In this document: positions 1 to 64,000 of the stretch, piece after piece | Layout of the letters: the number at the start of each line of letters is the position of its first letter | How positions within the stretch are numbered: the stretch's first letter is position 1 | Source: Chitinophaga sp. LS1 | Lineage (GTDB): Bacteria; Bacteroidota; Bacteroidia; Chitinophagales; Chitinophagaceae | Length of the DNA: 64,000 nt | Direction: 5' to 3' | Assembly: GCF_034274695.1 (NCBI RefSeq) | Contig: NZ_CP128362.1 | Span: 5,520,501 to 5,584,500 of the forward strand | Translations under genes and position numbers: made by a program | Notes under the pieces: model-generated | What the model saw: only the letters and a program-made list of their open reading frames with translations | Database searches by the model: none | What the model was told of the DNA's origin: nothing

Positions 1-99
1 GGGAGAGATTGTGGTAAACCAGGTAAGGATGCATATGGATGGCAAATAGATTGCGTACGTGGGCCTCTATTTTCACCAGCAATGATGCGTATGGCATTA

Positions 100-786
100 T
101 TATGGATTTTCAAGATTAATAGCCTGAGTGCGCTTACCCCATTTGTATTGATGGGTCCAATATGCCACTTTCATAGAAAGAATTCCAATACCGGCACCCA
201 GCAATACATCAGAAATGTAATGGCGGTTATTCGCCATTCTAAGCATGCCTACGCCACTGGCTAATCCATAGGCAGCATAGGGCATCCAGTGAAACCGGTC
301 TTTGTATTCTTCACTGAGCAGGGTGGCAGCGGCAAATGCCTGTGCGGTATGTCCGGAAGGGAAGGAGTTATATGTAGAGCCATCCGGGCGAAGCTGATGT
401 GTGTATTTTTTCAGTACATAGACAGATCCCAGCATGAGCAGTTCGCCTTTCATGAGGATGGCCGATCGGTTCAGCAGGTCTGTTTTTGATTTTACTCCCG
501 CAGCATCCAGCCCATAAGCGATGACCAGTGGTGCAAACTGAAGGTAATTGTCTATACTGGTATGGAACTTTGGCATCATTTCATTCCTTTCCTCTACTAC
601 TTCCTTTTTGAATGCCTCGTTGCCATTGCCGTTAGAGGCGAGTCCTAAAACAGCCAATGTTAAAGGCAGACTGAGCTGCCGGACTGTAAATGCCGGATAA
701 GTACGAACAATGATGCTATCCCTTGTCTGGGCATGTACTAATGAGATAAAGCAGGTACAAAAATAAAATAGGAGACACTTTTTCAT
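100..786 (-). CDS. PAP2-family phosphatase, exported or membrane-bound
   Basis: A 228-residue phosphatidic acid phosphatase type 2 protein. All three parts of the catalytic signature are visible: KKYTHQLRP (residues 126-134), PSGH (143-146) and R183...H189...D193, where the two histidines and the aspartate form the vanadium-peroxidase-type active site. The first 19 residues are a signal peptide ending before Gln20. Hydrophobic segments near residues 38-52, 83-95 and 172-205 fit membrane attachment with the active site facing the periplasm. Family members dephosphorylate phosphatidate, undecaprenyl pyrophosphate or related lipids; which one cannot be read here. It is monocistronic, with an ATG start. 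Confidence 0.9.
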   Translation of the reverse strand: MKKCLLFYFCTCFISLVHAQTRDSIIVRTYPAFTVRQLSLPLTLAVLGLASNGNGNEAFKKEVVEERNEMMPKFHTSIDNYLQFAPLVIAYGLDAAGVKSKTDLLNRSAILMKGELLMLGSVYVLKKYTHQLRPDGSTYNSFPSGHTAQAFAAATLLSEEYKDRFHWMPYAAYGLASGVGMLRMANNRHYISDVLLGAGIGILSMKVAYWTHQYKWGKRTQAINLENP

Positions 787-1312
787 ATGCTACTTAGTTG
801 AAGTACAAAATTGAACCCCAATTTGGTAGAAATTCTGGATTGGGCTTCCAACATTTCTGCAAAATCACCAGGTAGCTTGCTGCCTGTGAAATACATGAAA
901 TCGGTGTGATAGTAAGCATGGTAGCTGTTTTTGGGGTGAGTCTGGCGCTGCTGGTATCCGGAAATGGATTGAAGCAGGTTAATATAGAAATGTTAAAGTT
1001 TATCAACTTACAGCGGATTAGAGGGCTGGATCCTCTCTTTATAGCTTATTACCAATAGCGTTTCCTACAAGGGATTACTTTATTTGTTTCAATATCCATC
1101 ATCCCGGCCGGTCCGCTAATGCCAGTAGTAATAACGGCAAACCCGTAATAAAGCCTCCAATTACAGTAACCGATAATGATGACAATAATCGGTATTGGTT
1201 GCTTCATTTGTGCACCCATTACCGATTACTGTGACCAATAGCATGAGGTCCGGTATAGCATCAATTGCCGGCTTCTGCTTAGGGTGCAGACGTAAGGCAT
1301 GTTGGTTAAATT
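787..1312. other. Intergenic region with inverted repeats and a possible ORF relic
   Basis: No convincing gene lies in these 526 bases. The forward strand holds an open stretch of about 46 codons from the ATG at 916 that begins with a hydrophobic segment (MVAVFGVSLALLVSG). It may be a decayed membrane-protein fragment, but I do not recognise it. At about 1164-1181 and 1218-1235 lies an imperfect 18-bp inverted repeat around CAGTAACCGATAAT, with a smaller ACCGAT/ATCGGT hairpin inside. The region has the look of decayed sequence between two genes on the minus strand. Confidence 0.4.
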
Positions 1313-2218
1313 TTAGCTGGCTGCCGGGCTCAATTTAAATTGTGTCAGGTTATTCATCGCCACTCCTATTACAATAACTGTTATGCCAATAGCCTGACCG
1401 AAAGAGAGGGCTTCGCCTGCAATCAGGGTGCCCGCCAGTACCGCTACGATAGGGTTAATGAACGTGTGTGTACTTACCATAGCCGGAGGCTTGATGGATA
1501 ACAACCAGATAAAAGACAAATGGGCCAATATCGAACCAAAGAAGATGAGGTATACCAGCGCACTCCAGGATGCCAATGGAATTGCTCCCCATTGAATAAC
1601 GTGCCATTCTCCCTGTACGGTGGCGATGATTAAGCTAATCACTCCGCCGATAAACAGTTGTTGTGAAACGTTCATCAATAGTGAGGCTTTTGTCGGTTTT
1701 TTGGAATGAAATGCACCCAATACCCATACGATCGTTCCAAAGATCATGACCATGAAACCTACTGTTCTGGCGTGATCCATACCTGCCTGCACCGCCAGAC
1801 TGTCTCTGAAAAAGATCAATAGTCCTACAAAACCGATGATAATTCCAAGTACGGATATCTTATTCGCAAAGTAGAATTTCCAGCTTTTTTTGTCGATGAG
1901 CATGAACCAGAAGGGTTCCAGTGCGGCCACAATCGCTGCTTCTGTGGATGTAATGTATTGCTCCGCATAGGTCAGGCTACCGATACCCATGGTCAGGATT
2001 AAGATGCCGGAAATGCTGTTTTGTTTCCATGTTTCAAATCCTGTTGGCTTTTCTCCCTTATATATAAGCCAGGATAAAAGCAGGACGCCTGCGGTAGTGA
2101 ATCGGAGTCCTAATAGAATAAATGGTGGAAAGCCTTTGAGGGCATAGGAAATGCCTAAGAAGGTGGTACCCCAGATAATGTAAATGCATAAGAATGCTGA
2201 GATTTCTTTCAGTTTCAT
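1313..2218 (-). CDS. EamA/DMT-family transporter
   Basis: About 301 residues forming ten hydrophobic segments as two EamA repeats, as in drug/metabolite-transporter exporters of the RhaT/YdcZ type. The N-terminal repeat contains the typical IIWGTTFLGI segment just after the start. The C-terminal repeat ends in GQAIGITVIVIGVAMNNL. Such inner-membrane proteins usually export amino acids or other small metabolites; the substrate is unknown. An upstream TTG at 2230 is also in frame, but the ATG at 2218 is the more natural start. No partner gene is adjacent. Confidence 0.88.
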   Translation of the reverse strand: MKLKEISAFLCIYIIWGTTFLGISYALKGFPPFILLGLRFTTAGVLLLSWLIYKGEKPTGFETWKQNSISGILILTMGIGSLTYAEQYITSTEAAIVAALEPFWFMLIDKKSWKFYFANKISVLGIIIGFVGLLIFFRDSLAVQAGMDHARTVGFMVMIFGTIVWVLGAFHSKKPTKASLLMNVSQQLFIGGVISLIIATVQGEWHVIQWGAIPLASWSALVYLIFFGSILAHLSFIWLLSIKPPAMVSTHTFINPIVAVLAGTLIAGEALSFGQAIGITVIVIGVAMNNLTQFKLSPAAS

Positions 2219-2508
2219 GAAAAATGGCAATAGGTATCCCTTGCGGAATTAGATAAGAAAATAAAAGAGTGTGTAGATAGTGAATAGATCAGAACAATGT
2301 AACCGGGTAGTTACATCTGGTGTCTTAAGACGGCTGTTCTGAATGCAGATTTCATGTTGGACTTATTAGTAATAATAGGGTGCAAAGGTAGGGGTTGAAT
2401 ATCAGAATTGCAAATTACAAATTACAAAGTAGTGTATCATTTTGAATTTAGTCAAGCAGGCCGCAGGCCCCTGCGATAACTTAATCGACCCCTACCAGCA
2501 ACCATTTA

Positions 2509-2874
2509 TTAATGCTTGCAGAAATAAATATTCCTGACATGGGCGGTAATGATTAATACAGCACCGGCTAATTTGCACAGAATCTCGGCAAACTGGCCAT
2601 GCATAAAATTCCCTGCTATCATCAATAGTAAGCCAATAATGAAGTACAATACCAACGACAACCGGTGGTGGTGTTTGCGATAGCCCCTGATCAAAGCCCA
2701 GCTTCCTGCACACATGGATAAGACAATCGTCAGTACTTCCAGCAGTTTATTCTCAATAAACTCAACGCCACACAAAGTCAGTGTTGTAAATAGCAAGGGT
2801 AATAGCACACAATGTATGGCACAGGCTAATGATGCTCCAATTCCGATAGCATCCCATCCTTTATTCATAAGCAT
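2509..2874 (-). CDS. MerC-domain membrane protein
   Basis: A 121-residue protein with four predicted transmembrane helices. The first carries the cysteine pair ACAIHC in the arrangement typical of MerC-domain proteins. In mercury operons MerC moves Hg(II) across the inner membrane. In Bacteroidota the domain is common outside mer operons and its role is uncertain. No merA, merP or merR is nearby, so mercury resistance is not supported here. The C-terminus ends in YFCKH, offering another possible metal ligand. ATG codons at 2874 and 2868 are both possible starts. The upstream region has a promoter and repeated motifs (see 2967-3009). Confidence 0.8.
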   Translation of the reverse strand: MLMNKGWDAIGIGASLACAIHCVLLPLLFTTLTLCGVEFIENKLLEVLTIVLSMCAGSWALIRGYRKHHHRLSLVLYFIIGLLLMIAGNFMHGQFAEILCKLAGAVLIITAHVRNIYFCKH

Positions 2875-2906
2875 TCACATTTTTTCAGACATTTTGTACG
2901 CCTGCG

Positions 2907-2931
2907 GCCTGCAACATCAATTGATGCAGGC
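2907..2931. promoter_or_regulatory. Imperfect palindrome upstream of the MerC gene
   Basis: The outer arms GCCT/AGGC and inner arms CATCAA/TTGATG form a near-symmetric 25-bp element. It lies in the probable 5' untranslated region of the MerC gene, between its promoter and its start codon. It could be an operator or an RNA hairpin. The regulator is unknown. Confidence 0.35.
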
Positions 2932-2966
2932 CTGGATTTAAATAAACGGTATATCTATTGCATCGG

Positions 2967-3009
2967 TGTTGCAAATATAGTAACGATTGTTAAACAATGT
3001 TGCAAATAT
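2967..3009 (-). promoter_or_regulatory. Promoter and repeated operator-like motifs for the MerC gene
   Basis: On the minus strand TATATTTG (2979-2972) matches the Bacteroidota TAnnTTTG element. The forward sequence TGTTGCAAATAT occurs twice, at 2967-2978 and 2998-3009, as direct repeats exactly 31 bp apart (three helical turns). Between them is the perfect palindrome ATTGTTAAACAAT (2986-2998). This spacing suggests cooperative binding by a regulator; a Fur-family metal sensor is a guess from the MerC context only. Confidence 0.45.
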
Positions 3010-3127
3010 TTTTATTTTCTTGTAAATCAACCAAATACATGACTGATCCTAATCAATCTTTTGCTTGCCGGCCATCATTTCCCGCCATCTATACCCTTGG
3101 TAACTTCATATTGTAAACCCGTACATC

Positions 3128-3274
3128 ATGAAAAAGTACATCAAAGCAATCTCCTTTATTGCATGTCTGACAATAATTGGAAACACGGTCAATTTCTTAT
3201 TAACTAAAACGGTGAAAGGTAGAAAGGTTGCTGCCGGATACAAAACCATGCAGTGCCTGGACGTGCTGGAATAA
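3128..3274 (+). CDS. Small hypothetical membrane peptide (48 aa)
   Basis: ATG followed by 48 codons, too short for usual ORF cut-offs. The peptide starts MKKYIKAISFIACLTIIG, a basic N-terminus followed by a hydrophobic segment resembling a signal peptide or single membrane helix. The remainder is basic (TKTVKGRKVAAGYKT) and contains Cys43. It lies about 120 bp after the MerC promoter repeats in divergent orientation. No family is recognised. The coding assignment rests only on the start, the signal-like N-terminus and the location. Confidence 0.4.
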   Translation: MKKYIKAISFIACLTIIGNTVNFLLTKTVKGRKVAAGYKTMQCLDVLE

Positions 3275-3449
3275 AAATGATTTCGATAGCAATAATGATT
3301 GACAGATTACCCGTGAAGATGTGATGGTCATTATCGTTTCAGGAGCCAAATGCTGGTTACTTTTAGGTGCTAAAATGCTTCGATTTGAAGTTCATACAGC
3401 ATTTTGTTCCAAAGGTTACGGTGGGTGGATTTCTCTACCCACTCTTTTC

Positions 3450-3457
3450 TATCTTTG
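3450..3457 (+). promoter_or_regulatory. TAnnTTTG promoter element of cysQ
   Basis: TATCTTTG matches the Bacteroidota -7 consensus and is followed by only four bases (CCAC) before the cysQ ATG. Transcription should start at or within a base or two of the start codon, giving a leaderless message. Confidence 0.6.
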
Positions 3458-3461
3458 CCAC

Positions 3462-4223
3462 ATGATGAGGCAATTATTAGAAATCGCAAATAAGGCTGCT
3501 ATTGAGGCAGGAAAGGCTATTTTAGATGTATACCATTCGGATAATTTCGATACTGAAAAAAAAGCAGACGAATCTCCCGTTACGGCTGCTGACAAAGCTG
3601 CTCACACTATTATCTCCCAAATATTAGCACAGACGGATCTCCCTATTTTATCAGAAGAAGGCAAACACCAGGATTTTCAAATAAGATCTGCATGGGAATA
3701 TTACTGGTTGGTAGATCCGCTGGATGGTACTAAGGAGTTTATCAATAAAAATGGAGAATTCACCGTCAATATAGCATTGATGCATCATAATAAACCTGTG
3801 GGCGGCGTGGTGTATGCCCCTGTATTGGGAGATCTTTATTATGGGAGTGAGGAGACGGGGGTATATAAAAATGATCACGCAATTCCTCCTTTAAAATCCA
3901 GACGCACTTTACAGGAGCTATTAATTAAACCTTCTATCACCATCATCGCTTCCCGTTCTCATTTATCAGACGAAACAAAACAATTCATCTCTCAATTCTC
4001 CAACGTTACACTTACCTCCATGGGCAGCTCTCTCAAATTCATGCTCCTGGTGGAAGACAAAGCCGATCTGTACCCACGCCTCTTCCCAACTATGGAATGG
4101 GACACTGCTGCAGCACACGCTATATTAAACGCATCTAACCGGGGCGTTTATCATACCACTGTCAAAGAAGAACTCACTTATAACAAGCCCGAACTCACCA
4201 ATTCCTATTTTCTGTCATATTAA
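3462..4223 (+). CDS. cysQ: 3'(2'),5'-bisphosphate nucleotidase CysQ
   Basis: A 253-residue inositol-monophosphatase-fold enzyme. It removes the 3' phosphate of adenosine 3',5'-bisphosphate, a by-product of sulfate assimilation and of phosphopantetheine transfer. The magnesium-binding signature WLVDPLDGTKEF and the upstream acidic ILSEEG segment are present, with the second motif MEWDTAAAHAIL near the C-terminus. The open frame extends back to 3321, but that part is unlike the family. ATG 3462 or 3465 gives the normal N-terminus and lies just after a promoter element, so no Shine-Dalgarno leader is expected. Confidence 0.93.
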   Translation: MMRQLLEIANKAAIEAGKAILDVYHSDNFDTEKKADESPVTAADKAAHTIISQILAQTDLPILSEEGKHQDFQIRSAWEYYWLVDPLDGTKEFINKNGEFTVNIALMHHNKPVGGVVYAPVLGDLYYGSEETGVYKNDHAIPPLKSRRTLQELLIKPSITIIASRSHLSDETKQFISQFSNVTLTSMGSSLKFMLLVEDKADLYPRLFPTMEWDTAAAHAILNASNRGVYHTTVKEELTYNKPELTNSYFLSY

Positions 4224-4267
4224 TTATATTAACTGATATTTATCATAGATAGTTGTTTCCTTGTTGG

Positions 4268-4281
4268 TTGACAGCCATCAA
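4268..4281. promoter_or_regulatory. FNR/CRP-type binding site
   Basis: TTGACAGCCATCAA fits the FNR-type half-site pattern TTGAY-N4-ATCAA with one change from the classic consensus. Its centre lies about 42 bp before the start site predicted from the TAGTTTTG element at 4304, the position used by class II activators. The gene it precedes encodes a CRP-fold regulator, so autoregulation is plausible. Confidence 0.55.
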
Positions 4282-4303
4282 CTAATAGGTCTGCGATTGT
4301 GCG

Positions 4304-4311
4304 TAGTTTTG
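4304..4311 (+). promoter_or_regulatory. TAnnTTTG promoter of the receiver-CRP gene
   Basis: TAGTTTTG matches the Bacteroidota -7 consensus. The predicted start near 4316 lies after the GTG at 4313, which argues against that GTG and for the ATG at 4340. Confidence 0.55.
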
Positions 4312-4339
4312 AGTGAACTCAAAAAAAATCCACAGCTGT

Positions 4340-5338
4340 ATGTCTACTATTCTTGTTATCGAAGATAACACTGCTGTACGGGAGGAAATTGTTGAAATAC
4401 TTGGGCTGGCAAATTATATGGTATTAGAGGCAGTTGACGGTAAAGAGGGGATATTGCTTGCTGAAGAAAAACATCCTGACCTTATTATTTGTGACCTGAC
4501 TTTACCCATTTTAGATGGGTTTGTCGTCCTCCAGGTATTGAATAATAATAAGGAAACCAGTAGTATTCCATTTATTTTTCTAACGTCGAGGTCCGACCGG
4601 GCAGAGGTTCGGAGAGGCATGGACCTTGGTGCAGATGATTATATTACCAAGCCCTTTGAATCATCGGAACTGTTAAACTCGATAGAATGCAGACTCAAAA
4701 AATCTGCGGTAAAAAAAGGGAATCTCCTGTTGGACGATCCTTTGCAGGACCTGATCCGAAACCGGAATATCCGTTATTATAAAAACAAACAACTCATTTA
4801 CCAGGAGGGCAATCATCCTTCCTGTCTGTTCTATATCTTAAAAGGAAAAGTTAAAACTTTCAAGGTATGTGAAGATGGCCGTGAACTTATCACTGCACTT
4901 TATAATGAAGGTTTTCTTGGCCATGTGGCTATTATTAATAAAACCAGTTACCACGAAAGCGCTGAAGCGGTAGACGATGTAGAACTGGCTGTGATACCGA
5001 ATGCCGACTTTGACCGCATGGTCACTGAAAACAACTATGCCCAGAATCAGCTTATAAAGATCCTCGCCCAGAATGTAGATGATAAAGAAGGACAATTACT
5101 AAAAGTGGCATATGATTCACTAAGAAAAAAGACGGCGGACACCCTACTGGCTGTCAATAAGAAATATAACAACGAAGGCATTCGCATTAGCAGAAGTAAC
5201 CTGGCGGCTCTGGCCGGCGTGGCGAAAGAATCCTTTGCCCGTACATTGTCCGACTTCAGGGATGAGCAGCTGATTGACATCAAGAAAGGAGTCATTTATA
5301 TTCTGGATGTAGATAAACTAAGCAGAGTCATTTATTAG
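4340..5338 (+). CDS. Response-regulator receiver / CRP-FNR fusion regulator
   Basis: A 332-residue cytoplasmic transcription factor in three parts. Residues 1-120 are a CheY-like receiver with acidic pair E8/D9, phosphoacceptor D52, T82 and K104. Residues about 145-235 are a cyclic-nucleotide-binding fold resembling CRP/FNR sensors. Residues about 260-325 are a CRP-type helix-turn-helix (IRISRSNLAALAGVAKESFARTL). No FNR-type cysteine cluster is seen, so direct oxygen sensing by Fe-S is not supported. The fusion would join phosphorelay input to a CRP effector. No histidine kinase is adjacent. Two UspA genes follow in the same direction. An in-frame GTG at 4313 is less likely as start because it precedes the predicted transcription start. 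Confidence 0.88.
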   Translation: MSTILVIEDNTAVREEIVEILGLANYMVLEAVDGKEGILLAEEKHPDLIICDLTLPILDGFVVLQVLNNNKETSSIPFIFLTSRSDRAEVRRGMDLGADDYITKPFESSELLNSIECRLKKSAVKKGNLLLDDPLQDLIRNRNIRYYKNKQLIYQEGNHPSCLFYILKGKVKTFKVCEDGRELITALYNEGFLGHVAIINKTSYHESAEAVDDVELAVIPNADFDRMVTENNYAQNQLIKILAQNVDDKEGQLLKVAYDSLRKKTADTLLAVNKKYNNEGIRISRSNLAALAGVAKESFARTLSDFRDEQLIDIKKGVIYILDVDKLSRVIY

Positions 5339-5344
5339 ATTGAT

Positions 5345-5372
5345 GACGGTCATATTTATTGCCGTCTCTTTT
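5345..5372 (+). terminator. Weak intrinsic terminator after the receiver-CRP gene
   Basis: GACGG pairs with CCGTC over a 12-base loop, followed by TCTTTT. The short stem may only attenuate readthrough into the UspA gene. The same place holds the palindrome ATGACGGTCAT (5344-5354), which could instead be an operator. Confidence 0.35.
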
Positions 5373-5420
5373 AATGAAATTGAAGGCGTTCCCCAATTAT
5401 TCATTTCTTAATTCAACGCC

Positions 5421-6230
5421 ATGAGAAAAGTAATCGTTGCCTTTGATGGTACACATTATTCTAATGGAGCAATTGGATTGGCTAAAAAATTGAATGAAAG
5501 TGAAAAGATCCTATTGGTTGGCGCCTTCCTGCCTGAACTTGATTTTTCGGGACTTGGGTATGTATTTGGAGGCGGAGGGCTCTATGTTCCATTACAGATT
5601 GAAATTGATGAAGAAAAGGTAGATGAAAATATTCAGCTGTTCGAAGAGGAGTGTGTCAGGAATAACATTGAATTCCGTATACACAAAGATCATTCGCCGC
5701 ATGCCATTTCGAAATTGCAGAAAGAGAGTAGGTTTGCAGATCTCATGATACTGGGTAGCCAGAAATTTTATGAGAATCTACGGCTGGAAGTACCCAGCGA
5801 ATACCTGCGCGATGTGTTGCATGATACAGAATGTCCCGTTATCGTAGCGCCGGAAAAGTTCGACTATCCGGAGAATGTCATACTTGCATATGATGGCACC
5901 CGGTCATCGGTATTCGCCATCAAAATGTTTTCTTACCTCTTTAGTGATCTCTGTGATTGCAGTACCACATTGGTATATGCTACGCATAAGCATCAGCCCG
6001 AGATACCGGATGAAGATTATATCAGGGAGCTGGCAGGCCGGCATTACAATAATCTTACTTTTCTGCAGTTAGAACTGCAGGAGATGGGTCAGTTTTTAGA
6101 AGGCATTTCCAGGCCAATGCTGGTAACAGGGGCTTTTGGAAGGTCGGGTTTGTCTAATCTGTTTAAGAGAAGTTTTTGCACCAGTTACATTTCAGAGTAC
6201 AGGTATCCTGTATTTATTGCGCATAAATAA
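5421..6230 (+). CDS. Tandem-domain universal stress protein (UspA) 1
   Basis: A 269-residue protein made of two UspA folds, roughly residues 1-145 and 150-269. The first begins RKVIVAFDGTHYSNGAIGLA, and the second has ILAYDGTRSSVFAIKMFSYL. Both keep the aspartate that contacts nucleotide in the family. The C-terminal MLVTGAFGRSGLSNLFKRS segment resembles the G-x-x-G ATP loop of ATP-binding UspA proteins. The first domain carries a glycine-rich loop (GGGG). The family acts in the cytoplasm under starvation, hypoxia or redox stress, often through partner proteins. It sits 82 bp after the receiver-CRP gene and 24 bp before a second paralogue, so the three probably form a stress module. Confidence 0.87.
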   Translation: MRKVIVAFDGTHYSNGAIGLAKKLNESEKILLVGAFLPELDFSGLGYVFGGGGLYVPLQIEIDEEKVDENIQLFEEECVRNNIEFRIHKDHSPHAISKLQKESRFADLMILGSQKFYENLRLEVPSEYLRDVLHDTECPVIVAPEKFDYPENVILAYDGTRSSVFAIKMFSYLFSDLCDCSTTLVYATHKHQPEIPDEDYIRELAGRHYNNLTFLQLELQEMGQFLEGISRPMLVTGAFGRSGLSNLFKRSFCTSYISEYRYPVFIAHK

Positions 6231-6254
6231 AGCGTTATTTTAAATTTCACGGTT

Positions 6255-7034
6255 ATGAAAAAAATAGTGGCTGTTTTCGACGGGTCAAAGTTTAGTGACA
6301 GTACCCTGCAATATGCAATAAGAATGGGGTTGCAACATAATGCGACCATTACAGGTGTTTTTGCACAGAAGATGGAATTTGCCTATGCCGGTGGCGGAGG
6401 CAGGAGAAGCGTGGATGGGAGTGCGCAGTTTGAACATGCCTGTCAGCATGCGGGTATTCATTACAATGTACGCAGAGGAAGTGATGCGGTTACCCAGAGT
6501 ATTTTGAAAGAAAGCAGGTATGCGGATATGCTGCTGATAGATGCGAGTGAAACAATGAACCCTTTTACAGAAGAATCGCCGACACCTTTTGTAAAAGATA
6601 TTCTGGCGAATGCAAAGTGCCCGGTATTATTGTTACCCAGACATTTTACGGATGTACGGAAGATCTGCTGGTTGTATGATGGTTCTCCGGTTTCCATTTT
6701 TGCATTTAAGATGTTTTCTTATATCCTGCCGGTGTTTAATGCGTTGCCATTGAATGTGGTGACGGTACAGCCAGGAACGCATGCGCAGGAATTGCCGTAT
6801 GAGGGCATGGTGAAAGAGTTGATCGGGATGCATGCGCCGCAGGCCCATTTTATATCCTTGAAAGGGCAGCCGGAGGTAGAGATCGCTCATTATCTGAAAG
6901 AGCAGGCAATGGAATCACTCGTTATATTGGGAGCGTATCAGCGGAATGCCTTGTCCATGTTATTCAGGCCCAGTATGGCGGATATATTGGTGAGAGAACA
7001 CCAGTGGCCACTGTTTATAGCACATAATAAATAG
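6255..7034 (+). CDS. Tandem-domain universal stress protein (UspA) 2
   Basis: A 259-residue paralogue of the preceding gene with the same two-domain plan: MKKIVAVFDGSKFSDSTLQYA opens domain 1 and CWLYDGSPVSIFAFKMFSYI opens domain 2. The end of domain 2 (VILGAYQRNALSMLFRPS) keeps the position of the nucleotide loop, but its glycines are partly replaced (AYQRNA rather than AFGRSG). The two proteins may therefore differ in nucleotide binding. The 24-bp gap implies cotranscription with UspA 1. The duplication is old, as similarity is mostly in motifs. A hairpin terminator lies about 120 bp downstream. Confidence 0.87.
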   Translation: MKKIVAVFDGSKFSDSTLQYAIRMGLQHNATITGVFAQKMEFAYAGGGGRRSVDGSAQFEHACQHAGIHYNVRRGSDAVTQSILKESRYADMLLIDASETMNPFTEESPTPFVKDILANAKCPVLLLPRHFTDVRKICWLYDGSPVSIFAFKMFSYILPVFNALPLNVVTVQPGTHAQELPYEGMVKELIGMHAPQAHFISLKGQPEVEIAHYLKEQAMESLVILGAYQRNALSMLFRPSMADILVREHQWPLFIAHNK

Positions 7035-7096
7035 GGTACATGTAAGTGTGATTGAAGAGGAGACTTTATAAAAGAGGATGAATTAAAAATAAATAA

Positions 7097-7187
7097 AAGC
7101 ACTGAGCATCGCATAAAGGATTATCTGCCTCCATCAGGTATCCGAAATAGAAGAGGGTATATCAAAAGTTTGATACACCCTCTTTTT
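7097..7187 (+). terminator. Intrinsic terminator with conserved 5' module
   Basis: The stem GAGGGT-A-TATCAA pairs with TTGATA-C-ACCCTC (7153-7182) and is followed by TTTTT. The 50 bases before it (ACTGAGCATCGCATAAAGGA onward) recur in altered form at 18468 and 51750, also just before terminators. The element therefore looks like a repeated 3'-end module rather than a one-off. It can serve the UspA genes and, in reverse, the lipoprotein gene at 7192. Confidence 0.6.
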
Positions 7188-7191
7188 AATT

Positions 7192-7847
7192 TTATTGAAT
7201 CATAAACTGAAACTGATTACTTATCTGCTTACTATCATCCACCAGCACATTATACACTATCAATGTATACGTTCCTGCCGGCAAACCTGACTTTAACCGC
7301 AATTGTATTACATGACTTCCCATCGTCCGGTAAAAGGCCGTAGATGCTGTTTCACAATCAGTCGTAGACCTGCTCAGTTCTACATCAATAGACCTTACAA
7401 TCATTCCCTGGCTGTCACTGATGCTCATATGGGTTTGCACCACTTTAATAGGAATATTGTAAATGTAAGGAGCGAACACATTGAAACCCGCTACACCAAA
7501 ATTTCCCCAGAAGTAGTCACCTCCATCTTTACATCGTAGGTGCTCAGGTGTTCCAGCCCCTCTGTCAGGTGCATGGTATCGCCTGTAATGGTAAGTTTTT
7601 TCCATTCAGTCCAGGCCTTGTCGCTGGTTTTGATGTAGGAAATGGTGGCGGTATAGCCATCCGGCGGAACGATGGTGCCATACTTACCTGTGAAAGTAAA
7701 TATGATCTCTTCCGGAGTTTTACTCACCAGTTTTAACCGGTGTCCATCTTTATACTCGGTAAGTGTTGGATCTACTGTTGTCTGATTGTCCTTTTTACAA
7801 GCCCCGAACAACAGGCTTGCCACAAACAAGAAAAATAGGTTACGCAT
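7192..7847 (-). pseudogene. Frameshifted lipoprotein with Ig/fibronectin-like domain
   Basis: The N-terminal part (7847-7491) starts with a lipoprotein signal peptide ending at the lipobox LLFGAC, then a beta-rich domain. The C-terminal part continues in the -1 frame down to 7192 (FGVAGFNVFAPYIYNIPIKV onward, ending NQFQFMIQ). The two frames overlap near 7490-7605, and joining them around a GGGGAAATTTT run (about 7496-7510) restores one protein of roughly 215 residues. Either one base has been lost in a homopolymer, making a pseudogene, or this is a sequencing error. No enzymatic motif is present; a cell-surface role is an inference from the lipobox. Confidence 0.6.
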
Positions 7848-8073
7848 AGGGTTATAAATTATTAAGGGGGTAAAAATATATTAAATTATTTTAATGTTAT
7901 AATAAATCTGGTCTAAATCAGCCCTGACAGGGAGAACGATCATTCCAAAAACTGATTATCCCCATATGTTGATTTCTTTTTCCAACTCTCTTTAATTTAA
8001 TCGGGACATTTGCCTCCGGACATGATAGATATATTTATTTTATCATTTGTTTAAAAGTTTAAAGAAATCAGAC

Positions 8074-9048
8074 ATGGGATTATTTGACAAGAGGGTTCAG
8101 TACAAACCATTTGAGTATCCGGAGGTCCTCCAGTATACTGATGCGATTAACAAATCTTTTTGGGTGCATTCAGAAGTGGATTTTACAGCTGATATTCAGG
8201 ACTTTCATGCCCACCTATCTATACCAGAACAAAGCGCTATAAAGAATAGTCTGCTTTCCATTGCACAGGTGGAAGTAGCTGTAAAATCATTCTGGGGCAA
8301 CCTGTACCAGCATTTCCCAAAACCGGAAATGAATGGTCTGGGCTCTACCTTTGCAGAATGTGAATTCCGTCACTCAGAAGCTTACAGCCGTCTGCTGGAA
8401 GTACTGGGTTACAACGATGAATTCACCGAACTGATGAAAGTACCTATTATCCAGGAACGTATCACCTATCTGAGCGCTGCACTGGAAAATGCGAAATCAA
8501 ACGATAAGAAAGAATATACTATCTCCCTGATCCTGTTCAGTTTACTGATCGAAAACGTGAGCCTGTTCTCCCAGTTTGCCATCGTGCTGTCATTTACCCG
8601 TTTCAGAGGTCTGATGAAAAATGTGAGCAACATCATCGCATGGACTTCCGTAGATGAGCAGATTCACGCAAATGCCGGTATCTACCTGATTAGCAAGGTG
8701 AAAGAAGAATATCCTGATATTTTCACTCCGGAAGCTGTGAAGCAGGTAGTGGATATTGTGAAATTGTCTATCGAAACGGAAAGCCGCATGCTCGACTGGA
8801 TCTTCAACGAAGGCGATATTGAGGTAATTAAGAAAGTGGACCTGATCAACTTCATGAAGAAGAGAGCAGATGATAGCTTACAACAGATTGGTATAGCTCC
8901 TATCTTTAACGTATCTTCAGAGGAGAGTGGTAAAATGTTGTGGTTTGAAGAAGAGATCTATTCTAATAGCCTGGATGACTTCTTTGCGAAACGCCCTGTA
9001 GAGTATACTAAGTTTGATAAGAGTATCTCAGCACACGATTTGTTTTAA
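8074..9048 (+). CDS. nrdB: Ribonucleotide reductase class I, small (radical) subunit
   Basis: A 324-residue R2-type ferritin-fold protein that generates the radical used by the large subunit to make deoxynucleotides. The metal and radical signature ECEFRHSEAY gives the E-x-x-H ligands and, four residues after the histidine, the tyrosine expected to carry the radical. The second ligand set lies in WTSVDEQIHANAG. The C-terminus, KSISAHDLF, is the tail that docks on NrdA. The open frame reaches back to a TTG at 8047, but ATG 8074 (MGLFDKR) matches the family start. nrdA follows after 22 bp. Confidence 0.95.
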   Translation: MGLFDKRVQYKPFEYPEVLQYTDAINKSFWVHSEVDFTADIQDFHAHLSIPEQSAIKNSLLSIAQVEVAVKSFWGNLYQHFPKPEMNGLGSTFAECEFRHSEAYSRLLEVLGYNDEFTELMKVPIIQERITYLSAALENAKSNDKKEYTISLILFSLLIENVSLFSQFAIVLSFTRFRGLMKNVSNIIAWTSVDEQIHANAGIYLISKVKEEYPDIFTPEAVKQVVDIVKLSIETESRMLDWIFNEGDIEVIKKVDLINFMKKRADDSLQQIGIAPIFNVSSEESGKMLWFEEEIYSNSLDDFFAKRPVEYTKFDKSISAHDLF

Positions 9049-9070
9049 CTTTTTGACGATATAATAGATA

Positions 9071-10774
9071 ATGATGACTTTATTTGAAACAGCCTCCCCC
9101 GAAACTGCTGTAACCAATGAGCAGGATAGCAACCGTCTGTGGTGGAAAAATGAAGAGAGTGAGCAGATCCTGAACAGAGGCTACTTACTGAAAGGTGAAA
9201 CCGTAGAAGGTGCCATCGAAAGAATTTGTTCTGCTGCAGCACAACGCCTGTACAAACCAGAGCTGAAAGATGTATTCAAAGAAATGATCGAAAGAGGTTG
9301 GATGAGCTTAAGCTCTCCGATCTGGGCTAATATGGGAACAGAAAGAGGGCTGCCTATTTCCTGTTTCAACGTACACATTCCTGATAATATTGAAGGCATC
9401 ACCCACAAACTGGGTGAGGTGATCATGCAGACCAAACTGGGTGGCGGTACTTCTGCTTACTTCGGTTCCCTGCGTGAGCGTGGTAGTGCGGTCACTGACA
9501 ATGGTAAATCCAGTGGTGCTGTGAGCTTTATGCGCCTGTTTGACACTGCGATGGATACCATCAGCCAGGGTGGTGTAAGACGGGGTGCATTTGCAGCTTA
9601 CATGGACATCGACCATGGTGACATCGAAGAATTCCTCTCTATCAAAGATATCGGACATCCTATCCAGAACCTGTTCAACGGCGTTTGTGTGCCTGACTAC
9701 TGGATGAAAGACATGATCGATGGCGATATGGAGAAAAGGCAGATCTGGGCGAAAGTACTGGAAAGCCGTCAGCAGAAAGGCCTGCCATACATTTTCTTCA
9801 CTGACAATGTAAACAGGCACAAACCTCAGGTGTACAAAGACCAGAACCTGACTATCCACGCAAGTAACCTGTGTTCCGAAATCATGCTGCCTTCTACAGA
9901 AGAAGAATCCTTCATCTGTTGTCTGTCTTCCATGAACCTGGAACTGTACGACGAATGGAAAGATACCAACGCTGTGAAACTGGCAGTATTCTTCCTCGAT
10001 GCAGTATTGCAGGAGTTCATCGTAAAGACTGAAGGTAACCACTTCCTGGAGCCTGCTAACCGTTTTGCAAAAAGACACCGTGCACTGGGTCTTGGCGTAT
10101 TGGGCTGGCACTCTTATCTTCAGAAGAACATGATTCCATTCGAAGGTTTACGTGCTAAACAACTGACATCTTCTATCTTCAAAGATATCCAGACCAAAGC
10201 AGAGAAAGCAAGTAAAGAACTGGCATGGATCTATGGTGAACCAGAATTGCTGAAAGGTTATGGCAAGAGAAATACCACACTGCTGGCGATTGCTCCAACC
10301 ACTTCTTCCAGCGCGATCCTGGGTCAGACATCTCCTGGTATCGAGCCGTTCAGCAGCAACTATTTCAAAGCAGGTCTGTCAAAAGGTAACTTCATGCGTA
10401 AAAATAAATACCTGAAAGCTTTACTGGCCGAAAGAGGTATTGACAATGAGGAAACCTGGCGCAGTATCATGATGAACCATGGTAGCGTACAGCACCTGGA
10501 ACAACTGACAGCTGAAGAAAAAGAAGTATTCAAAACATTCAAGGAAATCAGTCAGCTGGAAATCATTCAGCAGGCGTCTATCCGTCAGCAATATGTGGAT
10601 CAGTCTCAAAGTCTGAACCTGAATATACCTTCTAATCTGCCTGTAAAAGAGGTGAACAGATTACTGATACAAGCGTGGGAACTGGGTGTGAAAACACTCT
10701 ATTATCAACGCAGCCAGAGCGTTTCCAAAGAGTTGGTAACAAACCTGGTGACTTGTAAGAGTTGTGAAGGATAA
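9071..10774 (+). CDS. nrdA: Ribonucleotide reductase class I, large (catalytic) subunit
   Basis: A 567-residue R1 subunit that reduces ribonucleoside diphosphates in the cytoplasm. Recognisable active-site elements are ISCFNVHIPD and FICCLSSMNLE (redox cysteines), NLCSEIMLPS (the N-x-C-x-E catalytic loop), LYYQRSQS (tyrosine pair of the radical pathway) and the C-terminal TCKSCEG cysteine pair that takes electrons from thioredoxin. It lacks the roughly 90-residue N-terminal ATP-cone of the longer E. coli-type subunit, so dATP inhibition through that cone should be absent. The small subunit gene lies just upstream. A repeat with an intrinsic terminator begins 9 bp after the stop. Confidence 0.95.
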   Translation: MMTLFETASPETAVTNEQDSNRLWWKNEESEQILNRGYLLKGETVEGAIERICSAAAQRLYKPELKDVFKEMIERGWMSLSSPIWANMGTERGLPISCFNVHIPDNIEGITHKLGEVIMQTKLGGGTSAYFGSLRERGSAVTDNGKSSGAVSFMRLFDTAMDTISQGGVRRGAFAAYMDIDHGDIEEFLSIKDIGHPIQNLFNGVCVPDYWMKDMIDGDMEKRQIWAKVLESRQQKGLPYIFFTDNVNRHKPQVYKDQNLTIHASNLCSEIMLPSTEEESFICCLSSMNLELYDEWKDTNAVKLAVFFLDAVLQEFIVKTEGNHFLEPANRFAKRHRALGLGVLGWHSYLQKNMIPFEGLRAKQLTSSIFKDIQTKAEKASKELAWIYGEPELLKGYGKRNTTLLAIAPTTSSSAILGQTSPGIEPFSSNYFKAGLSKGNFMRKNKYLKALLAERGIDNEETWRSIMMNHGSVQHLEQLTAEEKEVFKTFKEISQLEIIQQASIRQQYVDQSQSLNLNIPSNLPVKEVNRLLIQAWELGVKTLYYQRSQSVSKELVTNLVTCKSCEG

Positions 10775-10782
10775 TGAAATTG

Positions 10783-10940
10783 AAAAAGGGGCGTCTCAAT
10801 ACTTCGGGACGCCCCTTTTTTCTGAAAATGGGTTTTCATTCCCCGTTGGTGAATTCCCACTTTCATGAATGTTTATTCGGGTACCTTTTCGTACATGCAA
10901 TTCTGATGGCCTTCCTGTTACTTACGATACAGCCCCTTAT
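10783..10940 (+). repeat. Dispersed terminator-bearing repeat, copy A
   Basis: It starts with an 8-bp stem (GGGGCGTC/GACGCCCC, 10788-10815) and a T-run, then the conserved core TCTGAAAATGGGTTTTCATT, GTTGGTGAATTC, TTCATGAATG, TTCGGGTACC, GTACATGCAATTCT and ATGGCCTTCCTGTTACTT. The same order of blocks occurs at 14711 (minus strand), 24797, 51789 and 53391. This copy terminates nrdBA. An apparent 75-codon frame across it is a by-product of the repeat. Confidence 0.8.
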
Positions 10941-11179
10941 TTTTTTCACGTTTATGAATATATGTTTATATTTGCCCACATATTTCCTTTCTATCATTTA
11001 GCCTAACCTTCTTACTGAGCTGTATGCGAACTTAATGAGCAATGAAATTGCCTGTTATGCTCCTATGCGAATAAACTGCCACACCTTTTCATTTACCACT
11101 TCAAAATCATTTGAATCGCGCATAAAACGGTAAGGGCATCGTCATTTATTTAATCACCATATTTTAAAATTGAGTAATT

Positions 11180-11311
11180 ATGAAAAAGTACAGCGTTCAT
11201 TTGTTGGTAGCATTATTTGTAATAGCAATTAGTTTTACTAGTTGTGCACCACATGGTGGTCCACACGGCGGCGGTGGTCGTCATGGTGGTGAGCACGGTC
11301 ATCAGCGTTAA
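11180..11311 (+). CDS. Gly/His-rich mini-lipoprotein (43 aa)
   Basis: ATG after GAGTAATT, then MKKYSVHLLVALFVIAISFT, a signal peptide with lipobox FTSC at Cys22. The mature part is only about 22 residues, nearly all glycine, histidine and charged residues, with five PHGG/RHGG/GHQ-type steps. Six histidines in so short a tail could bind metal ions; that is an inference. A hairpin terminator follows 8 bp after the stop, supporting a real, separately transcribed gene. The protein should be anchored in the envelope. No named family is recognised. Confidence 0.65.
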   Translation: MKKYSVHLLVALFVIAISFTSCAPHGGPHGGGGRHGGEHGHQR

Positions 11312-11318
11312 TGATATG

Positions 11319-11358
11319 AAGGGCTGGAATGCTTAATTTAATAAGCGTTTCAGCCTTT
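11319..11358 (+). terminator. Intrinsic terminator of the mini-lipoprotein gene
   Basis: AAGGGCTGGAATGCTTA pairs with TAAGCGTTTCAGCCTT through G-U wobbles around a short A/T loop. No long T-run follows, so efficiency is uncertain. Confidence 0.45.
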
Positions 11359-11468
11359 ACAAAGTATATAGCGAAACTCCTGCACAGACCAGCCGCTAAT
11401 ACCAGTAATACAATTTGCATTTGTTTACTTTGTGGCCATGCCGGCTAACGGGCAAAGCAATAATTTCA

Positions 11469-11996
11469 TCAGGCTTTTTTATAATGCAGTTGCGTTAATC
11501 CTTTTTCAAAATGTTTTACAGAAATAAGATCCAGTAGTTGTTCCCCACGACCATCCTGGAATAATTTTGTCCCGCTACCCAGCAGTATGGGAATAATTGA
11601 AATCACAAATTCATCAATTAAATTGTCTTGTAATAATGCATTGACGATTTCCGCACCCCCATCGCAGAAGATATTTTTCCCTTCCTCCTTTTTCAATCTG
11701 GTAACCAGTTCCGGCAGCGAACCTGTATAGAAATGAGTGCTGCCAATTGTCGCCCGTGGCGTTTTTGTGATCACATAAGTTGTTTTATCCGCATGATGGA
11801 ATTCCGGTACATGGCTCAGTATCCAATCATATGTTTTTCTACCTATGATCACGGTGTCGATGGTATTGATAAACTCCGCATAGCCATAGTCTTCGCCTTC
11901 CTTTTCTACAATGGAGAGAAAGCTCAGGTCATCATCGGGTTGGGCTATGTACCCATCAACACTGGTAGCTATATACAGAATTGTTTTTCTTTCCAT
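11469..11996 (-). CDS. Dihydrofolate reductase family protein (RibD C-terminal type)
   Basis: A 175-residue protein of the RibD C-terminal/DHFR-like fold. The N-terminus TILYIATSVDGYIAQPD is the usual first strand and loop, VIIGRKTYDWI is the NADPH-contacting segment, and NIFCDGGAEIVNALL is the conserved glycine-rich turn. Stand-alone members are common in Bacteroidota. They are presumed NADPH-dependent reductases of unknown substrate and are not proven folate or riboflavin enzymes. It is divergent from the LysR gene at 12101, with about 100 bp between them, but there is no evidence that LysR controls it. Confidence 0.85.
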   Translation of the reverse strand: MERKTILYIATSVDGYIAQPDDDLSFLSIVEKEGEDYGYAEFINTIDTVIIGRKTYDWILSHVPEFHHADKTTYVITKTPRATIGSTHFYTGSLPELVTRLKKEEGKNIFCDGGAEIVNALLQDNLIDEFVISIIPILLGSGTKLFQDGRGEQLLDLISVKHFEKGLTQLHYKKA

Positions 11997-12100
11997 GGGT
12001 TAAAAATTACATGCAATTGCATATTACTAAAATTATGTGGAATAATGATATTGATCATTGTCAATCGTTGCGTGTAACTTAATTGTAACTTGCTTCCAGG

Positions 12101-12979
12101 ATGGAACATAGACAGCTTAAATATTTTCTGAAGGCACAGGAATTGCTCAGCTTTACTGAAGCAGCACAACAGCTGCACATCAGTCAGAGCACCCTGTCAC
12201 AACAGATCAAACAACTGGAAATGGAACTGAATACCCCGCTCTTCAACCGTATCGGCAGACAGATCACGTTGACGGAAGCCGGCACCCTGTTTACAGATTA
12301 TGCCAAGCAGGCGGTGAAGAAAGCGGAAGACGGGCTGCAGATGATCAGGGACCTGAATAACCTGCATATCGGTACGGTCACGGTAGGAGTGGCGTATAGT
12401 CTGAAGAACTTTTTCACAAAGGCACTCATACAGTTTGCCGCTACTTTCCCACAGATCAACCTGAAGGTAGTATACGACTCCTCCCTGGGATTGTTCGACC
12501 GCTTGGACCAGTTCGAACTGGATTTCAGCCTGGCCTTTCACGAAGGGACTGATGTACCCCATTTTGCTTACCAGGAGTTGTTTAGCAGCCCCATGGTCGT
12601 GGTGGCCAACAAACAATCAAAGATTGCGAAAAAGAAGATCCTTTCTCTGGATGAAATCTGCCAGCTGCCACTGGTCATTGCGACAAGGGGATACAGCAGT
12701 AGTCATATTATCAGTAAGACCTTTACGAGATATGGCCTGGACCCGAAATTTTCCATTGAAGTCAATGATATCCCCACAGTATTAGACCTCGTCAAAACAG
12801 GTAAGTGGTACAGCATCGTCGTACAAACGAGTGTGATTGACAAGGACCTGGTGACGATCCCTATTGATGAAAAAACACTGGTGCGCAATACAAATATTAT
12901 CTCACTGAAGGAAGCCTACGAAACCAGGGCTATAAAAGAATTCAAAAAGATCCTGATCGGTCTTAAGCATGAGGATTAG
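12101..12979 (+). CDS. LysR-family transcriptional regulator
   Basis: A 292-residue LysR regulator. Residues 1-60 form the winged helix (HRQLKYFLKAQELLSFTEAA onward, with SQSTLSQQIKQLE as recognition helix). Residues about 90-290 form the periplasmic-binding-protein-like effector domain. The C-terminal domain resembles CynR/CatR-type regulators, but the inducer cannot be assigned. The promoter lies in a short region shared with the divergent reductase gene. Its 3' end overlaps the convergent GNAT gene by 17 bp. Confidence 0.9.
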   Translation: MEHRQLKYFLKAQELLSFTEAAQQLHISQSTLSQQIKQLEMELNTPLFNRIGRQITLTEAGTLFTDYAKQAVKKAEDGLQMIRDLNNLHIGTVTVGVAYSLKNFFTKALIQFAATFPQINLKVVYDSSLGLFDRLDQFELDFSLAFHEGTDVPHFAYQELFSSPMVVVANKQSKIAKKKILSLDEICQLPLVIATRGYSSSHIISKTFTRYGLDPKFSIEVNDIPTVLDLVKTGKWYSIVVQTSVIDKDLVTIPIDEKTLVRNTNIISLKEAYETRAIKEFKKILIGLKHED

Positions 12980-13481
12980 TTAATACTTTCTCATATGCTT
13001 TGCGGGCTGAGCCCCTGAAAAATACTTCACCGCAATATACATATCCGCTTTTTTCGAAGGCGCCCATCATCTTTGGGTTGTCGAAATTCGTATCTGCCCT
13101 TACACTGGTAATGCCCTGCTGCAAGGCCCATTCATCTATGTGTTTAAGCATGATTTTGGAGAGCCCTTTACCCAGGTGCTTTTCAGAGATCGCTACACGA
13201 TGGTATACCACGAAATCGCCATCAGTAAGCCATTTGCCTTCTATGGCTGCATAAGCCGGTTCGTCATTGATAAGCATGGCTACATAGCCAAGAATTTCAT
13301 CGCCTTCAGTCAACACATAGCCATGCCCCTTTTCGATGTCTTCTTTTACCACGGCCGGATTCGGATAGCCATCCTGCCATTGTCTGCTGCCGTCTTCTTT
13401 TCTTCGTTGAATGGCCTGTGCCAGAATGCCCCAGATGGCCGATTGTTCTTCTAAGCTAGCTTTTCTGAAGTTGTAGTTCAT
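12963..13481 (-). CDS. GNAT-family N-acetyltransferase
   Basis: A 172-residue single-domain GNAT protein. The acetyl-CoA loop is seen as VAISEKHLGKGLSKIMLKHI (R/Q-x-x-G-x-G/A-like, here HLGKGLS), followed by an ITSVRADTNFDNPKMMGAFEKSGY segment (only its start is motif-defining) typical of motif B. The acceptor may be a small molecule or peptide and cannot be predicted. The start overlaps the end of the upstream MFS gene by 26 bp, so the two are translationally coupled. The 3' end overlaps the convergent LysR gene. Confidence 0.88.
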   Translation of the reverse strand: MNYNFRKASLEEQSAIWGILAQAIQRRKEDGSRQWQDGYPNPAVVKEDIEKGHGYVLTEGDEILGYVAMLINDEPAYAAIEGKWLTDGDFVVYHRVAISEKHLGKGLSKIMLKHIDEWALQQGITSVRADTNFDNPKMMGAFEKSGYVYCGEVFFRGSARKAYEKVLTNPHA

Positions 13482-14631
13482 ATGATCTTATATTCCAGAT
13501 TAATACGAGATTGATTAATAATAGTGCACACAGTCCACACAGGTAAATAGTAGTGCCGAATTGCTGAATCATAAACCCACCTATAAAAGGCGCTGCCGCC
13601 TGCGCGATAAGCGGCATACGGGCCAGCCGGCCTATGACCAGCGGGTACTGATCAGGACCAAAGATCGCTAAAGGTAAAGTGCCCCTCAGCACAGATCGCA
13701 TGCCGTTTCCAACCCCAAAGATAATTATTCCTATTGTAGCAAGGCTGGGGTGAAAGAAGAGAAGGCCGATACCGAGTAGCATAGCGAAGGTAGAAATGAA
13801 CGCCATTTCAACCGCGCTGCGGTTGGCGATCATGAGTTCCAGTGTACGGGCAGCTGATTGACTGGGGCCGAGAAAGGCCACGATCATCAATATAACAGAC
13901 ATCTCAATTTTTTTAGCACTAAGGATGTCGATAAGGTGTACCACTACACCAGTAGTGATGATGGCGCCGATGGTAAAGTTGGCAAGAAGGAGGTAAAAGA
14001 TCCTGGAACGGAAAGAAACACTGTCCCTTTGGGTGATCGTTTCTTTTATGATTGTTGGCCGGAATATGTATTTATGAATAGGATAGATCCCCATCATTAG
14101 GATCCCTGCAAATGTGAAACAGGTATGCCGCCAGCCCAGTTCATGAAGTAAAAACGAAGTAAATGGCCATGATATAGAAGGCGCCAGACTGGCTATCAGT
14201 GTGACCCATACAATCACCTTTTTCGCCTTGCTGCCATATAGCTTTCCCAGCGAAGCAAAGAGGGCATCGTACAGCCCCATGCCCATACCTACACCAATAA
14301 CAACCCAACCCAGTACAAACAGCAAATAGCTTTGTGCGGATCCAATCATAATAAGCCCTATGCCCATTACAATCCCCGTATAATGCAGGATGAAGTTCTG
14401 ATCGTATTGCTGGATCATCTTCCCGATAGCTGGCAATAGCAAGCCCGAAATCAACAGCGATAAAGATAAACACCCGTATACCTGCTGGTACGACCAGCCC
14501 GTTTCCTGCATAATCGGTCCGGATAATACGGATAAAAGAAAGTAAGACCCGCCCCACAAAAGTATCTGTGACAAGCCTGATAGCAACAATACAGTATAAG
14601 GTGGCTTTGAATTTTCGATAAGCTGTTCCAT
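13456..14631 (-). CDS. Major facilitator superfamily transporter
   Basis: About 391 residues with twelve hydrophobic segments. The typical MFS loop between helices 2 and 3 is only weakly kept, and GVGMGMGLYDALFASLGKLYG resembles the helix 5 region of OxlT/monocarboxylate-type MFS members. The substrate is unknown. The frame starts at a TTG (14643), but the ATG at 14631 is preferred. The neighbouring GNAT gene overlaps its 3' end, so this may be an efflux and acetylation pair acting on the same compound, which is speculative. Confidence 0.85.
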   Translation of the reverse strand: MEQLIENSKPPYTVLLLSGLSQILLWGGSYFLLSVLSGPIMQETGWSYQQVYGCLSLSLLISGLLLPAIGKMIQQYDQNFILHYTGIVMGIGLIMIGSAQSYLLFVLGWVVIGVGMGMGLYDALFASLGKLYGSKAKKVIVWVTLIASLAPSISWPFTSFLLHELGWRHTCFTFAGILMMGIYPIHKYIFRPTIIKETITQRDSVSFRSRIFYLLLANFTIGAIITTGVVVHLIDILSAKKIEMSVILMIVAFLGPSQSAARTLELMIANRSAVEMAFISTFAMLLGIGLLFFHPSLATIGIIIFGVGNGMRSVLRGTLPLAIFGPDQYPLVIGRLARMPLIAQAAAPFIGGFMIQQFGTTIYLCGLCALLLINLVLIWNIRSYELQLQKS

Positions 14632-14710
14632 AAACAGCTGCAAAGGTCTGAAGTTTCCTGGATCGGCAAAACGTTATTTTTCAATCCAAACAATCGAATA
14701 AACCGATTTG

Positions 14711-14873
14711 AAAAAAGGGATGTACCAAGTAACAGGAAGGCCAGGAGAATGACATGTACGAAAAAGGTACCCGAATAAAACCTTCATGAAAGAGAGAATT
14801 CACCAACGGGGAATGAAAACCATTTTCAGAAAAAGGAGGCGCCTCGAAGTATTGAGACACGCCCCCTTTTTTC
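14711..14873 (-). repeat. Dispersed terminator-bearing repeat, copy B
   Basis: Reading the minus strand it has the same order as copy A: a G-rich hairpin (14873-14836) followed by T5, then CTGAAAATGGTTTTCATT, GTTGGTGAATTC, TTTCATGAAGG, TTCGGGTACC, TTCGTACATG and GGCCTTCCTGTTACTT. It lies downstream of the serine-hydrolase-fold gene and has the orientation of that gene, as expected of a terminator-linked element. It differs from copy A mainly in the hairpin. Confidence 0.8.
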
Positions 14874-14950
14874 GCACAAATATTTTTAAGAAGCAAACAA
14901 ATAGATAGTTGTAAGAAATGACGTAGAAAAAGAACAAATACTTGTAGATG

Positions 14951-16270
14951 CTATTTAGCACTCAAAATATCCTTCACACGTCCATTCTTTGGATCCAGCT
15001 CCATTACTTTTTTATAATTGATCTCAGCATTCGCTTTGTCACCTATCTGCGTATACGCATTGCCTAAATATTCATATGCTATAGCTGAAGTTGGAAATAG
15101 CTTTACATTCAGTTTAAACAACGCTATTCCAAACCCCGTTTGCTTGCTCTGCATAAAAATATCACCATTGGCATTTAAAAAATCAGCATCAAATTTTCTG
15201 CCCTCCTGTTCACAAAGTGAACGCACATTTTGCTCTACATAAGGCATTCCATTCCCCGTGATCCACTTGTACAGCGTTAGCTGCGTAGGCGGTGTAAATG
15301 GTTTATATGTCCCATCCTTCATCACTGAAATTACCCGTGGCGCCAACCTATCAGCCGACTCACCCATATTACACAGTATCACATAACTATATCCATCTTC
15401 TGTATACCCGATCGCCGATGTCCACGTAGGCAACCTACCCGTCATATGCATTGTGAGCGGATAACTATAATGGGAGGGAAGCAACTGCTTCCGCTTAGCC
15501 TCCACAAATTTCAGCATATCATCCAGCGTAATATACACCCCCTCATCAGGATGCCCGTTTTCAATATCGTCCACATTGGTTTTGGTCCCATCAGGATTGA
15601 CGATCTGGCCATACGCACGGTTAGTGGCCGCCAGTTTCTCTGCCCTGGTATAAGCGATCGAAGTCATGCCCAGTGGGGTCCCGATGCGTGTACGCACCGC
15701 ATCGCCATAAGGCTGTCCGGTAATTTTTTCTATCACCGCCCCCAGTACCACATAAGCGGAATTGGAATAAGCCTCGCCCGTACCCGGGTTAAATAATAAC
15801 GGCTGCCAGGAAATGATCTGCAACAGGTCGTTGAGCTTAAAATCCGTCTTCCTGATCTTCGCATAATCCGGACTATGCTCATAATCCCCTAATCCGGATC
15901 GCATGGTCAGCAATTGAGCGACTGTGATCGCCTTGCCCGTTTCAGGCGGAAAAATGTTCACAAACTTGTCTACAGATGCCAGTTCATCCAGTTTTCCCTC
16001 GCTGATCAGTTGGCGGATAATTTCTTCAGTGAATTGTTTGGTAAGATAATTTGTATTGTACAGGGTATTGGCAGTCAATGGTCTTTTGGTAGAGTTCTCA
16101 GAAAAGCCGTTTTGCTTGCCGTAAAAAACAGCCCCATCTTTCAGAATCACCGCCTGTCCTGAGAACATGCCCGACTCTATCGCCTGCCGGAATAATTGTG
16201 TGAAGGGTTGTGCATAGGTCGGAATAGTCAGTATCATAGCCACCCCCAATGAAAATATGGCCTTTTTCAT
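14951..16270 (-). CDS. Beta-lactamase/DD-peptidase-fold protein with TPR tail; likely pseudoenzyme
   Basis: 439 residues: signal peptide (1-20), a class C beta-lactamase/serine hydrolase fold (about 25-330) and a C-terminal region with a TPR-like repeat (SAIAYEYLGNAYTQIGDKAN). In active members the first motif is S-x-x-K in the context GSVTKQFT. Here the same place reads NYLTKQFT, so the nucleophilic serine is Tyr75 while Lys78 remains. The second motif YSN is intact (EAYSNSAY). An acylating activity is therefore unlikely; a binding or regulatory role is possible. The protein should be periplasmic. It lies 30 bp after the FCD regulator gene and may be in its operon. Confidence 0.8.
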   Translation of the reverse strand: MKKAIFSLGVAMILTIPTYAQPFTQLFRQAIESGMFSGQAVILKDGAVFYGKQNGFSENSTKRPLTANTLYNTNYLTKQFTEEIIRQLISEGKLDELASVDKFVNIFPPETGKAITVAQLLTMRSGLGDYEHSPDYAKIRKTDFKLNDLLQIISWQPLLFNPGTGEAYSNSAYVVLGAVIEKITGQPYGDAVRTRIGTPLGMTSIAYTRAEKLAATNRAYGQIVNPDGTKTNVDDIENGHPDEGVYITLDDMLKFVEAKRKQLLPSHYSYPLTMHMTGRLPTWTSAIGYTEDGYSYVILCNMGESADRLAPRVISVMKDGTYKPFTPPTQLTLYKWITGNGMPYVEQNVRSLCEQEGRKFDADFLNANGDIFMQSKQTGFGIALFKLNVKLFPTSAIAYEYLGNAYTQIGDKANAEINYKKVMELDPKNGRVKDILSAK

Positions 16271-16300
16271 AGGTTTTTTGGGGGTAAATGTACGTTATAT

Positions 16301-16954
16301 TCAATATTCCAGTATTTCTTTGATACAGGCAATGGCCTGTTCGCAATCCTGGCGGCTAATAGCGTCTAATAATTCTACATGCAGATCCTGTGTTACGGTC
16401 ATGATAGAAGTATCCCGCATGGTGTCCAGCAGGTATCTTTTTACATGTTTGGCTGTTGCCTTGTATAGGTCTTCCAACACGGGATTGCAGGTTGCATGGG
16501 CCATACAGCTATGAAAAGCCAGGTCTTCATCAATACTCTGTTCTATCTGCCCGGTTTTGCCAAAGTGATCCCTGCGCTGCAGCACTTCTGCCATGTTGCG
16601 GATATCCGCTTCTGTACGGTTCATTGCCGCTTTCTCCGCCATCTTGATTTCCAGCCAGGCGCGTACTTCATCTATGTGTTTGGTATCCGCCTTGCTCAGA
16701 CGAACATCGATGGGCTCGCGGGAGCTCACCATCTCATTTACAAATGAACCGACACCATGGCGAACATCTAGTATGCCAATGTTAGCCAGCAACTTTATAG
16801 CTTCTCTGATTGTAGACCGGCCCACCCCAAAAGAAGCCATCATATCCGTTTCGTTCGGCAGCTTTTCGCCTACCTGATATGTACCATTGACAATCAGATC
16901 GTTTATGCGATCAGCAACTTCTTCCGCAAGTGTTTTCCTATGTATTTTAGTCAT
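16301..16954 (-). CDS. GntR-family regulator, FadR/FCD type
   Basis: A 217-residue regulator. The N-terminal winged helix is clear (KLPNETDMMASFGVGRSTIR is the recognition region). Residues about 85-210 form an all-helical FCD ligand-binding domain, with histidines suited to the metal site of this fold. Family members sense organic acids or sugars. It starts 5 bp after the stop of the tandem ABC ATPase gene, so the two are cotranscribed, possibly together with the serine-hydrolase-fold gene downstream. The effector is unknown. Confidence 0.88.
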   Translation of the reverse strand: MTKIHRKTLAEEVADRINDLIVNGTYQVGEKLPNETDMMASFGVGRSTIREAIKLLANIGILDVRHGVGSFVNEMVSSREPIDVRLSKADTKHIDEVRAWLEIKMAEKAAMNRTEADIRNMAEVLQRRDHFGKTGQIEQSIDEDLAFHSCMAHATCNPVLEDLYKATAKHVKRYLLDTMRDTSIMTVTQDLHVELLDAISRQDCEQAIACIKEILEY

Positions 16955-16959
16955 GTCAG

Positions 16960-18414
16960 CTATTGAATCGTTTCTATTTTTACCACATGTCCTTTATCCA
17001 GTAAAATCCTTTTTTCCAGGCAGGATGGAAGGGCCGATTCGTAATGGCCTACATAAATTAATGTTGTCCCGTTTGCGCACAATTTGTCGACAAACTTATT
17101 GAAGTATTGTGTCTGGTCATTGTCCAGTCCCTGACACGGTTCATCCAGAATTAACAATTCAGGATTCTTGATGATCGCTCTCGCCAGCAGTGCCAGGCGT
17201 TGTTTACCCAATGGCAGGGTGTTGAGTAGTTCATGCTGTACATCCTTCATGTTCAGGAACGCTATCAGTTCTCTTACTTTCACAGTCTGCGAGTAAGGGA
17301 GCTGTTTGAACAACCCGATAGAATCATAAAAACCGGATGCTATACTGGTGAATACCGTTGCACTGGGATCAAAATACCAGTGCAGTTCCGGACTGATTAA
17401 ACCGATCTTTTCCTTGATGTCCCAGATACTTTCACCACTCCCACGTTGTTTACCAAAGAGGAAGAGGCCATCTACATAAGACTGTGGATGATCTGCACAG
17501 ACCAGGCTTAGTAAAGTTGATTTACCGGAACCATTGTGTCCCTGCAATAACCACTTTTCACCGGCGTTCACTTCCCAGTTAATATTATTCAGTACCTGCT
17601 TTTCACCATAGTGAATATTCATATCGACCATCTTCACTACCTGTGCTGCATGATACACTGGCTTTTCCGTGAGGAATTCAGGCAGTGGTTCCAGTTCGTG
17701 CAATATCTCGCTGGAATGCTCATTGGTAGAAGAGGAGACCAGTTTACCATCAATGATCTGCGCATACTGATGCACATTATTGGGTACGGCAGAGTCGTTG
17801 GTGATAAGAATGTATTGAGATCCCACCTGGGTAAGTTCTTGCAGCAGGGTATTTAAGTTCTTTCTGGAAGCTACATCCAGACCGGCGTAAGGCTGGTCCA
17901 GGATTAGCAGTTGTGGCTTGAGCCAGAGGGCCTTGACCAATTGCAGCTTTTTGTGCTCCCCGCTGGAAAGTTCTATCAGCTGAGAGTCCAGCAGTTCTCT
18001 ATATCCGAGTGCATCGATAATATTATCGGCATCGGCGATATCGAGGTTCTTTTCTTTTCCAAAGACTTTAAAATCGCCAAGTACGGTAAGGGTTTCTCTC
18101 GCCTGTTTACGATTATAGCGCTGTTGGTAGTAAAAATTCGCGTCGCCTTCTAAGTTCTTAAAGTGGTACCAGTTGGAAACGTAGAGTACCTGCTGAGGAA
18201 GCAGGCTGTTTTTATCAAAGTTATATTCGATGTTGCCGTCGATACCTTTAGGTGTTTCTATCAGTTGGGCGAGGGTGGTTTTTCCGCTCCCGCTTATTCC
18301 GTTCAGCACCCAGTTTTGTCCACGAACTATATTCCAGCTTAAATTATCTAATACGATCTTGTCTTTAAACCTGACATTCAGATTTAAAACTTTAACAACG
18401 GGCTCTGACATCAT
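16960..18414 (-). CDS. Tandem ATP-binding cassette protein (ModF-like)
   Basis: 484 residues with two complete ABC nucleotide-binding domains. Walker A loops are GISGSGKTT and GHNGSGKST. The signature of domain 1 is LSSGEHKK, and in domain 2 it is LPLGKQRLALLARA. Walker B regions are LLILDQPYAGLD and LLILDEPCQGLD. No membrane domain or permease gene is adjacent. The arrangement resembles ModF/PhrA-type tandem ATPases, linked in other bacteria to molybdate or photorepair; those roles are not shown here. Methionines at 18414 and 18411 are both possible starts. Confidence 0.85.
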   Translation of the reverse strand: MMSEPVVKVLNLNVRFKDKIVLDNLSWNIVRGQNWVLNGISGSGKTTLAQLIETPKGIDGNIEYNFDKNSLLPQQVLYVSNWYHFKNLEGDANFYYQQRYNRKQARETLTVLGDFKVFGKEKNLDIADADNIIDALGYRELLDSQLIELSSGEHKKLQLVKALWLKPQLLILDQPYAGLDVASRKNLNTLLQELTQVGSQYILITNDSAVPNNVHQYAQIIDGKLVSSSTNEHSSEILHELEPLPEFLTEKPVYHAAQVVKMVDMNIHYGEKQVLNNINWEVNAGEKWLLQGHNGSGKSTLLSLVCADHPQSYVDGLFLFGKQRGSGESIWDIKEKIGLISPELHWYFDPSATVFTSIASGFYDSIGLFKQLPYSQTVKVRELIAFLNMKDVQHELLNTLPLGKQRLALLARAIIKNPELLILDEPCQGLDNDQTQYFNKFVDKLCANGTTLIYVGHYESALPSCLEKRILLDKGHVVKIETIQ

Positions 18415-18467
18415 ATTCCAATTTCTGAGAGGAAGAGGCAGGATGTATCTTCAATAAATGAAACTCC

Positions 18468-18535
18468 TGAGAATCGCATAAATGGATCCGAATTTTAAAG
18501 AGCGTGTATCAAAAGTAAGATACACGCTCTTCAAT
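18468..18535 (-). terminator. Intrinsic terminator after ilvC
   Basis: AGAGCGTGTATC pairs with GATACACGCTCT (18499-18530) around AAAAGTAA. Adjoining sequence (TGAGAATCGCATAAATGGAT) resembles the conserved module beside the terminator at 7097. In the ilvC direction the stem is followed by TTTAAAATT. The hairpin is symmetric and could work both ways. Confidence 0.6.
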
Positions 18536-18540
18536 ATATT

Positions 18541-20022
18541 TTAGGTAGTCTTAATTGACTTCATAGCTGTCATAGCTTTACGCAGTTTTCTTCCTACTAC
18601 CTCAACCGGATGGTCGCGGAGGATTGCGTTGATGTTTACCAGTTCAGCGTTATCAACGGAACCGGTTTTACCTTCGTTGAAGTTTTTACCAACCAGGTCA
18701 GTATCAACAGTCTTCATGAAACCAGCCAGCAATGGTTTACAAGCCTGATCAAACAGGTAACAGCCATATTCAGCGGTGTCAGAGATCACGCGGTTCATTT
18801 CGAACAGTTTCTTACGTGCAATAGTATTTGCGATCAGTGGAGTTTCGTGCAGAGACTCATAGTATGCAGATTCAGCTTTGATACCAGCTTCTACCATTGT
18901 TTCGAAAGCCAGTTCCACACCTGCTCTGATGAATGCTACCATCAGGGTGTAGTTGTCAAAGTATTCCTGTTCGCTGATCTTCACGTCGCCAGCAGGTGTC
19001 TTTTCGAAGGCAGTTTCACCGGTTTCAGCTCTCCATTTCAGCAGGTTCGCATCACCATTAGCCCAGTCTTTCATCATGGTGCTGCTGAATTCGCCGCTCA
19101 TGATGTCATCCTGGTGTTTCTGGAACAGCGGACGCATAATGGTCTTCAGTTCTTCAGAAATTTTGAAAGCAGCTATTTTCGCAGGGTTGCTCAGACGGTC
19201 CATCATACCACTTACACCACCGTGTTTCAGTGCTTCAGTCACTACTTCTACACCGTATTGAACTAATTTGGAAGCGTAACCAGCATCGATACCTTTCTCC
19301 AGCATTTTGTCGAAAGACAGGATAGAACCGGTTTGCAGCAGACCACACAGGATGGTTTGCTCACCCATCAGGTCAGACTTTACTTCAGCTACAAAGCTGG
19401 AACGCAGTACACCAGCTCTGTGGCCACCTGTACCTACGCAATAAGCTTTTGCCTGCTCCAGACCTTTACCTTCAGGATCGTTCTCCGGGTGAACAGCGAT
19501 CAGGGTAGGTACACCAAAGCCTCTCAGGTACTCTGCTCTTACTTCAGAACCTGGGCATTTAGGTGCCACCATTATTACAGTGATGTCTTTACGGATTTGC
19601 ATTCCTTCTTCTACAATGTTGAACCCGTGAGAGTACAGCAGGGTAGAATTCTTTTTCATCAAAGGCATTATCTTAGTTACCACAGCAGTGTGTTGCTTGT
19701 CGGGAGTGAGGTTCACTACCACATCTGCACCTGGAATCAGTTCTTCGAATGTGCCAACCTTAAAGTTGTTGTCAGTTGCATTTTTCCAGGAATCTCTCTT
19801 GTTGTCGATCGCTTCCTGGCGCAGTGCGTAGGAAATGTCCAGACCACTATCTCTGAGGTTCAGACCCTGATTTAAACCCTGAGCACCTGCTCCAACGATA
19901 ACTACTTTCTTACCCTTGAGGGCTGCTACGCCGTCAGCAAATTCAGCGATGTCCATGAACTCGCATACACCTAATTGGTTCAGTTGCTCCCTGAGGGGTA
20001 AAGAATTAAAATAATTTGCCAT
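18541..20022 (-). CDS. ilvC: Ketol-acid reductoisomerase, class II (long form)
   Basis: A 493-residue enzyme of valine and isoleucine biosynthesis. It isomerises and reduces acetolactate or acetohydroxybutyrate with NADPH and magnesium in the cytoplasm. The dinucleotide loop [17 protein letters not shown] lies near residue 40. The length and the duplicated C-terminal knotted domain match the long, plant/E. coli-like class. The acidic metal ligands sit in [11 protein letters not shown]. No other ilv gene is present in the window, so ilvC is separate from the rest of the pathway here. The ATG start is preceded by about 200 bp of A/T-rich leader with no recognised riboswitch or attenuator. Confidence 0.96.
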
Positions 20023-20166
20023 TGCTTCTTAAAGTATTAATTAAAGTCTAAATGTTAAGTCCGATGTCGTGTCATCTGATGACAAAGTTATCAGGATTTT
20101 TATTATTGTCAATACCCATTTTATATTTCGGGAATTATTTCAAAGAGACCCGGAATTTTTTAGATA

Positions 20167-20283
20167 TTATTTAATTAGGCTACCCTTTCTGCCTGATTTT
20201 CGAATGATGAGGCTGTAACGGAAGTATACCACGAACCCGATCAGCAGCCATCCAATAAGGCGTAACCAGTTTTCTATGCCCTT
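20167..20283 (-). pseudogene. Relic of an amino-acid permease (C-terminus only)
   Basis: On the minus strand 38 codons between stops read KGIENWLRLIGWLLIG, then FVVYFRYSLIIRK, and a lysine-rich end. This is the last transmembrane helix and tail seen in APC-superfamily (YfnA/CAT-type) amino-acid permeases. The rest of the gene is missing; an in-frame stop precedes the fragment at 20284. About 20 bp further on, an ATG followed by AAAAACGGAAACTTC could be the former start, suggesting an internal deletion. It lies 145 bp upstream of ilvC in the same direction, and a former link with branched-chain amino-acid uptake is only a guess. Confidence 0.55.
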
Positions 20284-20492
20284 CTAATGTTTTAGAAGTT
20301 TCCGTTTTTCATATAGTGGGGGAATAAAAAGGTGGGTAAAAACAACAGTGAGAGCGTGAAGTGGACAAATTTAACGATTGATGACCAACTTTAACAATTT
20401 TTTGTCTACGAAAAAGAGGTTTTCATCTCTGAATTTTAGGATTTCTGACTAAGGGTATAGGATGAATATTTCCTTCGTTATAATTTTCACCT

Positions 20493-21452
20493 ATGAAAAA
20501 TACTTTTCATGGCATACTGATAGTCGTCATCATACTCCTGACCATATTTGTACCATATCCGCCTAAGCATTCCCTGACCATCACTGCGCGGGAATTGTAC
20601 TATTCCGTGATGTTGGACAATGTGATGGCCGCCGGTGGATATTTCCTGAATTTTTATGTCTTTATTCCCTTTTTGTATTACGGGAAAAGGGCGTTTTATT
20701 TCCTGGTATTAATCGCCTATGCAATATGCGTGATTTATATTCCCACAATACTCAACTACTTTTTTTCAGGGTTTCACTTTTTAGATCCGCTGCACTTTCC
20801 CATACCTCAATTAGTATTGCTGGCAGCAGCGCTCATGTTATCGTACATCGCACGCAAACGCTATGAATGGAAACAGTTGTCAGAAGAAAAGACGGCGTTT
20901 GAATTGTCCGCATTGAAACAACAAATGCAACCACATTTTTTCTTCAATACGCTGAATGGCATTTATGGGTTATCTATACAGCAATCAGAAAAAACACCTG
21001 CGTATATTCTGAAACTGGCAAACATGATGCGGTATGTACTATACGAAAGCAATGCAGACAAAGTATCGCTTGCCAAAGAACTGGACCACATCAGCAACTA
21101 CTGCCAGATGCAACAGCTCAGGCTTGGATTGAACAACCAGGTATCACTGCGCATCACCGGGGAGGCGGGTACAAACCAGATTGCACCATTTATCCTAATA
21201 CCTTTTATCGAGAATAGTTTCAAACATGGTATCTCTTCCAGCAGGGAGACGCAAATGCTGATTGAAATAAACACAACCACAGATTCACTTCATTTTTCAG
21301 CAACAAATACAATTGTAAAAACAGCTTCGAATGACGGTGTTGGTATCAAAAATGTAAAACGCAGACTGGATTTAATTTATCCCGATCAATACACGCTGAC
21401 CATCAGTCAGCAAACGCAGCAATTCATCGTTCAACTCAGTGTAAAGTTATGA
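20493..21452 (+). CDS. LytS-family sensor histidine kinase
   Basis: 319 residues. Four hydrophobic segments fill residues 1-125, then a coiled linker leads into the His_kinase domain with the motif KQQMQPHFFFNTLNGIYG, whose histidine is the phosphorylation site. The HATPase region follows with FILIPFIENSFKHGI as N-box and GVGIKNVKRRLDLIYP as G-box. Bacteroidota kinases of this type signal to LytTR regulators. Its stop overlaps the start of the regulator gene by 4 bp (ATGA), which indicates translational coupling. No extracellular sensor domain is seen, so the membrane part is the likely input. Confidence 0.92.
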   Translation: MKNTFHGILIVVIILLTIFVPYPPKHSLTITARELYYSVMLDNVMAAGGYFLNFYVFIPFLYYGKRAFYFLVLIAYAICVIYIPTILNYFFSGFHFLDPLHFPIPQLVLLAAALMLSYIARKRYEWKQLSEEKTAFELSALKQQMQPHFFFNTLNGIYGLSIQQSEKTPAYILKLANMMRYVLYESNADKVSLAKELDHISNYCQMQQLRLGLNNQVSLRITGEAGTNQIAPFILIPFIENSFKHGISSSRETQMLIEINTTTDSLHFSATNTIVKTASNDGVGIKNVKRRLDLIYPDQYTLTISQQTQQFIVQLSVKL

Positions 21453-22132
21453 GACCTTTAGATGCTATTACTATCGACGACGAGCCGATCGCCCACGAAA
21501 TCCTGGCACACTACAGCAAAAGGCTAAACGGGATCAGGCTGAAACGGCAATTTACCAATCCGGAGCAGGCATGTAAATACCTGGCCAGCAACCATGTAGA
21601 CCTGATCCTGCTGGATATAGAAATGGCAGATGTAAATGGGTTTGCGTTTTACAGATCGTTGCCACAGCGACCTATGGTGATCTTCACAACCGCACATCCG
21701 GAGTATGCATTAGAAGGATTTAACGTGTCGGCGGTAGACTACCTGCTGAAACCCTTTTCGGAAGAGCGTTTTGAACAGGCGATCCTGAAAGCCGGTATGC
21801 AGAAAGATGTGCAGGAAATGGCGCCCTCACTCACTATCAGGGCCGACTATGAAACGAGGAATGTGCAGCTGAAAGACATCCTGTATATCGAAGGGTTAAA
21901 CAACTACGTTAAAATCTATACCACATCGGCCACACATCCTTTATTGTCTATGATTTCGCTGAAAGAGATGATGAGCCGCTTGCCGGGCCATCAGTTCATG
22001 CGCATACACAGATCTTACATCGTGCCTCGCCCCAGGGTGAGCGCTATTACCAGCCGTTACGTCACGGTGGCAGGGAAAAAGCTGCCGGTAGGAGATACTT
22101 ATCGCAGTAGTGTGATGACGATTCTCCAATAA
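21449..22132 (+). CDS. LytTR-family response regulator
   Basis: A 227-residue partner of the upstream kinase. The receiver occupies residues 1-120 with D10/D11 acidic pocket, phosphoacceptor D56 and the DYLLKPF lysine. The LytTR DNA-binding domain spans about 130-227 (DILYIEGLNNYVKIY, MRIHRSYIV, RYVTVAGKKLPVGDTYR). Targets are not evident. The gene after it (22192) has its own promoter element, so it may be controlled by but is not simply cotranscribed with the pair. Confidence 0.94.
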   Translation: MRPLDAITIDDEPIAHEILAHYSKRLNGIRLKRQFTNPEQACKYLASNHVDLILLDIEMADVNGFAFYRSLPQRPMVIFTTAHPEYALEGFNVSAVDYLLKPFSEERFEQAILKAGMQKDVQEMAPSLTIRADYETRNVQLKDILYIEGLNNYVKIYTTSATHPLLSMISLKEMMSRLPGHQFMRIHRSYIVPRPRVSAITSRYVTVAGKKLPVGDTYRSSVMTILQ

Positions 22133-22179
22133 AATAGGATGGTTTTCCCTTATTATTTTCTGCCGGATATATAGGAATA

Positions 22180-22187
22180 TAGATTTG
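22180..22187 (+). promoter_or_regulatory. TAnnTTTG promoter of the 22192 gene
   Basis: TAGATTTG followed by four bases (CCGG) and the ATG. It predicts a leaderless transcript. Confidence 0.6.
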
Positions 22188-22191
22188 CCGG

Positions 22192-23754
22192 ATGAAGTAT
22201 TTATTGCCTGTCACTCTACTTGCTTTTATCCCTTTGTCTGTCTGGTCACAGCCTCCCGGTCCGCCTATGCCTACCGGTCGTACGCAAAAAGTGCTGCTTA
22301 TTCTGAATGAAAAGACAGGAAAAACTGACACGGTTAAAATGGGTAATTTTATCAGGTTGTGGTTCTGGTCCGATACGAAACTGAAGATGGAACAACCACT
22401 TACCCGCACCGACTTCAGAAAACATACCTATTATGTAGAATCCAACCTGATGGGGGTGACGGATAGTGCCCTTATATTTTTAAAACGGTCTCCTTTTATC
22501 CCTGTACCACCCATTCCATTGCCGATCCCACTTCCCATCCGCCTGCCCAACAAGATCCCGATGCATGAATACGATACCATCAAACTAAGCCAGATCAAAG
22601 GTATCCGTATGGTCAACATGGGCCTGGAAGGTGCCGCTGTCGGCGTCACCATGGTTCCTGCCATGTCTATCGTACCGGATTACTTTACTACCTGGCCGGG
22701 CATGATGTTCATGCAACCCAGTATGTCTATTGTATCCACCTATGTGGGCGATGTCATGTTCCCAATGCATAAAGTGAACAGGGAACGGAAAAAGACCCAT
22801 TATACCCTGGGCACCAGCGAAATACCAACGGATACCATGTACTATATCCAGAAGCGGAAGATGAATGGTGAAAACGATTATGAATGGGAAGTGGAAAGGC
22901 TGGAACGCTACGAAAAAATGTATAAACACATTAAAAAGGAGCTGTCAGACGAAATGCTGGATCATTATCAGGGTAATACCATCTTCAGCATACCCCTGGG
23001 CGTTACCCTCATCCCGGATGGTTTCAGAAGCGGGGAAGATATGAAAACAAGGATCAGTATCACTGAACGGAAGTTCTTCTTTGGCTTCGCTACTGAGAAC
23101 TTTATCACCGACCGGCACCGCATCGGGAATGAATTGACCCTCAACAGGACGGAACGGTTTATGTCGGTGACTGGTACCAACAGTATATCCATCAATTCTA
23201 CAATGGGTATGATCCTGTCTAACTTCACTTACCTGAAGTGGGGCCTGAAAGGCATATACAGTGAGGGATATAAGAAACGGCAATGGATTAAGATTCACCA
23301 GCTGGACGACGAAATCGCTGCTTCTGAAGAGGTAGACGATATAGAAACGGGACTGCTCATGGCAAAGCGGAATTACTTCAGGACCATGCTGGCCGCAGAG
23401 CCGAAACCTTACCTGCTATTCGGGGTAGGTGCCGTGAATACCACCCTGATCAAAGTAAAGGGTAGTGATGCCAGCGGTATCGGCTCTACTGACTACTCCC
23501 AGCAGAAATTTGCACTGGAAGGCGGGTTTGGGATGTTCACCCGCGTGGGAAAACGCCTCACGTACGACTTTTCTGCCAAATACATCTGGACACCGAAGTA
23601 CAGCCCTTACATCGGCGGATTGGAGCGCTATAGCGGGTTTAGATTACAATTGAACATCGGTTATATGTCAGGCGTGTCTTTTATGAGAATGAGACGAATA
23701 TTAAAGATGGCAAATACAAACAGAGATCCTAAAGGAGATGAATTAAAGCTATAA
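22192..23754 (+). CDS. Exported hypothetical protein with proline-rich segment and beta-rich C-terminus
   Basis: 520 residues with a signal peptide (cleavage after VWSQ, about residue 20). Residues about 100-122 hold a PVPPIPLPIPLPIRLP-type stretch, a rigid polyproline-like segment. Residues 235-265 are charged and helical. The final third (from about 400) has alternating aromatic and glycine-rich strands such as GGFGMFTRVGKRLTYDFSAKY, resembling an outer-membrane barrel or beta domain. No enzyme motif is seen and I recognise no family. The 59-bp gap after the LytTR gene and the separate promoter suggest a possible target of that system. Confidence 0.75.
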   Translation: MKYLLPVTLLAFIPLSVWSQPPGPPMPTGRTQKVLLILNEKTGKTDTVKMGNFIRLWFWSDTKLKMEQPLTRTDFRKHTYYVESNLMGVTDSALIFLKRSPFIPVPPIPLPIPLPIRLPNKIPMHEYDTIKLSQIKGIRMVNMGLEGAAVGVTMVPAMSIVPDYFTTWPGMMFMQPSMSIVSTYVGDVMFPMHKVNRERKKTHYTLGTSEIPTDTMYYIQKRKMNGENDYEWEVERLERYEKMYKHIKKELSDEMLDHYQGNTIFSIPLGVTLIPDGFRSGEDMKTRISITERKFFFGFATENFITDRHRIGNELTLNRTERFMSVTGTNSISINSTMGMILSNFTYLKWGLKGIYSEGYKKRQWIKIHQLDDEIAASEEVDDIETGLLMAKRNYFRTMLAAEPKPYLLFGVGAVNTTLIKVKGSDASGIGSTDYSQQKFALEGGFGMFTRVGKRLTYDFSAKYIWTPKYSPYIGGLERYSGFRLQLNIGYMSGVSFMRMRRILKMANTNRDPKGDELKL

Positions 23755-23808
23755 ATTGGATATTTGATAATTTTTTATAATTTACGGTCCCATATTTTTT
23801 ACTATCCT

Positions 23809-24180
23809 ATGAGTATTGAAAAGATCGTATTTGACAAGGTGTATGACGGCCCTATTGATGCAGACATTGACTGGGTGGCCGGCGGAAATTTTGATGGTTA
23901 TATCTACAAAACCACTTTACGTTTTACGGAGGAAAAGAACGAAGTAGTCCTCACTACAAAGATTGTCGACCAGTCCAGGTATGATGGAGAGGAATGTGAT
24001 ACAAATGACATCGGAACTTTTTCAGTTTCTGACAAACGGGCAATTGTTTGTCAGTTCCCCGGTTTCGATATGAGAGGAAGATTCCTGGGTGAAAATTGCG
24101 AATTTATTGCGTTTTCTATCTGGCATAATAAGGACAGAACGCGCGCTTACTCCAGGGTGTATACGCTTACAGCCGACTAA
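23809..24180 (+). CDS. Hypothetical cytoplasmic protein (123 aa)
   Basis: ATG 23809 gives a 123-residue acidic protein without signal peptide or membrane segment (MSIEKIVFDKVYDGPIDADI at the start, DWVAGGNFDGYIYK next). It appears beta-rich, with several short DxD and aromatic motifs. An in-frame TTG at 23764 is unlikely as start. It is 54 bp after the exported protein, same strand, and could be cotranscribed. No family is recognised. Confidence 0.6.
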   Translation: MSIEKIVFDKVYDGPIDADIDWVAGGNFDGYIYKTTLRFTEEKNEVVLTTKIVDQSRYDGEECDTNDIGTFSVSDKRAIVCQFPGFDMRGRFLGENCEFIAFSIWHNKDRTRAYSRVYTLTAD

Positions 24181-24377
24181 AATGCGTATTCCGCTCTTTT
24201 GTAGCAGGGGGGCCAGGCATATTCTTCCGCACTGTATTCCCCGATCAGGGAAGAATTGCATTGCAGGGTGTGGGCTTTAGCAGATGGATATAATCGAAAC
24301 CAGTTTTATCACTCATTACTTGAAATTGATAAAAATTGCTAATTTGCGGCACCCTAATAGCCGGGGGACTTACACTT

Positions 24378-24785
24378 ATGTGCAAAGACCAGATTACCAT
24401 TTTACTGGTAGATGATGATATTGAAGACCAGACATTACTTTCTGAAGCCATTCATAAAATAGCGCCAGCTATTTGTATTAAATTATTCAATAACGGGTCA
24501 GAGGTTTTACATTATTTATCTTCCAGGGAGGATGATACTCCTTGTTTAATAGTATTGGATTACAACATGCCAGGCATCAATGGCCTGCAGGTGTTGGAGC
24601 GGATAGGAGAGATCCACAGGCTCACCAGCATACCAAAAATAGTTTGGAGCACGTCCAATTCTCATCACTTTAGAACACAATGTTTGAACGCCGGAGCATT
24701 CAGGTATATAGTAAAGCCGCAAAATCTGCAGGACCTGAACCAGATTGCAGCGGATATTATTGATACTTGTGAGCGGGCGGCTTAG
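24378..24785 (+). CDS. Single-domain response regulator
   Basis: 135 residues forming a stand-alone CheY-like receiver. Acidic residues VDDD (11-14), phosphoacceptor D61 in LIVLDYNMPG, and lysine in YIVKPQ are all present. There is no output domain, so it should act by protein-protein contact or in a phosphorelay, as the Rcp1-like receivers of Bacteroidota do. The open frame reaches back to 24336, but ATG 24378 fits the domain start. A terminator-bearing repeat follows after 11 bp. Confidence 0.9.
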   Translation: MCKDQITILLVDDDIEDQTLLSEAIHKIAPAICIKLFNNGSEVLHYLSSREDDTPCLIVLDYNMPGINGLQVLERIGEIHRLTSIPKIVWSTSNSHHFRTQCLNAGAFRYIVKPQNLQDLNQIAADIIDTCERAA

Positions 24786-24796
24786 GTTATTCAAAA

Positions 24797-24886
24797 AAAG
24801 AGCGGGGCACCTCAAAGTGCCCCGCTCTTTTTCTGAAAATGGTTTTCATCCCAGTTGGTGAATTCACTCTTTGATGAAGGGTTTAA
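24797..24886 (+). repeat. Dispersed terminator-bearing repeat, copy C
   Basis: A 14-bp perfect stem (AAAGAGCGGGGCAC/GTGCCCCGCTCTTT, 24797-24830) is followed by TTTCTGAAAATGGTTTTCAT, GTTGGTGAATTCACTC and GATGAAGGGTTTAAT. It matches the first half of copies A, B and D but ends where the convergent DUF2911 gene stops. Oriented as a terminator for the response-regulator gene. Confidence 0.75.
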
Positions 24887-25723
24887 TTATTTACCTGCTT
24901 GCTTCAGGAACTCGTTGTTGAGATTAATATACTCCTGTATATTATCTTTCTTTGCCAGCTCAATACTCTCTTTGGAAGAAGCAATTGCACCGGCTTTATC
25001 ACCAGCTTTTAGCTGCATCTTCGCTTTCCAGTATTTAATATAAAATACGTTCGGCTGTGCCTTGTCCATTTCATTGATCCATTCCAGCGCTTTTTTAGCA
25101 TCTATATTATTGTCGTAATAATATTGTGCTGCCTGCATGTAAGGCTTCTTTTCAGTCGCCATAGCTGAATCAATGCTTGCCATGATCTCAACTTTCTGAT
25201 CGACAGTCATGTGCAGTTGCACCTGTGTATGATCCCATGAAATGCTCAATACAGCAGCAGCCGGCTTTACATTTTCGAAAGCCATGGTGTAAGTTTCTAC
25301 TGCATAAGGCAGGGTAGATGGCTTTACATCAAAACGCAACAGATCGTCTTCTTTGCTGTAGGAATAAGAACCCCACTGATTAGATTTTTTGCTGATGATG
25401 ATCGTCCATTTATCTTTTTCAGGAATAGCGAACAGGCCATAAGTACCTGCTTCGATCTTGTGACCTTCTATGCTAACTGCATCTTCAAAGGTAATAGCAG
25501 GAATACCGTTCGCACCCAGTCTCCATACGGAACCGTAAGGTACCAAACCTCCAAAGATCTTACGACCGTTCATGTTTGGACGGTTGTACTTTAAAGTTAC
25601 ATCGTGAATACCTACTTTTTGTGTGATGCTGGTGCCGCTGCTGGCAGCTGGTACTTTCAAGGTTTGCGCATATATCCCGGTTGATAGCGAAAGGGATATA
25701 AGGGTGGTAATTATTGTTTTCAT
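24887..25723 (-). CDS. DUF2911 exported protein with TPR-like tail
   Basis: 278 residues. Signal peptide (1-19), then the DUF2911 domain (about 20-175) with its characteristic TLKYNRPNMNGRKIFGGLVP and VWRLGANGIPAITFE segments and AGTYGLFAIP. A helical C-terminal region with repeat-like hairpins (residues 195-278) follows. DUF2911 proteins are frequent secreted or periplasmic proteins of Bacteroidota with unknown function. It has its own promoter directly before the ATG. Confidence 0.9.
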   Translation of the reverse strand: MKTIITTLISLSLSTGIYAQTLKVPAASSGTSITQKVGIHDVTLKYNRPNMNGRKIFGGLVPYGSVWRLGANGIPAITFEDAVSIEGHKIEAGTYGLFAIPEKDKWTIIISKKSNQWGSYSYSKEDDLLRFDVKPSTLPYAVETYTMAFENVKPAAAVLSISWDHTQVQLHMTVDQKVEIMASIDSAMATEKKPYMQAAQYYYDNNIDAKKALEWINEMDKAQPNVFYIKYWKAKMQLKAGDKAGAIASSKESIELAKKDNIQEYINLNNEFLKQAGK

Positions 25724-25727
25724 AGGG

Positions 25728-25735
25728 CAAATGTA
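25728..25735 (-). promoter_or_regulatory. TAnnTTTG promoter of the DUF2911 gene
   Basis: Minus-strand TACATTTG, four bases (CCCT), then ATG. It predicts a leaderless transcript. Confidence 0.6.
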
Positions 25736-25737
25736 GG

Positions 25738-26517
25738 CTAATTCTCTAACAGATGAATAGCATCCGCAATCCTTAAAGCCGCCATGGAGTTGTTCACATG
25801 GAGCTTTTGCAGAATATTCTGCCGGTGCCTGTTCACTGTATACACACTAATAGAAAACCGCGCAGCAATCTCCTTGCTGCTACTTCCGGTTTTGATCATA
25901 CGCAGTACCTCTTTTTCTCTTTCTGAGAGAATATCATTGACCTGTTGCCTGTCTGGCAGCATGATCTTACCCGTTCTTGAATTCACGATCCGCCCGAAAT
26001 AATTATCACTCTCTACCTGCTGTGGAGGAAAATTGTACAGGCATAGCGCCATCCATACACTGCCATTATCTGCACTCCTGATATAGAACATACGGTGGTG
26101 CACAGGTACATATTCATCCTGTGCATTCTGCATATGAAGAATACTGTTTACATAGTAATCGTATCGTTCATGATTCGGCAGATCTTTCAGCATATGAAAG
26201 AATTGAAGTTCCATCGCATGTTTCGCTTCCAGATCATCCGGCCGTATCCTGCTAAATAAGCCTTCTTCCCAGATAGAGTCGATCTCCGTTCCGATGTCCA
26301 ATCCCATTGCTGCGCCTACACCACCGGAATAGATATAACTCCTGTTAGCCTTCAGGTCACTCAATACAGCTACCGCATTTTCGATACCCGCATACATCTT
26401 CGCGACCAACTGGCACTGTGCCAGCGGAGAGTCCTGTTGCGAAAAGGATTGCGTCAACAGCGTATCATTCAGTATATTTTGGTTAATATTAACCATTGCA
26501 CCTTGCATAACCAGCAT
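25738..26517 (-). CDS. LuxR-family transcriptional regulator
   Basis: 259 residues. The C-terminal 65 form a LuxR helix-turn-helix (LSEREKEVLRMIKTGSSSKE and SVYTVNRHRQNILQKL). The N-terminal 190 residues have the size and aromatic pattern of a PAS-like sensory domain but show no clear cofactor motif. There is no receiver aspartate, so it is not a phosphorylated regulator. Its stop lies 14 bp before the DUF2911 start; the DUF2911 gene has its own promoter, whose element partly underlies this short gap. Confidence 0.88.
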   Translation of the reverse strand: MLVMQGAMVNINQNILNDTLLTQSFSQQDSPLAQCQLVAKMYAGIENAVAVLSDLKANRSYIYSGGVGAAMGLDIGTEIDSIWEEGLFSRIRPDDLEAKHAMELQFFHMLKDLPNHERYDYYVNSILHMQNAQDEYVPVHHRMFYIRSADNGSVWMALCLYNFPPQQVESDNYFGRIVNSRTGKIMLPDRQQVNDILSEREKEVLRMIKTGSSSKEIAARFSISVYTVNRHRQNILQKLHVNNSMAALRIADAIHLLEN

Positions 26518-26518
26518 T

Positions 26519-26534
26519 TACATTTGCAAAAGTA
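26519..26534. promoter_or_regulatory. Back-to-back promoters between LuxR and DUF1349 genes
   Basis: TACATTTG on the plus strand (26519-26526) abuts TACTTTTG on the minus strand (26534-26527). The plus start gives a leader of about 16-18 nt for the DUF1349 gene. The minus start falls close to the LuxR ATG at 26517. The two -7 elements are side by side, so the polymerases compete for the same DNA. Confidence 0.5.
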
Positions 26535-26548
26535 ATAATTCAACAAGT

Positions 26549-27193
26549 ATGAAAAAGATTCTCTGGACCGTAGCTGCTCTCATCGCCATGCACACCGTAT
26601 CTGCACAGACACTTGAGAAAATGCAGTGGTATAACGAACCCGCCAGATGGGATATTAAGGATAAGGCATTGACGATGTTCGTGACCCCGCAAACCGATTA
26701 CTGGCGTATTTCCCACTATGGCTTTACCGTAGACGACGCCCCTTTTTATTATGCTGATTACGGCGGAGAATTCGAGGTAAAGGTAAAACTCACCGGCAAT
26801 TATAAAGCACGTTTCGATCAGATGGGCCTGATGATCAGAACAGACCAGGAGAACTATATCAAGACAGGAGTGGAGTTTGTAGATGGTAAGTTCAATGTAA
26901 GCACTGTAGTGACCCACAAAACCAGCGACTGGTCTGTAACCACACTGGAAAAGGTGCCGCCGTTCATCTGGATCAAAGCCGTAAGAAGACTGGATGCAGT
27001 AGAGATCTTTTACTCTTTTGACGATGTGAATTACGTCATGACCCGCAACTGCCCTTTGCAGGACAATCGCCCTGTAATGGTAGGCATGATGGCTGCTTCT
27101 CCTGATGGACAGGGCTTCGAAGCAAAGTTCGAAAACTTTACTGTGAAGCATTTACCTGACCAGCGTCGTTTAGAGTGGTTGAATAAAAAATAA
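26549..27193 (+). CDS. DUF1349 exported protein (concanavalin-like fold)
   Basis: 214 residues with a signal peptide (1-20, ending SAQ). The mature part is a DUF1349 beta-sandwich, with the typical DYWRISHYGFTVDDAPFYYA and RFDQMGLMIRTDQENYIKTG stretches and the YSFDDVNYVMTR strand near the end. This family resembles lectin/glucanase folds and is often linked to carbohydrate binding, but no activity is established for this protein. Divergent from the LuxR gene, which may control it. Confidence 0.88.
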   Translation: MKKILWTVAALIAMHTVSAQTLEKMQWYNEPARWDIKDKALTMFVTPQTDYWRISHYGFTVDDAPFYYADYGGEFEVKVKLTGNYKARFDQMGLMIRTDQENYIKTGVEFVDGKFNVSTVVTHKTSDWSVTTLEKVPPFIWIKAVRRLDAVEIFYSFDDVNYVMTRNCPLQDNRPVMVGMMAASPDGQGFEAKFENFTVKHLPDQRRLEWLNKK

Positions 27194-27224
27194 AACATTG
27201 TTGCATTTATTGGGGATGATCTTA

Positions 27225-27232
27225 TATCTTTG
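27225..27232 (+). promoter_or_regulatory. TAnnTTTG promoter of the tetrapyrrole-uptake-like locus
   Basis: TATCTTTG, then CCGC, then a GTG that opens the first gene. It again predicts a leaderless message. There is no room for a cobalamin riboswitch, because only 43 bp separate this gene from the previous stop. Confidence 0.55.
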
Positions 27233-27236
27233 CCGC

Positions 27237-27566
27237 GTGTCTGACAAGAGAAATATCATCTTCAAAAGATGTCTTGCCTGGTGCCTGCTTGCCTTGCTGG
27301 CGGTAGTACACAGTGTAAAGATGTTCCACCACCATGCGGTACCGCAGGGGGAGGGGCGACAATTGCAGATAATTTCTTTTCAGCAGCCCGGTCATCATTG
27401 CGCCATTTGCGACTTTCACCTCACCAGAGATGTGGAGGTACCGGGTCTGCCCACTTATTTCCCTCCTTTACTGCCTGTCGTACAGCAGTATGCTGCATAT
27501 ACTGCAGGTTTTATTTCCCTCACATCCCTTCACTACCCACTTCGCGGCCCGCCAGCAATAGCCTGA
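27237..27566 (+). CDS. Small membrane-anchored Cys/His-motif protein
   Basis: 109 residues from the GTG at 27237. A hydrophobic helix (CLAWCLLALLAVVHSV) is followed by FHHH, then a periplasmic segment holding GHHCAICDFH, a CxxC flanked by histidines that could bind a metal ion. A second hydrophobic stretch (YAAYTAGFISLTSL) lies near the end. In-frame TTG 27198 and ATG 27216 are alternatives, but both precede the predicted transcription start. It lies 65 bp before the TonB receptor gene and should be cotranscribed. A periplasmic metal or heme-handling role is an inference from context. Confidence 0.65.
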   Translation: MSDKRNIIFKRCLAWCLLALLAVVHSVKMFHHHAVPQGEGRQLQIISFQQPGHHCAICDFHLTRDVEVPGLPTYFPPLLPVVQQYAAYTAGFISLTSLHYPLRGPPAIA

Positions 27567-27631
27567 CAATTCTTTTGTTTTTTTGACGTGAACACCCGTT
27601 CGCGCAGGGCTCATTTTTTCAAAATATTACA

Positions 27632-29671
27632 ATGAAGTTGACTATACCCGGCATATTATTGCCGTTATTTTGCGTGCTCCAAACTCACGCGCAGACACCA
27701 TTAAATGAAGTAACCGTCACGGCATCCGCCATGCCGGTAGAATTGCGAAAGATTTCATCCAGCGTCTCCATCATCAAGAGCAGTGATCCTGAGATGAAAC
27801 AGATACAAACCATTGATGAGGCATTAAGATACATCCCAGGCGTTGCAGTAGATCGTAACAGGGGATTGACCACTACAGGTTCTCACACCACCGTAACCCT
27901 GAGAGGTACTGGCTCCGCAGGGCGTACACTGATCCTGAAAGATGGCATTCCATTAAATGATACTTACACCGGTGGGGTTTCCTTATGGAACAGCATTGCG
28001 TCAAACAGTATTGCAAGAATTGAGGTCGTACGTGGTCCCGGGTCTTCTATTTACGGTTCCAGTTCTATGGGTGGTACGATTAATTTAGTGACTGAAAATC
28101 CCCGCAAACAAACCACGTTCGGCGCAGATGTACGCTATGGATCTATGAATACTTTAATCGCCAATGTGAAAGCCGGTAAGCTCTTTAACAACGGCTTTGG
28201 TATTATCGCATTTGTAGAGTATAAGAAAACAGGTGGTTACCAATACATGGCAGATAGCCTTTGGAAAAGCTATTATCAAAAGCCAGTCATGGAGTTATTA
28301 AATGCAAATGTAAAGGTCGTGTATCAGCTGAATGAACGATCCAAACTGGAAGGTATCGTAGACCTGCACACTGAAAACCCCGCTTCCGGTACATCCATAT
28401 TATATAAAGAGAAAAACAATGTAGCCAATTTCCTCCTGCGGTATACAGGAAAAAATAACTTGTTCGACTATAGCGCTTCCGCTTATTATAATCATGAGAA
28501 AATGAATACGGATGCGCTGAATTACAATACAGAAAAAGGTTCCTTTAGCACAAACTATTATACAACTAATGTGCCTGTTGATGTAACGGGTTTTATTGGA
28601 AAGATCAGCCGTAAAATAGGCGTAAATGACCTGACTATTGGCGGAGATATAAGATTAAATAAATTGTCTTCAGAAAAATACTATTACGGCAAAGGCAATC
28701 AAAACTATTCTGGCAATCAGAATTTCTATTCCTTATTTATAAATGATGATCTGTCTATAGGCAATTCCCTGAATTTCAATGTAGGCTTGCGCTGGGATAA
28801 CTGGCACAATGACAATGGTAAATTCTACGATAACCAAAGTGGTACACCTACGGCTATTCACTACAGCAATGCTTCGTCGTCAGTACTGTCTCCAAAAGCA
28901 GGTGTAGTATATCGTATCACTGACCAGTTCCGGCTTAGGGCTGTATATGCCATGGGATTCAAAGCGCCCAGTATGTATTACATGTACAATTCGTCACTGC
29001 TGGGTAGTACTTTCCGCTTAGGAAACCCGGATCTGAAACCTGAGCGGATGGTGTATTCTGTAGAAGCAGGTGCTGATTATACCATCGGTCAGGTGCTGGA
29101 AGTAGCTGCTACTGCTTACACTTCCCGCTATAAAGATTTCCTGGATGCGGTTCTCATAGATGCTTCAAAGGTGCCCTCATACTTTGATCCGGGTTCATGG
29201 GCTGTACGTCAATACATTAATATCGGCGCAGTCCGACTCTCAGGTATAGAGGCATCTGTACGTTACAAAGTGGCACCTTGTCTCACCACGATACTGAGTT
29301 ATTTCTACAATGACTCAAAGATCCTCAAATACGAATCCAATACTGCCTACGAAGGCAATGAAATGGACGGCAACCCGCATCATCGATTGGATGGCGGTAT
29401 AGCATTTTCAAAAGCCAAACTCTTTGATGCAAGTGTTTGGGTAAGGTATGCCGATAAAAGTTACGGTGATCTGGAAAATACCAAAGCAAGAGAGCTGGCA
29501 GCTACCACTGTATTTGATATAAGGGTCGCAAAACAGATTGCAAAATTCAATGTATATGCCAATGTTTTGAACCTCTTTGATAAGTTGTATTACGGCTACT
29601 ATGGCTCTGCTACCAGTTATTATTATGCACCCCGCCGCTCATTTAATGTAGGCTTATCTTATAATTTATGA
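27632..29671 (+). CDS. TonB-dependent outer-membrane receptor (HmuR/BtuB-like)
   Basis: 679 residues. Signal peptide (1-20), then a TonB-box-like NEVTVTAS, plug domain (about 35-150, with TVTLRGTGSAGRTLILKDGI and ARIEVVRGPGSSIYGSSSMG), and a 22-strand barrel ending ...RRSFNVGLSYNL. The protein imports a scarce ligand across the outer membrane with energy from TonB. There is no carboxypeptidase-like N-terminal domain as in SusC, so it is of the classical siderophore/heme/cobalamin type. Coupling by a 4-bp overlap (ATGA) to a CobN-like gene points to a metallo-tetrapyrrole ligand. Confidence 0.93.
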   Translation: MKLTIPGILLPLFCVLQTHAQTPLNEVTVTASAMPVELRKISSSVSIIKSSDPEMKQIQTIDEALRYIPGVAVDRNRGLTTTGSHTTVTLRGTGSAGRTLILKDGIPLNDTYTGGVSLWNSIASNSIARIEVVRGPGSSIYGSSSMGGTINLVTENPRKQTTFGADVRYGSMNTLIANVKAGKLFNNGFGIIAFVEYKKTGGYQYMADSLWKSYYQKPVMELLNANVKVVYQLNERSKLEGIVDLHTENPASGTSILYKEKNNVANFLLRYTGKNNLFDYSASAYYNHEKMNTDALNYNTEKGSFSTNYYTTNVPVDVTGFIGKISRKIGVNDLTIGGDIRLNKLSSEKYYYGKGNQNYSGNQNFYSLFINDDLSIGNSLNFNVGLRWDNWHNDNGKFYDNQSGTPTAIHYSNASSSVLSPKAGVVYRITDQFRLRAVYAMGFKAPSMYYMYNSSLLGSTFRLGNPDLKPERMVYSVEAGADYTIGQVLEVAATAYTSRYKDFLDAVLIDASKVPSYFDPGSWAVRQYINIGAVRLSGIEASVRYKVAPCLTTILSYFYNDSKILKYESNTAYEGNEMDGNPHHRLDGGIAFSKAKLFDASVWVRYADKSYGDLENTKARELAATTVFDIRVAKQIAKFNVYANVLNLFDKLYYGYYGSATSYYYAPRRSFNVGLSYNL

Positions 29672-32600
29672 AGAAATCAGTGATCCTGTTATGGGCAATG
29701 CTATTTACCACAATTGTATCTGCCCAGGTAAAAGTAAGTCTGGTCCTGTCTGACAATTTTAGTCAGACAGGGGCCAGGGTAAAGGAATTATTGTCGAATG
29801 ACTGCAATATGCATGTATTCTCCACTGCCTCTTATGATAGTGCACAGGCGGTATGGCTGGGGCAGTCTGATCTTATATTTGTATATATACATGCCTCATC
29901 GGTATTCGAACAGGTGCGCCCACAAATAATAAAGGCGGTCTCACATGGCGCGAAAGTTTACGTACTGGGCACCACACCCGATGAGGAAAGCTATAAAAAG
30001 GACGGTGTCATCTTCAACCAGAAGGTTTTGAGCTACTTTGCGCAGGCCAGTCTGGAGAACCTTAAAAACATGGTGCGCTTCTGCCTGAACAAAGATTTCA
30101 AAACCAACTTAGATTACAAAGACGTGATCCGCTATCCGGAGAATGCGATCTATAATCTTACCACCGATTCAGTATGTGGTAGTTTTGAAATTTATAAAAA
30201 TACCTACAAACATTACAAACCCGGCCAGCCCTGGATCGGCCTCTATAGTTTTCGTTATGAGTTCCTGACAGGGCAACATGGATATATTGATAAACATGTG
30301 GAAGCACTGGAAATGGCAGGGTACAATGTTATGCCTTTCTTTGGTTTCCCGATGGTAAATGCATTGAAGCAATTCGGTGCTGAACTCAATCTGCTCATCA
30401 CAGCATCTACCTTAACAGGATCGTCTACAGAAGCGTTACAGGAACAGTTTGCAAAAATGAAGATCCCTGTTATCAGTATCATTCAATTAGATGGCAGTTA
30501 TGAAGATTGGGCACATTCTAAGACGGGTCTCAGTATCTTTGCAAGAGGGATGTACCTGAGCAGACCTGAACTGACAGGACAAATACAACCCACTGTCACC
30601 AGTAGTCAGGAGTTAATGAATGGCATCGTAGAAAAAACCGTCATTCCGGATCGTGTAAAACGCCTCGTAGACAGGGTGACAGCCTTGATCAACCTGCAAA
30701 ACAAACCTAACAAAGACAAACATATTGCAGTCGTATATTATTCCAACCCTCCGGGAAAAGATAATGTAGGCGCCAGTTACCTGAATGTATTGCCTGCCAG
30801 TATGGAAACAATTCTCCATAGAATGCAGCAGGAAGGATATAACTTAGGTAGTGATAGCTTGTCTGTATTCAAAGATGTAATGAAACAGGGGCGGAACATC
30901 GGTACCTGGGCACCTGCCGAAATAGATCGTCTTGTGAAATATGGTCATCCCGTTTTAGTTTCCATGGAAGAATACCAGCAGTGGTTTGCCACCCTAAGCG
31001 TATCTTTCCAGAAACAGGTGATTGCCAAATGGGGGGCGCCTGCATTTTCGAAAATCATGACATGGCGCGATGCGGAGGGTAAGGCTTACTTTGTATTACC
31101 TGCTGTGCAATATGGCAATATCATGCTCCTGCCACAACCTGCCCGTGGCTGGGATCAGGATGTAAATACCATGTATCATGATATTACATTGCCACCACAT
31201 CACCAGTATATCGCATTTTATTTGTACCTGAAACATAAATACCATGCAGACGCGCTCATTCACTTAGGTACACATGGTACCCACGAATGGCTGAGTGGGA
31301 AGGAAACTGGTTTGAATGATGATGATGCGCCCGAAGCACTGATCAATAACATGGTGAACATTTATCCCTACATCGTAGATGATGTAGGTGAAGGCTTACA
31401 GGCAAAAAGAAGAGGGATGGCCATAGTTATTGATCATATGACACCACCATTTGATAGTGCAGGGTTAAACCCGAAGATGAAAGAATTAGGAGCGCTGATC
31501 AATGAATACATGGCTGCGAAAGAAAAGAGCGAGGTATTGGCAAATGCAAAACTAGCAGCCATCAAAGCACTCAGTGTCCAACTTTCCCTTACAAAAGAAT
31601 TTAATAAAGGCATTCAATCGCTTGAACATTTTGTGCAGGAAACAGGCGAAAAACAAACCCCCTTTGGTCTCCATACTTTCGGTGTTTCTCCACCTGATAC
31701 CAATCGCAATGTCATTGCCAGTGGTCCAGCCGAGATGAATGCACTCATGGATGCCCTTAATGGCAAATACATCGCCGCAGGGCAGGGGAATGATCCTATT
31801 CGTAATCCTGCATCCCTACCTACAGGTAGGAACTTTTATGCTTTCGATCCGGCTAAACTACCCTCTAAAGATGTATACAAAGCCGGTAGTGAGCTGGCAG
31901 AAGAACTCATTGCCCGCTGTGATACTTTTCCTGAAAAGGTCACATTCAATCTTTGGTCTACAGAGACGATCCGGCATGAAGGCGTGATTGAATCACAGAT
32001 ATTACGGCTCATGGGGGTAGAACCTACTTACGATAGCTTCGGGCGGGTAAGCGGTGTAAAGCTTTCGCAGTTGAACCGTCCAAGAGTAGATGTAGTCATT
32101 ATTCCATCTGGTTTATACAGGGATATGTTCCCTAATCTGATGGAACTTTTAGACAAAGCTGTCTCTCTTGTGAAAGAAGCGGATGAACCGGATAACTATG
32201 TACGCAGGCATATTTTAGCTACCCAACAAAGACTAAGAGCCAGCGGTATCAACGACTCCCTCGCTGCCAGACTCGCCGCTGTCAGAATGTTCTCCGTACC
32301 CAGTGGCGCCTATGGCACCGGCCTCGATGATGTAATCCAATCCTCAGGTACCTGGAATGATGAAACACAGGTATCCGATGTATACTTTAACAGGATGAGC
32401 CACTTATACGGCCAGCATTTCTGGGGTGATAAAGCTGAGGCGATCGATAGTAGCTTACCACACAACCTTAGTATGCAACTGATGAAAAGCACGCTCTCCG
32501 GCACAAAGGTCGTAGTGCACAGTCGCTCCTCAAATCTCTATGGCGCATTGGATAATGATGACCTGTTCCAATACCTTGGAGGTGCTGCGATGGCTATCAG

Positions 32601-33195
32601 GGCGATCGATGGTAAATCTCCGGCCGTGGTTATTTCTAATCTAACAAAAGGAAAAGGTGTACAGGAATCACTGGATACCTACATCAGTCAGGAATTGCAG
32701 AGCCGGTACCTGAATCCCAAATGGATAGACAAAATGTTGCAGGAAGGCTACGCCGGAGGCAGAATGATCAATAAAGTGGTTGCGAACGTATGGGGTTGGC
32801 AGGTCACCGTACCCGAAGCTATTGATGAAAATAACTGGCAGCAGTTCTACAATACCTACATCAATACCCGGCGCAAAAAACAATTTGCTGAAGGGCATAA
32901 TTTATATGCTTATCAGGTGATGATCTCCCGTATGCTGGAAGTAGTGCGGAAAGACTATTGGCACCCCGATCAATCGGTGACTAAAAATCTCGTAAAAGAA
33001 TATATCCAGACCATGCGGGAAACTGGTCTGTCATGCAATGAAAATGTATGTGGGAATGAAGCTTTGTCAGCTTTTGTAAAAGGACAGATCACCAATCAGA
33101 AAGACCTGGATGATTTCAAGAAAATTCAGCAGAAGAGCCAGCAGAAAGCACCAGCTACACAGTTACAGTTTCAGTCAGAAAAGCCGGGGTTATAA
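29668..33195 (+). CDS. Exported CobN/HmuS-like chelatase-family protein
   Basis: 1175 residues of the CobN/magnesium-chelatase large-subunit family. The core signature is present as HLGTHGTHEWLSGKETGL and VDDVGEGLQAKRRGMAIVID. Unlike cytoplasmic CobN, it starts with a signal peptide (residues 1-19, ending VSAQ), so it should work in the periplasm. No cobS, cobT or other cobalamin-synthesis gene is nearby. Known family: HmuS of Porphyromonas and Bacteroides heme loci is a CobN homologue beside the receptor HmuR. The best inference is heme or other metallo-tetrapyrrole processing after uptake through the preceding receptor. The C-terminus is hydrophilic with no membrane anchor. Confidence 0.85.
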   Translation: MKKSVILLWAMLFTTIVSAQVKVSLVLSDNFSQTGARVKELLSNDCNMHVFSTASYDSAQAVWLGQSDLIFVYIHASSVFEQVRPQIIKAVSHGAKVYVLGTTPDEESYKKDGVIFNQKVLSYFAQASLENLKNMVRFCLNKDFKTNLDYKDVIRYPENAIYNLTTDSVCGSFEIYKNTYKHYKPGQPWIGLYSFRYEFLTGQHGYIDKHVEALEMAGYNVMPFFGFPMVNALKQFGAELNLLITASTLTGSSTEALQEQFAKMKIPVISIIQLDGSYEDWAHSKTGLSIFARGMYLSRPELTGQIQPTVTSSQELMNGIVEKTVIPDRVKRLVDRVTALINLQNKPNKDKHIAVVYYSNPPGKDNVGASYLNVLPASMETILHRMQQEGYNLGSDSLSVFKDVMKQGRNIGTWAPAEIDRLVKYGHPVLVSMEEYQQWFATLSVSFQKQVIAKWGAPAFSKIMTWRDAEGKAYFVLPAVQYGNIMLLPQPARGWDQDVNTMYHDITLPPHHQYIAFYLYLKHKYHADALIHLGTHGTHEWLSGKETGLNDDDAPEALINNMVNIYPYIVDDVGEGLQAKRRGMAIVIDHMTPPFDSAGLNPKMKELGALINEYMAAKEKSEVLANAKLAAIKALSVQLSLTKEFNKGIQSLEHFVQETGEKQTPFGLHTFGVSPPDTNRNVIASGPAEMNALMDALNGKYIAAGQGNDPIRNPASLPTGRNFYAFDPAKLPSKDVYKAGSELAEELIARCDTFPEKVTFNLWSTETIRHEGVIESQILRLMGVEPTYDSFGRVSGVKLSQLNRPRVDVVIIPSGLYRDMFPNLMELLDKAVSLVKEADEPDNYVRRHILATQQRLRASGINDSLAARLAAVRMFSVPSGAYGTGLDDVIQSSGTWNDETQVSDVYFNRMSHLYGQHFWGDKAEAIDSSLPHNLSMQLMKSTLSGTKVVVHSRSSNLYGALDNDDLFQYLGGAAMAIRAIDGKSPAVVISNLTKGKGVQESLDTYISQELQSRYLNPKWIDKMLQEGYAGGRMINKVVANVWGWQVTVPEAIDENNWQQFYNTYINTRRKKQFAEGHNLYAYQVMISRMLEVVRKDYWHPDQSVTKNLVKEYIQTMRETGLSCNENVCGNEALSAFVKGQITNQKDLDDFKKIQQKSQQKAPATQLQFQSEKPGL

Positions 33196-33206
33196 CCCGG
33201 CTTTTG

Positions 33207-33698
33207 CTATATATACCTGATGATCTTTACAAACCGTCCCATATAATACTTATCAAGTGGGGTCTCCGTTACACCATACGCCTTCCCTGACGTAGAATGA
33301 ATAAACACAATACGGTCACCTACCTGCGTAATAATTCCCATATGCCCAACAGTACGTACTGTACTATCAGTGCCTGTGAATAAGATCAGGTCTCCGGGTT
33401 GCGCTTCAGCCAGTGCAACAGGTCTGCCTTCATTGGTAAATCCCACGCTGCTCCGGGGCACATCGATCCTGAAATGATTAAACACATACGTAATAAATCC
33501 GGAGCAATCAAAACCTACACCGGGATTGGCCGAACCATATTTATAAGGGGTGCCTTTCAGTGTTTTGGCAAAGCGGAGGACCTTGCCAGTCAGGGTAGTA
33601 GTATCTACAGGTGCTACGATGAGCGTAGAATCAATGCCCCGATCTTTGGGTGCATCATTACAGGCTAAAACCAGGGATAGCAATAAGGTATTCAACAT
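33207..33698 (-). CDS. NlpC/P60-family lipoprotein
   Basis: 163 residues from ATG 33698. Signal peptide with lipobox SLVLAC (Cys13), linker, then an NlpC/P60 papain-like domain: GVGFDCSGFITYVF holds the catalytic cysteine, TVGHMGIIT the histidine, and RIVFIHSTSGKAYGV the third position. These enzymes cut gamma-D-glutamyl-diaminopimelate bonds in peptidoglycan. The frame is open further upstream to 33842, but there it would overlap the small acidic gene at 33757, and the lipobox fixes the start here. Confidence 0.88.
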   Translation of the reverse strand: MLNTLLLSLVLACNDAPKDRGIDSTLIVAPVDTTTLTGKVLRFAKTLKGTPYKYGSANPGVGFDCSGFITYVFNHFRIDVPRSSVGFTNEGRPVALAEAQPGDLILFTGTDSTVRTVGHMGIITQVGDRIVFIHSTSGKAYGVTETPLDKYYMGRFVKIIRYI

Positions 33699-33756
33699 AA
33701 GTATAATGGCAGGGCATACGGAGATTATCCTCTGTATGCCACTGCTGTAAATATAC

Positions 33757-33951
33757 TTATTTTTTATCATCTTCCTCATCTTCCTCCCCATTATCAGGCA
33801 AATCGTTATGTGACGCCATTTCTTCTCCCACTTTGCGTACAAGCGTAGAGATCGGTCCGTCCATATGTTCCTCAGGATGGCCTCCCGTGGTTTCAGGATC
33901 GGGTTTTACTAATGGCTCGTCTTGTTTCTTTTTGGGATCTTGCTGTATCAT
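33757..33951 (-). CDS. Small acidic hydrophilic protein (64 aa)
   Basis: 64 residues, strongly charged: lysine-rich start (MIQQDPKKKQDEP), a central PEEHMDGPISTLVRKVGEEM helix, and an acidic tail of the form GEEDEEDDKK. No signal peptide or membrane segment. It is probably intrinsically disordered apart from the helix. It precedes the NlpC/P60 gene by 58 bp on the same strand, and the divergent S41 peptidase promoter lies close to its start. No family is recognised. Confidence 0.55.
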   Translation of the reverse strand: MIQQDPKKKQDEPLVKPDPETTGGHPEEHMDGPISTLVRKVGEEMASHNDLPDNGEEDEEDDKK

Positions 33952-33995
33952 ATCACATCGTTTTGTTGCAATGATTCAGGTAACAAAATCATGCC

Positions 33996-34003
33996 TACAT
34001 TTG
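33996..34003 (+). promoter_or_regulatory. TAnnTTTG promoter of the S41 peptidase gene
   Basis: TACATTTG, five bases (TAGCT), then ATG 34009. It predicts a leaderless or one-to-two-base leader. Confidence 0.6.
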
Positions 34004-34008
34004 TAGCT

Positions 34009-35541
34009 ATGAAAAATGTACTGTTATTGCTCCTGTTATTCCAGCAGGGGGTAAGCGCACAACTTATAAGAAAAGATAGCCTTGAGCGCTACAATAAAAC
34101 CCTGAATCCCGGAGAAATGAAATCTGACCTGACCATCTTCCTTAACATCCGTAAGGCGGCTAATTCAGGCCTTTATCGCTATCGGTCACAAAAGCAGATA
34201 GACAGCATTTATAAATGGGCATTTAAGGAGGTTAAAAAGCCTATGACAACGCTGGAATTTTTCCATATTATTCTGCAACTCACAGATTTTGAAGGTAGTT
34301 GTCACAACTATACCGAACCCGGGTCAGCACTGGTGGAATATTTAAATCGCCAGAAAGCCTTTTTCCCTTACGCATTGAAATACATAGAAGGAAAAATAGT
34401 CTTCAATAACAGCGGTGAACAAATCCCTGTTGGCGCTGAAATATTGAGTATCAATGGTGTTCCGGCGCAACAACTGATGCAATCCTTTTACAAATACTGC
34501 ACTACCGATGGCTTTAATATCACTGAAAAACAATCCAATAGCGTAGATAGAAGTTATGGTATCAGGTACCTCTATGAATATGGTGTAAATGATAGCTTTA
34601 AAATAGCTTACCGTGTGCCCGGTAGTAATCAGTCCCAAACTATCACTGCTGCTGCCATCACAAACGATGAACGGAATGCTATGTTTCCAAAACGCTATAG
34701 CGCCCCGGTAGATAGTATTACTGACTGGCGGGTACAGCCTTCTTATAGTTTTAAAATGGTCAGTCCGAATACGGGGCTGTTCAATTTCCGTATATTCAAT
34801 ATGGCGGATGATGATACGGATCCCCGTTTCCCCGGTTATGTAAAATACCTCGATAGTGTCTTCCGGTTGCTGGCGCAAAATAATGTGCCCAATCTCATCA
34901 TTGATCTGCGTGGCAATCCCGGTGGTAGCGACCCGACCTTCGAACAACCGGTAATGTACCTGACGGATTCAAATTTCAAAGAGAATGCAGTAGCCTATAG
35001 CATTTTGGGAGACGGTATCCCATATGAACAATACTTCTGGGGCACTTCCACTTCGCATAAAATGGATTCGGTGGAGAAAGTAGAGGGCAAGATTTTTTTA
35101 AAGGATTATTTTCCTGTTTTAATAAATGGGCGAAATATGCAGAACCCCAAATACAACCCTGTCTATCATCCAAAAAGTCCCGGTTATAAAGGTAAATTGT
35201 ATATGCTGATTGATGAAGGTGTCGCTTCTGCGGGTTCGCACATGGCATCGCTGGTGAAAGCATATGCAAGGAATGTAACAGTAGTTGGAGTAGAGACGAC
35301 GGGCGGGTATTATTACCACAATGGACACATGCCGCTGGTCTATGAATTACCGAATTCAAAGATCAGGTCGAAGTTTTCAATCGTGCATGTAGAGCAGGAT
35401 GCGGTGGTGAAACCTGATCAGCCGGAGGGTAGGGGTATTATTCCTGATTATACGGTATGGCCTACGTTTGAAGGCTTTATGCAGAACAGGGATACGCAGA
35501 TGGAATATGTTTTAAAACTGATTAATAATGGAGGTATTTAA
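34009..35541 (+). CDS. S41-family serine peptidase, exported
   Basis: 510 residues from ATG 34009, beginning with signal peptide MKNVLLLLLLFQQGVSAQ. A PDZ-like segment (about 130-200; IPVGAEILSINGVPAQQLM) precedes the S41 catalytic domain: LIDLRGNPGGSD is the conserved strand-turn, and DEGVASAGSHMASLVKAYA carries the nucleophilic serine. TTGGYYYHNGHMPLVYELPN follows as in tricorn-like S41 proteins. It acts in the periplasm or at the cell surface; the substrate is unknown. The frame begins earlier (33922), but only the later ATG gives a signal peptide and lies after the promoter. Confidence 0.9.
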   Translation: MKNVLLLLLLFQQGVSAQLIRKDSLERYNKTLNPGEMKSDLTIFLNIRKAANSGLYRYRSQKQIDSIYKWAFKEVKKPMTTLEFFHIILQLTDFEGSCHNYTEPGSALVEYLNRQKAFFPYALKYIEGKIVFNNSGEQIPVGAEILSINGVPAQQLMQSFYKYCTTDGFNITEKQSNSVDRSYGIRYLYEYGVNDSFKIAYRVPGSNQSQTITAAAITNDERNAMFPKRYSAPVDSITDWRVQPSYSFKMVSPNTGLFNFRIFNMADDDTDPRFPGYVKYLDSVFRLLAQNNVPNLIIDLRGNPGGSDPTFEQPVMYLTDSNFKENAVAYSILGDGIPYEQYFWGTSTSHKMDSVEKVEGKIFLKDYFPVLINGRNMQNPKYNPVYHPKSPGYKGKLYMLIDEGVASAGSHMASLVKAYARNVTVVGVETTGGYYYHNGHMPLVYELPNSKIRSKFSIVHVEQDAVVKPDQPEGRGIIPDYTVWPTFEGFMQNRDTQMEYVLKLINNGGI

Positions 35542-35664
35542 TCTTAAAAGCACGGCTCAAAGTATACCTGGTTAACCTGGTAAAAGTGAGGCCGAAAGCA
35601 TTCCCCCTTCAGGATGTAATCAAAAAGAGTATACCAGTTCATTTACAATACTCAAACGATACAC

Positions 35665-36522
35665 TCAAGGAAGTGATAAAAAAGCTGTCTTCCTGAACTG
35701 TCCCGCTGTCAGACCTTCCTGTCGTTTAAACAATTTATTTAAATGACTTTCGTCTGTAAAACCTAATTCCTCTGCAATCTGGGAAATAGACAAGCTGCTA
35801 TACCTGAGCCGGCTTTTAGCCAGTTCCAGTTTATAATCCAATATAAACTGCCTGATGGTTTTGCCTGTTTTTTTATTAAAATAGGCACCGATGTAATCTT
35901 TCGAAAGATTGAAATGTGCAGCTATGCCATTCAGGCTGATCTTCTCGTTGTCATATATATTATGCTGTATAAACTGGGTCATTTCGTATCCGGCAGATTC
36001 TACCTGTACAGGGATTTCACTTGTTACAGGCTGCTGGGCATAGCGTGCGATGATATTTAACAGTAAAAAAACAAGATTTTGGAGCACAACTTCCCTAAAA
36101 ATGCCATTTTGCTCCCATTCTGTCACGATCCTTTGGATGAGTGAACCGGAAAACTCCCTGTCAGCTTCATTTAACCCGATGAACCCCTTAAAATGTCCGG
36201 CGTGTTGAAAAATATATTCCAGCTGGCGGAAGTAATGACTCAGTTCCGGTTTGTCGTAACCGATAGGAGAATTGCGTCCGAATAACGCTGCTGTAAAATC
36301 AATAATTACGAAAGAAGACCTGCTGGCTGCCAGAAACGCGTGTTTGTCTGCAGGGTTGAGGAGGAACAGGTCCCCTTTGCCATAAGGGAACTGATTATCA
36401 TTGATTAAATGCATACCACGACCATCCTGTATAAAGATGATCTCAAAACAGTCATGCCTGTGCATGGGGGTGTGATCAGCAAAATACTCCTTAATAGCCA
36501 GGGCAAAGTCACTTTTAATCAT
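35665..36522 (-). CDS. AraC-family transcriptional regulator (cupin type)
   Basis: 285 residues. N-terminal cupin sensor (MHRHDCFEIIFIQDGRGMHL; histidine-rich strand) and C-terminal double helix-turn-helix (ISLNGIAAHFNLSKDYIGAY and LSISQIAEELGFTDESHLNK). Such regulators bind sugars or other small ligands. It is divergent from the metal-ATPase gene, with 70 bp between starts. The minus-strand promoter reads TAATTTTC with a 4-base spacing to its ATG, one mismatch from the usual element. Confidence 0.92.
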   Translation of the reverse strand: MIKSDFALAIKEYFADHTPMHRHDCFEIIFIQDGRGMHLINDNQFPYGKGDLFLLNPADKHAFLAASRSSFVIIDFTAALFGRNSPIGYDKPELSHYFRQLEYIFQHAGHFKGFIGLNEADREFSGSLIQRIVTEWEQNGIFREVVLQNLVFLLLNIIARYAQQPVTSEIPVQVESAGYEMTQFIQHNIYDNEKISLNGIAAHFNLSKDYIGAYFNKKTGKTIRQFILDYKLELAKSRLRYSSLSISQIAEELGFTDESHLNKLFKRQEGLTAGQFRKTAFLSLP

Positions 36523-36526
36523 GCCT

Positions 36527-36534
36527 GAAAATTA
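36527..36534 (-). promoter_or_regulatory. Near-consensus promoter of the AraC gene at 36522
   Basis: Minus-strand TAATTTTC (consensus TAnnTTTG, last base differs), then AGGC, then ATG. Same 4-base geometry as the other leaderless-type promoters. Confidence 0.4.
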
Positions 36535-36580
36535 CGGAAATATCTTCGTTTTTTACCTGTTTTAGGAAAATGCCCCTGGG

Positions 36581-36588
36581 TACTTTTG
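36581..36588 (+). promoter_or_regulatory. TAnnTTTG promoter of the metal P-type ATPase gene
   Basis: TACTTTTG, four bases (AGCC), then ATG. It predicts a leaderless transcript. Confidence 0.6.
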
Positions 36589-36592
36589 AGCC

Positions 36593-38371
36593 ATGAAATA
36601 TCATTTATCCGATCTTATCCGGATAGCAGGCGCCGCCCTGGCGCTGGCACTATCCCTGTCCGGTTATTTGCCGTACATCATTATCCCTGTTGCAGCCACC
36701 CTGATTTGTGGTTATCCTATGTTTAAAGAAGCTTTTGACGCTATCAGGGAGCGTCATATGACCATGGAGCTCTCGATGTCGATAGCCGTACTGGCTACGC
36801 TGCTGGTAGGGCAGTATACAACAGGGTTGGTCATTACGCTATTTGTCCTCGTTGCCGAATTACTGGAACACCTGATTGTAGATCGTGGCCGCGATGCATT
36901 AACCGGGTTGGCTGCATTGATGCCACAAACCGCTAAGGACCTGCAACCCGGTGATACAGTTGTTGTAAAACCAGGGTCACATATCCCGGTGGATGGTATT
37001 GTGCTCAAAGGGAACAGCTTTGTAAACCAGGCCGCTATTACAGGAGAATCGTTGCCGGTAGAAAAAAGCATCAATAGCGAAGTATTGGCCGGAACCATCA
37101 ATCAGGATGGCGTACTGGAGATCATTGCGACCAGTGTTGGGAAAGATACCATTTTTGGCCGGATTATAGGCGTGATGGAATCAATCCAGGCCACTCAGTC
37201 CCCCATTGAAAAAACAGCCGATAAACTGGCCGCAAGGCTCGTTTATTTTGCTCTCGGAGGTGCGTTGATCACCTACCTCGTCACACATAATATCAATGCT
37301 ACCATCTCTGCGCTCGTAGTGACTGGTGCCTGTGGTGTGGCAGCTGGTACGCCACTCGCTATCTTAGCAGGTATTGGTCGTGCGGCCCGCGAAGGCGTAG
37401 TCATAAAAGGGGGTGTTTATTTAGAACAACTGGCGCAGGCAGATACCGTTATCTTAGACAAAACAGGCACTTTAACATTGAATAAAGCTGTAGTCACAGA
37501 CGTTACCAGCTTTAACGGCATTGGCAGAAACATGCTTTTGACCTTGCTTTCCACCGGTGAGCAACATTCCGATCACCCATTGGCAGCGGCTATCATGGAT
37601 GCTGCAAAGAAGGAAGCTATCCTGCCTGTTGACTATGACACGTATAATTACCTCCCAGGAAAAGGGTTAGAATTTTCCCGGCAAAATACCAGGTACCTGA
37701 TCGGGAATGCAGGTCTTTTTACTGAAAACAATATCAACTTACACGCTGCAGAACAATGGTTGGATACAGCCCGTCAAAACGGAGAATCAACTGTTTTAAT
37801 CGGTAATGATCAACATATTTTAGGTGGCGCCCGAATCATCGACGTTGTTCGTTCCGAAGCGTGCGAAGCCATTTCTGACCTGCACGATCATCACTTAAGA
37901 ACCATTTTATTATCTGGAGATAATGCAGCCAGTGTGGCGGGTATAGGTAAAAGCCTGCGCGTAGACGAAGCCGTCGGCAACCTGCTGCCTACAGATAAAT
38001 TAGGGTACATATCAAGTCTGAAATCCCGTGGCCACAAAGTCATTATGGTTGGCGATGGCATCAACGATGCGCCAGCCCTTATGGAAGCCAATGTCGGCAT
38101 TGCCATGGGTACCAGTTCCCATGTGGCTTTCGAAAGTGCAGACATGGTGCTCACGAACAATGACTTACGAAAAGTGGCTACCGCTATTGCGATTGCTAAG
38201 AAATGTATGAACGTGATTCAGTTTAATTTCTGGGGGACCATCATTGTAGATGCTATCGGCATTGTACTGGCTTTCCTGGGGTATTTGAGTCCCATGACAG
38301 CCGCAATGATTCATGTAGGTTCTGAATTGATTTTCATTCTAAATGCTGCACGGTTATTTAGAAAAGGGTAA
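36593..38371 (+). CDS. P1B-type heavy-metal ATPase with atypical metal motif
   Basis: 592 residues of the heavy-metal translocating P-type ATPase family: actuator TGES (ITGESLPVEK), phosphorylation motif DKTGT (D289), the SDHPLAAAI histidine-proline motif that marks P1B pumps, and GDGINDAPAL. Three features are odd. There is no N-terminal metal-binding domain. The actuator region appears about 14 residues short between LMPQTAK and DLQPGD. The intramembrane CPx motif before TPLAILA reads ACGVAAGTP (Cys247-Gly-Val) instead of the usual CPC-like triplet. Transport specificity therefore cannot be assigned. It is divergent from an AraC gene. Confidence 0.85.
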   Translation: MKYHLSDLIRIAGAALALALSLSGYLPYIIIPVAATLICGYPMFKEAFDAIRERHMTMELSMSIAVLATLLVGQYTTGLVITLFVLVAELLEHLIVDRGRDALTGLAALMPQTAKDLQPGDTVVVKPGSHIPVDGIVLKGNSFVNQAAITGESLPVEKSINSEVLAGTINQDGVLEIIATSVGKDTIFGRIIGVMESIQATQSPIEKTADKLAARLVYFALGGALITYLVTHNINATISALVVTGACGVAAGTPLAILAGIGRAAREGVVIKGGVYLEQLAQADTVILDKTGTLTLNKAVVTDVTSFNGIGRNMLLTLLSTGEQHSDHPLAAAIMDAAKKEAILPVDYDTYNYLPGKGLEFSRQNTRYLIGNAGLFTENNINLHAAEQWLDTARQNGESTVLIGNDQHILGGARIIDVVRSEACEAISDLHDHHLRTILLSGDNAASVAGIGKSLRVDEAVGNLLPTDKLGYISSLKSRGHKVIMVGDGINDAPALMEANVGIAMGTSSHVAFESADMVLTNNDLRKVATAIAIAKKCMNVIQFNFWGTIIVDAIGIVLAFLGYLSPMTAAMIHVGSELIFILNAARLFRKG

Positions 38372-38567
38372 AGCGCTATATTGATCGCCTGTTGTTATAT
38401 TAATAATGTGGAACGTCCTGTTTCCGCTGGCATTGCTAAATTTGACGGAGAGAAATTTGAACCATATGGTAAATAGTTTTGGCCCAAAATATCAAACCTG
38501 CTTCAGCGCTGCCTTTTGTAAGGACAGTCCTGAAGCAGTTACAGTCAGATTTAGTAGCTGCCCGGGA

Positions 38568-38990
38568 CTATGCAATCCTGGGTAGTCTTACTGCAGTCAG
38601 CACAATGCACCCCGCTTGTTTGCTTCCATCCTTACAGGAATTATCCTGCAATATATCGGCCACTGCTGTATGTGTACCATAATGGGCTACTACGCCATTT
38701 ACTACCCCTTCCATCAGTTCCATGTTGGAGTAATCATAAAATATAGGCTCGACCTTGATAATAGACCTGAATTCCTGTTCCAGCTGAAACCTGATTTTCT
38801 TCTCTACGTCAGGTAGTGCCTGTTCGTTACATCTCACGGCATTGATGATCACCTGGGTGTCCCATACGATTCGCTCTCTTACCCAGCCAAAATAGTTTTT
38901 CCCTGAAGTAATAATTTGCTCTTGTTTAAAGTTGTGATCAGGAATCAGTTTGTTGATCTCTTCAATGATGTGGCTTTTAGAGTAATCCAT
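38568..38990 (-). CDS. Hypothetical protein (140 aa)
   Basis: 140 residues without signal peptide or membrane helices. Helix-rich start (MDYSKSHIIEEINKLIPDHN), a central WVRERIVWDTQVIINAVRC segment, and a C-terminal stretch with two cysteines (NSCKDGSKQAGC). A role cannot be given. The last 40 residues are less protein-like than the first 100, so the 3' end could be altered. In the 200 bp after its stop the other strand holds a short open stretch (AGIAKFDGEKFEPYGK) which may be a relic of a lost gene. Confidence 0.5.
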   Translation of the reverse strand: MDYSKSHIIEEINKLIPDHNFKQEQIITSGKNYFGWVRERIVWDTQVIINAVRCNEQALPDVEKKIRFQLEQEFRSIIKVEPIFYDYSNMELMEGVVNGVVAHYGTHTAVADILQDNSCKDGSKQAGCIVLTAVRLPRIA

Positions 38991-39192
38991 TTTAATTGTA
39001 ATTTTTATCGAAGGTCTTTTTCAACTGTGAGATTAATACTCCCCGCATTGATAATTCATGTTCAAAATCTCACCATTGAGTGATCTTTGTCAGTCATAAC
39101 ATAAGACGTGGCATAGGCGGATTATCAATTCAACAATTTAGACAATTGTAGTTAAATAATCAAAAGCAGACCATTTTATTTATAACTTGCGG
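38991..39192. other. Intergenic A/T-rich region with promoter-like sequence
   Basis: No gene is seen. The right end has TATAACTTGC (39181-39190), a loose match to the Bacteroidota -7 element, directly before a small open frame at 39193. Confidence 0.35.
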
Positions 39193-39300
39193 ATGATGCA
39201 ACTTCGTCTCATAACGGTCTACCCGCTACTGACCGGCTTTTACCGGTTTTTTGCATTGTCGGGGTTCCCTCCCTCGGCACGCCTGTTGGCGGTCTCCTAA
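39193..39300 (+). CDS. Possible leader peptide (35 aa) overlapping a terminator hairpin
   Basis: ATGATG right after a promoter-like TATAACTTGCGG, then an open frame MMQLRLITVYPLLTGFYRFF and 15 more residues to TAA at 39298. Inside it, GACCGG-CTTTTA-CCGG and six T's (39229-39253) make an intrinsic terminator. Two smaller hairpins follow (around 39258-39280 and 39279-39293). The next gene starts 31 bp after the stop. Translation through the hairpin could control readthrough, as in attenuation, but there is no run of one amino acid to suggest a sensed tRNA. It could also be a small RNA. Confidence 0.35.
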   Translation: MMQLRLITVYPLLTGFYRFFALSGFPPSARLLAVS

Positions 39301-39330
39301 CGTTTACGAATATTTTTTAATTTTTTACTC

Positions 39331-40164
39331 ATGAGAATGATTTTTTTAATCGTCTCCTTCTTAACGGGAGCAGTAGCGCTATATGCGCAAACGCCGGTTG
39401 TAAAAGTGGCGGTATTGTTATATCCGGGAATGGAACTGCAGGACTTTGCAGGCCCGGCAGATGTATTTATAAAAGCAGCGGAAATAACACGTGGAGAGTA
39501 CCAGTTATATACCGTGTCAATGAAACAGGAATGGGTGTATTCAGAAGGACATGTGGGTATACAACCCGATTACACCATCCGGCAGATGCCAAAGATGGAT
39601 GTCCTGGTGATTCCCGGTGCATCTATGGGAACGATTGATTCGCTTAGCAAGGATAGTGCGATGTTATCACTGCTCAGGCAGTACCAGGATAGTGTTTCTG
39701 TAGTAATGTCCGTATGCACCGGTGCTTATTTACTCGCGGCGGCTGGCTTGCTGGATCATCAGAAAGCCACGACCCACTTCTTTGTGGCGGATGATTTTGC
39801 GAAGGCATTCCCGGGCATCACATTGGTCAGAGACGTCCGCTATGTAGATGAAGGGAATATCCTGACCACCGCTGGTGTGACTTCCGGCATAGATGGCGCC
39901 CTGCGCCTGGTAGAACGCTATAGCGGAGACCGCATTGCGGCCATGGTGTCAAGGGGCATGCAGTATACCCCGCATAGGGAAGAAGCCTGGCCACAGGCGC
40001 CTACAGGTATGAACCTGAAAGGGGATGCGGATGTAATATGCGGGATGATAGCAATTGATAAAAATGTATATGCTGAGTACAAGGGGAAAAGGTATTATTT
40101 CTGCTCTGAAACCTGTAAAAAGGCCTTTCTGAAGAACCCTGGGAAGTATGTACCGGGGCCGTAG
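39331..40164 (+). CDS. Exported DJ-1/PfpI-like protein fused to a YHS domain
   Basis: 277 residues. Signal peptide (1-20, ending LYAQ), then a DJ-1/PfpI fold (about 25-200) with the nucleophile elbow VMSVCTGAYLLAAAGLL carrying the conserved cysteine, as in isonitrile hydratase and AraC-associated DJ-1 proteins. The final 45 residues form a YHS-like domain (YAEYKGKRYYFCSETCKKAF), a small cysteine motif linked to copper and other soft metals. It would be periplasmic. The fusion suggests a metal or redox-stress role, which is inferred. ATG 39331 or 39337 are both possible starts. Confidence 0.85.
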   Translation: MRMIFLIVSFLTGAVALYAQTPVVKVAVLLYPGMELQDFAGPADVFIKAAEITRGEYQLYTVSMKQEWVYSEGHVGIQPDYTIRQMPKMDVLVIPGASMGTIDSLSKDSAMLSLLRQYQDSVSVVMSVCTGAYLLAAAGLLDHQKATTHFFVADDFAKAFPGITLVRDVRYVDEGNILTTAGVTSGIDGALRLVERYSGDRIAAMVSRGMQYTPHREEAWPQAPTGMNLKGDADVICGMIAIDKNVYAEYKGKRYYFCSETCKKAFLKNPGKYVPGP

Positions 40165-40196
40165 TCGCTATAGTATAGATTCGTTATTATACCGAC

Positions 40197-40267
40197 ACTT
40201 TAAGGTCACCAAAAGGGCACCTCATTATCCCTGGGATAATGAGGTGCCCTTTTGGTGACCTTAAAGT
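40197..40267. repeat. Perfect 35-bp inverted repeat (long hairpin)
   Basis: The arm ACTTTAAGGTCACCAAAAGG continues for 15 more bases to ...ATCCC and is followed by one T and the exact reverse complement, giving a 71-bp palindrome. It lies between convergent genes and probably terminates both, but a 35-bp stem without mismatch is far longer than needed. Just beyond it, CCCTTTTGG recurs at 40269-40277, as though part of the arm had been copied. Confidence 0.8.
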
Positions 40268-40374
40268 ACCCTTTTGGCATTAAGGCTACAACGAAGCCAG
40301 AGCGTCAAAAGACGTTCAGCCACTACTGTATTTCATAGAAAGTATTCATTTCAGATGCAGTTGAGGGATCCGCA

Positions 40375-41211
40375 TTAAGATGAATGGTCCTTTTTATAGG
40401 TGCGAAAGGTGGTGGTAGTTCTTTTCTTGAAATAATTGGAGAGGTGACTTTCGTCGGTAAAGCCAAATTCGTCGGCTATTTGCCGGAGGGTAAGCCCGGC
40501 AACTACGCGGCCTTCAATGAGTTTTATCCGGTAGTTGTCAATGTATTCTCTGAAAGAGATGCCATAGTTGTTTTTAAAGTATTTGCCGAAGTAGTTTTGA
40601 GAGATGTTGAAGGTTTGGGACAGGTGTTTTACCTGGATCTTTTCAGGTTCATAGATGTGTTGGTGAATGAAGGATATCAAAGCCTGCTTATCATTGTCCC
40701 AGGTATAGGGTGTATTCAGGTCTCCCCATTGTTGCTGGAATAGGGCGAAGAGCGAGAGGACCTGGTAGAAGATGAAAGGGGAGGAGAGGACTTCTTTGCT
40801 GTCTTTGGAGTCGATGAGGGTTTTGATGGTTCTGAGTAAATTAATTTGGGAAAGGTTATCCATGTTTAAACGCATTTCCTTAAATGCCTTGTTCCGCATC
40901 ATCATTTCAGGCTGGAATTTTAGCAGTGCATTTGGCATGAGAGAACGTCTTTCACTAAAATAACTATCTGTGAATTTTATGACCCCAAAATGCGTTTTTC
41001 GCTTTATTTCCAGGTAATGGGTGTCCTCAGGAGAGATGAGGAACCAGTCATTGGCCCGGTAATCCACGACGTTGTTATTCAGGTGGTGCCTGCCACTGCC
41101 AGTGAAGATGTATACAATCTCATAATAGTTCTGAGAATGAGAAGGTTGGTGAAATTGTTCCTTGACAAACTCCTCAATCACTAAAGCGTCGAACTGCCGA
41201 AGTTTCTTCAT
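40375..41211 (-). CDS. AraC-family transcriptional regulator
   Basis: 278 residues with a cupin-like N-terminal sensor (YYEIVYIFTGSGRHHLNNNV) and C-terminal AraC domain (IQVKHLSQTFNISQNYFGKY; LTLRQIADEFGFTDESHLSN). It resembles the regulator at 35665 in plan and length. It is divergent from the AEC permease gene, with 90 bp between starts, and may regulate it. Near-consensus promoter TAATTTTA lies 4 bases before its ATG. Confidence 0.92.
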   Translation of the reverse strand: MKKLRQFDALVIEEFVKEQFHQPSHSQNYYEIVYIFTGSGRHHLNNNVVDYRANDWFLISPEDTHYLEIKRKTHFGVIKFTDSYFSERRSLMPNALLKFQPEMMMRNKAFKEMRLNMDNLSQINLLRTIKTLIDSKDSKEVLSSPFIFYQVLSLFALFQQQWGDLNTPYTWDNDKQALISFIHQHIYEPEKIQVKHLSQTFNISQNYFGKYFKNNYGISFREYIDNYRIKLIEGRVVAGLTLRQIADEFGFTDESHLSNYFKKRTTTTFRTYKKDHSS

Positions 41212-41215
41212 AGCT

Positions 41216-41223
41216 TAAAATTA
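41216..41223 (-). promoter_or_regulatory. Near-consensus promoter of the AraC gene at 41211
   Basis: Minus-strand TAATTTTA, then AGCT, then ATG. The last base differs from TAnnTTTG. The spacing matches the other leaderless-type promoters. Confidence 0.4.
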
Positions 41224-41301
41224 CAAATTATTGGCGCTTTTTTGCAAGTTAATCCAGTGTAGGGTTTACCAATTTTGCAGGATAACTTTTGTTAAAGTAG
41301 A

Positions 41302-42216
41302 ATGGATAATTTTATATTAATCGCTGTCTGCATGCTGGCAGGCATGTTGATGCAAAGGGCTAAATTATTACCTGCAGATGCCCATAAAGGAATCAATACC
41401 TGGTTACTGTACCTCGCATTGCCCGCAGTCTCGCTGAAATATATTCCTACCATACAGTGGTCGCTGTCCATGTTGTTTCCATTGGCATCGACGGTGATTG
41501 TGTGGGCGGGGAGTCATTTATTTACATCGTTATATTCAAAACATAAGCGATATGGGCAGCGGTCCAGGAGTACGCTGGAGCTGGCCAGTGGGTATAGTAA
41601 TACGTCTTTTATAGGGTTTCCGCTGATCATCGCTTATTTTGGAGAACAGTACCTGAGTATAGCTATTATCTGCGACCAGGTATTGTTTATACTATTGTCT
41701 ACAGCTGGGATTATTACGGCTATAAAGGGGGATCGTAAGTCAGGAACAGCGATAGAGGCCAAAATGATCCTGAAGAAACTGTTTACATTTCCACCTTTTA
41801 TAGGTTGTATTACGGCGCTGACATTACCGCATTTTGTGAACCTGGCGCCGATAGAACCATTGTTTGGAAAACTGGCGGGTACGGTGGCGCCGCTGGCATT
41901 GTTCTCTATTGGGATGCAGTTGCGGTTTAATGGTTGGGAAAAACAGCGGGGACAGTTGTCAATGGTGTTATTGTATAAGTTGCTGATAGCACCGTTGCTG
42001 GTACTGGCAGCGGCCGTTATTACAGGGGTATGGGGTAATGTGGCGAAGATCAGCATTTTTGAAGCGAGTATGCCTACGTTTATTACGGCCAGTGTGGTAG
42101 CGGAGCAGTTTAACCTGAATTTCCGGCTGATCAACCTGATTATTGGTATAGGTATCCTATTGAGTCTGATGTCGACGTTTATGTGGGCGAATATCCTGCA
42201 GTATGTATACGGTTGA
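41302..42216 (+). CDS. AEC-family transporter (auxin efflux carrier type)
   Basis: 304 residues with about ten membrane helices in two repeats, as in the AEC/PIN-like family of carboxylate and amino-acid carriers. The GYSNTSFIGFPLIIAYFGEQ segment with asparagine and proline in the crossover helix is typical, and the second half has GMQLRFNG and ASMPTFITASVVAEQF. Inner-membrane; substrate unknown. Divergent from the AraC gene. Confidence 0.88.
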   Translation: MDNFILIAVCMLAGMLMQRAKLLPADAHKGINTWLLYLALPAVSLKYIPTIQWSLSMLFPLASTVIVWAGSHLFTSLYSKHKRYGQRSRSTLELASGYSNTSFIGFPLIIAYFGEQYLSIAIICDQVLFILLSTAGIITAIKGDRKSGTAIEAKMILKKLFTFPPFIGCITALTLPHFVNLAPIEPLFGKLAGTVAPLALFSIGMQLRFNGWEKQRGQLSMVLLYKLLIAPLLVLAAAVITGVWGNVAKISIFEASMPTFITASVVAEQFNLNFRLINLIIGIGILLSLMSTFMWANILQYVYG

Positions 42217-42528
42217 TTTTTAATCGAATTCTAATCTGCTGGTAGGGAGGATTGCGCTAACTTGGACGCATGTTTTCTACCAGCAGATATTTATATCTTT
42301 CCTTGCAGACCTTCCCGAAAGGTTTTACTACAGTTATACCCCTGAAATCATTTCAATTTATTGATCACTTATCAGTAGTAGCCCGTGCTGCTATAGATTG
42401 ATAGTAGAAACACATGGGTCCTTAGTCATAAGGAGTCTAATTGAGTTTATAGGTTTTTAAAGAAAAAACTTAGTTCGCAAAGAAATGGCCTGGCAGTCCT
42501 GCCAGGCCTTATAAACAGGTTGAGATCC
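42217..42528. other. Intergenic region with terminator hairpin
   Basis: No gene is seen in these 312 bases. At 42487-42508 a perfect stem GGCCTGGCAG/CTGCCAGGCC with a two-base spacer lies just downstream of the minus-strand PIN module and should end its transcript. The rest is A/T-rich without clear structure. Confidence 0.5.
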
Positions 42529-42720
42529 TTATTCATTATCAACATAATATTTTTCATAATCGGTGATACCCAGCGACGCAAAAAAGTTCTTACTGGTTTC
42601 CCTCAGCTTTTTGTCAAATGCTTCCGGATCTGCTTCCATTTCAATAGCATGGCGCAAGCGTATCTGCCTTAACTTTGCCATAAATGGGCTGTTTTTTTCT
42701 GTCATGTACTTATATTTCAT
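42529..42720 (-). CDS. Small protein downstream of PIN gene, putative antitoxin
   Basis: 63 residues, hydrophilic and helical (MKYKYMTEKNSPFMAKLRQI; EMEADPEAFDKKLRETSKNF). Starts 3 bp after the stop of the PIN-domain gene, so the two are cotranscribed. Its size and basic-acidic helical pattern fit an antitoxin, but no ribbon-helix-helix or AbrB signature is obvious. In most PIN systems the antitoxin comes first; here it would be second. An unrelated partner function is possible. Confidence 0.55.
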   Translation of the reverse strand: MKYKYMTEKNSPFMAKLRQIRLRHAIEMEADPEAFDKKLRETSKNFFASLGITDYEKYYVDNE

Positions 42721-42723
42721 AAT

Positions 42724-43176
42724 CTATGGATTTAAAATGTCACGGGGTGTCTTTATTTGAATAGACCTGTACCCCATTTCTTTGTTTATTTTATTAAAGA
42801 GTTCAATCTTTCCGGTGTTGACCATGTGCCTGAAATTCCAGCTGGCTAAAACATCGGCTCCCTGTAAAGTGGCTGTAGCAACATGAAGCGCATCTCCTTT
42901 ACTTTTAATCGTTAAAGCCCCTGCTGCGATATACATTTCTGCCAGCATTTTTGCTTTAGGAGAATGCCTTGTAGATATCATGAACTTATAAGGAACCTGC
43001 CCGGGTTGCATCATTACTTCTTCCCTTGCTTCCTTTAGCTCTTCGATCACAAGATCAGAAATCATCATTTTTAATCTCCCCCTCTTGAATATGTTCAATA
43101 ATTTAATACTGAACTCAGAGAATTCTTTGTCGAACATACCTCCAAATACCGAGGTATCTACATATACGACTTCCAT
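42724..43176 (-). CDS. PIN-domain protein, putative VapC-like RNase toxin
   Basis: 150 residues with a PIN fold. The acidic residues expected to bind magnesium are visible: D7 in VYVDTSVFGG, E45/E46 in VIEELKEA, D95 in KGDALHVATA, and the later ASWNFRHM. PIN toxins cut tRNA or rRNA. Here a small gene follows after 3 bp and could encode the antidote. A TATTTTTG stretch directly before the ATG may be its promoter but lies closer than in the other genes. Expression and toxicity are inferred from family only. Confidence 0.78.
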   Translation of the reverse strand: MEVVYVDTSVFGGMFDKEFSEFSIKLLNIFKRGRLKMMISDLVIEELKEAREEVMMQPGQVPYKFMISTRHSPKAKMLAEMYIAAGALTIKSKGDALHVATATLQGADVLASWNFRHMVNTGKIELFNKINKEMGYRSIQIKTPRDILNP

Positions 43177-43446
43177 TCAAAAATATTTAATTTTTGTTGA
43201 GATTTAAAACCCAAAAACTTCGGGAATTGCTTTAAAAAGAAGGGGATTATCTATATGCGGTTAACACGATCAAAAAGGATTTCGTATATCCTTCTACGAT
43301 CATAAGAATATTAATTTACGAAAAAATACCTGAAAAAAATCTTCCTCCAATCACTCTCCCAAAATTTCTCTCATTTGCTTTCGGAGGAAGCAAAAAGCAG
43401 CCATACAAGCACCTTTCCCGGTGTATCTACCCAAAACAAAGAAATC

Positions 43447-44214
43447 TTATTTCCTCATTGCTCCCGGTGTCTCTCCCATATGCTTTTTAAAGAAAGCCGT
43501 AAAATGATTAGCATATTCAAAACCAAGACTATATGCAATATCTCCCACCGGCCAATCAGAATATCGCAACAACGCCACGCTCTCACTTACCATCCGCTCC
43601 GCTATCATCTGCCCGGTGGTTTTGCCCGTCGTTTGCTGTATCACAGCATTCAAATGATTTACATGCACCCCTAATTCCGCCGCAAAATCTGCGGGTTTTC
43701 TCAACTTTAAAGGCATACCAGGGTCCACCACCGGATATTGTTTTTCAAGCAGATTTATAAACCGGGATTTTAGTCTGTCAGTAGCATTTTGTACTTGCAA
43801 TAAACTCGTCTCATGCATGAGTAATCCAATCAGTTTACACGCACTGTCAAATCTATGCATATCATCTGAATGATAAGCCTGTACTAATTGATCGAAGTAA
43901 AAACGAATTCTCTTTAATGCCTGATCTTCAGGATAAAATATTTGAGTAGTTGTTGGAAACAATCGCCTGGTATGATCATCCATCAACTCCTTTGTAAAGA
44001 TGCACCAATACCCGTTCCGCTGTCTCCCTGCCGGCACAAAACTACAAGCCGCCAAAGGAGGTAAAAATATCAACGCAGGTTGTTGAACCTTTTTACCACC
44101 ATTTTCCAGCTGCAACACCCCCTTTTGTAAGATCAGCCATATCCTATAAAAATCCCGGCGCACAGGCGCTTCATTATTCACTTGATAATGAACTGCTTTG
44201 AAAGAAGTAGCCAT
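43447..44214 (-). CDS. AraC-family transcriptional regulator
   Basis: 255 residues. N-terminal ligand-binding region with the phrase VHYQVNNEAPVRRDFYRIW, and C-terminal AraC domain (PADFAAELGVHVNHLNAVIQ; WPVGDIAYSLGFEYANHFTA). It is monocistronic. The promoter element TAGTTTTG on the minus strand precedes the ATG by 12 bases. No neighbouring gene suggests its target. Confidence 0.9.
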   Translation of the reverse strand: MATSFKAVHYQVNNEAPVRRDFYRIWLILQKGVLQLENGGKKVQQPALIFLPPLAACSFVPAGRQRNGYWCIFTKELMDDHTRRLFPTTTQIFYPEDQALKRIRFYFDQLVQAYHSDDMHRFDSACKLIGLLMHETSLLQVQNATDRLKSRFINLLEKQYPVVDPGMPLKLRKPADFAAELGVHVNHLNAVIQQTTGKTTGQMIAERMVSESVALLRYSDWPVGDIAYSLGFEYANHFTAFFKKHMGETPGAMRK

Positions 44215-44571
44215 AAACCATTTTTACAAAACTACTAAAATCAAAGAATGTCAAACAGCCAAAACTATTTTCACATCATTAAACTAACATTAGAAAAATA
44301 CGCCACCCTAATTATGTATAGATGAGGCAGTTACTGGCTTTTAGCTTATGGATGCTTAAAATATAACATATAAAAATTATTAAATACAATGATTTCCTGT
44401 TAAATTTGAACGATTATCCAGCATTCCCTGCCTATGATTAAAAAATACACCTTTCCTTGTTTTCTAAGGAACAAGGACTTTTTCATCTTCCCGGATTGTA
44501 TCATCCCGGACTCCTTATCCCAGAATAAATGATGCGGCTGGCATTGTTGTGTTTCACTTAATTAATTGAAG
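44215..44571. other. Upstream region of the giant adhesin gene
   Basis: No gene is seen. The right part holds two small inverted repeats, CCTTGTT/AACAAGG near 44456-44475 and CCCGGAT/ATCCCGG near 44491-44509. These could be operators or leader hairpins of the adhesin transcript. No clear TAnnTTTG element sits near the start. Confidence 0.4.
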
Positions 44572-47500
44572 ATGAAAAGGTTTTTGTTTTTATTTGTTTG
44601 TCTGTGTGTGTTCTCTGAGATTGTCAGCGCACAAACTATTTACATGAATATTCCTGATACTGTCTGCATGTCTACCAACAATGGGACATCCGATCAGGCT
44701 AAGTTTACGAGTATCACTGCTTACCTTGCGACCGGACAAACCGGTAGTACCGTCTGGACCATCCAAACACCCGGCGGCACCGATGTGGACTATTCGATCC
44801 TGTACTCGTCGAGCACGTCTGCGATCAAGGCAAATCAACTCACATCGAACGCGCTCACGCTCCAGTTTCTCAACGCAGGTACCTATATCTTTACGGCAAA
44901 TATGACGTACAGCAATGGTACCGTGTACACAAAAAGAGATACATTGGTTGCTATAGATTGTACCATGTCCACCTGTAATGGTGGCAACGCTACTATGCCA
45001 GGTTTCTCTGAAGACTTTGGCACACTGGCCAGTAATGCCAGTAAGAAAGAATATTCTCCATCCACTGCGATTACGTATAACTACGATGGTTCTTCTACAA
45101 TCGGTATGGCTACAAACGGTTACGCTATTTCCAACACTACGCATTGGGCGGCTGACTGGATCACCACATCCGATCATACGGGTAGTAACAGAGGTGGTAT
45201 GCTGGTAGCCAATGCCGATGCTGACACACGTACCTTCTTCACCAAGGAAGTGAGTGGTCTTTGCAGAGGTGCTGTATACAATTTCAGTGCATGGCTTATC
45301 AACGTAGATAGTTCCATTACCCTTACTAAGAACTGTCCGGATTATAAATATGCCGGTGTCACCTTCCAGATCCTGAATGCGGTCAATACCAACCAGGTAT
45401 TAGGAGAGTTTAAAACCTATGCCGTATCTATGAACCTGGCTGGCAGACAATGGCAGCGATATGGTGGTACGTTTACTGTACCTACCAGTGTGACCGATGT
45501 AATTGTACGTATTAAGAATAGCTATCCCGGTGGTTGTGGCAATAACATCGCCATCGACGATATTGAATTTACCTATTGTAGCCCTGTCATCACCGCATCC
45601 ATCGAAGGTAATTCCGAGAGCCTGAGAGAAGTATTGTGTGAAGGCGCACCTACTATTCTGACTTCTTCTTATACCCCTGCAACTTATTTTTCAAATGCCG
45701 AGTACCAATGGGAAATGTCTGACGATGGTGGTGTCACCTGGTTCGACGTACCATACGGTACCGCTACCAATGATACTCTTGTCATCGCTGAGGGCGAACT
45801 CACCGGCACTAAAGATGTTGCCGCTGATTACTACTTCCGTGTACGCATCTTCGAAAATGGTTCTTCTTCCGAAACCTGTGCCGCGCCATCTTCATCTGTG
45901 AAACTCACCATCCTGCCTATGCCACAACTGACGCTCACCAAGAGCCAGGTATGTGCCGGTGCTACTGTAGACCTGCAGGCATCAGGTGGCTTTGATGAAT
46001 TTAAATGGAGCGATACGACTTATGTAGGTCCGACCCGTTCTATTACATTGTTACGAGATACTTCTATCACCGTATATGGTTATGTATATTATGGCGTAGA
46101 TGGTGGTAAGACCTGTGTGGACTCAAACAGTGCGTCTATCAAAGTGGATGATGAACCAATCGTGGAGATCGGAGCTTCTGCCACTACATTGTGTGTGGGT
46201 AGCAGGGTCACATTATCTGTGAATGAGATCCTGGGTACTACCGCAGATTCTATCTTCTGGTACAAAGGTGTACCAGGTACCGGTCAGTTGCTCTCCGACT
46301 TTACAGGTCAGACTTCTATGGTCTACAATACAGAGACCATAGCAGATAGCGTGTTCTATGTAAGGGTCGTCCAAAGTAGTTGTGAGGTCACGTCGGCGCC
46401 GTTCTACCTGCACCTCACGGAGATCCCTGTACCTGATCCCGGTACAAGTCAATTTGCTTGTGTATCCAACAATTCAACGGGTACCTTCACTATGAACCGC
46501 ACGCAGTTAACAGGTACTACCGGCGCCTGGCAGATCATCGGTATCGAAGGCCCTGGAATTTCAGGGGCAACCGGCGATATCAATTTTGATGATTACGTGA
46601 GCATGAATAAAAAGAACCCGAAAGCGACTGTGACACTGACCAATGTTGGTACCACCGTATACCTGCAATGGAAGGTGACAGCCAGCAACAATGCTGCATG
46701 TATCGGTTATGCCTATGATACCCTTACCTGGATGTCAGAAGGAACACGTGCTTATGTAGATAGCGCCATGACACAGTGTGGTACTGCCAATGTGTTTACC
46801 ATGGCTGCCAATGAGCCGAATGTAGACCTCACGGATGAATTCGAAGAAACGGGCACCTGGACCTTATTGTCCGGTACAGCTACCATTGCAGATACGAATG
46901 CCTATAATACGACGGTGACAGTACCCGCAGGTAATTATCAGGACGTGGTATTACAATGGAGCATTTCGAACAAGGCAGCATGTGGTATTACCTATGATAC
47001 AGTCACCTTACATTATAAAGATATACCAACAGCGACCGTGAGTCCTGTTACTACCTGTGCATCTACAGGTACATTTGATCTGAACCCTTCGGCGATCACC
47101 GGTGGTCCGACCTATTATGCAATCACCAGTACGATGAGTGGGTTTACAGCAGTACCGACTACGGCGATCACTGCATGGCCCGTTGCGGTAAGCATCCCGA
47201 CAACGACGCCGGCAGGTACATATACTTTCCAGCTGACCATCAGCAATGATAGTCTGGGTTGTACAAACACCATTCCTTTCACTGTAAATGTTCAATCTGG
47301 TTCTGTAGATCCTACAGGCGTAACCGTAGGTGCTCCAATCATCTGTGAAAGCGGTACCACTACGCTGACAGTAGAAGGCGGTAGTCTGGCGAAGAATGCA
47401 GATGGTACAGACGCAGCCAGTTGGGTATGGTATGCAGGCGGTTGTGGTACAGGTACGGCAATAGGTACCGGCAGTACCATCACAGTACCGGTTACAGCAA

Positions 47501-50500
47501 CTACTACTTATTATGTAAGAGCAGAAGGTACAGCTACCTGTGCAGGTTCTAACTGCGCAAGCGGTATCGTCACCGTATATGACAAACCAGCTGATGCCGA
47601 TGCTGGTGCAGATGCAAGTCACTGTAGTGACTCTGTGTTTGTGATGAGTGCAAATGCACCATCCATCGCAACCGCAACGGGTGCGTGGACAGTCGCCAGC
47701 GGTACTGCAAGAATTGCGGATACCACCAGCAACACAACTACGGTATATATTAAACCGGGTAATACCGCCACCCTGACATGGACCATTACCAATGGTGCAT
47801 GTGTTACTTCAGATAATGTAACCATTGCCAACTACGCATTGCCGGGTACTACTAATAAAGGTGTAGACACCATCAGTCAATGTAATAATACATCGTTCGT
47901 CATGTCAGCAACAGGTACCGGTAACTGGAGTTTCCTGCCGGGAACTGCGGCTACAGTGAGCGATGCCACCAGTCCAACCGCGACTATCACACTGCCTGCA
48001 GGTGATACGGCGACTGTAATCTGGAATGCTACGAATGGCTTGTGTACAAGCGCTGACAGCACCTTCCTGCGCAACTATGCTATTCCTGAAGATGCCAATG
48101 CCGGCGCTGCCCAGACCCATTGTAACGATTCGCTCTTCCACATGGCAGCTGCGACATCTGCTTACCAGGGTACCTGGTCTGTGCTCAGTGGTACGGCTAC
48201 CATTGCCGCTGCTGACCTGCACAACCCAACTGCCAATGTTATTGTATTAGTAAATACAACCGCTACCTTACAGTGGGTCCTGACCAATGGCTCCTGTACG
48301 GGTAATCCTGCAACTGTTACCTTAAGCAATATCGGTGGCGTATTGGGTAATGCCATCTCTGCCAACCAGGTGCTGTGTGCATCAGAAACACCGGCTACCC
48401 TGACTGGTACTACCACCGTAAGCGGTGGCGATGGTACCTACGCTTACCAGTGGCAGATGAGTACTACGAATGCAACCACCGGTTTCTACAATGTGACTAC
48501 CGGTACCGGCGGCACTACGGCTGCTTATACACCAGTGGCACTCACTGCTGATACCATCTGGTTCAGAAGAATCGTGACCTCCGGTTGTAGCGGTAGTTCT
48601 ATCAGTAATGTCGTGAAACTGCAACGTATCAGTACACCACCGGTAGTGGTATCAGTGCCGGCTTCTACCAATGCCAGCTGTATGCCGGGCAATGACTACA
48701 CCACGCTCTTTGGCACACCGGTGTTCAGTCATGCACCATATACAAATGAAACACTGACCGTTACCTACACAGATAATACGACTACACCAGATGTCTGTAC
48801 CACAATCATTATGCGCACCTGGACAGCGGTAGATCGTTGTGGGCTGACTGCTACCGCACAGCAAACCATTATAGTGAAGGATACTACCGGACCGGTGTTC
48901 ACAACGACCGCTCCTGCAAATGTGACGGTAAGCTGTGATAACATTCCGGCAATAGTTTCCCTGACTGCAAATGATCTCTGCTCCGGTACATTTACAGTAG
49001 CGCCAATCGAGCAAAGGGTAGACATGCCTGGTCAGTGTACCAATAATTATTACCTGATCCGTAAATGGGTAGCGGTAGATAATTGTGGTAATCCAAGCGA
49101 TACCCTGAAACAAACTATCACCGTGAAGGATACCACCGGACCTGTGTTCGATGGTACTGCTCCGGCGAATATTACGGTGGATTGTGACAAGCTGCCTGCT
49201 GCAGCAACCATGACCGCTACAGACAATTGTACAGCAGGGACCATTACGGTAACGCCTGTAGATACCAGGCAGAATATTTCTGGTAGCTCCTGTACCAATA
49301 CTTACCAGATCACCCGTACATGGACGGCGATAGACGCCTGTGGTAATATCTCCGCCCTGAAACAGATCATCACAGTTGTAGATACAACGAAACCTGTCTT
49401 CTCTGTAATGCTGAGAGATACCACTGTGAATTGTGACCAGGTACCTGCTGTTGCATCCGTAACAGCAACTGATAATTGTACGGCAAATGTGACGGTATCC
49501 GTGAACCAGACCAAAGTATTCCTGAGCACTACCTGCGCCAGCAATTACAGCCTGACACGTACCTGGACAGCGACAGATGGTTGTGGTAACACGGCCACTA
49601 TGAAACAGGTGATCACTGTACAGGATACCACCAGACCCGTATTCACCGTAGCGCCTCCGGGTGATACAACGGTGAACTGTGATGCTGTACCAGCTACACC
49701 ATCCAATGTGGTGGCTACTGATAATTGTAGTACCGTGAAGATCAGCTATTCTCAATCCAAAGCAACCATCAGCGGTGCCTGCGCAAACAACTACCAGCTG
49801 ATCAGAACATGGGTTGCGAAAGATGAATGTGGTAATACTAATACATGGAAACAAACTATCACGGTACAGGATACCACCAGACCCGTGATTGGTACAGCTC
49901 CTGCTGATGCCATCGTATCCTGTGGCGGTACCATCCCTGCAGAAGCTACCTTGTATGCAAGTGATAATTGCGATGCCAACTTCCCTAAGCGCGCTACCAT
50001 GACCACAGATCCTTATACAGTGGATGTATGTAATGGTTATACCATCACAAGAAGATGGAATGTGACAGATGCATGTGGTAATGCAGCGATCGAAAAAGTG
50101 CAGGTGATCACCATCACCGCATGTCCGAAACCACAGCTGGATACGACCATGCCTGTGAACTGTTCTGACAATTCGAAATTTGCACTGCTGCTGTTGAATA
50201 AGGTCAATAAACCTAAATTCACGCTGCAAAGTGTAACGCCGGCCAGCGCTGTTACTGCGCCGCTCACACAAACCAGCAATGTGTTTGACCTGAATGGTGC
50301 TACAAAAGCTACGTTTGTGGTAACAGACGGCGTAACGGGGTGTGTATCTGATCCGGTGACGTACAACCTGCGGTATGTAGAAAAGCCAACAGTGAACCTG
50401 GGTAATGATACTGCGATCTGTACAGGTAATACGATTACCCTGGATGCAGGTGTAGACAATGCCAGCAACGGATATGGTATCGTATGGAGTACAGGGGTAA

Positions 50501-51723
50501 CAACACAACAGATCACGGTGGCTGCAGGTGGTACTTACTATGCAACAGTGACCAACAGTGGTTGTGCGGCAACAGATTCTATTAAAGTAACTATCAATAA
50601 TCCACCTACCGTAGCGATCCGCGATACCACTATCTGTGAAGGCAGCCCCGTAAAACTGAATGCTTATATACAGGGCGCTACCTACGCATGGAGCACCGGT
50701 GATACCGGCCCTTCTATCACAGTCAATACGACTGGTACTTATAATGTAGACGTATTCCTGAATGGCTGTACCGTGACAGATGATGCAACTGTAAATGTAG
50801 CCACGCCGCCAGCTATAACATTGACTTCAGATACTGCGGTATGTGCTGGTCAGAGCGTAACATTGGAAGTAGAACCGGATGGAGGTACAGCGGTATGGTC
50901 AGATGGATCACTCACAAATACCATCAGCGTATCGAGACCTGGTGATTATTGGGTGACTGTAACGAAGAATAGTTGTGTGGTGACAGATACAGTGAGCGTG
51001 ACCAACAAGGGAGATGTAGGACTGGATCTGGGCGTAGATAAGGATATTTGTTCAGGAGGTTCTGTAATACTGAATGCAACAAATGAAAATGTAATTTCTT
51101 ATCTATGGAATGATGGTACGACCGATCCGATCAAGGAAGTAAACACACCTGGTAAATATATCGTGACGGTGCTGGACAAATACTGTAACCTGACATCTTC
51201 TGATAGTATCAATGTAACGGTAGCGGGTATAGGTACCTTCACACTGGGTAATGATACGACCATTTGTGAAGGTCAGGTACTGACCCTGAAAGTAAGCACG
51301 GGTACAGGTAATAGTATTAAGTGGCAGGATGGTGCGACTACTTCCAGGTATGTAGTAACAAAGACTGGTTATTATACTGCGACTATTTATAATGAATGTG
51401 GTTCAATGACGGAAGGTATTACAGTCAATTATAAGGCTTGTAATGAGCAAACAGTGATGGTGAATGCATTCACACCAAATGGAGATGGTAATAATGATTA
51501 CTTCAGACCGGGCGTGAGCGGTACGATGATCGATTATGATCTGAGTGTGTTCAACCGCTGGGGTGTGCTGATCTATAGCTCCAAAGAAGCAGGTACCGGA
51601 TGGGATGGACGATTTAAAGGAATGCTGGTGGAGGAAGGTACTTATTTATGGATAGTGAATTATAGAAAAGCAAGTGGTGGAGAGAAGTTGACACTGAAAG
51701 GAAATGTGACAGTCATTAAATAA
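44572..51723 (+). CDS. Giant repeat adhesin with type IX sorting domain (gliding-motility-associated C-terminus)
   Basis: 2383 residues from ATG 44572 (a TTG at 44566 is also in frame). Signal peptide (1-21, ending VSAQ). Next come a domain of lectin-like type (GFSEDFGTL...AIDDIEF, about 145-335), several Ig-like and repeat domains, and three or four GTW-type repeats around 695-1260. Four to five HYR-like repeats of about 83 residues follow (about 1436-1847; DTTGPVF, VDNCGN, TWTA). Then come five PKD-like repeats of about 72 residues (from about 1943; LGNDTTICEG). The last 85 residues are the CTD: NAFTPNGDGNNDYFRPG, FNRWGVLIY and GTYLWIVNYR. The protein is exported by the type IX system and probably acts in surface adhesion or gliding. 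The repeat plan favours length variation. Confidence 0.9.
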   Translation: MKRFLFLFVCLCVFSEIVSAQTIYMNIPDTVCMSTNNGTSDQAKFTSITAYLATGQTGSTVWTIQTPGGTDVDYSILYSSSTSAIKANQLTSNALTLQFLNAGTYIFTANMTYSNGTVYTKRDTLVAIDCTMSTCNGGNATMPGFSEDFGTLASNASKKEYSPSTAITYNYDGSSTIGMATNGYAISNTTHWAADWITTSDHTGSNRGGMLVANADADTRTFFTKEVSGLCRGAVYNFSAWLINVDSSITLTKNCPDYKYAGVTFQILNAVNTNQVLGEFKTYAVSMNLAGRQWQRYGGTFTVPTSVTDVIVRIKNSYPGGCGNNIAIDDIEFTYCSPVITASIEGNSESLREVLCEGAPTILTSSYTPATYFSNAEYQWEMSDDGGVTWFDVPYGTATNDTLVIAEGELTGTKDVAADYYFRVRIFENGSSSETCAAPSSSVKLTILPMPQLTLTKSQVCAGATVDLQASGGFDEFKWSDTTYVGPTRSITLLRDTSITVYGYVYYGVDGGKTCVDSNSASIKVDDEPIVEIGASATTLCVGSRVTLSVNEILGTTADSIFWYKGVPGTGQLLSDFTGQTSMVYNTETIADSVFYVRVVQSSCEVTSAPFYLHLTEIPVPDPGTSQFACVSNNSTGTFTMNRTQLTGTTGAWQIIGIEGPGISGATGDINFDDYVSMNKKNPKATVTLTNVGTTVYLQWKVTASNNAACIGYAYDTLTWMSEGTRAYVDSAMTQCGTANVFTMAANEPNVDLTDEFEETGTWTLLSGTATIADTNAYNTTVTVPAGNYQDVVLQWSISNKAACGITYDTVTLHYKDIPTATVSPVTTCASTGTFDLNPSAITGGPTYYAITSTMSGFTAVPTTAITAWPVAVSIPTTTPAGTYTFQLTISNDSLGCTNTIPFTVNVQSGSVDPTGVTVGAPIICESGTTTLTVEGGSLAKNADGTDAASWVWYAGGCGTGTAIGTGSTITVPVTATTTYYVRAEGTATCAGSNCASGIVTVYDKPADADAGADASHCSDSVFVMSANAPSIATATGAWTVASGTARIADTTSNTTTVYIKPGNTATLTWTITNGACVTSDNVTIANYALPGTTNKGVDTISQCNNTSFVMSATGTGNWSFLPGTAATVSDATSPTATITLPAGDTATVIWNATNGLCTSADSTFLRNYAIPEDANAGAAQTHCNDSLFHMAAATSAYQGTWSVLSGTATIAAADLHNPTANVIVLVNTTATLQWVLTNGSCTGNPATVTLSNIGGVLGNAISANQVLCASETPATLTGTTTVSGGDGTYAYQWQMSTTNATTGFYNVTTGTGGTTAAYTPVALTADTIWFRRIVTSGCSGSSISNVVKLQRISTPPVVVSVPASTNASCMPGNDYTTLFGTPVFSHAPYTNETLTVTYTDNTTTPDVCTTIIMRTWTAVDRCGLTATAQQTIIVKDTTGPVFTTTAPANVTVSCDNIPAIVSLTANDLCSGTFTVAPIEQRVDMPGQCTNNYYLIRKWVAVDNCGNPSDTLKQTITVKDTTGPVFDGTAPANITVDCDKLPAAATMTATDNCTAGTITVTPVDTRQNISGSSCTNTYQITRTWTAIDACGNISALKQIITVVDTTKPVFSVMLRDTTVNCDQVPAVASVTATDNCTANVTVSVNQTKVFLSTTCASNYSLTRTWTATDGCGNTATMKQVITVQDTTRPVFTVAPPGDTTVNCDAVPATPSNVVATDNCSTVKISYSQSKATISGACANNYQLIRTWVAKDECGNTNTWKQTITVQDTTRPVIGTAPADAIVSCGGTIPAEATLYASDNCDANFPKRATMTTDPYTVDVCNGYTITRRWNVTDACGNAAIEKVQVITITACPKPQLDTTMPVNCSDNSKFALLLLNKVNKPKFTLQSVTPASAVTAPLTQTSNVFDLNGATKATFVVTDGVTGCVSDPVTYNLRYVEKPTVNLGNDTAICTGNTITLDAGVDNASNGYGIVWSTGVTTQQITVAAGGTYYATVTNSGCAATDSIKVTINNPPTVAIRDTTICEGSPVKLNAYIQGATYAWSTGDTGPSITVNTTGTYNVDVFLNGCTVTDDATVNVATPPAITLTSDTAVCAGQSVTLEVEPDGGTAVWSDGSLTNTISVSRPGDYWVTVTKNSCVVTDTVSVTNKGDVGLDLGVDKDICSGGSVILNATNENVISYLWNDGTTDPIKEVNTPGKYIVTVLDKYCNLTSSDSINVTVAGIGTFTLGNDTTICEGQVLTLKVSTGTGNSIKWQDGATTSRYVVTKTGYYTATIYNECGSMTEGITVNYKACNEQTVMVNAFTPNGDGNNDYFRPGVSGTMIDYDLSVFNRWGVLIYSSKEAGTGWDGRFKGMLVEEGTYLWIVNYRKASGGEKLTLKGNVTVIK
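48871..50107 (+). repeat. HYR-like coding repeats inside the adhesin gene
   Basis: Units of about 250 bp, each coding for about 83 residues, recur four to five times. Shared codons spell VDTT(G/R)PVF, VNCD, ATDNC and TWTAxDxCGN. Near-identical DNA at unit borders (GATACCACC, AATTGTGGTAA types) makes recombination between units likely. Confidence 0.7.
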
Positions 51724-51749
51724 AAAAGGAAGAGGGTGTAAATAAATGC

Positions 51750-51960
51750 ACTGAGCATTATCTACCTCTATTAGGTATTCGAATAAGAAAAGGGGGCGTC
51801 TCAAAACTTCGGGACGGCCCCTTTTTCTTTGAAATGGTTTTCATTCCCGTTGGTGAATTGCCTCTTTCATGAATGTTTTATTCGGTTACCTGAATTCTCG
51901 TACATGCAATTCTCATGGCCTTCCAGTTACTTAGGATACATCCTCTTTTCTTTGAAAATA
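51750..51960 (+). repeat. Dispersed terminator-bearing repeat, copy D, with 5' module
   Basis: The first 37 bases (CACTGAGCATTATCTACCTC, then TTAGGTATTCGAA) match the module at 7097. From 51789 follow the hairpin GGGGGCGTC/GACGGCCCC with T-run, then TGAAATGGTTTTCATT, GTTGGTGAATTG, TTTCATGAATG, TTCGGTTACC, CGTACATGCAATTCTCATGG and CCTTCCAGTTACTT. It terminates the adhesin gene and lies next to the IS110-family element. It is the fullest copy in the window. Confidence 0.8.
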
Positions 51961-52167
51961 GTTCGTCCAGGCCATAATTTGATATGACTCTATAGGATTA
52001 AAATTTTCTTTTCGTGCTTATAGCAACAATCGTTTGTACTTAGAGTCTTAAATCAGTTTTTTCTACAGGCTGAAAAAGCACCAATAAAAGGTCGATTTTT
52101 GTAACTTAGTAATCTTATTGAGATGGGGGTAATGCCTCAAGCTCGCGCAGGCGTCTGAGATAATTAT
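51961..52167 (-). ncRNA. Non-coding end of the IS110-family element; candidate bridge RNA region
   Basis: About 200 bases between repeat D and the transposase stop contain no frame. IS110-family elements carry a structured guide (bridge) RNA in a non-coding end, on the 3' side of the transposase gene in the IS1111 group. Since the 5' side here has only about 50 bases, this 3' segment is the only place large enough. Stem-forming sequence is present (GCAGGCGCAGATAAAT/ATCTGCGCCTGC type at 52146-52183). Assignment is by position and not by recognised structure. Confidence 0.3.
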
Positions 52168-53342
52168 TTATCTGCGCCTGCTTTCTTTTTTTAGCCACTC
52201 CTGATTATCAGGTTCCATATATGGCACTCTATTTTTGAGTATAAAATAAGCGGCAATTAGGATTTTGTGTGAAATTGCAATAAGTGCTCGTTTTTTGCCT
52301 CTTCGTATACTCAAAGTATAATATTTTCTTTTCAGATAAGTATCTTTCGTATGTGCTGCAGCCCATGCTGCTTCCACGAGTGCGGTTTTAAGGGATCTGT
52401 TGCCATGATTGATTCTTTCACTTTTCTTTTTTCCGGCACTTTCATTATTACCAGGACATAAACCACACCAACTAGCCAAATGATGCTGATTAGGGAACGC
52501 ATGCATATCTGTACCTATTTCGGCTAAGATGGCGGTAGCTGTTTGTTTTTGTACTCCGGGAATAGTCTGAAGTAATTTTACTTCTTCCTCCCATTTTTTA
52601 AGTACTGATCTATACGGTTATCCACCTGACCAAGTAGGTCATTTAGCTGTAAAATAACAGTTTTAGACAGGCTGAGCATAAAACGGTGATGCTCATTAAG
52701 ATGGCCTTCTAATGCAAGAATAAGCTCTTGTTTTTTGATTTTGAGCCTACCTTTTGCCAAATTGGCCAATATCATAGGATCCTGTTCTCCTTCAATAATG
52801 GCAGTGATCATTGACCAGCCACTTACACCGAATACATCACTGACTACAGTGCTCAATTTGATATTGGCTGTCTCTAAAATGTTCTGTAACCGGTTATATT
52901 CACTGGACCGCTGTCCTATTACTTTACGTTTGTATCGGTACAATTCCCGTAATTCGCGAGTGTATTGCGGTGGAATAAAACTTCCCTTTAGTAGCCCGCT
53001 TAGCAATAATTTTGCAATCCAGGCACTGTCATTGCGATCGGTCTTATGCCCCGGCACATATTTAATATGCCGGGCATTGACCAGAATAAGTTCAAAGTGA
53101 GGTTCCAGTATATTAAAAACAGGCTTCCAGTAAACCCCCGTGCTCTCCATTGCGACATGTGTAATGCCGGATTCTTCAAGCCAAGCTACCAGGTCCCTAA
53201 GTGAACTTGTGAAAGTGCTAAAAGTGCGGGTTTGTTCTTCCAACCCATTTCCTCTGATGGTGGCTACTACATTCTCCTGGTGAACATCGAGGCCACAGCC
53301 GCGACTCACAACCTGTTCAAAACTGATATGTGATTGTTCCAT
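52168..53342 (-). mobile_element. IS110-family transposase, split by a frameshift
   Basis: Two consecutive frames encode one IS110-type DEDD transposase. Part 1 (53342-52578, 254 aa) has the RuvC-like fold: CGLDVHQENVVA (first Asp), VAMESTGVYWKPV (Glu), and HKTDRNDSAWIAKLL (Asp pair). Part 2 (down to 52168, last ATG-started piece 52506) has the Transposase_20 domain with IPGVQKQTATAILAEIG and ASWCGLCPGNNESAG, whose serine is catalytic in IS110 enzymes. The frames join by a -1 shift at AAAAAA (about 52591-52596, reading TTA AAA AAT GGG), giving about 391 residues. It is either a decayed copy or one expressed by slippage. IS110 elements lack terminal inverted repeats, so the ends are not fixed here. 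Confidence 0.85.
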
Positions 53343-53390
53343 GGTAGTACTTTTGTCGAAGGTACCACCATTTTCATAGTCGTTTGTGAA

Positions 53391-53471
53391 CCCGGTTCAT
53401 GAGGGTTTTTTCTGAAAATGGTTTTCATTCCCCGTTGGTGAATTCCCTCTTTCATGAAGGTTTTAATTCGG
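53391..53471 (+). repeat. Dispersed terminator-bearing repeat, copy E (short)
   Basis: A small stem AACCC/GGGTT and T6, then CTGAAAATGGTTTTCATT, CCCCGTTGGTGAATTCCCTC, TTTCATGAAGG and TTTTAATTCGG. It matches the first half of copies A, B and D. It lies on the far side of the IS110-family transposase from copy D in the same orientation, so that element is bracketed by two repeat copies. Confidence 0.75.
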
Positions 53472-53496
53472 AATAATAATTGATGTGGTGATAGGT

Positions 53497-54120
53497 ATGA
53501 AAACGAACCTCATTTTAGCCTTGTTAATACTGGCAGCATGCAATTCAAAACCTGGTGCTGTTTCCGAAAAAGATTCCACCATAGCAGCCCCTGCTGCGCC
53601 AACTCCTGTAGCAGTGCCCGTACCTTCTACTGATCCGGTTGCACCCAATGAAGCTTACCTCATCGTACCGGGCAAAGCAATAGGGAATACCCATATTAAT
53701 GATAATATGGACTCAGTAATCAAATTGCTGGGAAAACCTGATGATGGGGATGCGGCTATGCAGAAATCAGTCGTCATTTATTACAAAGGTGCATATGCAA
53801 CTTCAATATTGTCTGCCCGCAATCCGGATGGAGACAATCCGATTGCCAAAGTAAAACAGATCAGGGTGACATCGCCTGCATTTAAAACGGAAGATGGTTT
53901 GCATGTTGGATCTTCGATAGATGAATTAAATGCAATGTACCAGTTGAGGAAAACGACTACTTATACAGGAGCCGGTGGTGAATGCACAGTATGGGATGCT
54001 GGTCATGGCATTGCTTTTGAAACAGATCCTGCCAAAAACTGTATTGCTGTGATTGTGTATTCTCCGGAAGGACCCTATCAGGGAGCAGCACTGAATATCC
54101 GGCCTAATCGCAAACCCTGA
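53497..54120 (+). CDS. Hypothetical lipoprotein
   Basis: 207 residues from ATG 53497. Signal peptide MKTNLILALLILAAC gives the lipobox LAAC (Cys15). A low-complexity Ala/Pro/Val linker follows (about residues 28-48). The globular part has GNTHINDNMDSVIKLLGKPD and LHVGSSIDELNAMYQLRKTT, resembling the paired GIHIGDSxxxLLxxLG repeats of small Bacteroidota lipoproteins. The function is unknown. A start at 53485 is possible but adds four residues before the signal. Confidence 0.75.
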   Translation: MKTNLILALLILAACNSKPGAVSEKDSTIAAPAAPTPVAVPVPSTDPVAPNEAYLIVPGKAIGNTHINDNMDSVIKLLGKPDDGDAAMQKSVVIYYKGAYATSILSARNPDGDNPIAKVKQIRVTSPAFKTEDGLHVGSSIDELNAMYQLRKTTTYTGAGGECTVWDAGHGIAFETDPAKNCIAVIVYSPEGPYQGAALNIRPNRKP

Positions 54121-54225
54121 ATGATGATATCAGCGATTTGTAAATAAATCGCTTTTTCAGATTGTGGATCCAGTTGTATTTCTAATTTCCAGGGACGTAG
54201 CATTGTGGTTTTAACTCTGCGATGA

Positions 54226-54942
54226 TCATTGATTTTCGTGTGCTTCCAGCTCTGCGATGATGCGTTTCTTCATGGAGGTATGAATGTAGTCTTTTACCTC
54301 TGCATAAGAGATGCCGTATCTGCGTTCCAGGTCCTGCAGGTGAGCGGGAAATGGCGCCAGCATTTTATCATAGTAACCATCCAGGTCTTCGTCGGAAGGT
54401 AATTCATATTTGATCTTTAACTGAAACCTGCGCAGGATGGCGGGATCAATCATTTCGTAGTGATTGGTGGCACAGATCAGCAGACTCTCTGCAGGCAGGT
54501 AGTCGATTTCCTGGATGAGGGAGTTCACGAGCCGGCGCATTTCGCCTACGTCGTTGTCTTCATTATTGTCACGGGTTTTACCCATCAGGTCAAACTCATC
54601 GAGGAAGAGCACAGACTTTTGTCTGGCAGAAAGATCGAATAATGACTTTAGATTTTTTGAAGTTTCGCCGATACGGGACGATACGAGGTTACTCAGGTTT
54701 ACGATGGTGATCTTTTTTTTCAGGGCAGTGGCGATCGCTTTGGCAGTCGTGGTTTTGCCGCAGCCGGACTGGCCGTGTAAGAGGATCTTATTGTCGATCT
54801 GTAAGCCGTATTTCTTCAGCTCATCGAGGTATTTGTATTCTTTGATCACCTGGGCTAGGGCCACTTTATTTTCAGGTGTAAAGAAGATCTCATCAAAATC
54901 AACATTTACCGTTTCCTGTATAGTAAGGTCGTATACGCTCAT
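54226..54942 (-). CDS. AAA-family ATPase
   Basis: A 238-residue single-domain AAA protein. Walker A is HGQSGCGKTTTAKA, Walker B SVLFLDEFDLMG, sensor 1 LLICATNHYEMID, and arginine finger AILRRFQL. A short helical N-terminus and C-terminus flank it, without a recruitment domain. Stand-alone AAA ATPases of this kind can act on protein complexes or DNA; the target is unknown. It overlaps the yggS stop/start by 4 bp, so it is cotranscribed with yggS (and perhaps pdxY). Confidence 0.88.
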   Translation of the reverse strand: MSVYDLTIQETVNVDFDEIFFTPENKVALAQVIKEYKYLDELKKYGLQIDNKILLHGQSGCGKTTTAKAIATALKKKITIVNLSNLVSSRIGETSKNLKSLFDLSARQKSVLFLDEFDLMGKTRDNNEDNDVGEMRRLVNSLIQEIDYLPAESLLICATNHYEMIDPAILRRFQLKIKYELPSDEDLDGYYDKMLAPFPAHLQDLERRYGISYAEVKDYIHTSMKKRIIAELEAHENQ

Positions 54943-55652
54943 GATATAATTTCGTTTTCATTCCAGATTTCCTTGCCTAAAAAGCGATTGCCGAAAATGG
55001 AGGTACCTACACGTACGATGTTGGATCCTTCGGCAATGGCGGTTTCCAGGTCTTGTGACATGCCCATGGAAAGTTGCAGGTGATTCATACCCATGCGTTC
55101 CTTAATTGTTTTTAATAACCTTAAAGGAGGGCGCATTTTTTCAACTTCCACATCCAGCAGACCGATTGTCATTAAGCCTTTGATATGTAGCGTATCCAAT
55201 TTTTGGATGGCTTTGATGAAGGCATCGACATCTTCAGGTGGCACCCCGAATTTGCTTTCTTCATAAGAGGTATTGACCTGTATGAAGACGTCGAGGCGCC
55301 GGCCTTCGCTTTGCAGGCGTTTGTCCAGTTCCTGTGCGATGGATACCCGGTCCAGCGATTGGATGCAACTTACATATTTTAGAACATCTTTGATCTTATT
55401 GGTTTGCAAATGTCCGATAAAATGGCGTTCGATGCGCAGGTCTTTCAGGGCTTCGTGCTTGTCGCGGAACTCCTGGACTTTGTTTTCGCCGATCAGGGTT
55501 TCGCCGGCTTCGATGGCGATGCGTATTTTTTCCGGGGGGACTGTTTTGGTAGCGAGGAGTAGGCGTACTTCTTTTTCATCACGGCCTGCGGTTTGGCAGG
55601 CGTTCCTGATCCGTTGGTGAACGGTTTGAATGTTATTTTTTATTTCCTGCAT
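54939..55652 (-). CDS. yggS: Pyridoxal-phosphate homeostasis protein, YggS/PROSC family
   Basis: 237 residues from ATG 55652 (an in-frame ATG at 55661 is also possible). The fold is the TIM-barrel of bacterial alanine racemase, without the C-terminal domain. The lysine that binds PLP lies in LLLATKTVPPEKI, followed by GENKVQEFRDK, and the phosphate-binding end LSMGMSQDLETAIAEGSNIVRVG is kept in part. The protein carries PLP and balances amino-acid and keto-acid metabolism. Neighbours fit: pdxY lies about 160 bp upstream and the AAA gene overlaps its end. Confidence 0.93.
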   Translation of the reverse strand: MQEIKNNIQTVHQRIRNACQTAGRDEKEVRLLLATKTVPPEKIRIAIEAGETLIGENKVQEFRDKHEALKDLRIERHFIGHLQTNKIKDVLKYVSCIQSLDRVSIAQELDKRLQSEGRRLDVFIQVNTSYEESKFGVPPEDVDAFIKAIQKLDTLHIKGLMTIGLLDVEVEKMRPPLRLLKTIKERMGMNHLQLSMGMSQDLETAIAEGSNIVRVGTSIFGNRFLGKEIWNENEIIS

Positions 55653-55812
55653 AGGCTGCAATGAGTTTATTGCAAAAGGTGAAAAACTTGTTGTTCATTT
55701 CAGAGAAGTCAGCGTCCGGTTTTTGGGTCTCGTCTTCCTTGCGTTGGCCCAAAGGAGGTATGCACCAGGCGCTAGGCCTCGTGGATGATAAAGTGTATGT
55801 GCATAGTCTGTT
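55633..55812 (-). pseudogene. Gene fragment between pdxY and yggS
   Basis: A minus-strand frame is open for about 57 codons and ends at a stop inside the first codons of yggS. It reads SAWCIPPLGQRKEDETQKPD, then a DFSEMNNKFFTFCNKLI helix and AAYAGNKK. There is no ATG in this frame until the last 22 codons, and its beginning lies against the pdxY stop. It looks like the 3' end of a gene whose front has been lost, leaving its tail cotranscribed and overlapping yggS. The original family is not recognised. Confidence 0.35.
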
Positions 55813-56632
55813 ATTTTAGCAGGTCCAGGTGCTTCATGAGGGCAGCTGCACTCAGTTCTTTTTCATTGACAGACTGAACATAAATGAGTGTGCGATAGAT
55901 GAAGTCCATGGCAATGCGGATAGCTTGATCGATGCTTTTTCCGAGCGTGAGCTGGGAGGTAATGATGGCGGTGAACAGGTCGCCGGTGCCGGTGGTCTCA
56001 AGGGCGATTTTAGGACCGTTGAAGCGGATTGTTTCTCCTTTCTGGATTAATATCACTTCCATGACCTCAGGCGGCGTATCGGTCAGATTTGCACTAGTGA
56101 GAACGATTGTTTTATCCCTGAGGATGTCGTGTTGCTGGATGGCGGTTTTTAGTTCGTCGATAGTTTTGAATGGATGTTGAAGAATAAATTCCAGTTCCCA
56201 GTGATTGGGAGTGAGGATATGAGCGAGTGGTAATAGTTTATTGACGGAGTAGGTCGCGATTTCTTCTTCGAAATAGAGACCGCCACAGTGGAAGTCGCCG
56301 AAGACAGGGTCGTAGACGAATTTCAGGTGTGGGTATTGTAGGGCCGTATTGGCGATGATGTCGATATTTTCGGGGAGGTTACAGAAGCCGCTGATGAGGT
56401 AATCTGCGTCAGCAGGGATGCTGATGGCGCCGATGCCTTTTACCAGGTCGGATAGTAAGGCAGGGGAGATAGCTTCGCCAAAGATCACCGGGTGGCCGGT
56501 GTGGGCGGATAAGAAAACGGTAGGCAGTAAGGTCAGGTCGATGCCATGGAGCTGGATGGCGAACCCTGCAATGTTATTGCCTACGTAGCCGCTGGCTACC
56601 TGGCTTTGGATACTGATAATGTTTTTTGGCAT
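55811..56632 (-). CDS. pdxY: Pyridoxal kinase PdxY-like
   Basis: 273 residues of the PfkB/ribokinase superfamily, phosphorylating pyridoxal (salvage of vitamin B6). Typical segments are SIQSQVASGYVGNNIAGFAI near the start, FVYDPVFGDFHCGGLYF, LTPNHWELEFIL and TTGTGDLFTAIITSQL, where the aspartate of GTGD is the catalytic base. The frame could start at TTG 56638, but that codon lies inside the promoter element, so ATG 56632 is preferred. With yggS nearby it makes a PLP-supply cluster. Confidence 0.92.
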   Translation of the reverse strand: MPKNIISIQSQVASGYVGNNIAGFAIQLHGIDLTLLPTVFLSAHTGHPVIFGEAISPALLSDLVKGIGAISIPADADYLISGFCNLPENIDIIANTALQYPHLKFVYDPVFGDFHCGGLYFEEEIATYSVNKLLPLAHILTPNHWELEFILQHPFKTIDELKTAIQQHDILRDKTIVLTSANLTDTPPEVMEVILIQKGETIRFNGPKIALETTGTGDLFTAIITSQLTLGKSIDQAIRIAMDFIYRTLIYVQSVNEKELSAAALMKHLDLLK

Positions 56633-56635
56633 ACG

Positions 56636-56643
56636 CAAATGTA
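56636..56643 (-). promoter_or_regulatory. TAnnTTTG promoter of pdxY
   Basis: Minus-strand TACATTTG, three bases (CGT), then ATG. It is the closest spacing of the set and predicts a leaderless transcript. Confidence 0.55.
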
Positions 56644-56778
56644 AGGAGATACTGGATTAGGCAGGTAGGCCAAAAGTGATAAAAGTGGGTAGTCCAGGGG
56701 TGGTTTTAAGAGGTTGGTATTTTAAAAGATTAACATTTTTAAAGAGCGAATGCTTTAGAATGTTAAAACTTTAATTGG

Positions 56779-57339
56779 TCATAGCTTTAAAAGTTCCGTC
56801 ATCTCCTTTTGCAGATCCTGCCCTTTATTCGCATTATACCACTTTTGAATTTCCATCTTAACCGTGTCAAAGTCTGCCTTTTCCGCTGTCAGGCGTGTAT
56901 ACATTTCCTGGCAATCTTTTGGTCTGGGTCCCCAGGTGGCAAGATCATATCCATCCGCATTGCGGATGATAAGTTTTGGAATAGACTTTCCGTTATTCGT
57001 AAGGTATTGATTTATTCTGAAAGGCTCGCTGTCTCTTAACTCATAAGTGATTTTAATGAGCGGGTTTAGATGACTTGCCATTTCAAGGAAGGGTACGCTA
57101 TGTGCTGCATCGCCACACCATGGTTCAGTAATGATGATCCAGTGTTGGTATTCGTTTATATTTTGAATAGCAGTTTTGAATGCATAGGTGAGTTTGCCGG
57201 TTTTCAACCACCGGTTCATTCTGGTCCAGTTTAGTTTTGTGTAATCCAGATAGTGAGGATTGTCGTATGGTGCTGGTTGCTCCTCGTCTTTTTTATTGAG
57301 TATCGTCTCAAATTGATCACAATAATCTTTGAATGTCAT
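56779..57339 (-). CDS. Thioredoxin-fold protein (WCGD type)
   Basis: 186 residues, cytoplasmic (no signal peptide). The thioredoxin-like fold is seen in the central part: IITEPWCGDAAHSVPFLEMA replaces the usual WCGPC, so only one active-site cysteine remains. IPKLIIRNADGYDLATWGPRP includes the cis-proline. Such single-cysteine proteins are common in Bacteroidota and may act on thiols without full disulfide exchange. A helical N-terminal extension (about 60 residues) precedes the domain. The gene has its own promoter. Confidence 0.85.
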   Translation of the reverse strand: MTFKDYCDQFETILNKKDEEQPAPYDNPHYLDYTKLNWTRMNRWLKTGKLTYAFKTAIQNINEYQHWIIITEPWCGDAAHSVPFLEMASHLNPLIKITYELRDSEPFRINQYLTNNGKSIPKLIIRNADGYDLATWGPRPKDCQEMYTRLTAEKADFDTVKMEIQKWYNANKGQDLQKEMTELLKL

Positions 57340-57343
57340 GTTA

Positions 57344-57351
57344 CAAATATA
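57344..57351 (-). promoter_or_regulatory. TAnnTTTG promoter of the thioredoxin-fold gene
   Basis: Minus-strand TATATTTG, four bases (TAAC), then ATG. It predicts a leaderless transcript. Confidence 0.6.
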
Positions 57352-57355
57352 GTAA

Positions 57356-57475
57356 TTAATTCATGCGCCTATAGGCGGTGGGGTATAGCCTACATGTGTT
57401 TTGAATAAGCGGGGGAAGTGTTGTGGGTTATTTAAACTTCGGCTCATAGGCGATCCGGGTGATAGATTAGCAGTG
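57356..57475 (-). pseudogene. Relic of an AraC-family regulator
   Basis: Minus-strand sequence encodes, across two frames, RIAYEPKF then NNPQHFPRLFKTHVGYTP and TAYRRMN at the end. This is the second helix-turn-helix and tail of AraC regulators (IAYELGFNNPQHFSRLFK type). A frame change near AAATAACCC separates the first eight residues from the rest, and another near the end. The first half of the gene is absent. It sits directly before the thioredoxin-fold promoter. Confidence 0.65.
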
Positions 57476-57600
57476 ATGACTGTGCATATGCAGGTAGAAG
57501 GAGAAAGGCATTCGAAGGTGTTTTGGGATTTGTGGGGAAATAAGGTTGGGAAAAGATAATGCTGGTTAAATAAGGTTGTGGAATAATGCTGGGTAATAAT

Positions 57601-57640
57601 AAAATAACCGGCCCCTTTTCAGAGGGCCGGTTATTTTTTA
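57601..57640 (-). terminator. Intrinsic terminator of the DUF6515 gene
   Basis: ATAACCGGCCC pairs with GGGCCGGTTAT around a nine-base loop. In the minus direction it is followed by TTTTATTATT and in the plus direction by TTTTTTA. It lies 16 bp after the DUF6515 stop. Confidence 0.75.
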
Positions 57641-57655
57641 CCAAGGTATCGAGTT

Positions 57656-58009
57656 TTACCAAGGTCTCTCGGTCACAACGTAAGAGTGAGGTCTTACTTC
57701 TCTGTAGTACACATTTCCTCTGTGATAATACCTAACGCCTCTGTGTACACGCGTTTTATAACCTCTTGGTATAAAATCTACTGCCATGCCTGCAGGCGGT
57801 GCAGCTAATCTTTGATATCCTCCATTTACGGGGCGGTAATACCTGCCACTTGTATAATGATAATTAACTCCCTGATAAGCCACTACTCTTGGATGTCCGG
57901 GCACGTTCTTTACCACCACTGCTTTTTCTCTATGACGGTGTTGAGCAGATACCTGCATGGTAACACCGGTAAAAAGAATCATCAGGATTAAAACAATTTT
58001 CGCTTTCAT
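57656..58009 (-). CDS. DUF6515-like exported basic protein
   Basis: 117 residues with a signal peptide (1-23, ending VSAQ). The mature part is rich in tyrosine, arginine and histidine, with GVNYHYTSGRYYRPVNGGYQ, GMAVDFIPRGYKTRVHRGVR and YYHRGNVYYREV, the repeated G-x-x-Y-Y pattern of DUF6515 proteins. Function unknown; probably envelope-associated. The IS5-family element lies only about 30 bp upstream of the ATG (ends 58038), so the native promoter may be cut off. Confidence 0.8.
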   Translation of the reverse strand: MKAKIVLILMILFTGVTMQVSAQHRHREKAVVVKNVPGHPRVVAYQGVNYHYTSGRYYRPVNGGYQRLAAPPAGMAVDFIPRGYKTRVHRGVRYYHRGNVYYREVRPHSYVVTERPW

Positions 58010-58037
58010 AACCTTACTTTTTTGGTGAGTAACTATT

Positions 58038-58954
58038 GAAGTTGTTTAGTCTTTTAATTTTTTACAAAAGAGGACTAAGATTGCGATCCATTGTAATGCT
58101 CTCCAGTTAGCCGCTTTTGTTTCAAATCTAATTATTAATGCTTTGAAGCTATCCATCCAGGCATTTGCTTGTTCGATCTTGTAGCGTCTTTTATATAATT
58201 GATCATCAAAGTATTGATATGACTCACTGGTTTGCTTGCTATTACGGGAATTGGTAGCGATATTAGCTTCCAATTCCTTTTCCATACAGTATTCTCTGAA
58301 TTCTCCTCCATCAAATCCTGCATCTGCATTTAAGAACAATCCTTTCGTATTTATTGTAGCCTCTTCGAGGGTGGTTAGCATTTCTTCAAAAGTTGAAACA
58401 ATATTATAAAGATCATTGTGATTGCCGGATTGTGGCTCGCTTACACTAAGTATCTGGCCTTGATTGTCACTCAAAAACAAACTATTACTCGTTTTGCATG
58501 ATTTTCGACCCTGATAGCCTACTGCATAGCCTCCTCGCTTCGATGGTGTATGACTTCCATCTAATTGAATCGAAGACAAATCAAGGATTTGGCGATTTTC
58601 CTTTAAAAGATTTATCCAGATAAGTTTCCACGATCCATCGCTGCTCCATTTATTAAAGTAGTAATACACGCCTTGCCACGTAATTTCACCATTGGGGAAA
58701 TATTCTTTAATACTTAATTCTCGCCACTGACAGCCCGTTTTTAACCGTTTTAATATCAAGCTTACTACTTTCACCAAATCCACTTTTGACTTATATCCTC
58801 GCTTTCCTATACTTAAATGCGGCAATATCCATTTTCTTATTATACCTTCGCTTATGATTCCCAGGGTAGTATCTTTTGGTTCGCAAAACAAAGATCAACT
58901 ATTCCTGGGTTTCGTGTTTGTATAAAGACAATTCAATAAAGACTAAACAACTTC
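58038..58954 (-). mobile_element. IS5-family insertion sequence 1
   Basis: A 917-bp element with perfect 17-bp terminal inverted repeats GAAGTTGTTTAGTCTTT (58038-58054 and complement 58938-58954) and 3-bp target duplication ATT (58035-58037, 58955-58957). The transposase (58891-58046, 281 aa) has DDE motifs: LDGSHTPSKRGG (first Asp), NADAGFDGGEFR (second Asp) and YKIEQANAWMDSF (Glu). It begins with TTG and no ATG is in place. Its stop codon lies inside the left inverted repeat. It appears intact. Confidence 0.9.
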
Positions 58955-59320
58955 ATTGTTATAAGGCCAGTATCGTGCCAGATGGTTTAAAATACATAGT
59001 TAAATAGTGTTAATGCATCCTGGATATCCCCGGATTAGTAGATATTCAAATAATGACACATTAGTAGTATTGATATATGATTGGTGGGTGCTACATTTAA
59101 AGATCGATCCTGCTGAGAAAGACATTTGTTTGTTCGTAACATGATGTTACAATTGAGAAGATTAATACTCTTGTTAGCATGAATGTATGCTATTGTTGTT
59201 GTATTTGTAGGGGTTATCTATTTTTTGGATTCGTATTAATGGGTACATTAATATACAAGGGTATTTCACTGGGAGCTGCAAGAGGTGGCTCCTAAGTGAT
59301 TACCTGCTGATTTATTTCTA
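58955..59320. other. Intergenic A/T-rich region
   Basis: No gene or RNA is recognised in these 366 bases. ATTAAT-GGGTAC-ATTAAT (59236-59253) is a small palindrome, and GGAGC...GGCTCC is a weak hairpin near 59274-59294 ahead of the next frame. Confidence 0.4.
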
Positions 59321-59674
59321 ATGAAAAGATTCTTAAAATGGATGCTGGTCTTCCTCTGTTTTCTACTTCTCATAATACTGTTATGCAACAGTAATTTCCC
59401 TGTTTAAAGGGACGTACATCTGGAATGTCATTATATGGCCTATGCTTGTGATGTGGCGCAGTATCATGTGGTCCATTCTAAACTAGCTAAAATGAAAGGA
59501 AGAGAGATATTTTTGCAATTTAATAATTATGAAGAGAGTGTGAGTTTTCATAGAAGTTTAGAGCAATGTACGATTTGTTATAAAATCATGGTAGATGGGG
59601 ATTTGAAATTTAATTTGTTGAAGTGGAATCATATACTGAATGTAAAAAATTACATGGTTAAATGGGATAGGTAA
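59321..59674 (+). pseudogene. Membrane-anchored protein gene split by an in-frame stop
   Basis: ATG 59321 opens MKRFLKWMLVFLCFLLLIIL and, after 28 codons, meets TAA at 59405. The same frame then continues without break for 89 codons (RDVHLECHYMAYACDVAQYH, later LEQCTICYKIMVDGD) to the stop at 59672. The simplest reading is a single gene of about 117 codons with a nonsense change. An ATG at 59435 could start the second piece alone, but it would lack the membrane anchor. Cysteines C-x-x-C (CTIC) are kept. No family is recognised. Confidence 0.5.
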
Positions 59675-59775
59675 TGATCCGTTAATAATATTTTTCTTAG
59701 GTGATTGTTTAACCATTCAGAAGGTATACAAATGATTGTAGAACAATAATCTATTTTGAAAGAAGGGACGAAAGC

Positions 59776-60231
59776 CTAAGCCTTCCGTCCCTTCTTCTTT
59801 TGTTCAAATTTCTCAATATATTCACTCAACAACACATTCACCTTTCCACCCTTCAAATAAGCCTGTGCAATCTCCAACTCCACCGCATTCGATATCTTCC
59901 CTTTCTTCAAAATACTCTCAATTGGATTAACCCTCACCACCTCTTCAGACATCCCATTTTTCTCCACCTGCTCCCAAAAATACTCGACATATTTCCCCGT
60001 ACCTTCCTGAAACATATTCAGAATATTCCGTTTCGTGATTTTTAAACTCTTTTCATTTCTGAATTCAGCAGCAGGTTGTAAGATATCCTCTTTCATTTCC
60101 CGGTTGAATTTTAGTGTCTGGCTAATGTTCTGGGGAGTCCAGCCTTCAGGAGGAAACTTTTCAATAGCATCTATGATAAAGTCAAAAATCGGTGCCAGCT
60201 TTTTTGCTTCTGTATCGTAGTTGAAAGACAT
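59776..60231 (-). CDS. Hypothetical helical protein
   Basis: 151 residues from ATG 60231. Charged and helix-rich (MSFNYDTEAKKLAPIFDFII; EGWTPQNISQTLKF; VEYFWEQVEKNGMSEEVVRV), ending in a lysine-rich tail (EQKKKGRKA). No signal peptide or membrane segment. The frame is open to 60423, but that part overlaps the AraJ-like gene start and is unlike protein. Function unknown. It is divergent from the MFS gene. Confidence 0.6.
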   Translation of the reverse strand: MSFNYDTEAKKLAPIFDFIIDAIEKFPPEGWTPQNISQTLKFNREMKEDILQPAAEFRNEKSLKITKRNILNMFQEGTGKYVEYFWEQVEKNGMSEEVVRVNPIESILKKGKISNAVELEIAQAYLKGGKVNVLLSEYIEKFEQKKKGRKA

Positions 60232-60371
60232 TAGATTGATTTTTTCAAAGGAATAGTTAGTAAACGAATTCGTATAATCACGCAATATACCTATAAATAA
60301 AATATATACCCTCAAGACAAAAAAACTACTAATTTTGTACCCTGATCGTCTTTTATTGCGTCGCCAACCAT

Positions 60372-61559
60372 ATGAAAAAGAGTTTATTGCCCTTACTGCT
60401 GGGCGGTTTAGGAATAGGAACAACTGAATTTGTAATGATGGGGCTTTTGCAGGATATTGCCAGTGACCTGCACATCACAATCCCTGAAGCTGGCCACCTC
60501 ATTTCAGCCTATGCATTAGGCGTTGTTGTAGGAGCACCCTTGCTGGTCATGCTAAGTGTAAAGCACCCTCCCAAGAAGATTTTACTTACATTAATGCTGA
60601 TTTTCACTGTGTTCAATGCTTTGTCTGCATTCTCACCCAGCCCTGTCACACTACTCATGGCAAGGTTTTTTGCGGGCTTACCACATGGGGCTTTCTTTGG
60701 TGTAGGTTCAGTAGTAGCCAGCAGACTGGCAGATAAAGGCAAGCAGGCCCAGGCGATTGCGGTGATGTTCTCCGGACTGACGATTGCCAACCTGGTGATG
60801 GTGCCGATAGGGACATGGATAGGCCACCACCTGCTGTGGAGGTATACATTTGGACTGGTAGCAGTAATTGGTTTGATCACGCTGGTAGCTATCAAATTGT
60901 GGTTACCTGCCTTGCCGGCAAATGAAAACGCCGATCCCAAAAAGGAAATGGAAATAGTGAAGAACCCACAGGCATGGCTGGTGATTGCGATCACTGCTGT
61001 AGGCACCGGCGGTATGTTTGCCTGGATCAGTTATATTTCTCCGTTAATGACGGAAGTATCCCGTTTCTCACCTGATAGTGTATCCTGGATTATGGTATTG
61101 GCTGGTTTTGGGATGATCGTAGGGAACCTGATCGGCGGTAAACTGGCCGATCGTTTTCAGCCGGTATATACCTGTGCCGGTCTCTTGTTGTGTATGGCCG
61201 TGAACTTGCTGGCGATCCATTACTTTTCAGGGTACCAGTTCATATCATTATTCCTGACTTTCATGACGGGGGCATTGTCTATGATGATTGCTGCACCGAT
61301 ACAGATATTGATGATCAATACATCTGGCGACTCAGAGATGTTGGGGGCTGCACTGATACAGGCGGCCTTTAATATTGGGAATTCCCTGGGCGCGTTCCTG
61401 GGTGGATTGCCGATTGTGATGGGATATGGATTTACTTATCCGGTGGTAGTAGGCGCTTGTATGGCAGTGATAGGAGTCGGTTTTGCGATCCGGTTGATAA
61501 AGATGCAAAACCCGCCCGTGAGGATGGATGCCAGTGGAACAACAGGGATAGCTGTATAA
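60372..61559 (+). CDS. AraJ-like MFS exporter (DHA1 type)
   Basis: 395 residues with twelve hydrophobic segments. The start MKKSLLPLLLGGLGIGTTEF and the helix 1-2 region QDIASDLHITIPEAGHLISA match AraJ/YdhP-type drug:H+ antiporters, where the acid residue in GTTEFVMMG is characteristic. It probably exports sugars, purines or drugs; the substrate is unknown. A TAATTTTG promoter (60330-60337) leaves a leader of about 30 nt, unlike the leaderless genes. Directly after its stop is a 9-bp tandem repeat. Confidence 0.9.
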   Translation: MKKSLLPLLLGGLGIGTTEFVMMGLLQDIASDLHITIPEAGHLISAYALGVVVGAPLLVMLSVKHPPKKILLTLMLIFTVFNALSAFSPSPVTLLMARFFAGLPHGAFFGVGSVVASRLADKGKQAQAIAVMFSGLTIANLVMVPIGTWIGHHLLWRYTFGLVAVIGLITLVAIKLWLPALPANENADPKKEMEIVKNPQAWLVIAITAVGTGGMFAWISYISPLMTEVSRFSPDSVSWIMVLAGFGMIVGNLIGGKLADRFQPVYTCAGLLLCMAVNLLAIHYFSGYQFISLFLTFMTGALSMMIAAPIQILMINTSGDSEMLGAALIQAAFNIGNSLGAFLGGLPIVMGYGFTYPVVVGACMAVIGVGFAIRLIKMQNPPVRMDASGTTGIAV

Positions 61560-61563
61560 ACAG

Positions 61564-61663
61564 TTCAGGCTATTTTAAGCTGTTTAGGTTGTAAAAGCTA
61601 TATAAGTCATTCAGGCTATTTAAGCTGTTTAGGCTCTTTAGGCAGTTCAAGCTGTTTACTGTT
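61564..61663 (+). repeat. Degenerate 9-bp tandem repeat
   Basis: Eleven units of about 9 bp with consensus TTTARGCTG (for example TTCAGGCTA, TTTAAGCTG, TTTAGGCTC, TTTAGGCAG, TTCAAGCTG). One unit is 10 bp. It starts 5 bp after the MFS stop and ends about 40 bp before an IS5-family element. It does not form obvious hairpins. Confidence 0.7.
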
Positions 61664-61700
61664 TTATTGACAACTATTTTGTTTTTAATCTTTTATAATT

Positions 61701-62609
61701 GAAGTTGTTTACACTTTTTGAAGGAAAAAAGGAAGTCCCAGGAATTAAGGATTTTTGTTTTAGCAAATAAAAACGAATAATTCTGGGACTCATAGACGAA
61801 GATAAGGTACGAGATTGGATTTTACCACATTTAAGCAAAGGCAAAAGAGGCTTTAAGGCCAGGATAGATTTAGTAAAAGTGGTTCAGTTGATTTTAAAGC
61901 GAATGAAAACAGGCTGCCAGTGGCGAGAGTTGAGTATTTGCGAATATTTTGATAAAGGGGCGACCTCGTGGCAAAATATTCACAGGTATTTTTTAAAATG
62001 GAGTAAAGACGGTTCATTCAAGAGGGCTTGGATCAATCTTTTATCTTGTAATAAGAAACTGCTGGATCTGTCAAGCGCCCAGTTAGATGGTAGCCATACA
62101 CCAGTCAAACGTGGTGGCCAGGCGGTAGGTTATCAAGGCAGAAAAGCTTCAAAGACCAGTAATAGTTTGTTCTTATGTGACAACAGAGGTCAGATGCTGA
62201 CGGTATCAACAGCGCAAAGTGGAGAGCATAATGACTTATACGATATAGTGAAGCTCTTTAAAGAAATGATCGGGGTTCTGGAACAATCCGATATCAATTG
62301 CAATGGAATATTTGTAAATGCCGATCCTGGATTTGACAGCGAAGATTTAAAACAAGTATGCATTGACTACGAGATTGAATTAAATGTAAAACCCAACTTG
62401 CGAAATCAAAAGAAGCAAAGTGATGAATACCGATATTTTGATGATCAACTTTACAAAAGACGAACAAAAATTGAACATGCCAATGCCTGGATGGATGCTT
62501 TTAAAGCATTGCTTGTCAGATATGAAAAAATTGTTGAAACATGGATGGCATTGCAATGGCTGGCTCTTATAACCCTTTTTTGTAGAAAATTAAAAGTATA
62601 AACAACTTC
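61701..62609 (+). mobile_element. IS5-family insertion sequence 2
   Basis: A 909-bp element with inverted repeats GAAGTTGTTTACACTTTT (left) and GAAGTTGTTTATACTTTT (right, one mismatch) and ATT direct repeats on both sides (61698-61700, 62610-62612). The transposase frame, related to that of element 1 at roughly 60% of positions, has LDGSHTPVKRGG, NADPGFDSEDLK and TKIEHANAWMDAF. The conserved N-terminus (LIDEDKVRDWILPHLS) is in frame upstream of the GTG at 61879 back to about 61780, but has no ATG. An extra base relative to element 1 may have put the original start out of frame. Confidence 0.88.
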
Positions 62610-62749
62610 ATTATTTTTATCTGAATAAATCAAGCATATGCATTACGTAAGTTATCTGCCACCTCCTGTATTATAGTGTATTCCAATAGGTATTTACATT
62701 ATTAATATAATAGCTGCTCTACAGAGCAAGCTAAACAGATAACTTATTC

Positions 62750-63613
62750 ATGAAAAAATCATATGTTGTATTACACCTGGCTGTAATACTCGCTGGCTTT
62801 ACCGGTGTGTTCGGTAAGCTCATCTCTCTCAACGAAGGATTGCTTGTATGGTATAGACTATTTTTCTCCTTCATCTGGTTATTTTTTATACTCAGACTGT
62901 TTAAAATTGACAACCGTCTTGCGCACAGGGAAAAGTTTAACCTCGCCAAAGTCGGGTTATTGATTACGTTACACTGGGTGCTCTTTTATGCCAGTATCAA
63001 ATATTCCAATATTTCCATTGGGGTGGTTTGCTTTTGTCTGACCAGTTTCTTTACCGCGATCTTTTCTCCTTTAATAAATAAAAAGAGGTTTGCCGTGTCG
63101 GAGCTCTTAATGAGCATGCTGACATTATTAGGTATCGGACTGATCTTCCATTTTGACCGATCGTATCATGCGGGAATTATCTTAGGGGTGATCTCATCAG
63201 CGTTTGGGGCATTGTATACGGTGTACAATGAGCGGTTGGTACACCATTATGATAGCAAGGTGATAAATTATTACCAGATGTTAGGAGGCACGATTGGACT
63301 AGGTCTGTTATTGCCGCTGTACCTGCATTTTTATCCTGCGGTTAGTTTAATACCGGGTATGAAGGATACGATATATCTGTTGCTGTTATCGCTGTTCTGT
63401 ACCGTTGGGTTGTATGTAATGTTTGCGGAGGTATTGAAAAAGATTCCTGCATTTACAGTCAACCTGAGTTTTAACCTGGAGCCGGTTTACGCAATTATTA
63501 TGGCCTTTTTGTTTTTTGGAGAAGGGAAGGATGTGAATTTTTCTTTTTATGTAGGGCTGATATTAGTAATGGCGTCGGTGGTGTTGCAAAGTATTATTTC
63601 GGTGAGGAAATAG
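62750..63613 (+). CDS. EamA/DMT-family transporter
   Basis: 287 residues, ten hydrophobic segments in two EamA repeats (VILAGFTGVFGKLISLNEGL at the start; FTVNLSFNLEPVYAIIMAFL in the second repeat). It is a different branch from the transporter at 1313. It may export amino acids or take part in cell-wall precursor supply. It starts 140 bp after IS element 2. A bidirectional terminator follows. Confidence 0.88.
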   Translation: MKKSYVVLHLAVILAGFTGVFGKLISLNEGLLVWYRLFFSFIWLFFILRLFKIDNRLAHREKFNLAKVGLLITLHWVLFYASIKYSNISIGVVCFCLTSFFTAIFSPLINKKRFAVSELLMSMLTLLGIGLIFHFDRSYHAGIILGVISSAFGALYTVYNERLVHHYDSKVINYYQMLGGTIGLGLLLPLYLHFYPAVSLIPGMKDTIYLLLLSLFCTVGLYVMFAEVLKKIPAFTVNLSFNLEPVYAIIMAFLFFGEGKDVNFSFYVGLILVMASVVLQSIISVRK

Positions 63614-63631
63614 ATGTCAGAGAATAAATGA

Positions 63632-63665
63632 AGACGGTGTATCTAACTTGGATACACCCTCTTCT
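63632..63665. terminator. Bidirectional intrinsic terminator
   Basis: GGTGTATC pairs with GATACACC around TAACTTG, with further pairing outside. It lies between convergent genes (EamA and MacB-like). The GTATC/GATAC arm recurs in the terminators at 7153 and 18499. Confidence 0.65.
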
Positions 63666-64000
63666 TTATTCATACCGGAGTGCTTCGATAGGATCTAAGC
63701 GGGATGCCTTTTGAGCAGGGTAGTAGCCAAAGAAGATGCCTATGAAAGAACAGACCGTAAAGGATAATAAAATGGATGTCTGACTGACAACGGGTGGCCA
63801 GCCTAATATATGGACCACTAATAAAGATAGCCCTTCTCCTATTAATATACCGATAATGCCACCTGCGAGACTGATGAGTACCGCCTCCATTAAAAACTGC
63901 TGAAGGATGTCAATCCCTCTGGCACCGATGCTCATGCGCAGGCCTATCTCACGGGTGCGCTCGGTGACGGAGACGTACATGATGTTCATAATGCCGATAC
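63666..64000 (-). CDS. MacB-like ABC transporter permease (C-terminal part, runs off the window)
   Basis: The last 111 residues of an FtsX/MacB-type permease are visible. MYVSVTERTREIGLRMSIGA is the conserved coupling segment after the periplasmic domain, followed by two helices and YYPAQKASRLDPIEALRYE, the typical end. The frame continues beyond base 64000. Such permeases work with an ATPase and an outer-membrane partner in export of peptides or lipoproteins, or in signalling. Confidence 0.9.
   Translation of the reverse strand, partial: IGIMNIMYVSVTERTREIGLRMSIGARGIDILQQFLMEAVLISLAGGIIGILIGEGLSLLVVHILGWPPVVSQTSILLSFTVCSFIGIFFGYYPAQKASRLDPIEALRYE

Follow-up and report, generated by a model that had tools for sequence, protein, structure and literature searches.

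A 52-nucleotide sequence that recurs beside terminators in Chitinophaga sp. LS1 is, we think, very probably a non-autonomous miniature (a MITE) of an IS110-family, IS1111-like insertion sequence (IS), whose candidate guide RNA would address the T-tracts of terminators. The unit and the IS share their ends, the unit is placed at terminators, sites occur both empty and filled, and guide, donor and target segments covary among relatives of the IS; that the unit is mobile is what these sequence comparisons suggest. A first-pass annotation of the window (the whole 64,000-nt stretch analysed) had described a single dispersed repeat in five copies, carrying its own terminator hairpin. All five copies are indeed present, but four different things had been taken for one repeat: terminators of the host, a second repeat that includes a terminator, the 52-nt miniature and a single IS110 copy. 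Of the explanations then offered, a mobile MITE-like unit and a target for a mobile element are the two that our analysis supports.

The unit and its copies

The 52-nt core can be aligned across 31 copies with a mean column identity of 86%, and it has what is expected of a MITE, namely no transposase gene, the ends of a resident IS and many copies. Core alignment and model matches place four copies in the window at 10823..10874 (+), 14777..14828 (−), 24834..24884 (+) and 51828..51878 (+), and a fifth, recognised by its model match at 53413..53464 (+), directly adjoins the element IS-A and has no gene terminator of its own. Genome-wide, the first 16 bases of the unit occur at 101 places with at most one mismatch (the reversed pattern, as control, at none), and a sequence-model search with the whole unit returned at least 151 matches, a lower bound because 150 candidates were scored; both counts are far above the ten or so copies below which the first-pass annotation would have abandoned its repeat. 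Tandem arrays reach nine units in the source genome, among the matches listed, and ten in genome G014.

Ends shared with IS110-family elements

IS-A lies at 51952..53411 (−), its ends placed within a few bases, and is present in 16 copies in the source genome. Domain matches identify an N-terminal transposase piece (DEDD_Tnp_IS110, 52578..53342, −), in a frame that is interrupted in this copy, and a C-terminal piece (Transposase_20, 52168..52506, −); this pairing, together with NF033542 above its cut-off, places the element in the IS110 family, and the extended noncoding stretch that follows the transposase gene is an IS1111-like feature. The ‘AACCC’ hairpin at 53391, previously read as the repeat’s own, is the end of an IS110-family element. 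A second element, IS-B, has an intact transposase frame of 385 amino acids (genome positions 5396137-5397291), the only full-length uninterrupted frame among 23 matches to this transposase in the source genome.

Read in transposase orientation, the unit consists of the IS left end TTCATGAAAGAGGGAATTCACCAACGGGGATGAAA and, joined to it, the final ~9 nt of the right end, CCATTTTCA, so that IS ends are present at both of its sides, in register. The unit model recognises the left end of IS-B with E 1.3e-11, the match covering positions 11-51. For the genome of Chitinophaga ginsengisoli one unit match is reported (E 1.9e-8), and the IS-B-type left end directly before its transposase start scores 37.4 bits with the unit model; the score fits that E value, and the single match would be the end of its IS, with no other unit match under stricter filters. 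More weakly, the left end of an IS in a Cytophagaceae metagenome-assembled genome matches the model with 18 bits (E 8.6e-5). The IS-A end aligns to the unit with a score of 18, where 5,000 shuffles reached at most 17 and 6,078 window segments at most 15, and as a unit-model match it is weak (E 0.007 in L313, a copy of IS-A among the relatives, and about 0.23-0.25 in genome G046). Two unit-rich genomes, G051 with at least 74 unit matches and G031 with at least 19, are without a close IS at E ≤ 1e-40.

A subterminal TGAAARN repeat of 6-9 bp stands at both IS ends, beside the donor block, in nine of 11 TTTCA-ended elements, and the permutation over all 21 IS compared gave 2 of 20,000; subterminal repeats as long as the 11-13 bp of IS1111 were not found, 6-9 bp being what was seen. 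Head-to-tail IS junctions occur in G046, and for a circular intermediate these are suggestive only.

A candidate guide RNA

The core of a candidate guide (bridge/seek) RNA lies at 51986..52056 (−), within the noncoding sequence (51954-52167, −) 3' of the transposase, and was tested on the L313 copy of IS-A and its relatives. Its candidate target-guide segment, AAAGAAAA at 52004..52011 (−), is identical to the insertion site on its terminator side, where the plus strand reads TTTTCTTT, and its candidate donor-guide segment, ACAAACGA at 52030..52037 (−), equals the IS left end at 53380-53387. Both segments covary with their partners among IS relatives, as would be expected of a guide RNA at the level of sequence. 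For the target segment against the flank (n=28) the summed match is 224, against a permuted mean of 165 and a maximum of 192 in 20,000 permutations; for the donor segment against the IS left end (n=27) it is 209, against 171.5 and 196; and a long-range covarying stem in the IS noncoding region (n=27) scores 475, against 335 and 410.5. The relatives comprised 80 loci, of which 56 were read, and 27 plus IS-B entered the target-segment test; the panel was picked for a visible motif, and the permutations ignore phylogeny. L356 (at a contig end) and L342 (guide misplaced) were counted as poor matches in the target-segment test, L356 was left out of the stem and donor tests, and L351 was omitted as near-identical to L350.

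Guides carrying AGAAAAAA have a hairpin of −5 or below at the target in six of six cases, other guides in three of 19, in a comparison that left out L330, L342 and L356; L313, the one IS-A copy in it, has guide AAAGAAAA and no hairpin at its target. Yet another natural 8-nt target segment is AGATGAAA. This guide-based comparison, which omits relatives without the motif, replaced a search of the 56 relatives for an IS-end motif, in which a candidate end was seen in 25, 11 of these having a hairpin of −7 or below. One half of the target guide was found; inspection by eye did not reveal a second half. The donor segments differ, ACAAACGA in IS-A against the unit’s ACCAACGG, and within the source genome the latter belongs to the single IS-B copy only.

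Could the unit instead be an older repeat of other origin, on which IS110 elements land and whose ends resemble theirs by convergence or capture? This is the strongest of the alternatives, and we consider it unlikely. It would fit the finding that 15 of the 16 IS-A copies in the source genome lie directly against a unit, and REPs are known as IS110 targets (PMC1525189, PMC11208160). Against it, unit sequence lies inside IS-B-type elements of two Chitinophaga species, one of them with no other unit match reported, and more faintly inside the Cytophagaceae IS; the donor segment of the IS RNA matches the unit; both sides of the unit are IS ends, in register; and three IS copies (L166 in the source genome, L269 and L271 in G046) have no unit at the left-end junction.

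Placement at gene ends

Units begin directly after the T-tract of whichever terminator is present. There are 90 first units that have no IS next to them, and 75 of these are preceded by a hairpin of −7 kcal/mol or below. For intergenic positions drawn at random the count was 673 of 12,320, or 673 of 4,340 if a T-run is required, and for shuffles it was 28 of 450. A co-directional open frame lies upstream of 79 of the 90, in line with the non-random placement at gene ends that had been proposed. Hairpins of the same strength are found in the left flanks of 12 of 16 IS-A copies in the source genome and eight of 10 in G046. The hairpins adjoining units are many and mostly unrelated to one another and, since the unit sits in the T-run at gene ends, the adjacent hairpin is the host’s and not the repeat’s.

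In the window, four of the five copies do follow a co-directional gene, as their open frames confirm. Three of the terminators (hairpin plus T-tract) are the host-side part of the second repeat: 10788..10821 (+, −19.9 kcal/mol, after the frame 9071-10774), 14829..14866 (−, −16.5 kcal/mol, after 14951-16270) and 51792..51826 (+, −18.8 kcal/mol, after 44566-51723). The fourth, at 24793..24832 (+, −23.5 kcal/mol), follows a response-regulator gene (24336-24785) and is unrelated. The claim that hairpin arms differ completely between copies does not hold throughout: the hairpins at 10788, 14866 and 51792 have CTCAA.ACTTCG in common because their units sit in copies of the second repeat.

It might be argued that the unit is a selected 3' signal beyond the terminator, be it a termination enhancer or a site for RNA processing or binding, and the strong placement after gene ends and the conserved core would suit such a role. 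We nonetheless hold this to be improbable: of the 79 genomes of the genus, just eight have reported unit matches (and two of the eight are from the same species), units form tandem arrays, and they begin past the T-tract. Nor has the unit a conserved RNA structure, its consensus fold being −1.5 kcal/mol without covariation and its small TGAAAA-TGG-TTTTCA hairpin weak and non-covarying, and no Rfam family scores above its gathering threshold anywhere in the window. The unit is also polymorphic between strains. A comparison of allelic sites, as the first-pass annotation had advised, uncovered empty and filled unit sites at two strain pairs (L242/L255 and L228/L256), where gain and loss of the unit are indistinguishable; empty and filled IS sites were likewise found (L198/L066 and L209/L077).

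The so-called long copies represent a second, separate terminator repeat that occurs with and without the unit, and it is to this repeat that the downstream series TTCGGGTACC / GTACATGCAATTCT / GGCCTTCCTGTTACTT belongs. A genome-wide search for the series and reading of the places found locate its downstream block in the window at 10875..10945 (+; TTCGGGTACC through GGCCTTCCTGTTACTT to a CCCC-T run), 14715..14776 (−) and 51879..51951 (+), the last ending in TTTTCT, the insertion point of IS-A. By reading, five of its 17 places genome-wide contain a unit in forward orientation within the T-tract, whereas eight contain none, so that paralogous sites too occur filled and empty.

Slightly less probable still is the idea that whole terminators were duplicated or gene-converted with no transposition at all. 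The second repeat exists and carries some units, and of three G014 unit sites that at first lacked a partner in the source genome, one (L203/L254) is a whole-terminator exchange, the terminators differing between strains. Many unrelated hairpins adjoin units, however, and eight of the 17 second-repeat places show a clean T-tract junction without a unit. Finally, a REP/BIME mobilised by a Y1 transposase (RAYT) would suit the size, copy number and intergenic placement, but it can practically be dismissed, since a search of the genome for PF01797 gave nothing at E ≤ 0.001 (five of 14 control genomes were positive) and the hairpin is weak and non-covarying.

Our first guess at the core dinucleotide of IS-A, CT, was dropped because the sequence is CTTTGAAAAT at both empty sites and CTGAAAAT at the right junction. 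TG was also considered; where the unit sits in the second repeat, its own junctions favour the T-tract instead, and so we claim no core dinucleotide. Empty second-repeat sites read TTTTTATTCGGG, without the C of TTTTTTC-TGAAAA, so that we place no exact crossover either; in crossover and core, IS-A seems to depart from the unit.

How the miniature might arise and move

In our preferred reading, the unit as an IS110 miniature, the IS left end, joined to some 9 nt from the right end, would give the 52-nt unit. We read this as loss of the stretch between two short subterminal repeats, and the same loss would account for the TGAAAA-TGG-TTTTCA hairpin. The guide RNA of the parent IS would be made from 3' of the transposase gene, with one short donor segment, ACCAACGG (the GTTGGTG block of the first-pass annotation), that corresponds to the left end of the IS itself, and one target segment, AGAAAAAA or AAAGAAAA, that corresponds to the right-end flank (opposite strand: TTTTTTCT or TTTTCTTT). 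Such a segment would address the T-tract of intrinsic terminators, so that IS and miniature would accumulate just after gene ends. The IS transposase may act on the unit in trans and mobilise it, with circles or tandem arrays as the probable source; a circle of 52 bp is hard to form.

Relation to known systems and significance

How does this compare with what is known? The IS110/IS1111-family elements with bridge/seek RNA, such as IS621, ISEc11 and ISPa11, likewise encode a DEDD plus Transposase_20 protein, and they resemble ours in donor and target segments and in repeat-specific landing; a noncoding region 3' of the transposase gene is shared with IS1111 (PMC11187229, PMC11208160). Unlike IS621, ISEc11 and ISPa11, the elements here have a terminator T-tract as address, subterminal repeats of only 6-9 bp and a 52-bp miniature with its at least 151 model matches. 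IS621, ISPa11, ISPpu9 and ISPpu10, IS110-family elements that target REPs, resemble ours in being found at a repeat that is dispersed between genes (PMC1525189), whereas the repeat here is built from the IS’s own ends. MITEPsy1 is similarly short, without a transposase gene and with ends common to a resident IS (PMC3189936); our unit differs in its asymmetric IS110 ends and lacks the repeats described for MITEPsy1. Neisseria DNA uptake sequences are also tied to terminators, but are 12 bp long and form part of the terminator as inverted repeats (PMC3898611), while the unit lies beyond the T-tract; group IIC introns are retroelements without an IS110-type enzyme. The open-access papers that we searched (subscription journals, preprints and ISfinder lay outside the search) yielded neither an IS110 miniature nor a terminator-addressed IS110.

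A broader conjecture, over which we are evenly divided, is that the guides of an IS110 clade encode universal gene-boundary signals, terminator poly-T for part of the clade and ATG-AAA start codons for sister members, which would let a 52-bp element with donor half-sites only become a self-targeting, RNA-guided MITE nested in its own copies. A gene-boundary address of this kind would offer safe and abundant landing sites in any genome. If our preferred reading is right, the guide target would be a generic gene-end feature and not one repeat family, which would explain how such elements multiply without disrupting genes. The unit would be a natural minimal donor, at 52 bp, for an RNA-guided recombinase, and bridge-RNA rules could be tested on the guide-target and guide-donor pairs that nature already supplies. 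It would also be a warning that conserved sequence beside terminators may be left over from a transposon rather than serve as a signal for 3' ends.

A dispersed unit that follows terminators

The five window copies listed in the first-pass annotation are all present on reading of the sequence (10823..10874, 24834..24884, 51828..51878 and 53413..53464 on the plus strand, 14777..14828 on the minus strand), and what is common to them is a unit of 52 nt, TGAAAATGGTTTTCATTCCCCGTTGGTGAATTCCCTCTTTCATGAATGTTTT, with 86% mean column identity in an alignment of 31 copies. The suggested genome-wide search of this Chitinophaga genome (G000, one contig of 8.67 Mb) bears out the dispersal, with the first 16 bases of the unit at 101 places allowing at most one mismatch, and a reversed-pattern control at none; a sequence model of the unit finds at least 151 places, 150 of them listed.

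These 150 matches form 105 same-strand clusters, 19 of which hold several units. In 15 clusters an IS110 copy lies on the left of the first unit, and the other 90 were used to study placement (one, at 5396065, is the own end of the element IS-B and no true unit). A hairpin of -7 kcal/mol or lower ends at the T-tract before 75 of the 90 first units (78 at -5), compared with 673 of 12,320 random intergenic positions at -7 (673 of the 4,340 having a T-run) and 28 of 450 upstream sequences that were shuffled outside the T-tract; the hairpins upstream of units are diverse in sequence. The proposed association with gene ends also holds genome-wide: a co-directional open frame precedes 79 of 90, with the unit a median of 64 nt past the stop, and three overlap an open frame of at least 100 aa, frames here being those of a simple caller and not annotated genes.

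Nesting and insertion polymorphism

The ordered set of blocks ascribed to these copies needs some revision, since the blocks are there but three of the five window copies are units nested in a second repeat, and it is these nested pairs that produce the order seen. TTCGGGTACC, GTACATGCAATTCT and GGCCTTCCTGTTACTT are parts of this second repeat, which measures about 120 bp and has a hairpin of its own (GGGGGCGTCTC-GAGACGCCCCC, then a conserved downstream block). It lies at 10788-10945, 14715-14866 and 51792-51951 in the window and at 17 places genome-wide with at most three mismatches. Sorted by reading of the sequences, in five of the 17 a forward unit separates the hairpin from ATTCGGG (L393, L394, L400, L402, L403), in two the unit is inverted and placed on the hairpin's opposite side (L391, L399), and in one it lies further downstream (L392); eight have no unit (L395-L398, L401, L404, L406, L407), and one is truncated (L405).

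Between strains, a filled site in the sister genome G014 (L242) is empty in G000 (L255; CAGCCTATTT-CTATTTAAAAGG), L228 with two units has an empty counterpart in L256 (ACCCTC-TTTTAATTCGG), and array size varies (L205 versus L097). Strain pairs alone fit either loss or gain, and it is the paralogous empty second-repeat sites that favour gain. L203 versus L254 was rejected as a clean unit insertion, the whole terminator being exchanged: one strain has another recurrent terminator type (GAGGGTGTATC/GATACACCCTC arms, GATACCTGATGGAG tail), the other a different terminator. The same type occurs at L228 and L256, and perhaps at 7166-7191 and 63645-63670 in the window. The window also holds an inverted repeat of 35 bp, perfect and with a loop of 1 nt (40197-40267), and short imperfect repeats of 21-26 bp, spaced partly by 18 bp (61550-61718 and 58035-58055).

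The unit and IS110-family elements

The fifth window unit adjoins a 1.46-kb IS110-family element (IS-A, 51952..53411, minus strand). Its left-end junction lies against a unit in 15 of 16 G000 copies, the exception (L166) sitting between a terminator and unit-free sequence. A hairpin of -7 or lower marks the terminator-side flank at 12 of 16 copies, and at 8 of 10 distinct flanks in another Chitinophaga genome, G046; the four G000 exceptions include the window copy, which is located at the T-run closing the second repeat. Empty IS sites exist in G014 (L198 for L066, L209 for L077), the unit too differing at L198/L066, by point changes. At G046:C1:2111274-2116786, four IS-A copies follow one another head-to-tail every 1,462 bp or so, and their IS-IS junction resembles the expected circle junction.

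IS-B, a second element present once in G000 (transposase 5396137-5397291, an intact 385-aa frame), has ACCACTTTCATCCCCGTTGGTGAATTCCCTCTTTCATGAAGGTTTATT at its end upstream of the transposase gene, where the unit model matches with E 1.3e-11. Since IS-B could have inserted into a unit, other genomes were examined. A survey of the genus, with stricter filters than the G000 search, reports units in 8 of 79 Chitinophaga genomes (at least 82 in G000, 82 in G014, 74 in G051, 70 in G046, 19 in G031, 5 in G077, and 1 each in G065 and G076); the genomes with close IS relatives are G000, G014, G046 and G065, and G063 and G010 give weak matches. In G065 (probably C. ginsengisoli) the single reported genome-wide match has E 1.9e-8, its place not given in that search; in the IS locus there the model matches once, with 37.4 bits, at the left end of the IS and immediately ahead of the transposase start. 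Elsewhere this score yields E 1.9e-8. The model also matches the corresponding left-end place of an IS from a Cytophagaceae MAG (L311; 18 bits, E 8.6e-5), and finds no match in a Fulvivirga IS (L363).

Read in the direction of the transposase gene, the unit has the consensus AAAACATTCATGAAAGAGGGAATTCACCAACGGGGAATGAAAACCATTTTCA, the left end of IS-B is AAACCTTCATGAAAGAGGGAATTCACCAACGGGGATGAAAGTGG and the right end of IS-A closes in CTATTTTCA; on this sequence comparison, therefore, the unit consists of an IS left end joined to some 9 nt from the right end. Its TGAAAA-TGG-TTTTCA hairpin would be two short subterminal repeats joined; such repeats measure 6-9 bp in the IS comparison, and the best shared stretch of IS-B is at a different left-end place. 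Units without a close IS, as in G051 and G031, may be relics or may have been moved by another helper.

A candidate guide RNA

From named genomes 80 IS relatives were fetched and 56 read, and 27 of these share with IS-B a pattern 3' of the transposase gene: GAGCACG (or a variant), a candidate guide and a T-rich stretch. The guide is 7-9 nt long and has the same sequence as the start of the flank on the IS 3' side (summed match 224, n=28; 20,000 permutations, mean 165, maximum 192), and the segment before the guide equals the element's own left end (209, n=27; permuted mean 171.5, maximum 196), this donor segment being ACCAACGG in IS-B, the GTTGGTG block already singled out as conserved. The arms around both segments form a helix with sequence turnover (475, n=27; permuted mean 335, maximum 410.5), all three permutations ignoring relatedness of the IS, and RNAalifold gives five further pairs with changes on both sides.

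With AGAAAAAA guides (L311, L312, L316, L317, L363, L123) all 6 targets have an adjacent hairpin of -5 or lower, and five have one of -7 or lower; with other guides the figures are 3 of 19 and 2 of 19, the 19 including an IS-A copy (L313) whose AAAGAAAA guide has no hairpin at its target. Sister IS (L318, L329, L343, L344, L347, L350, L354, L367) have ATGAAA-type guides and seem to lie just before start codons. At ATGAAA-guide loci, a frame of at least 60 codons starts at 8 of the 16 testable ATGs, four of these frames reaching the contig edge (a 17th locus, L330, is at a contig end and outside the 16); for the remaining ATGAAA of these loci the figure is 6 of 58. Four distant IS110 elements without the GAGCACG motif (L323, L325, L377, L378), which we take to be from Bacillales, also have ends TTTTCA(TA/CA)G-AAAAA, next to a hairpin that looks like a terminator (-7 or lower).

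The layout, with the noncoding region 3' of the transposase gene, is that of IS1111 (PMC11187229). The seekRNAs of IS1111 were shown to have one short segment per target strand, and in the candidate RNA here a single such segment was found.

Proposed mechanism

IS110 elements inside REPs have long been known (PMC1525189); our search of the open-access literature brought up neither an IS110 miniature nor an IS110 addressed to terminators. The shared ends, the placement, the polymorphism and the guide, donor and target matches are all direct observations, and for them we propose that an IS-B-type RNA and transposase would recombine an RE-LE junction, carried on a circle or a tandem array, with the T-tract of a terminator. 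The product would again be a T-tract followed by a unit, and arrays and nested insertions would therefore accumulate, for which the tandem IS-IS copies of G046 offer a comparison.
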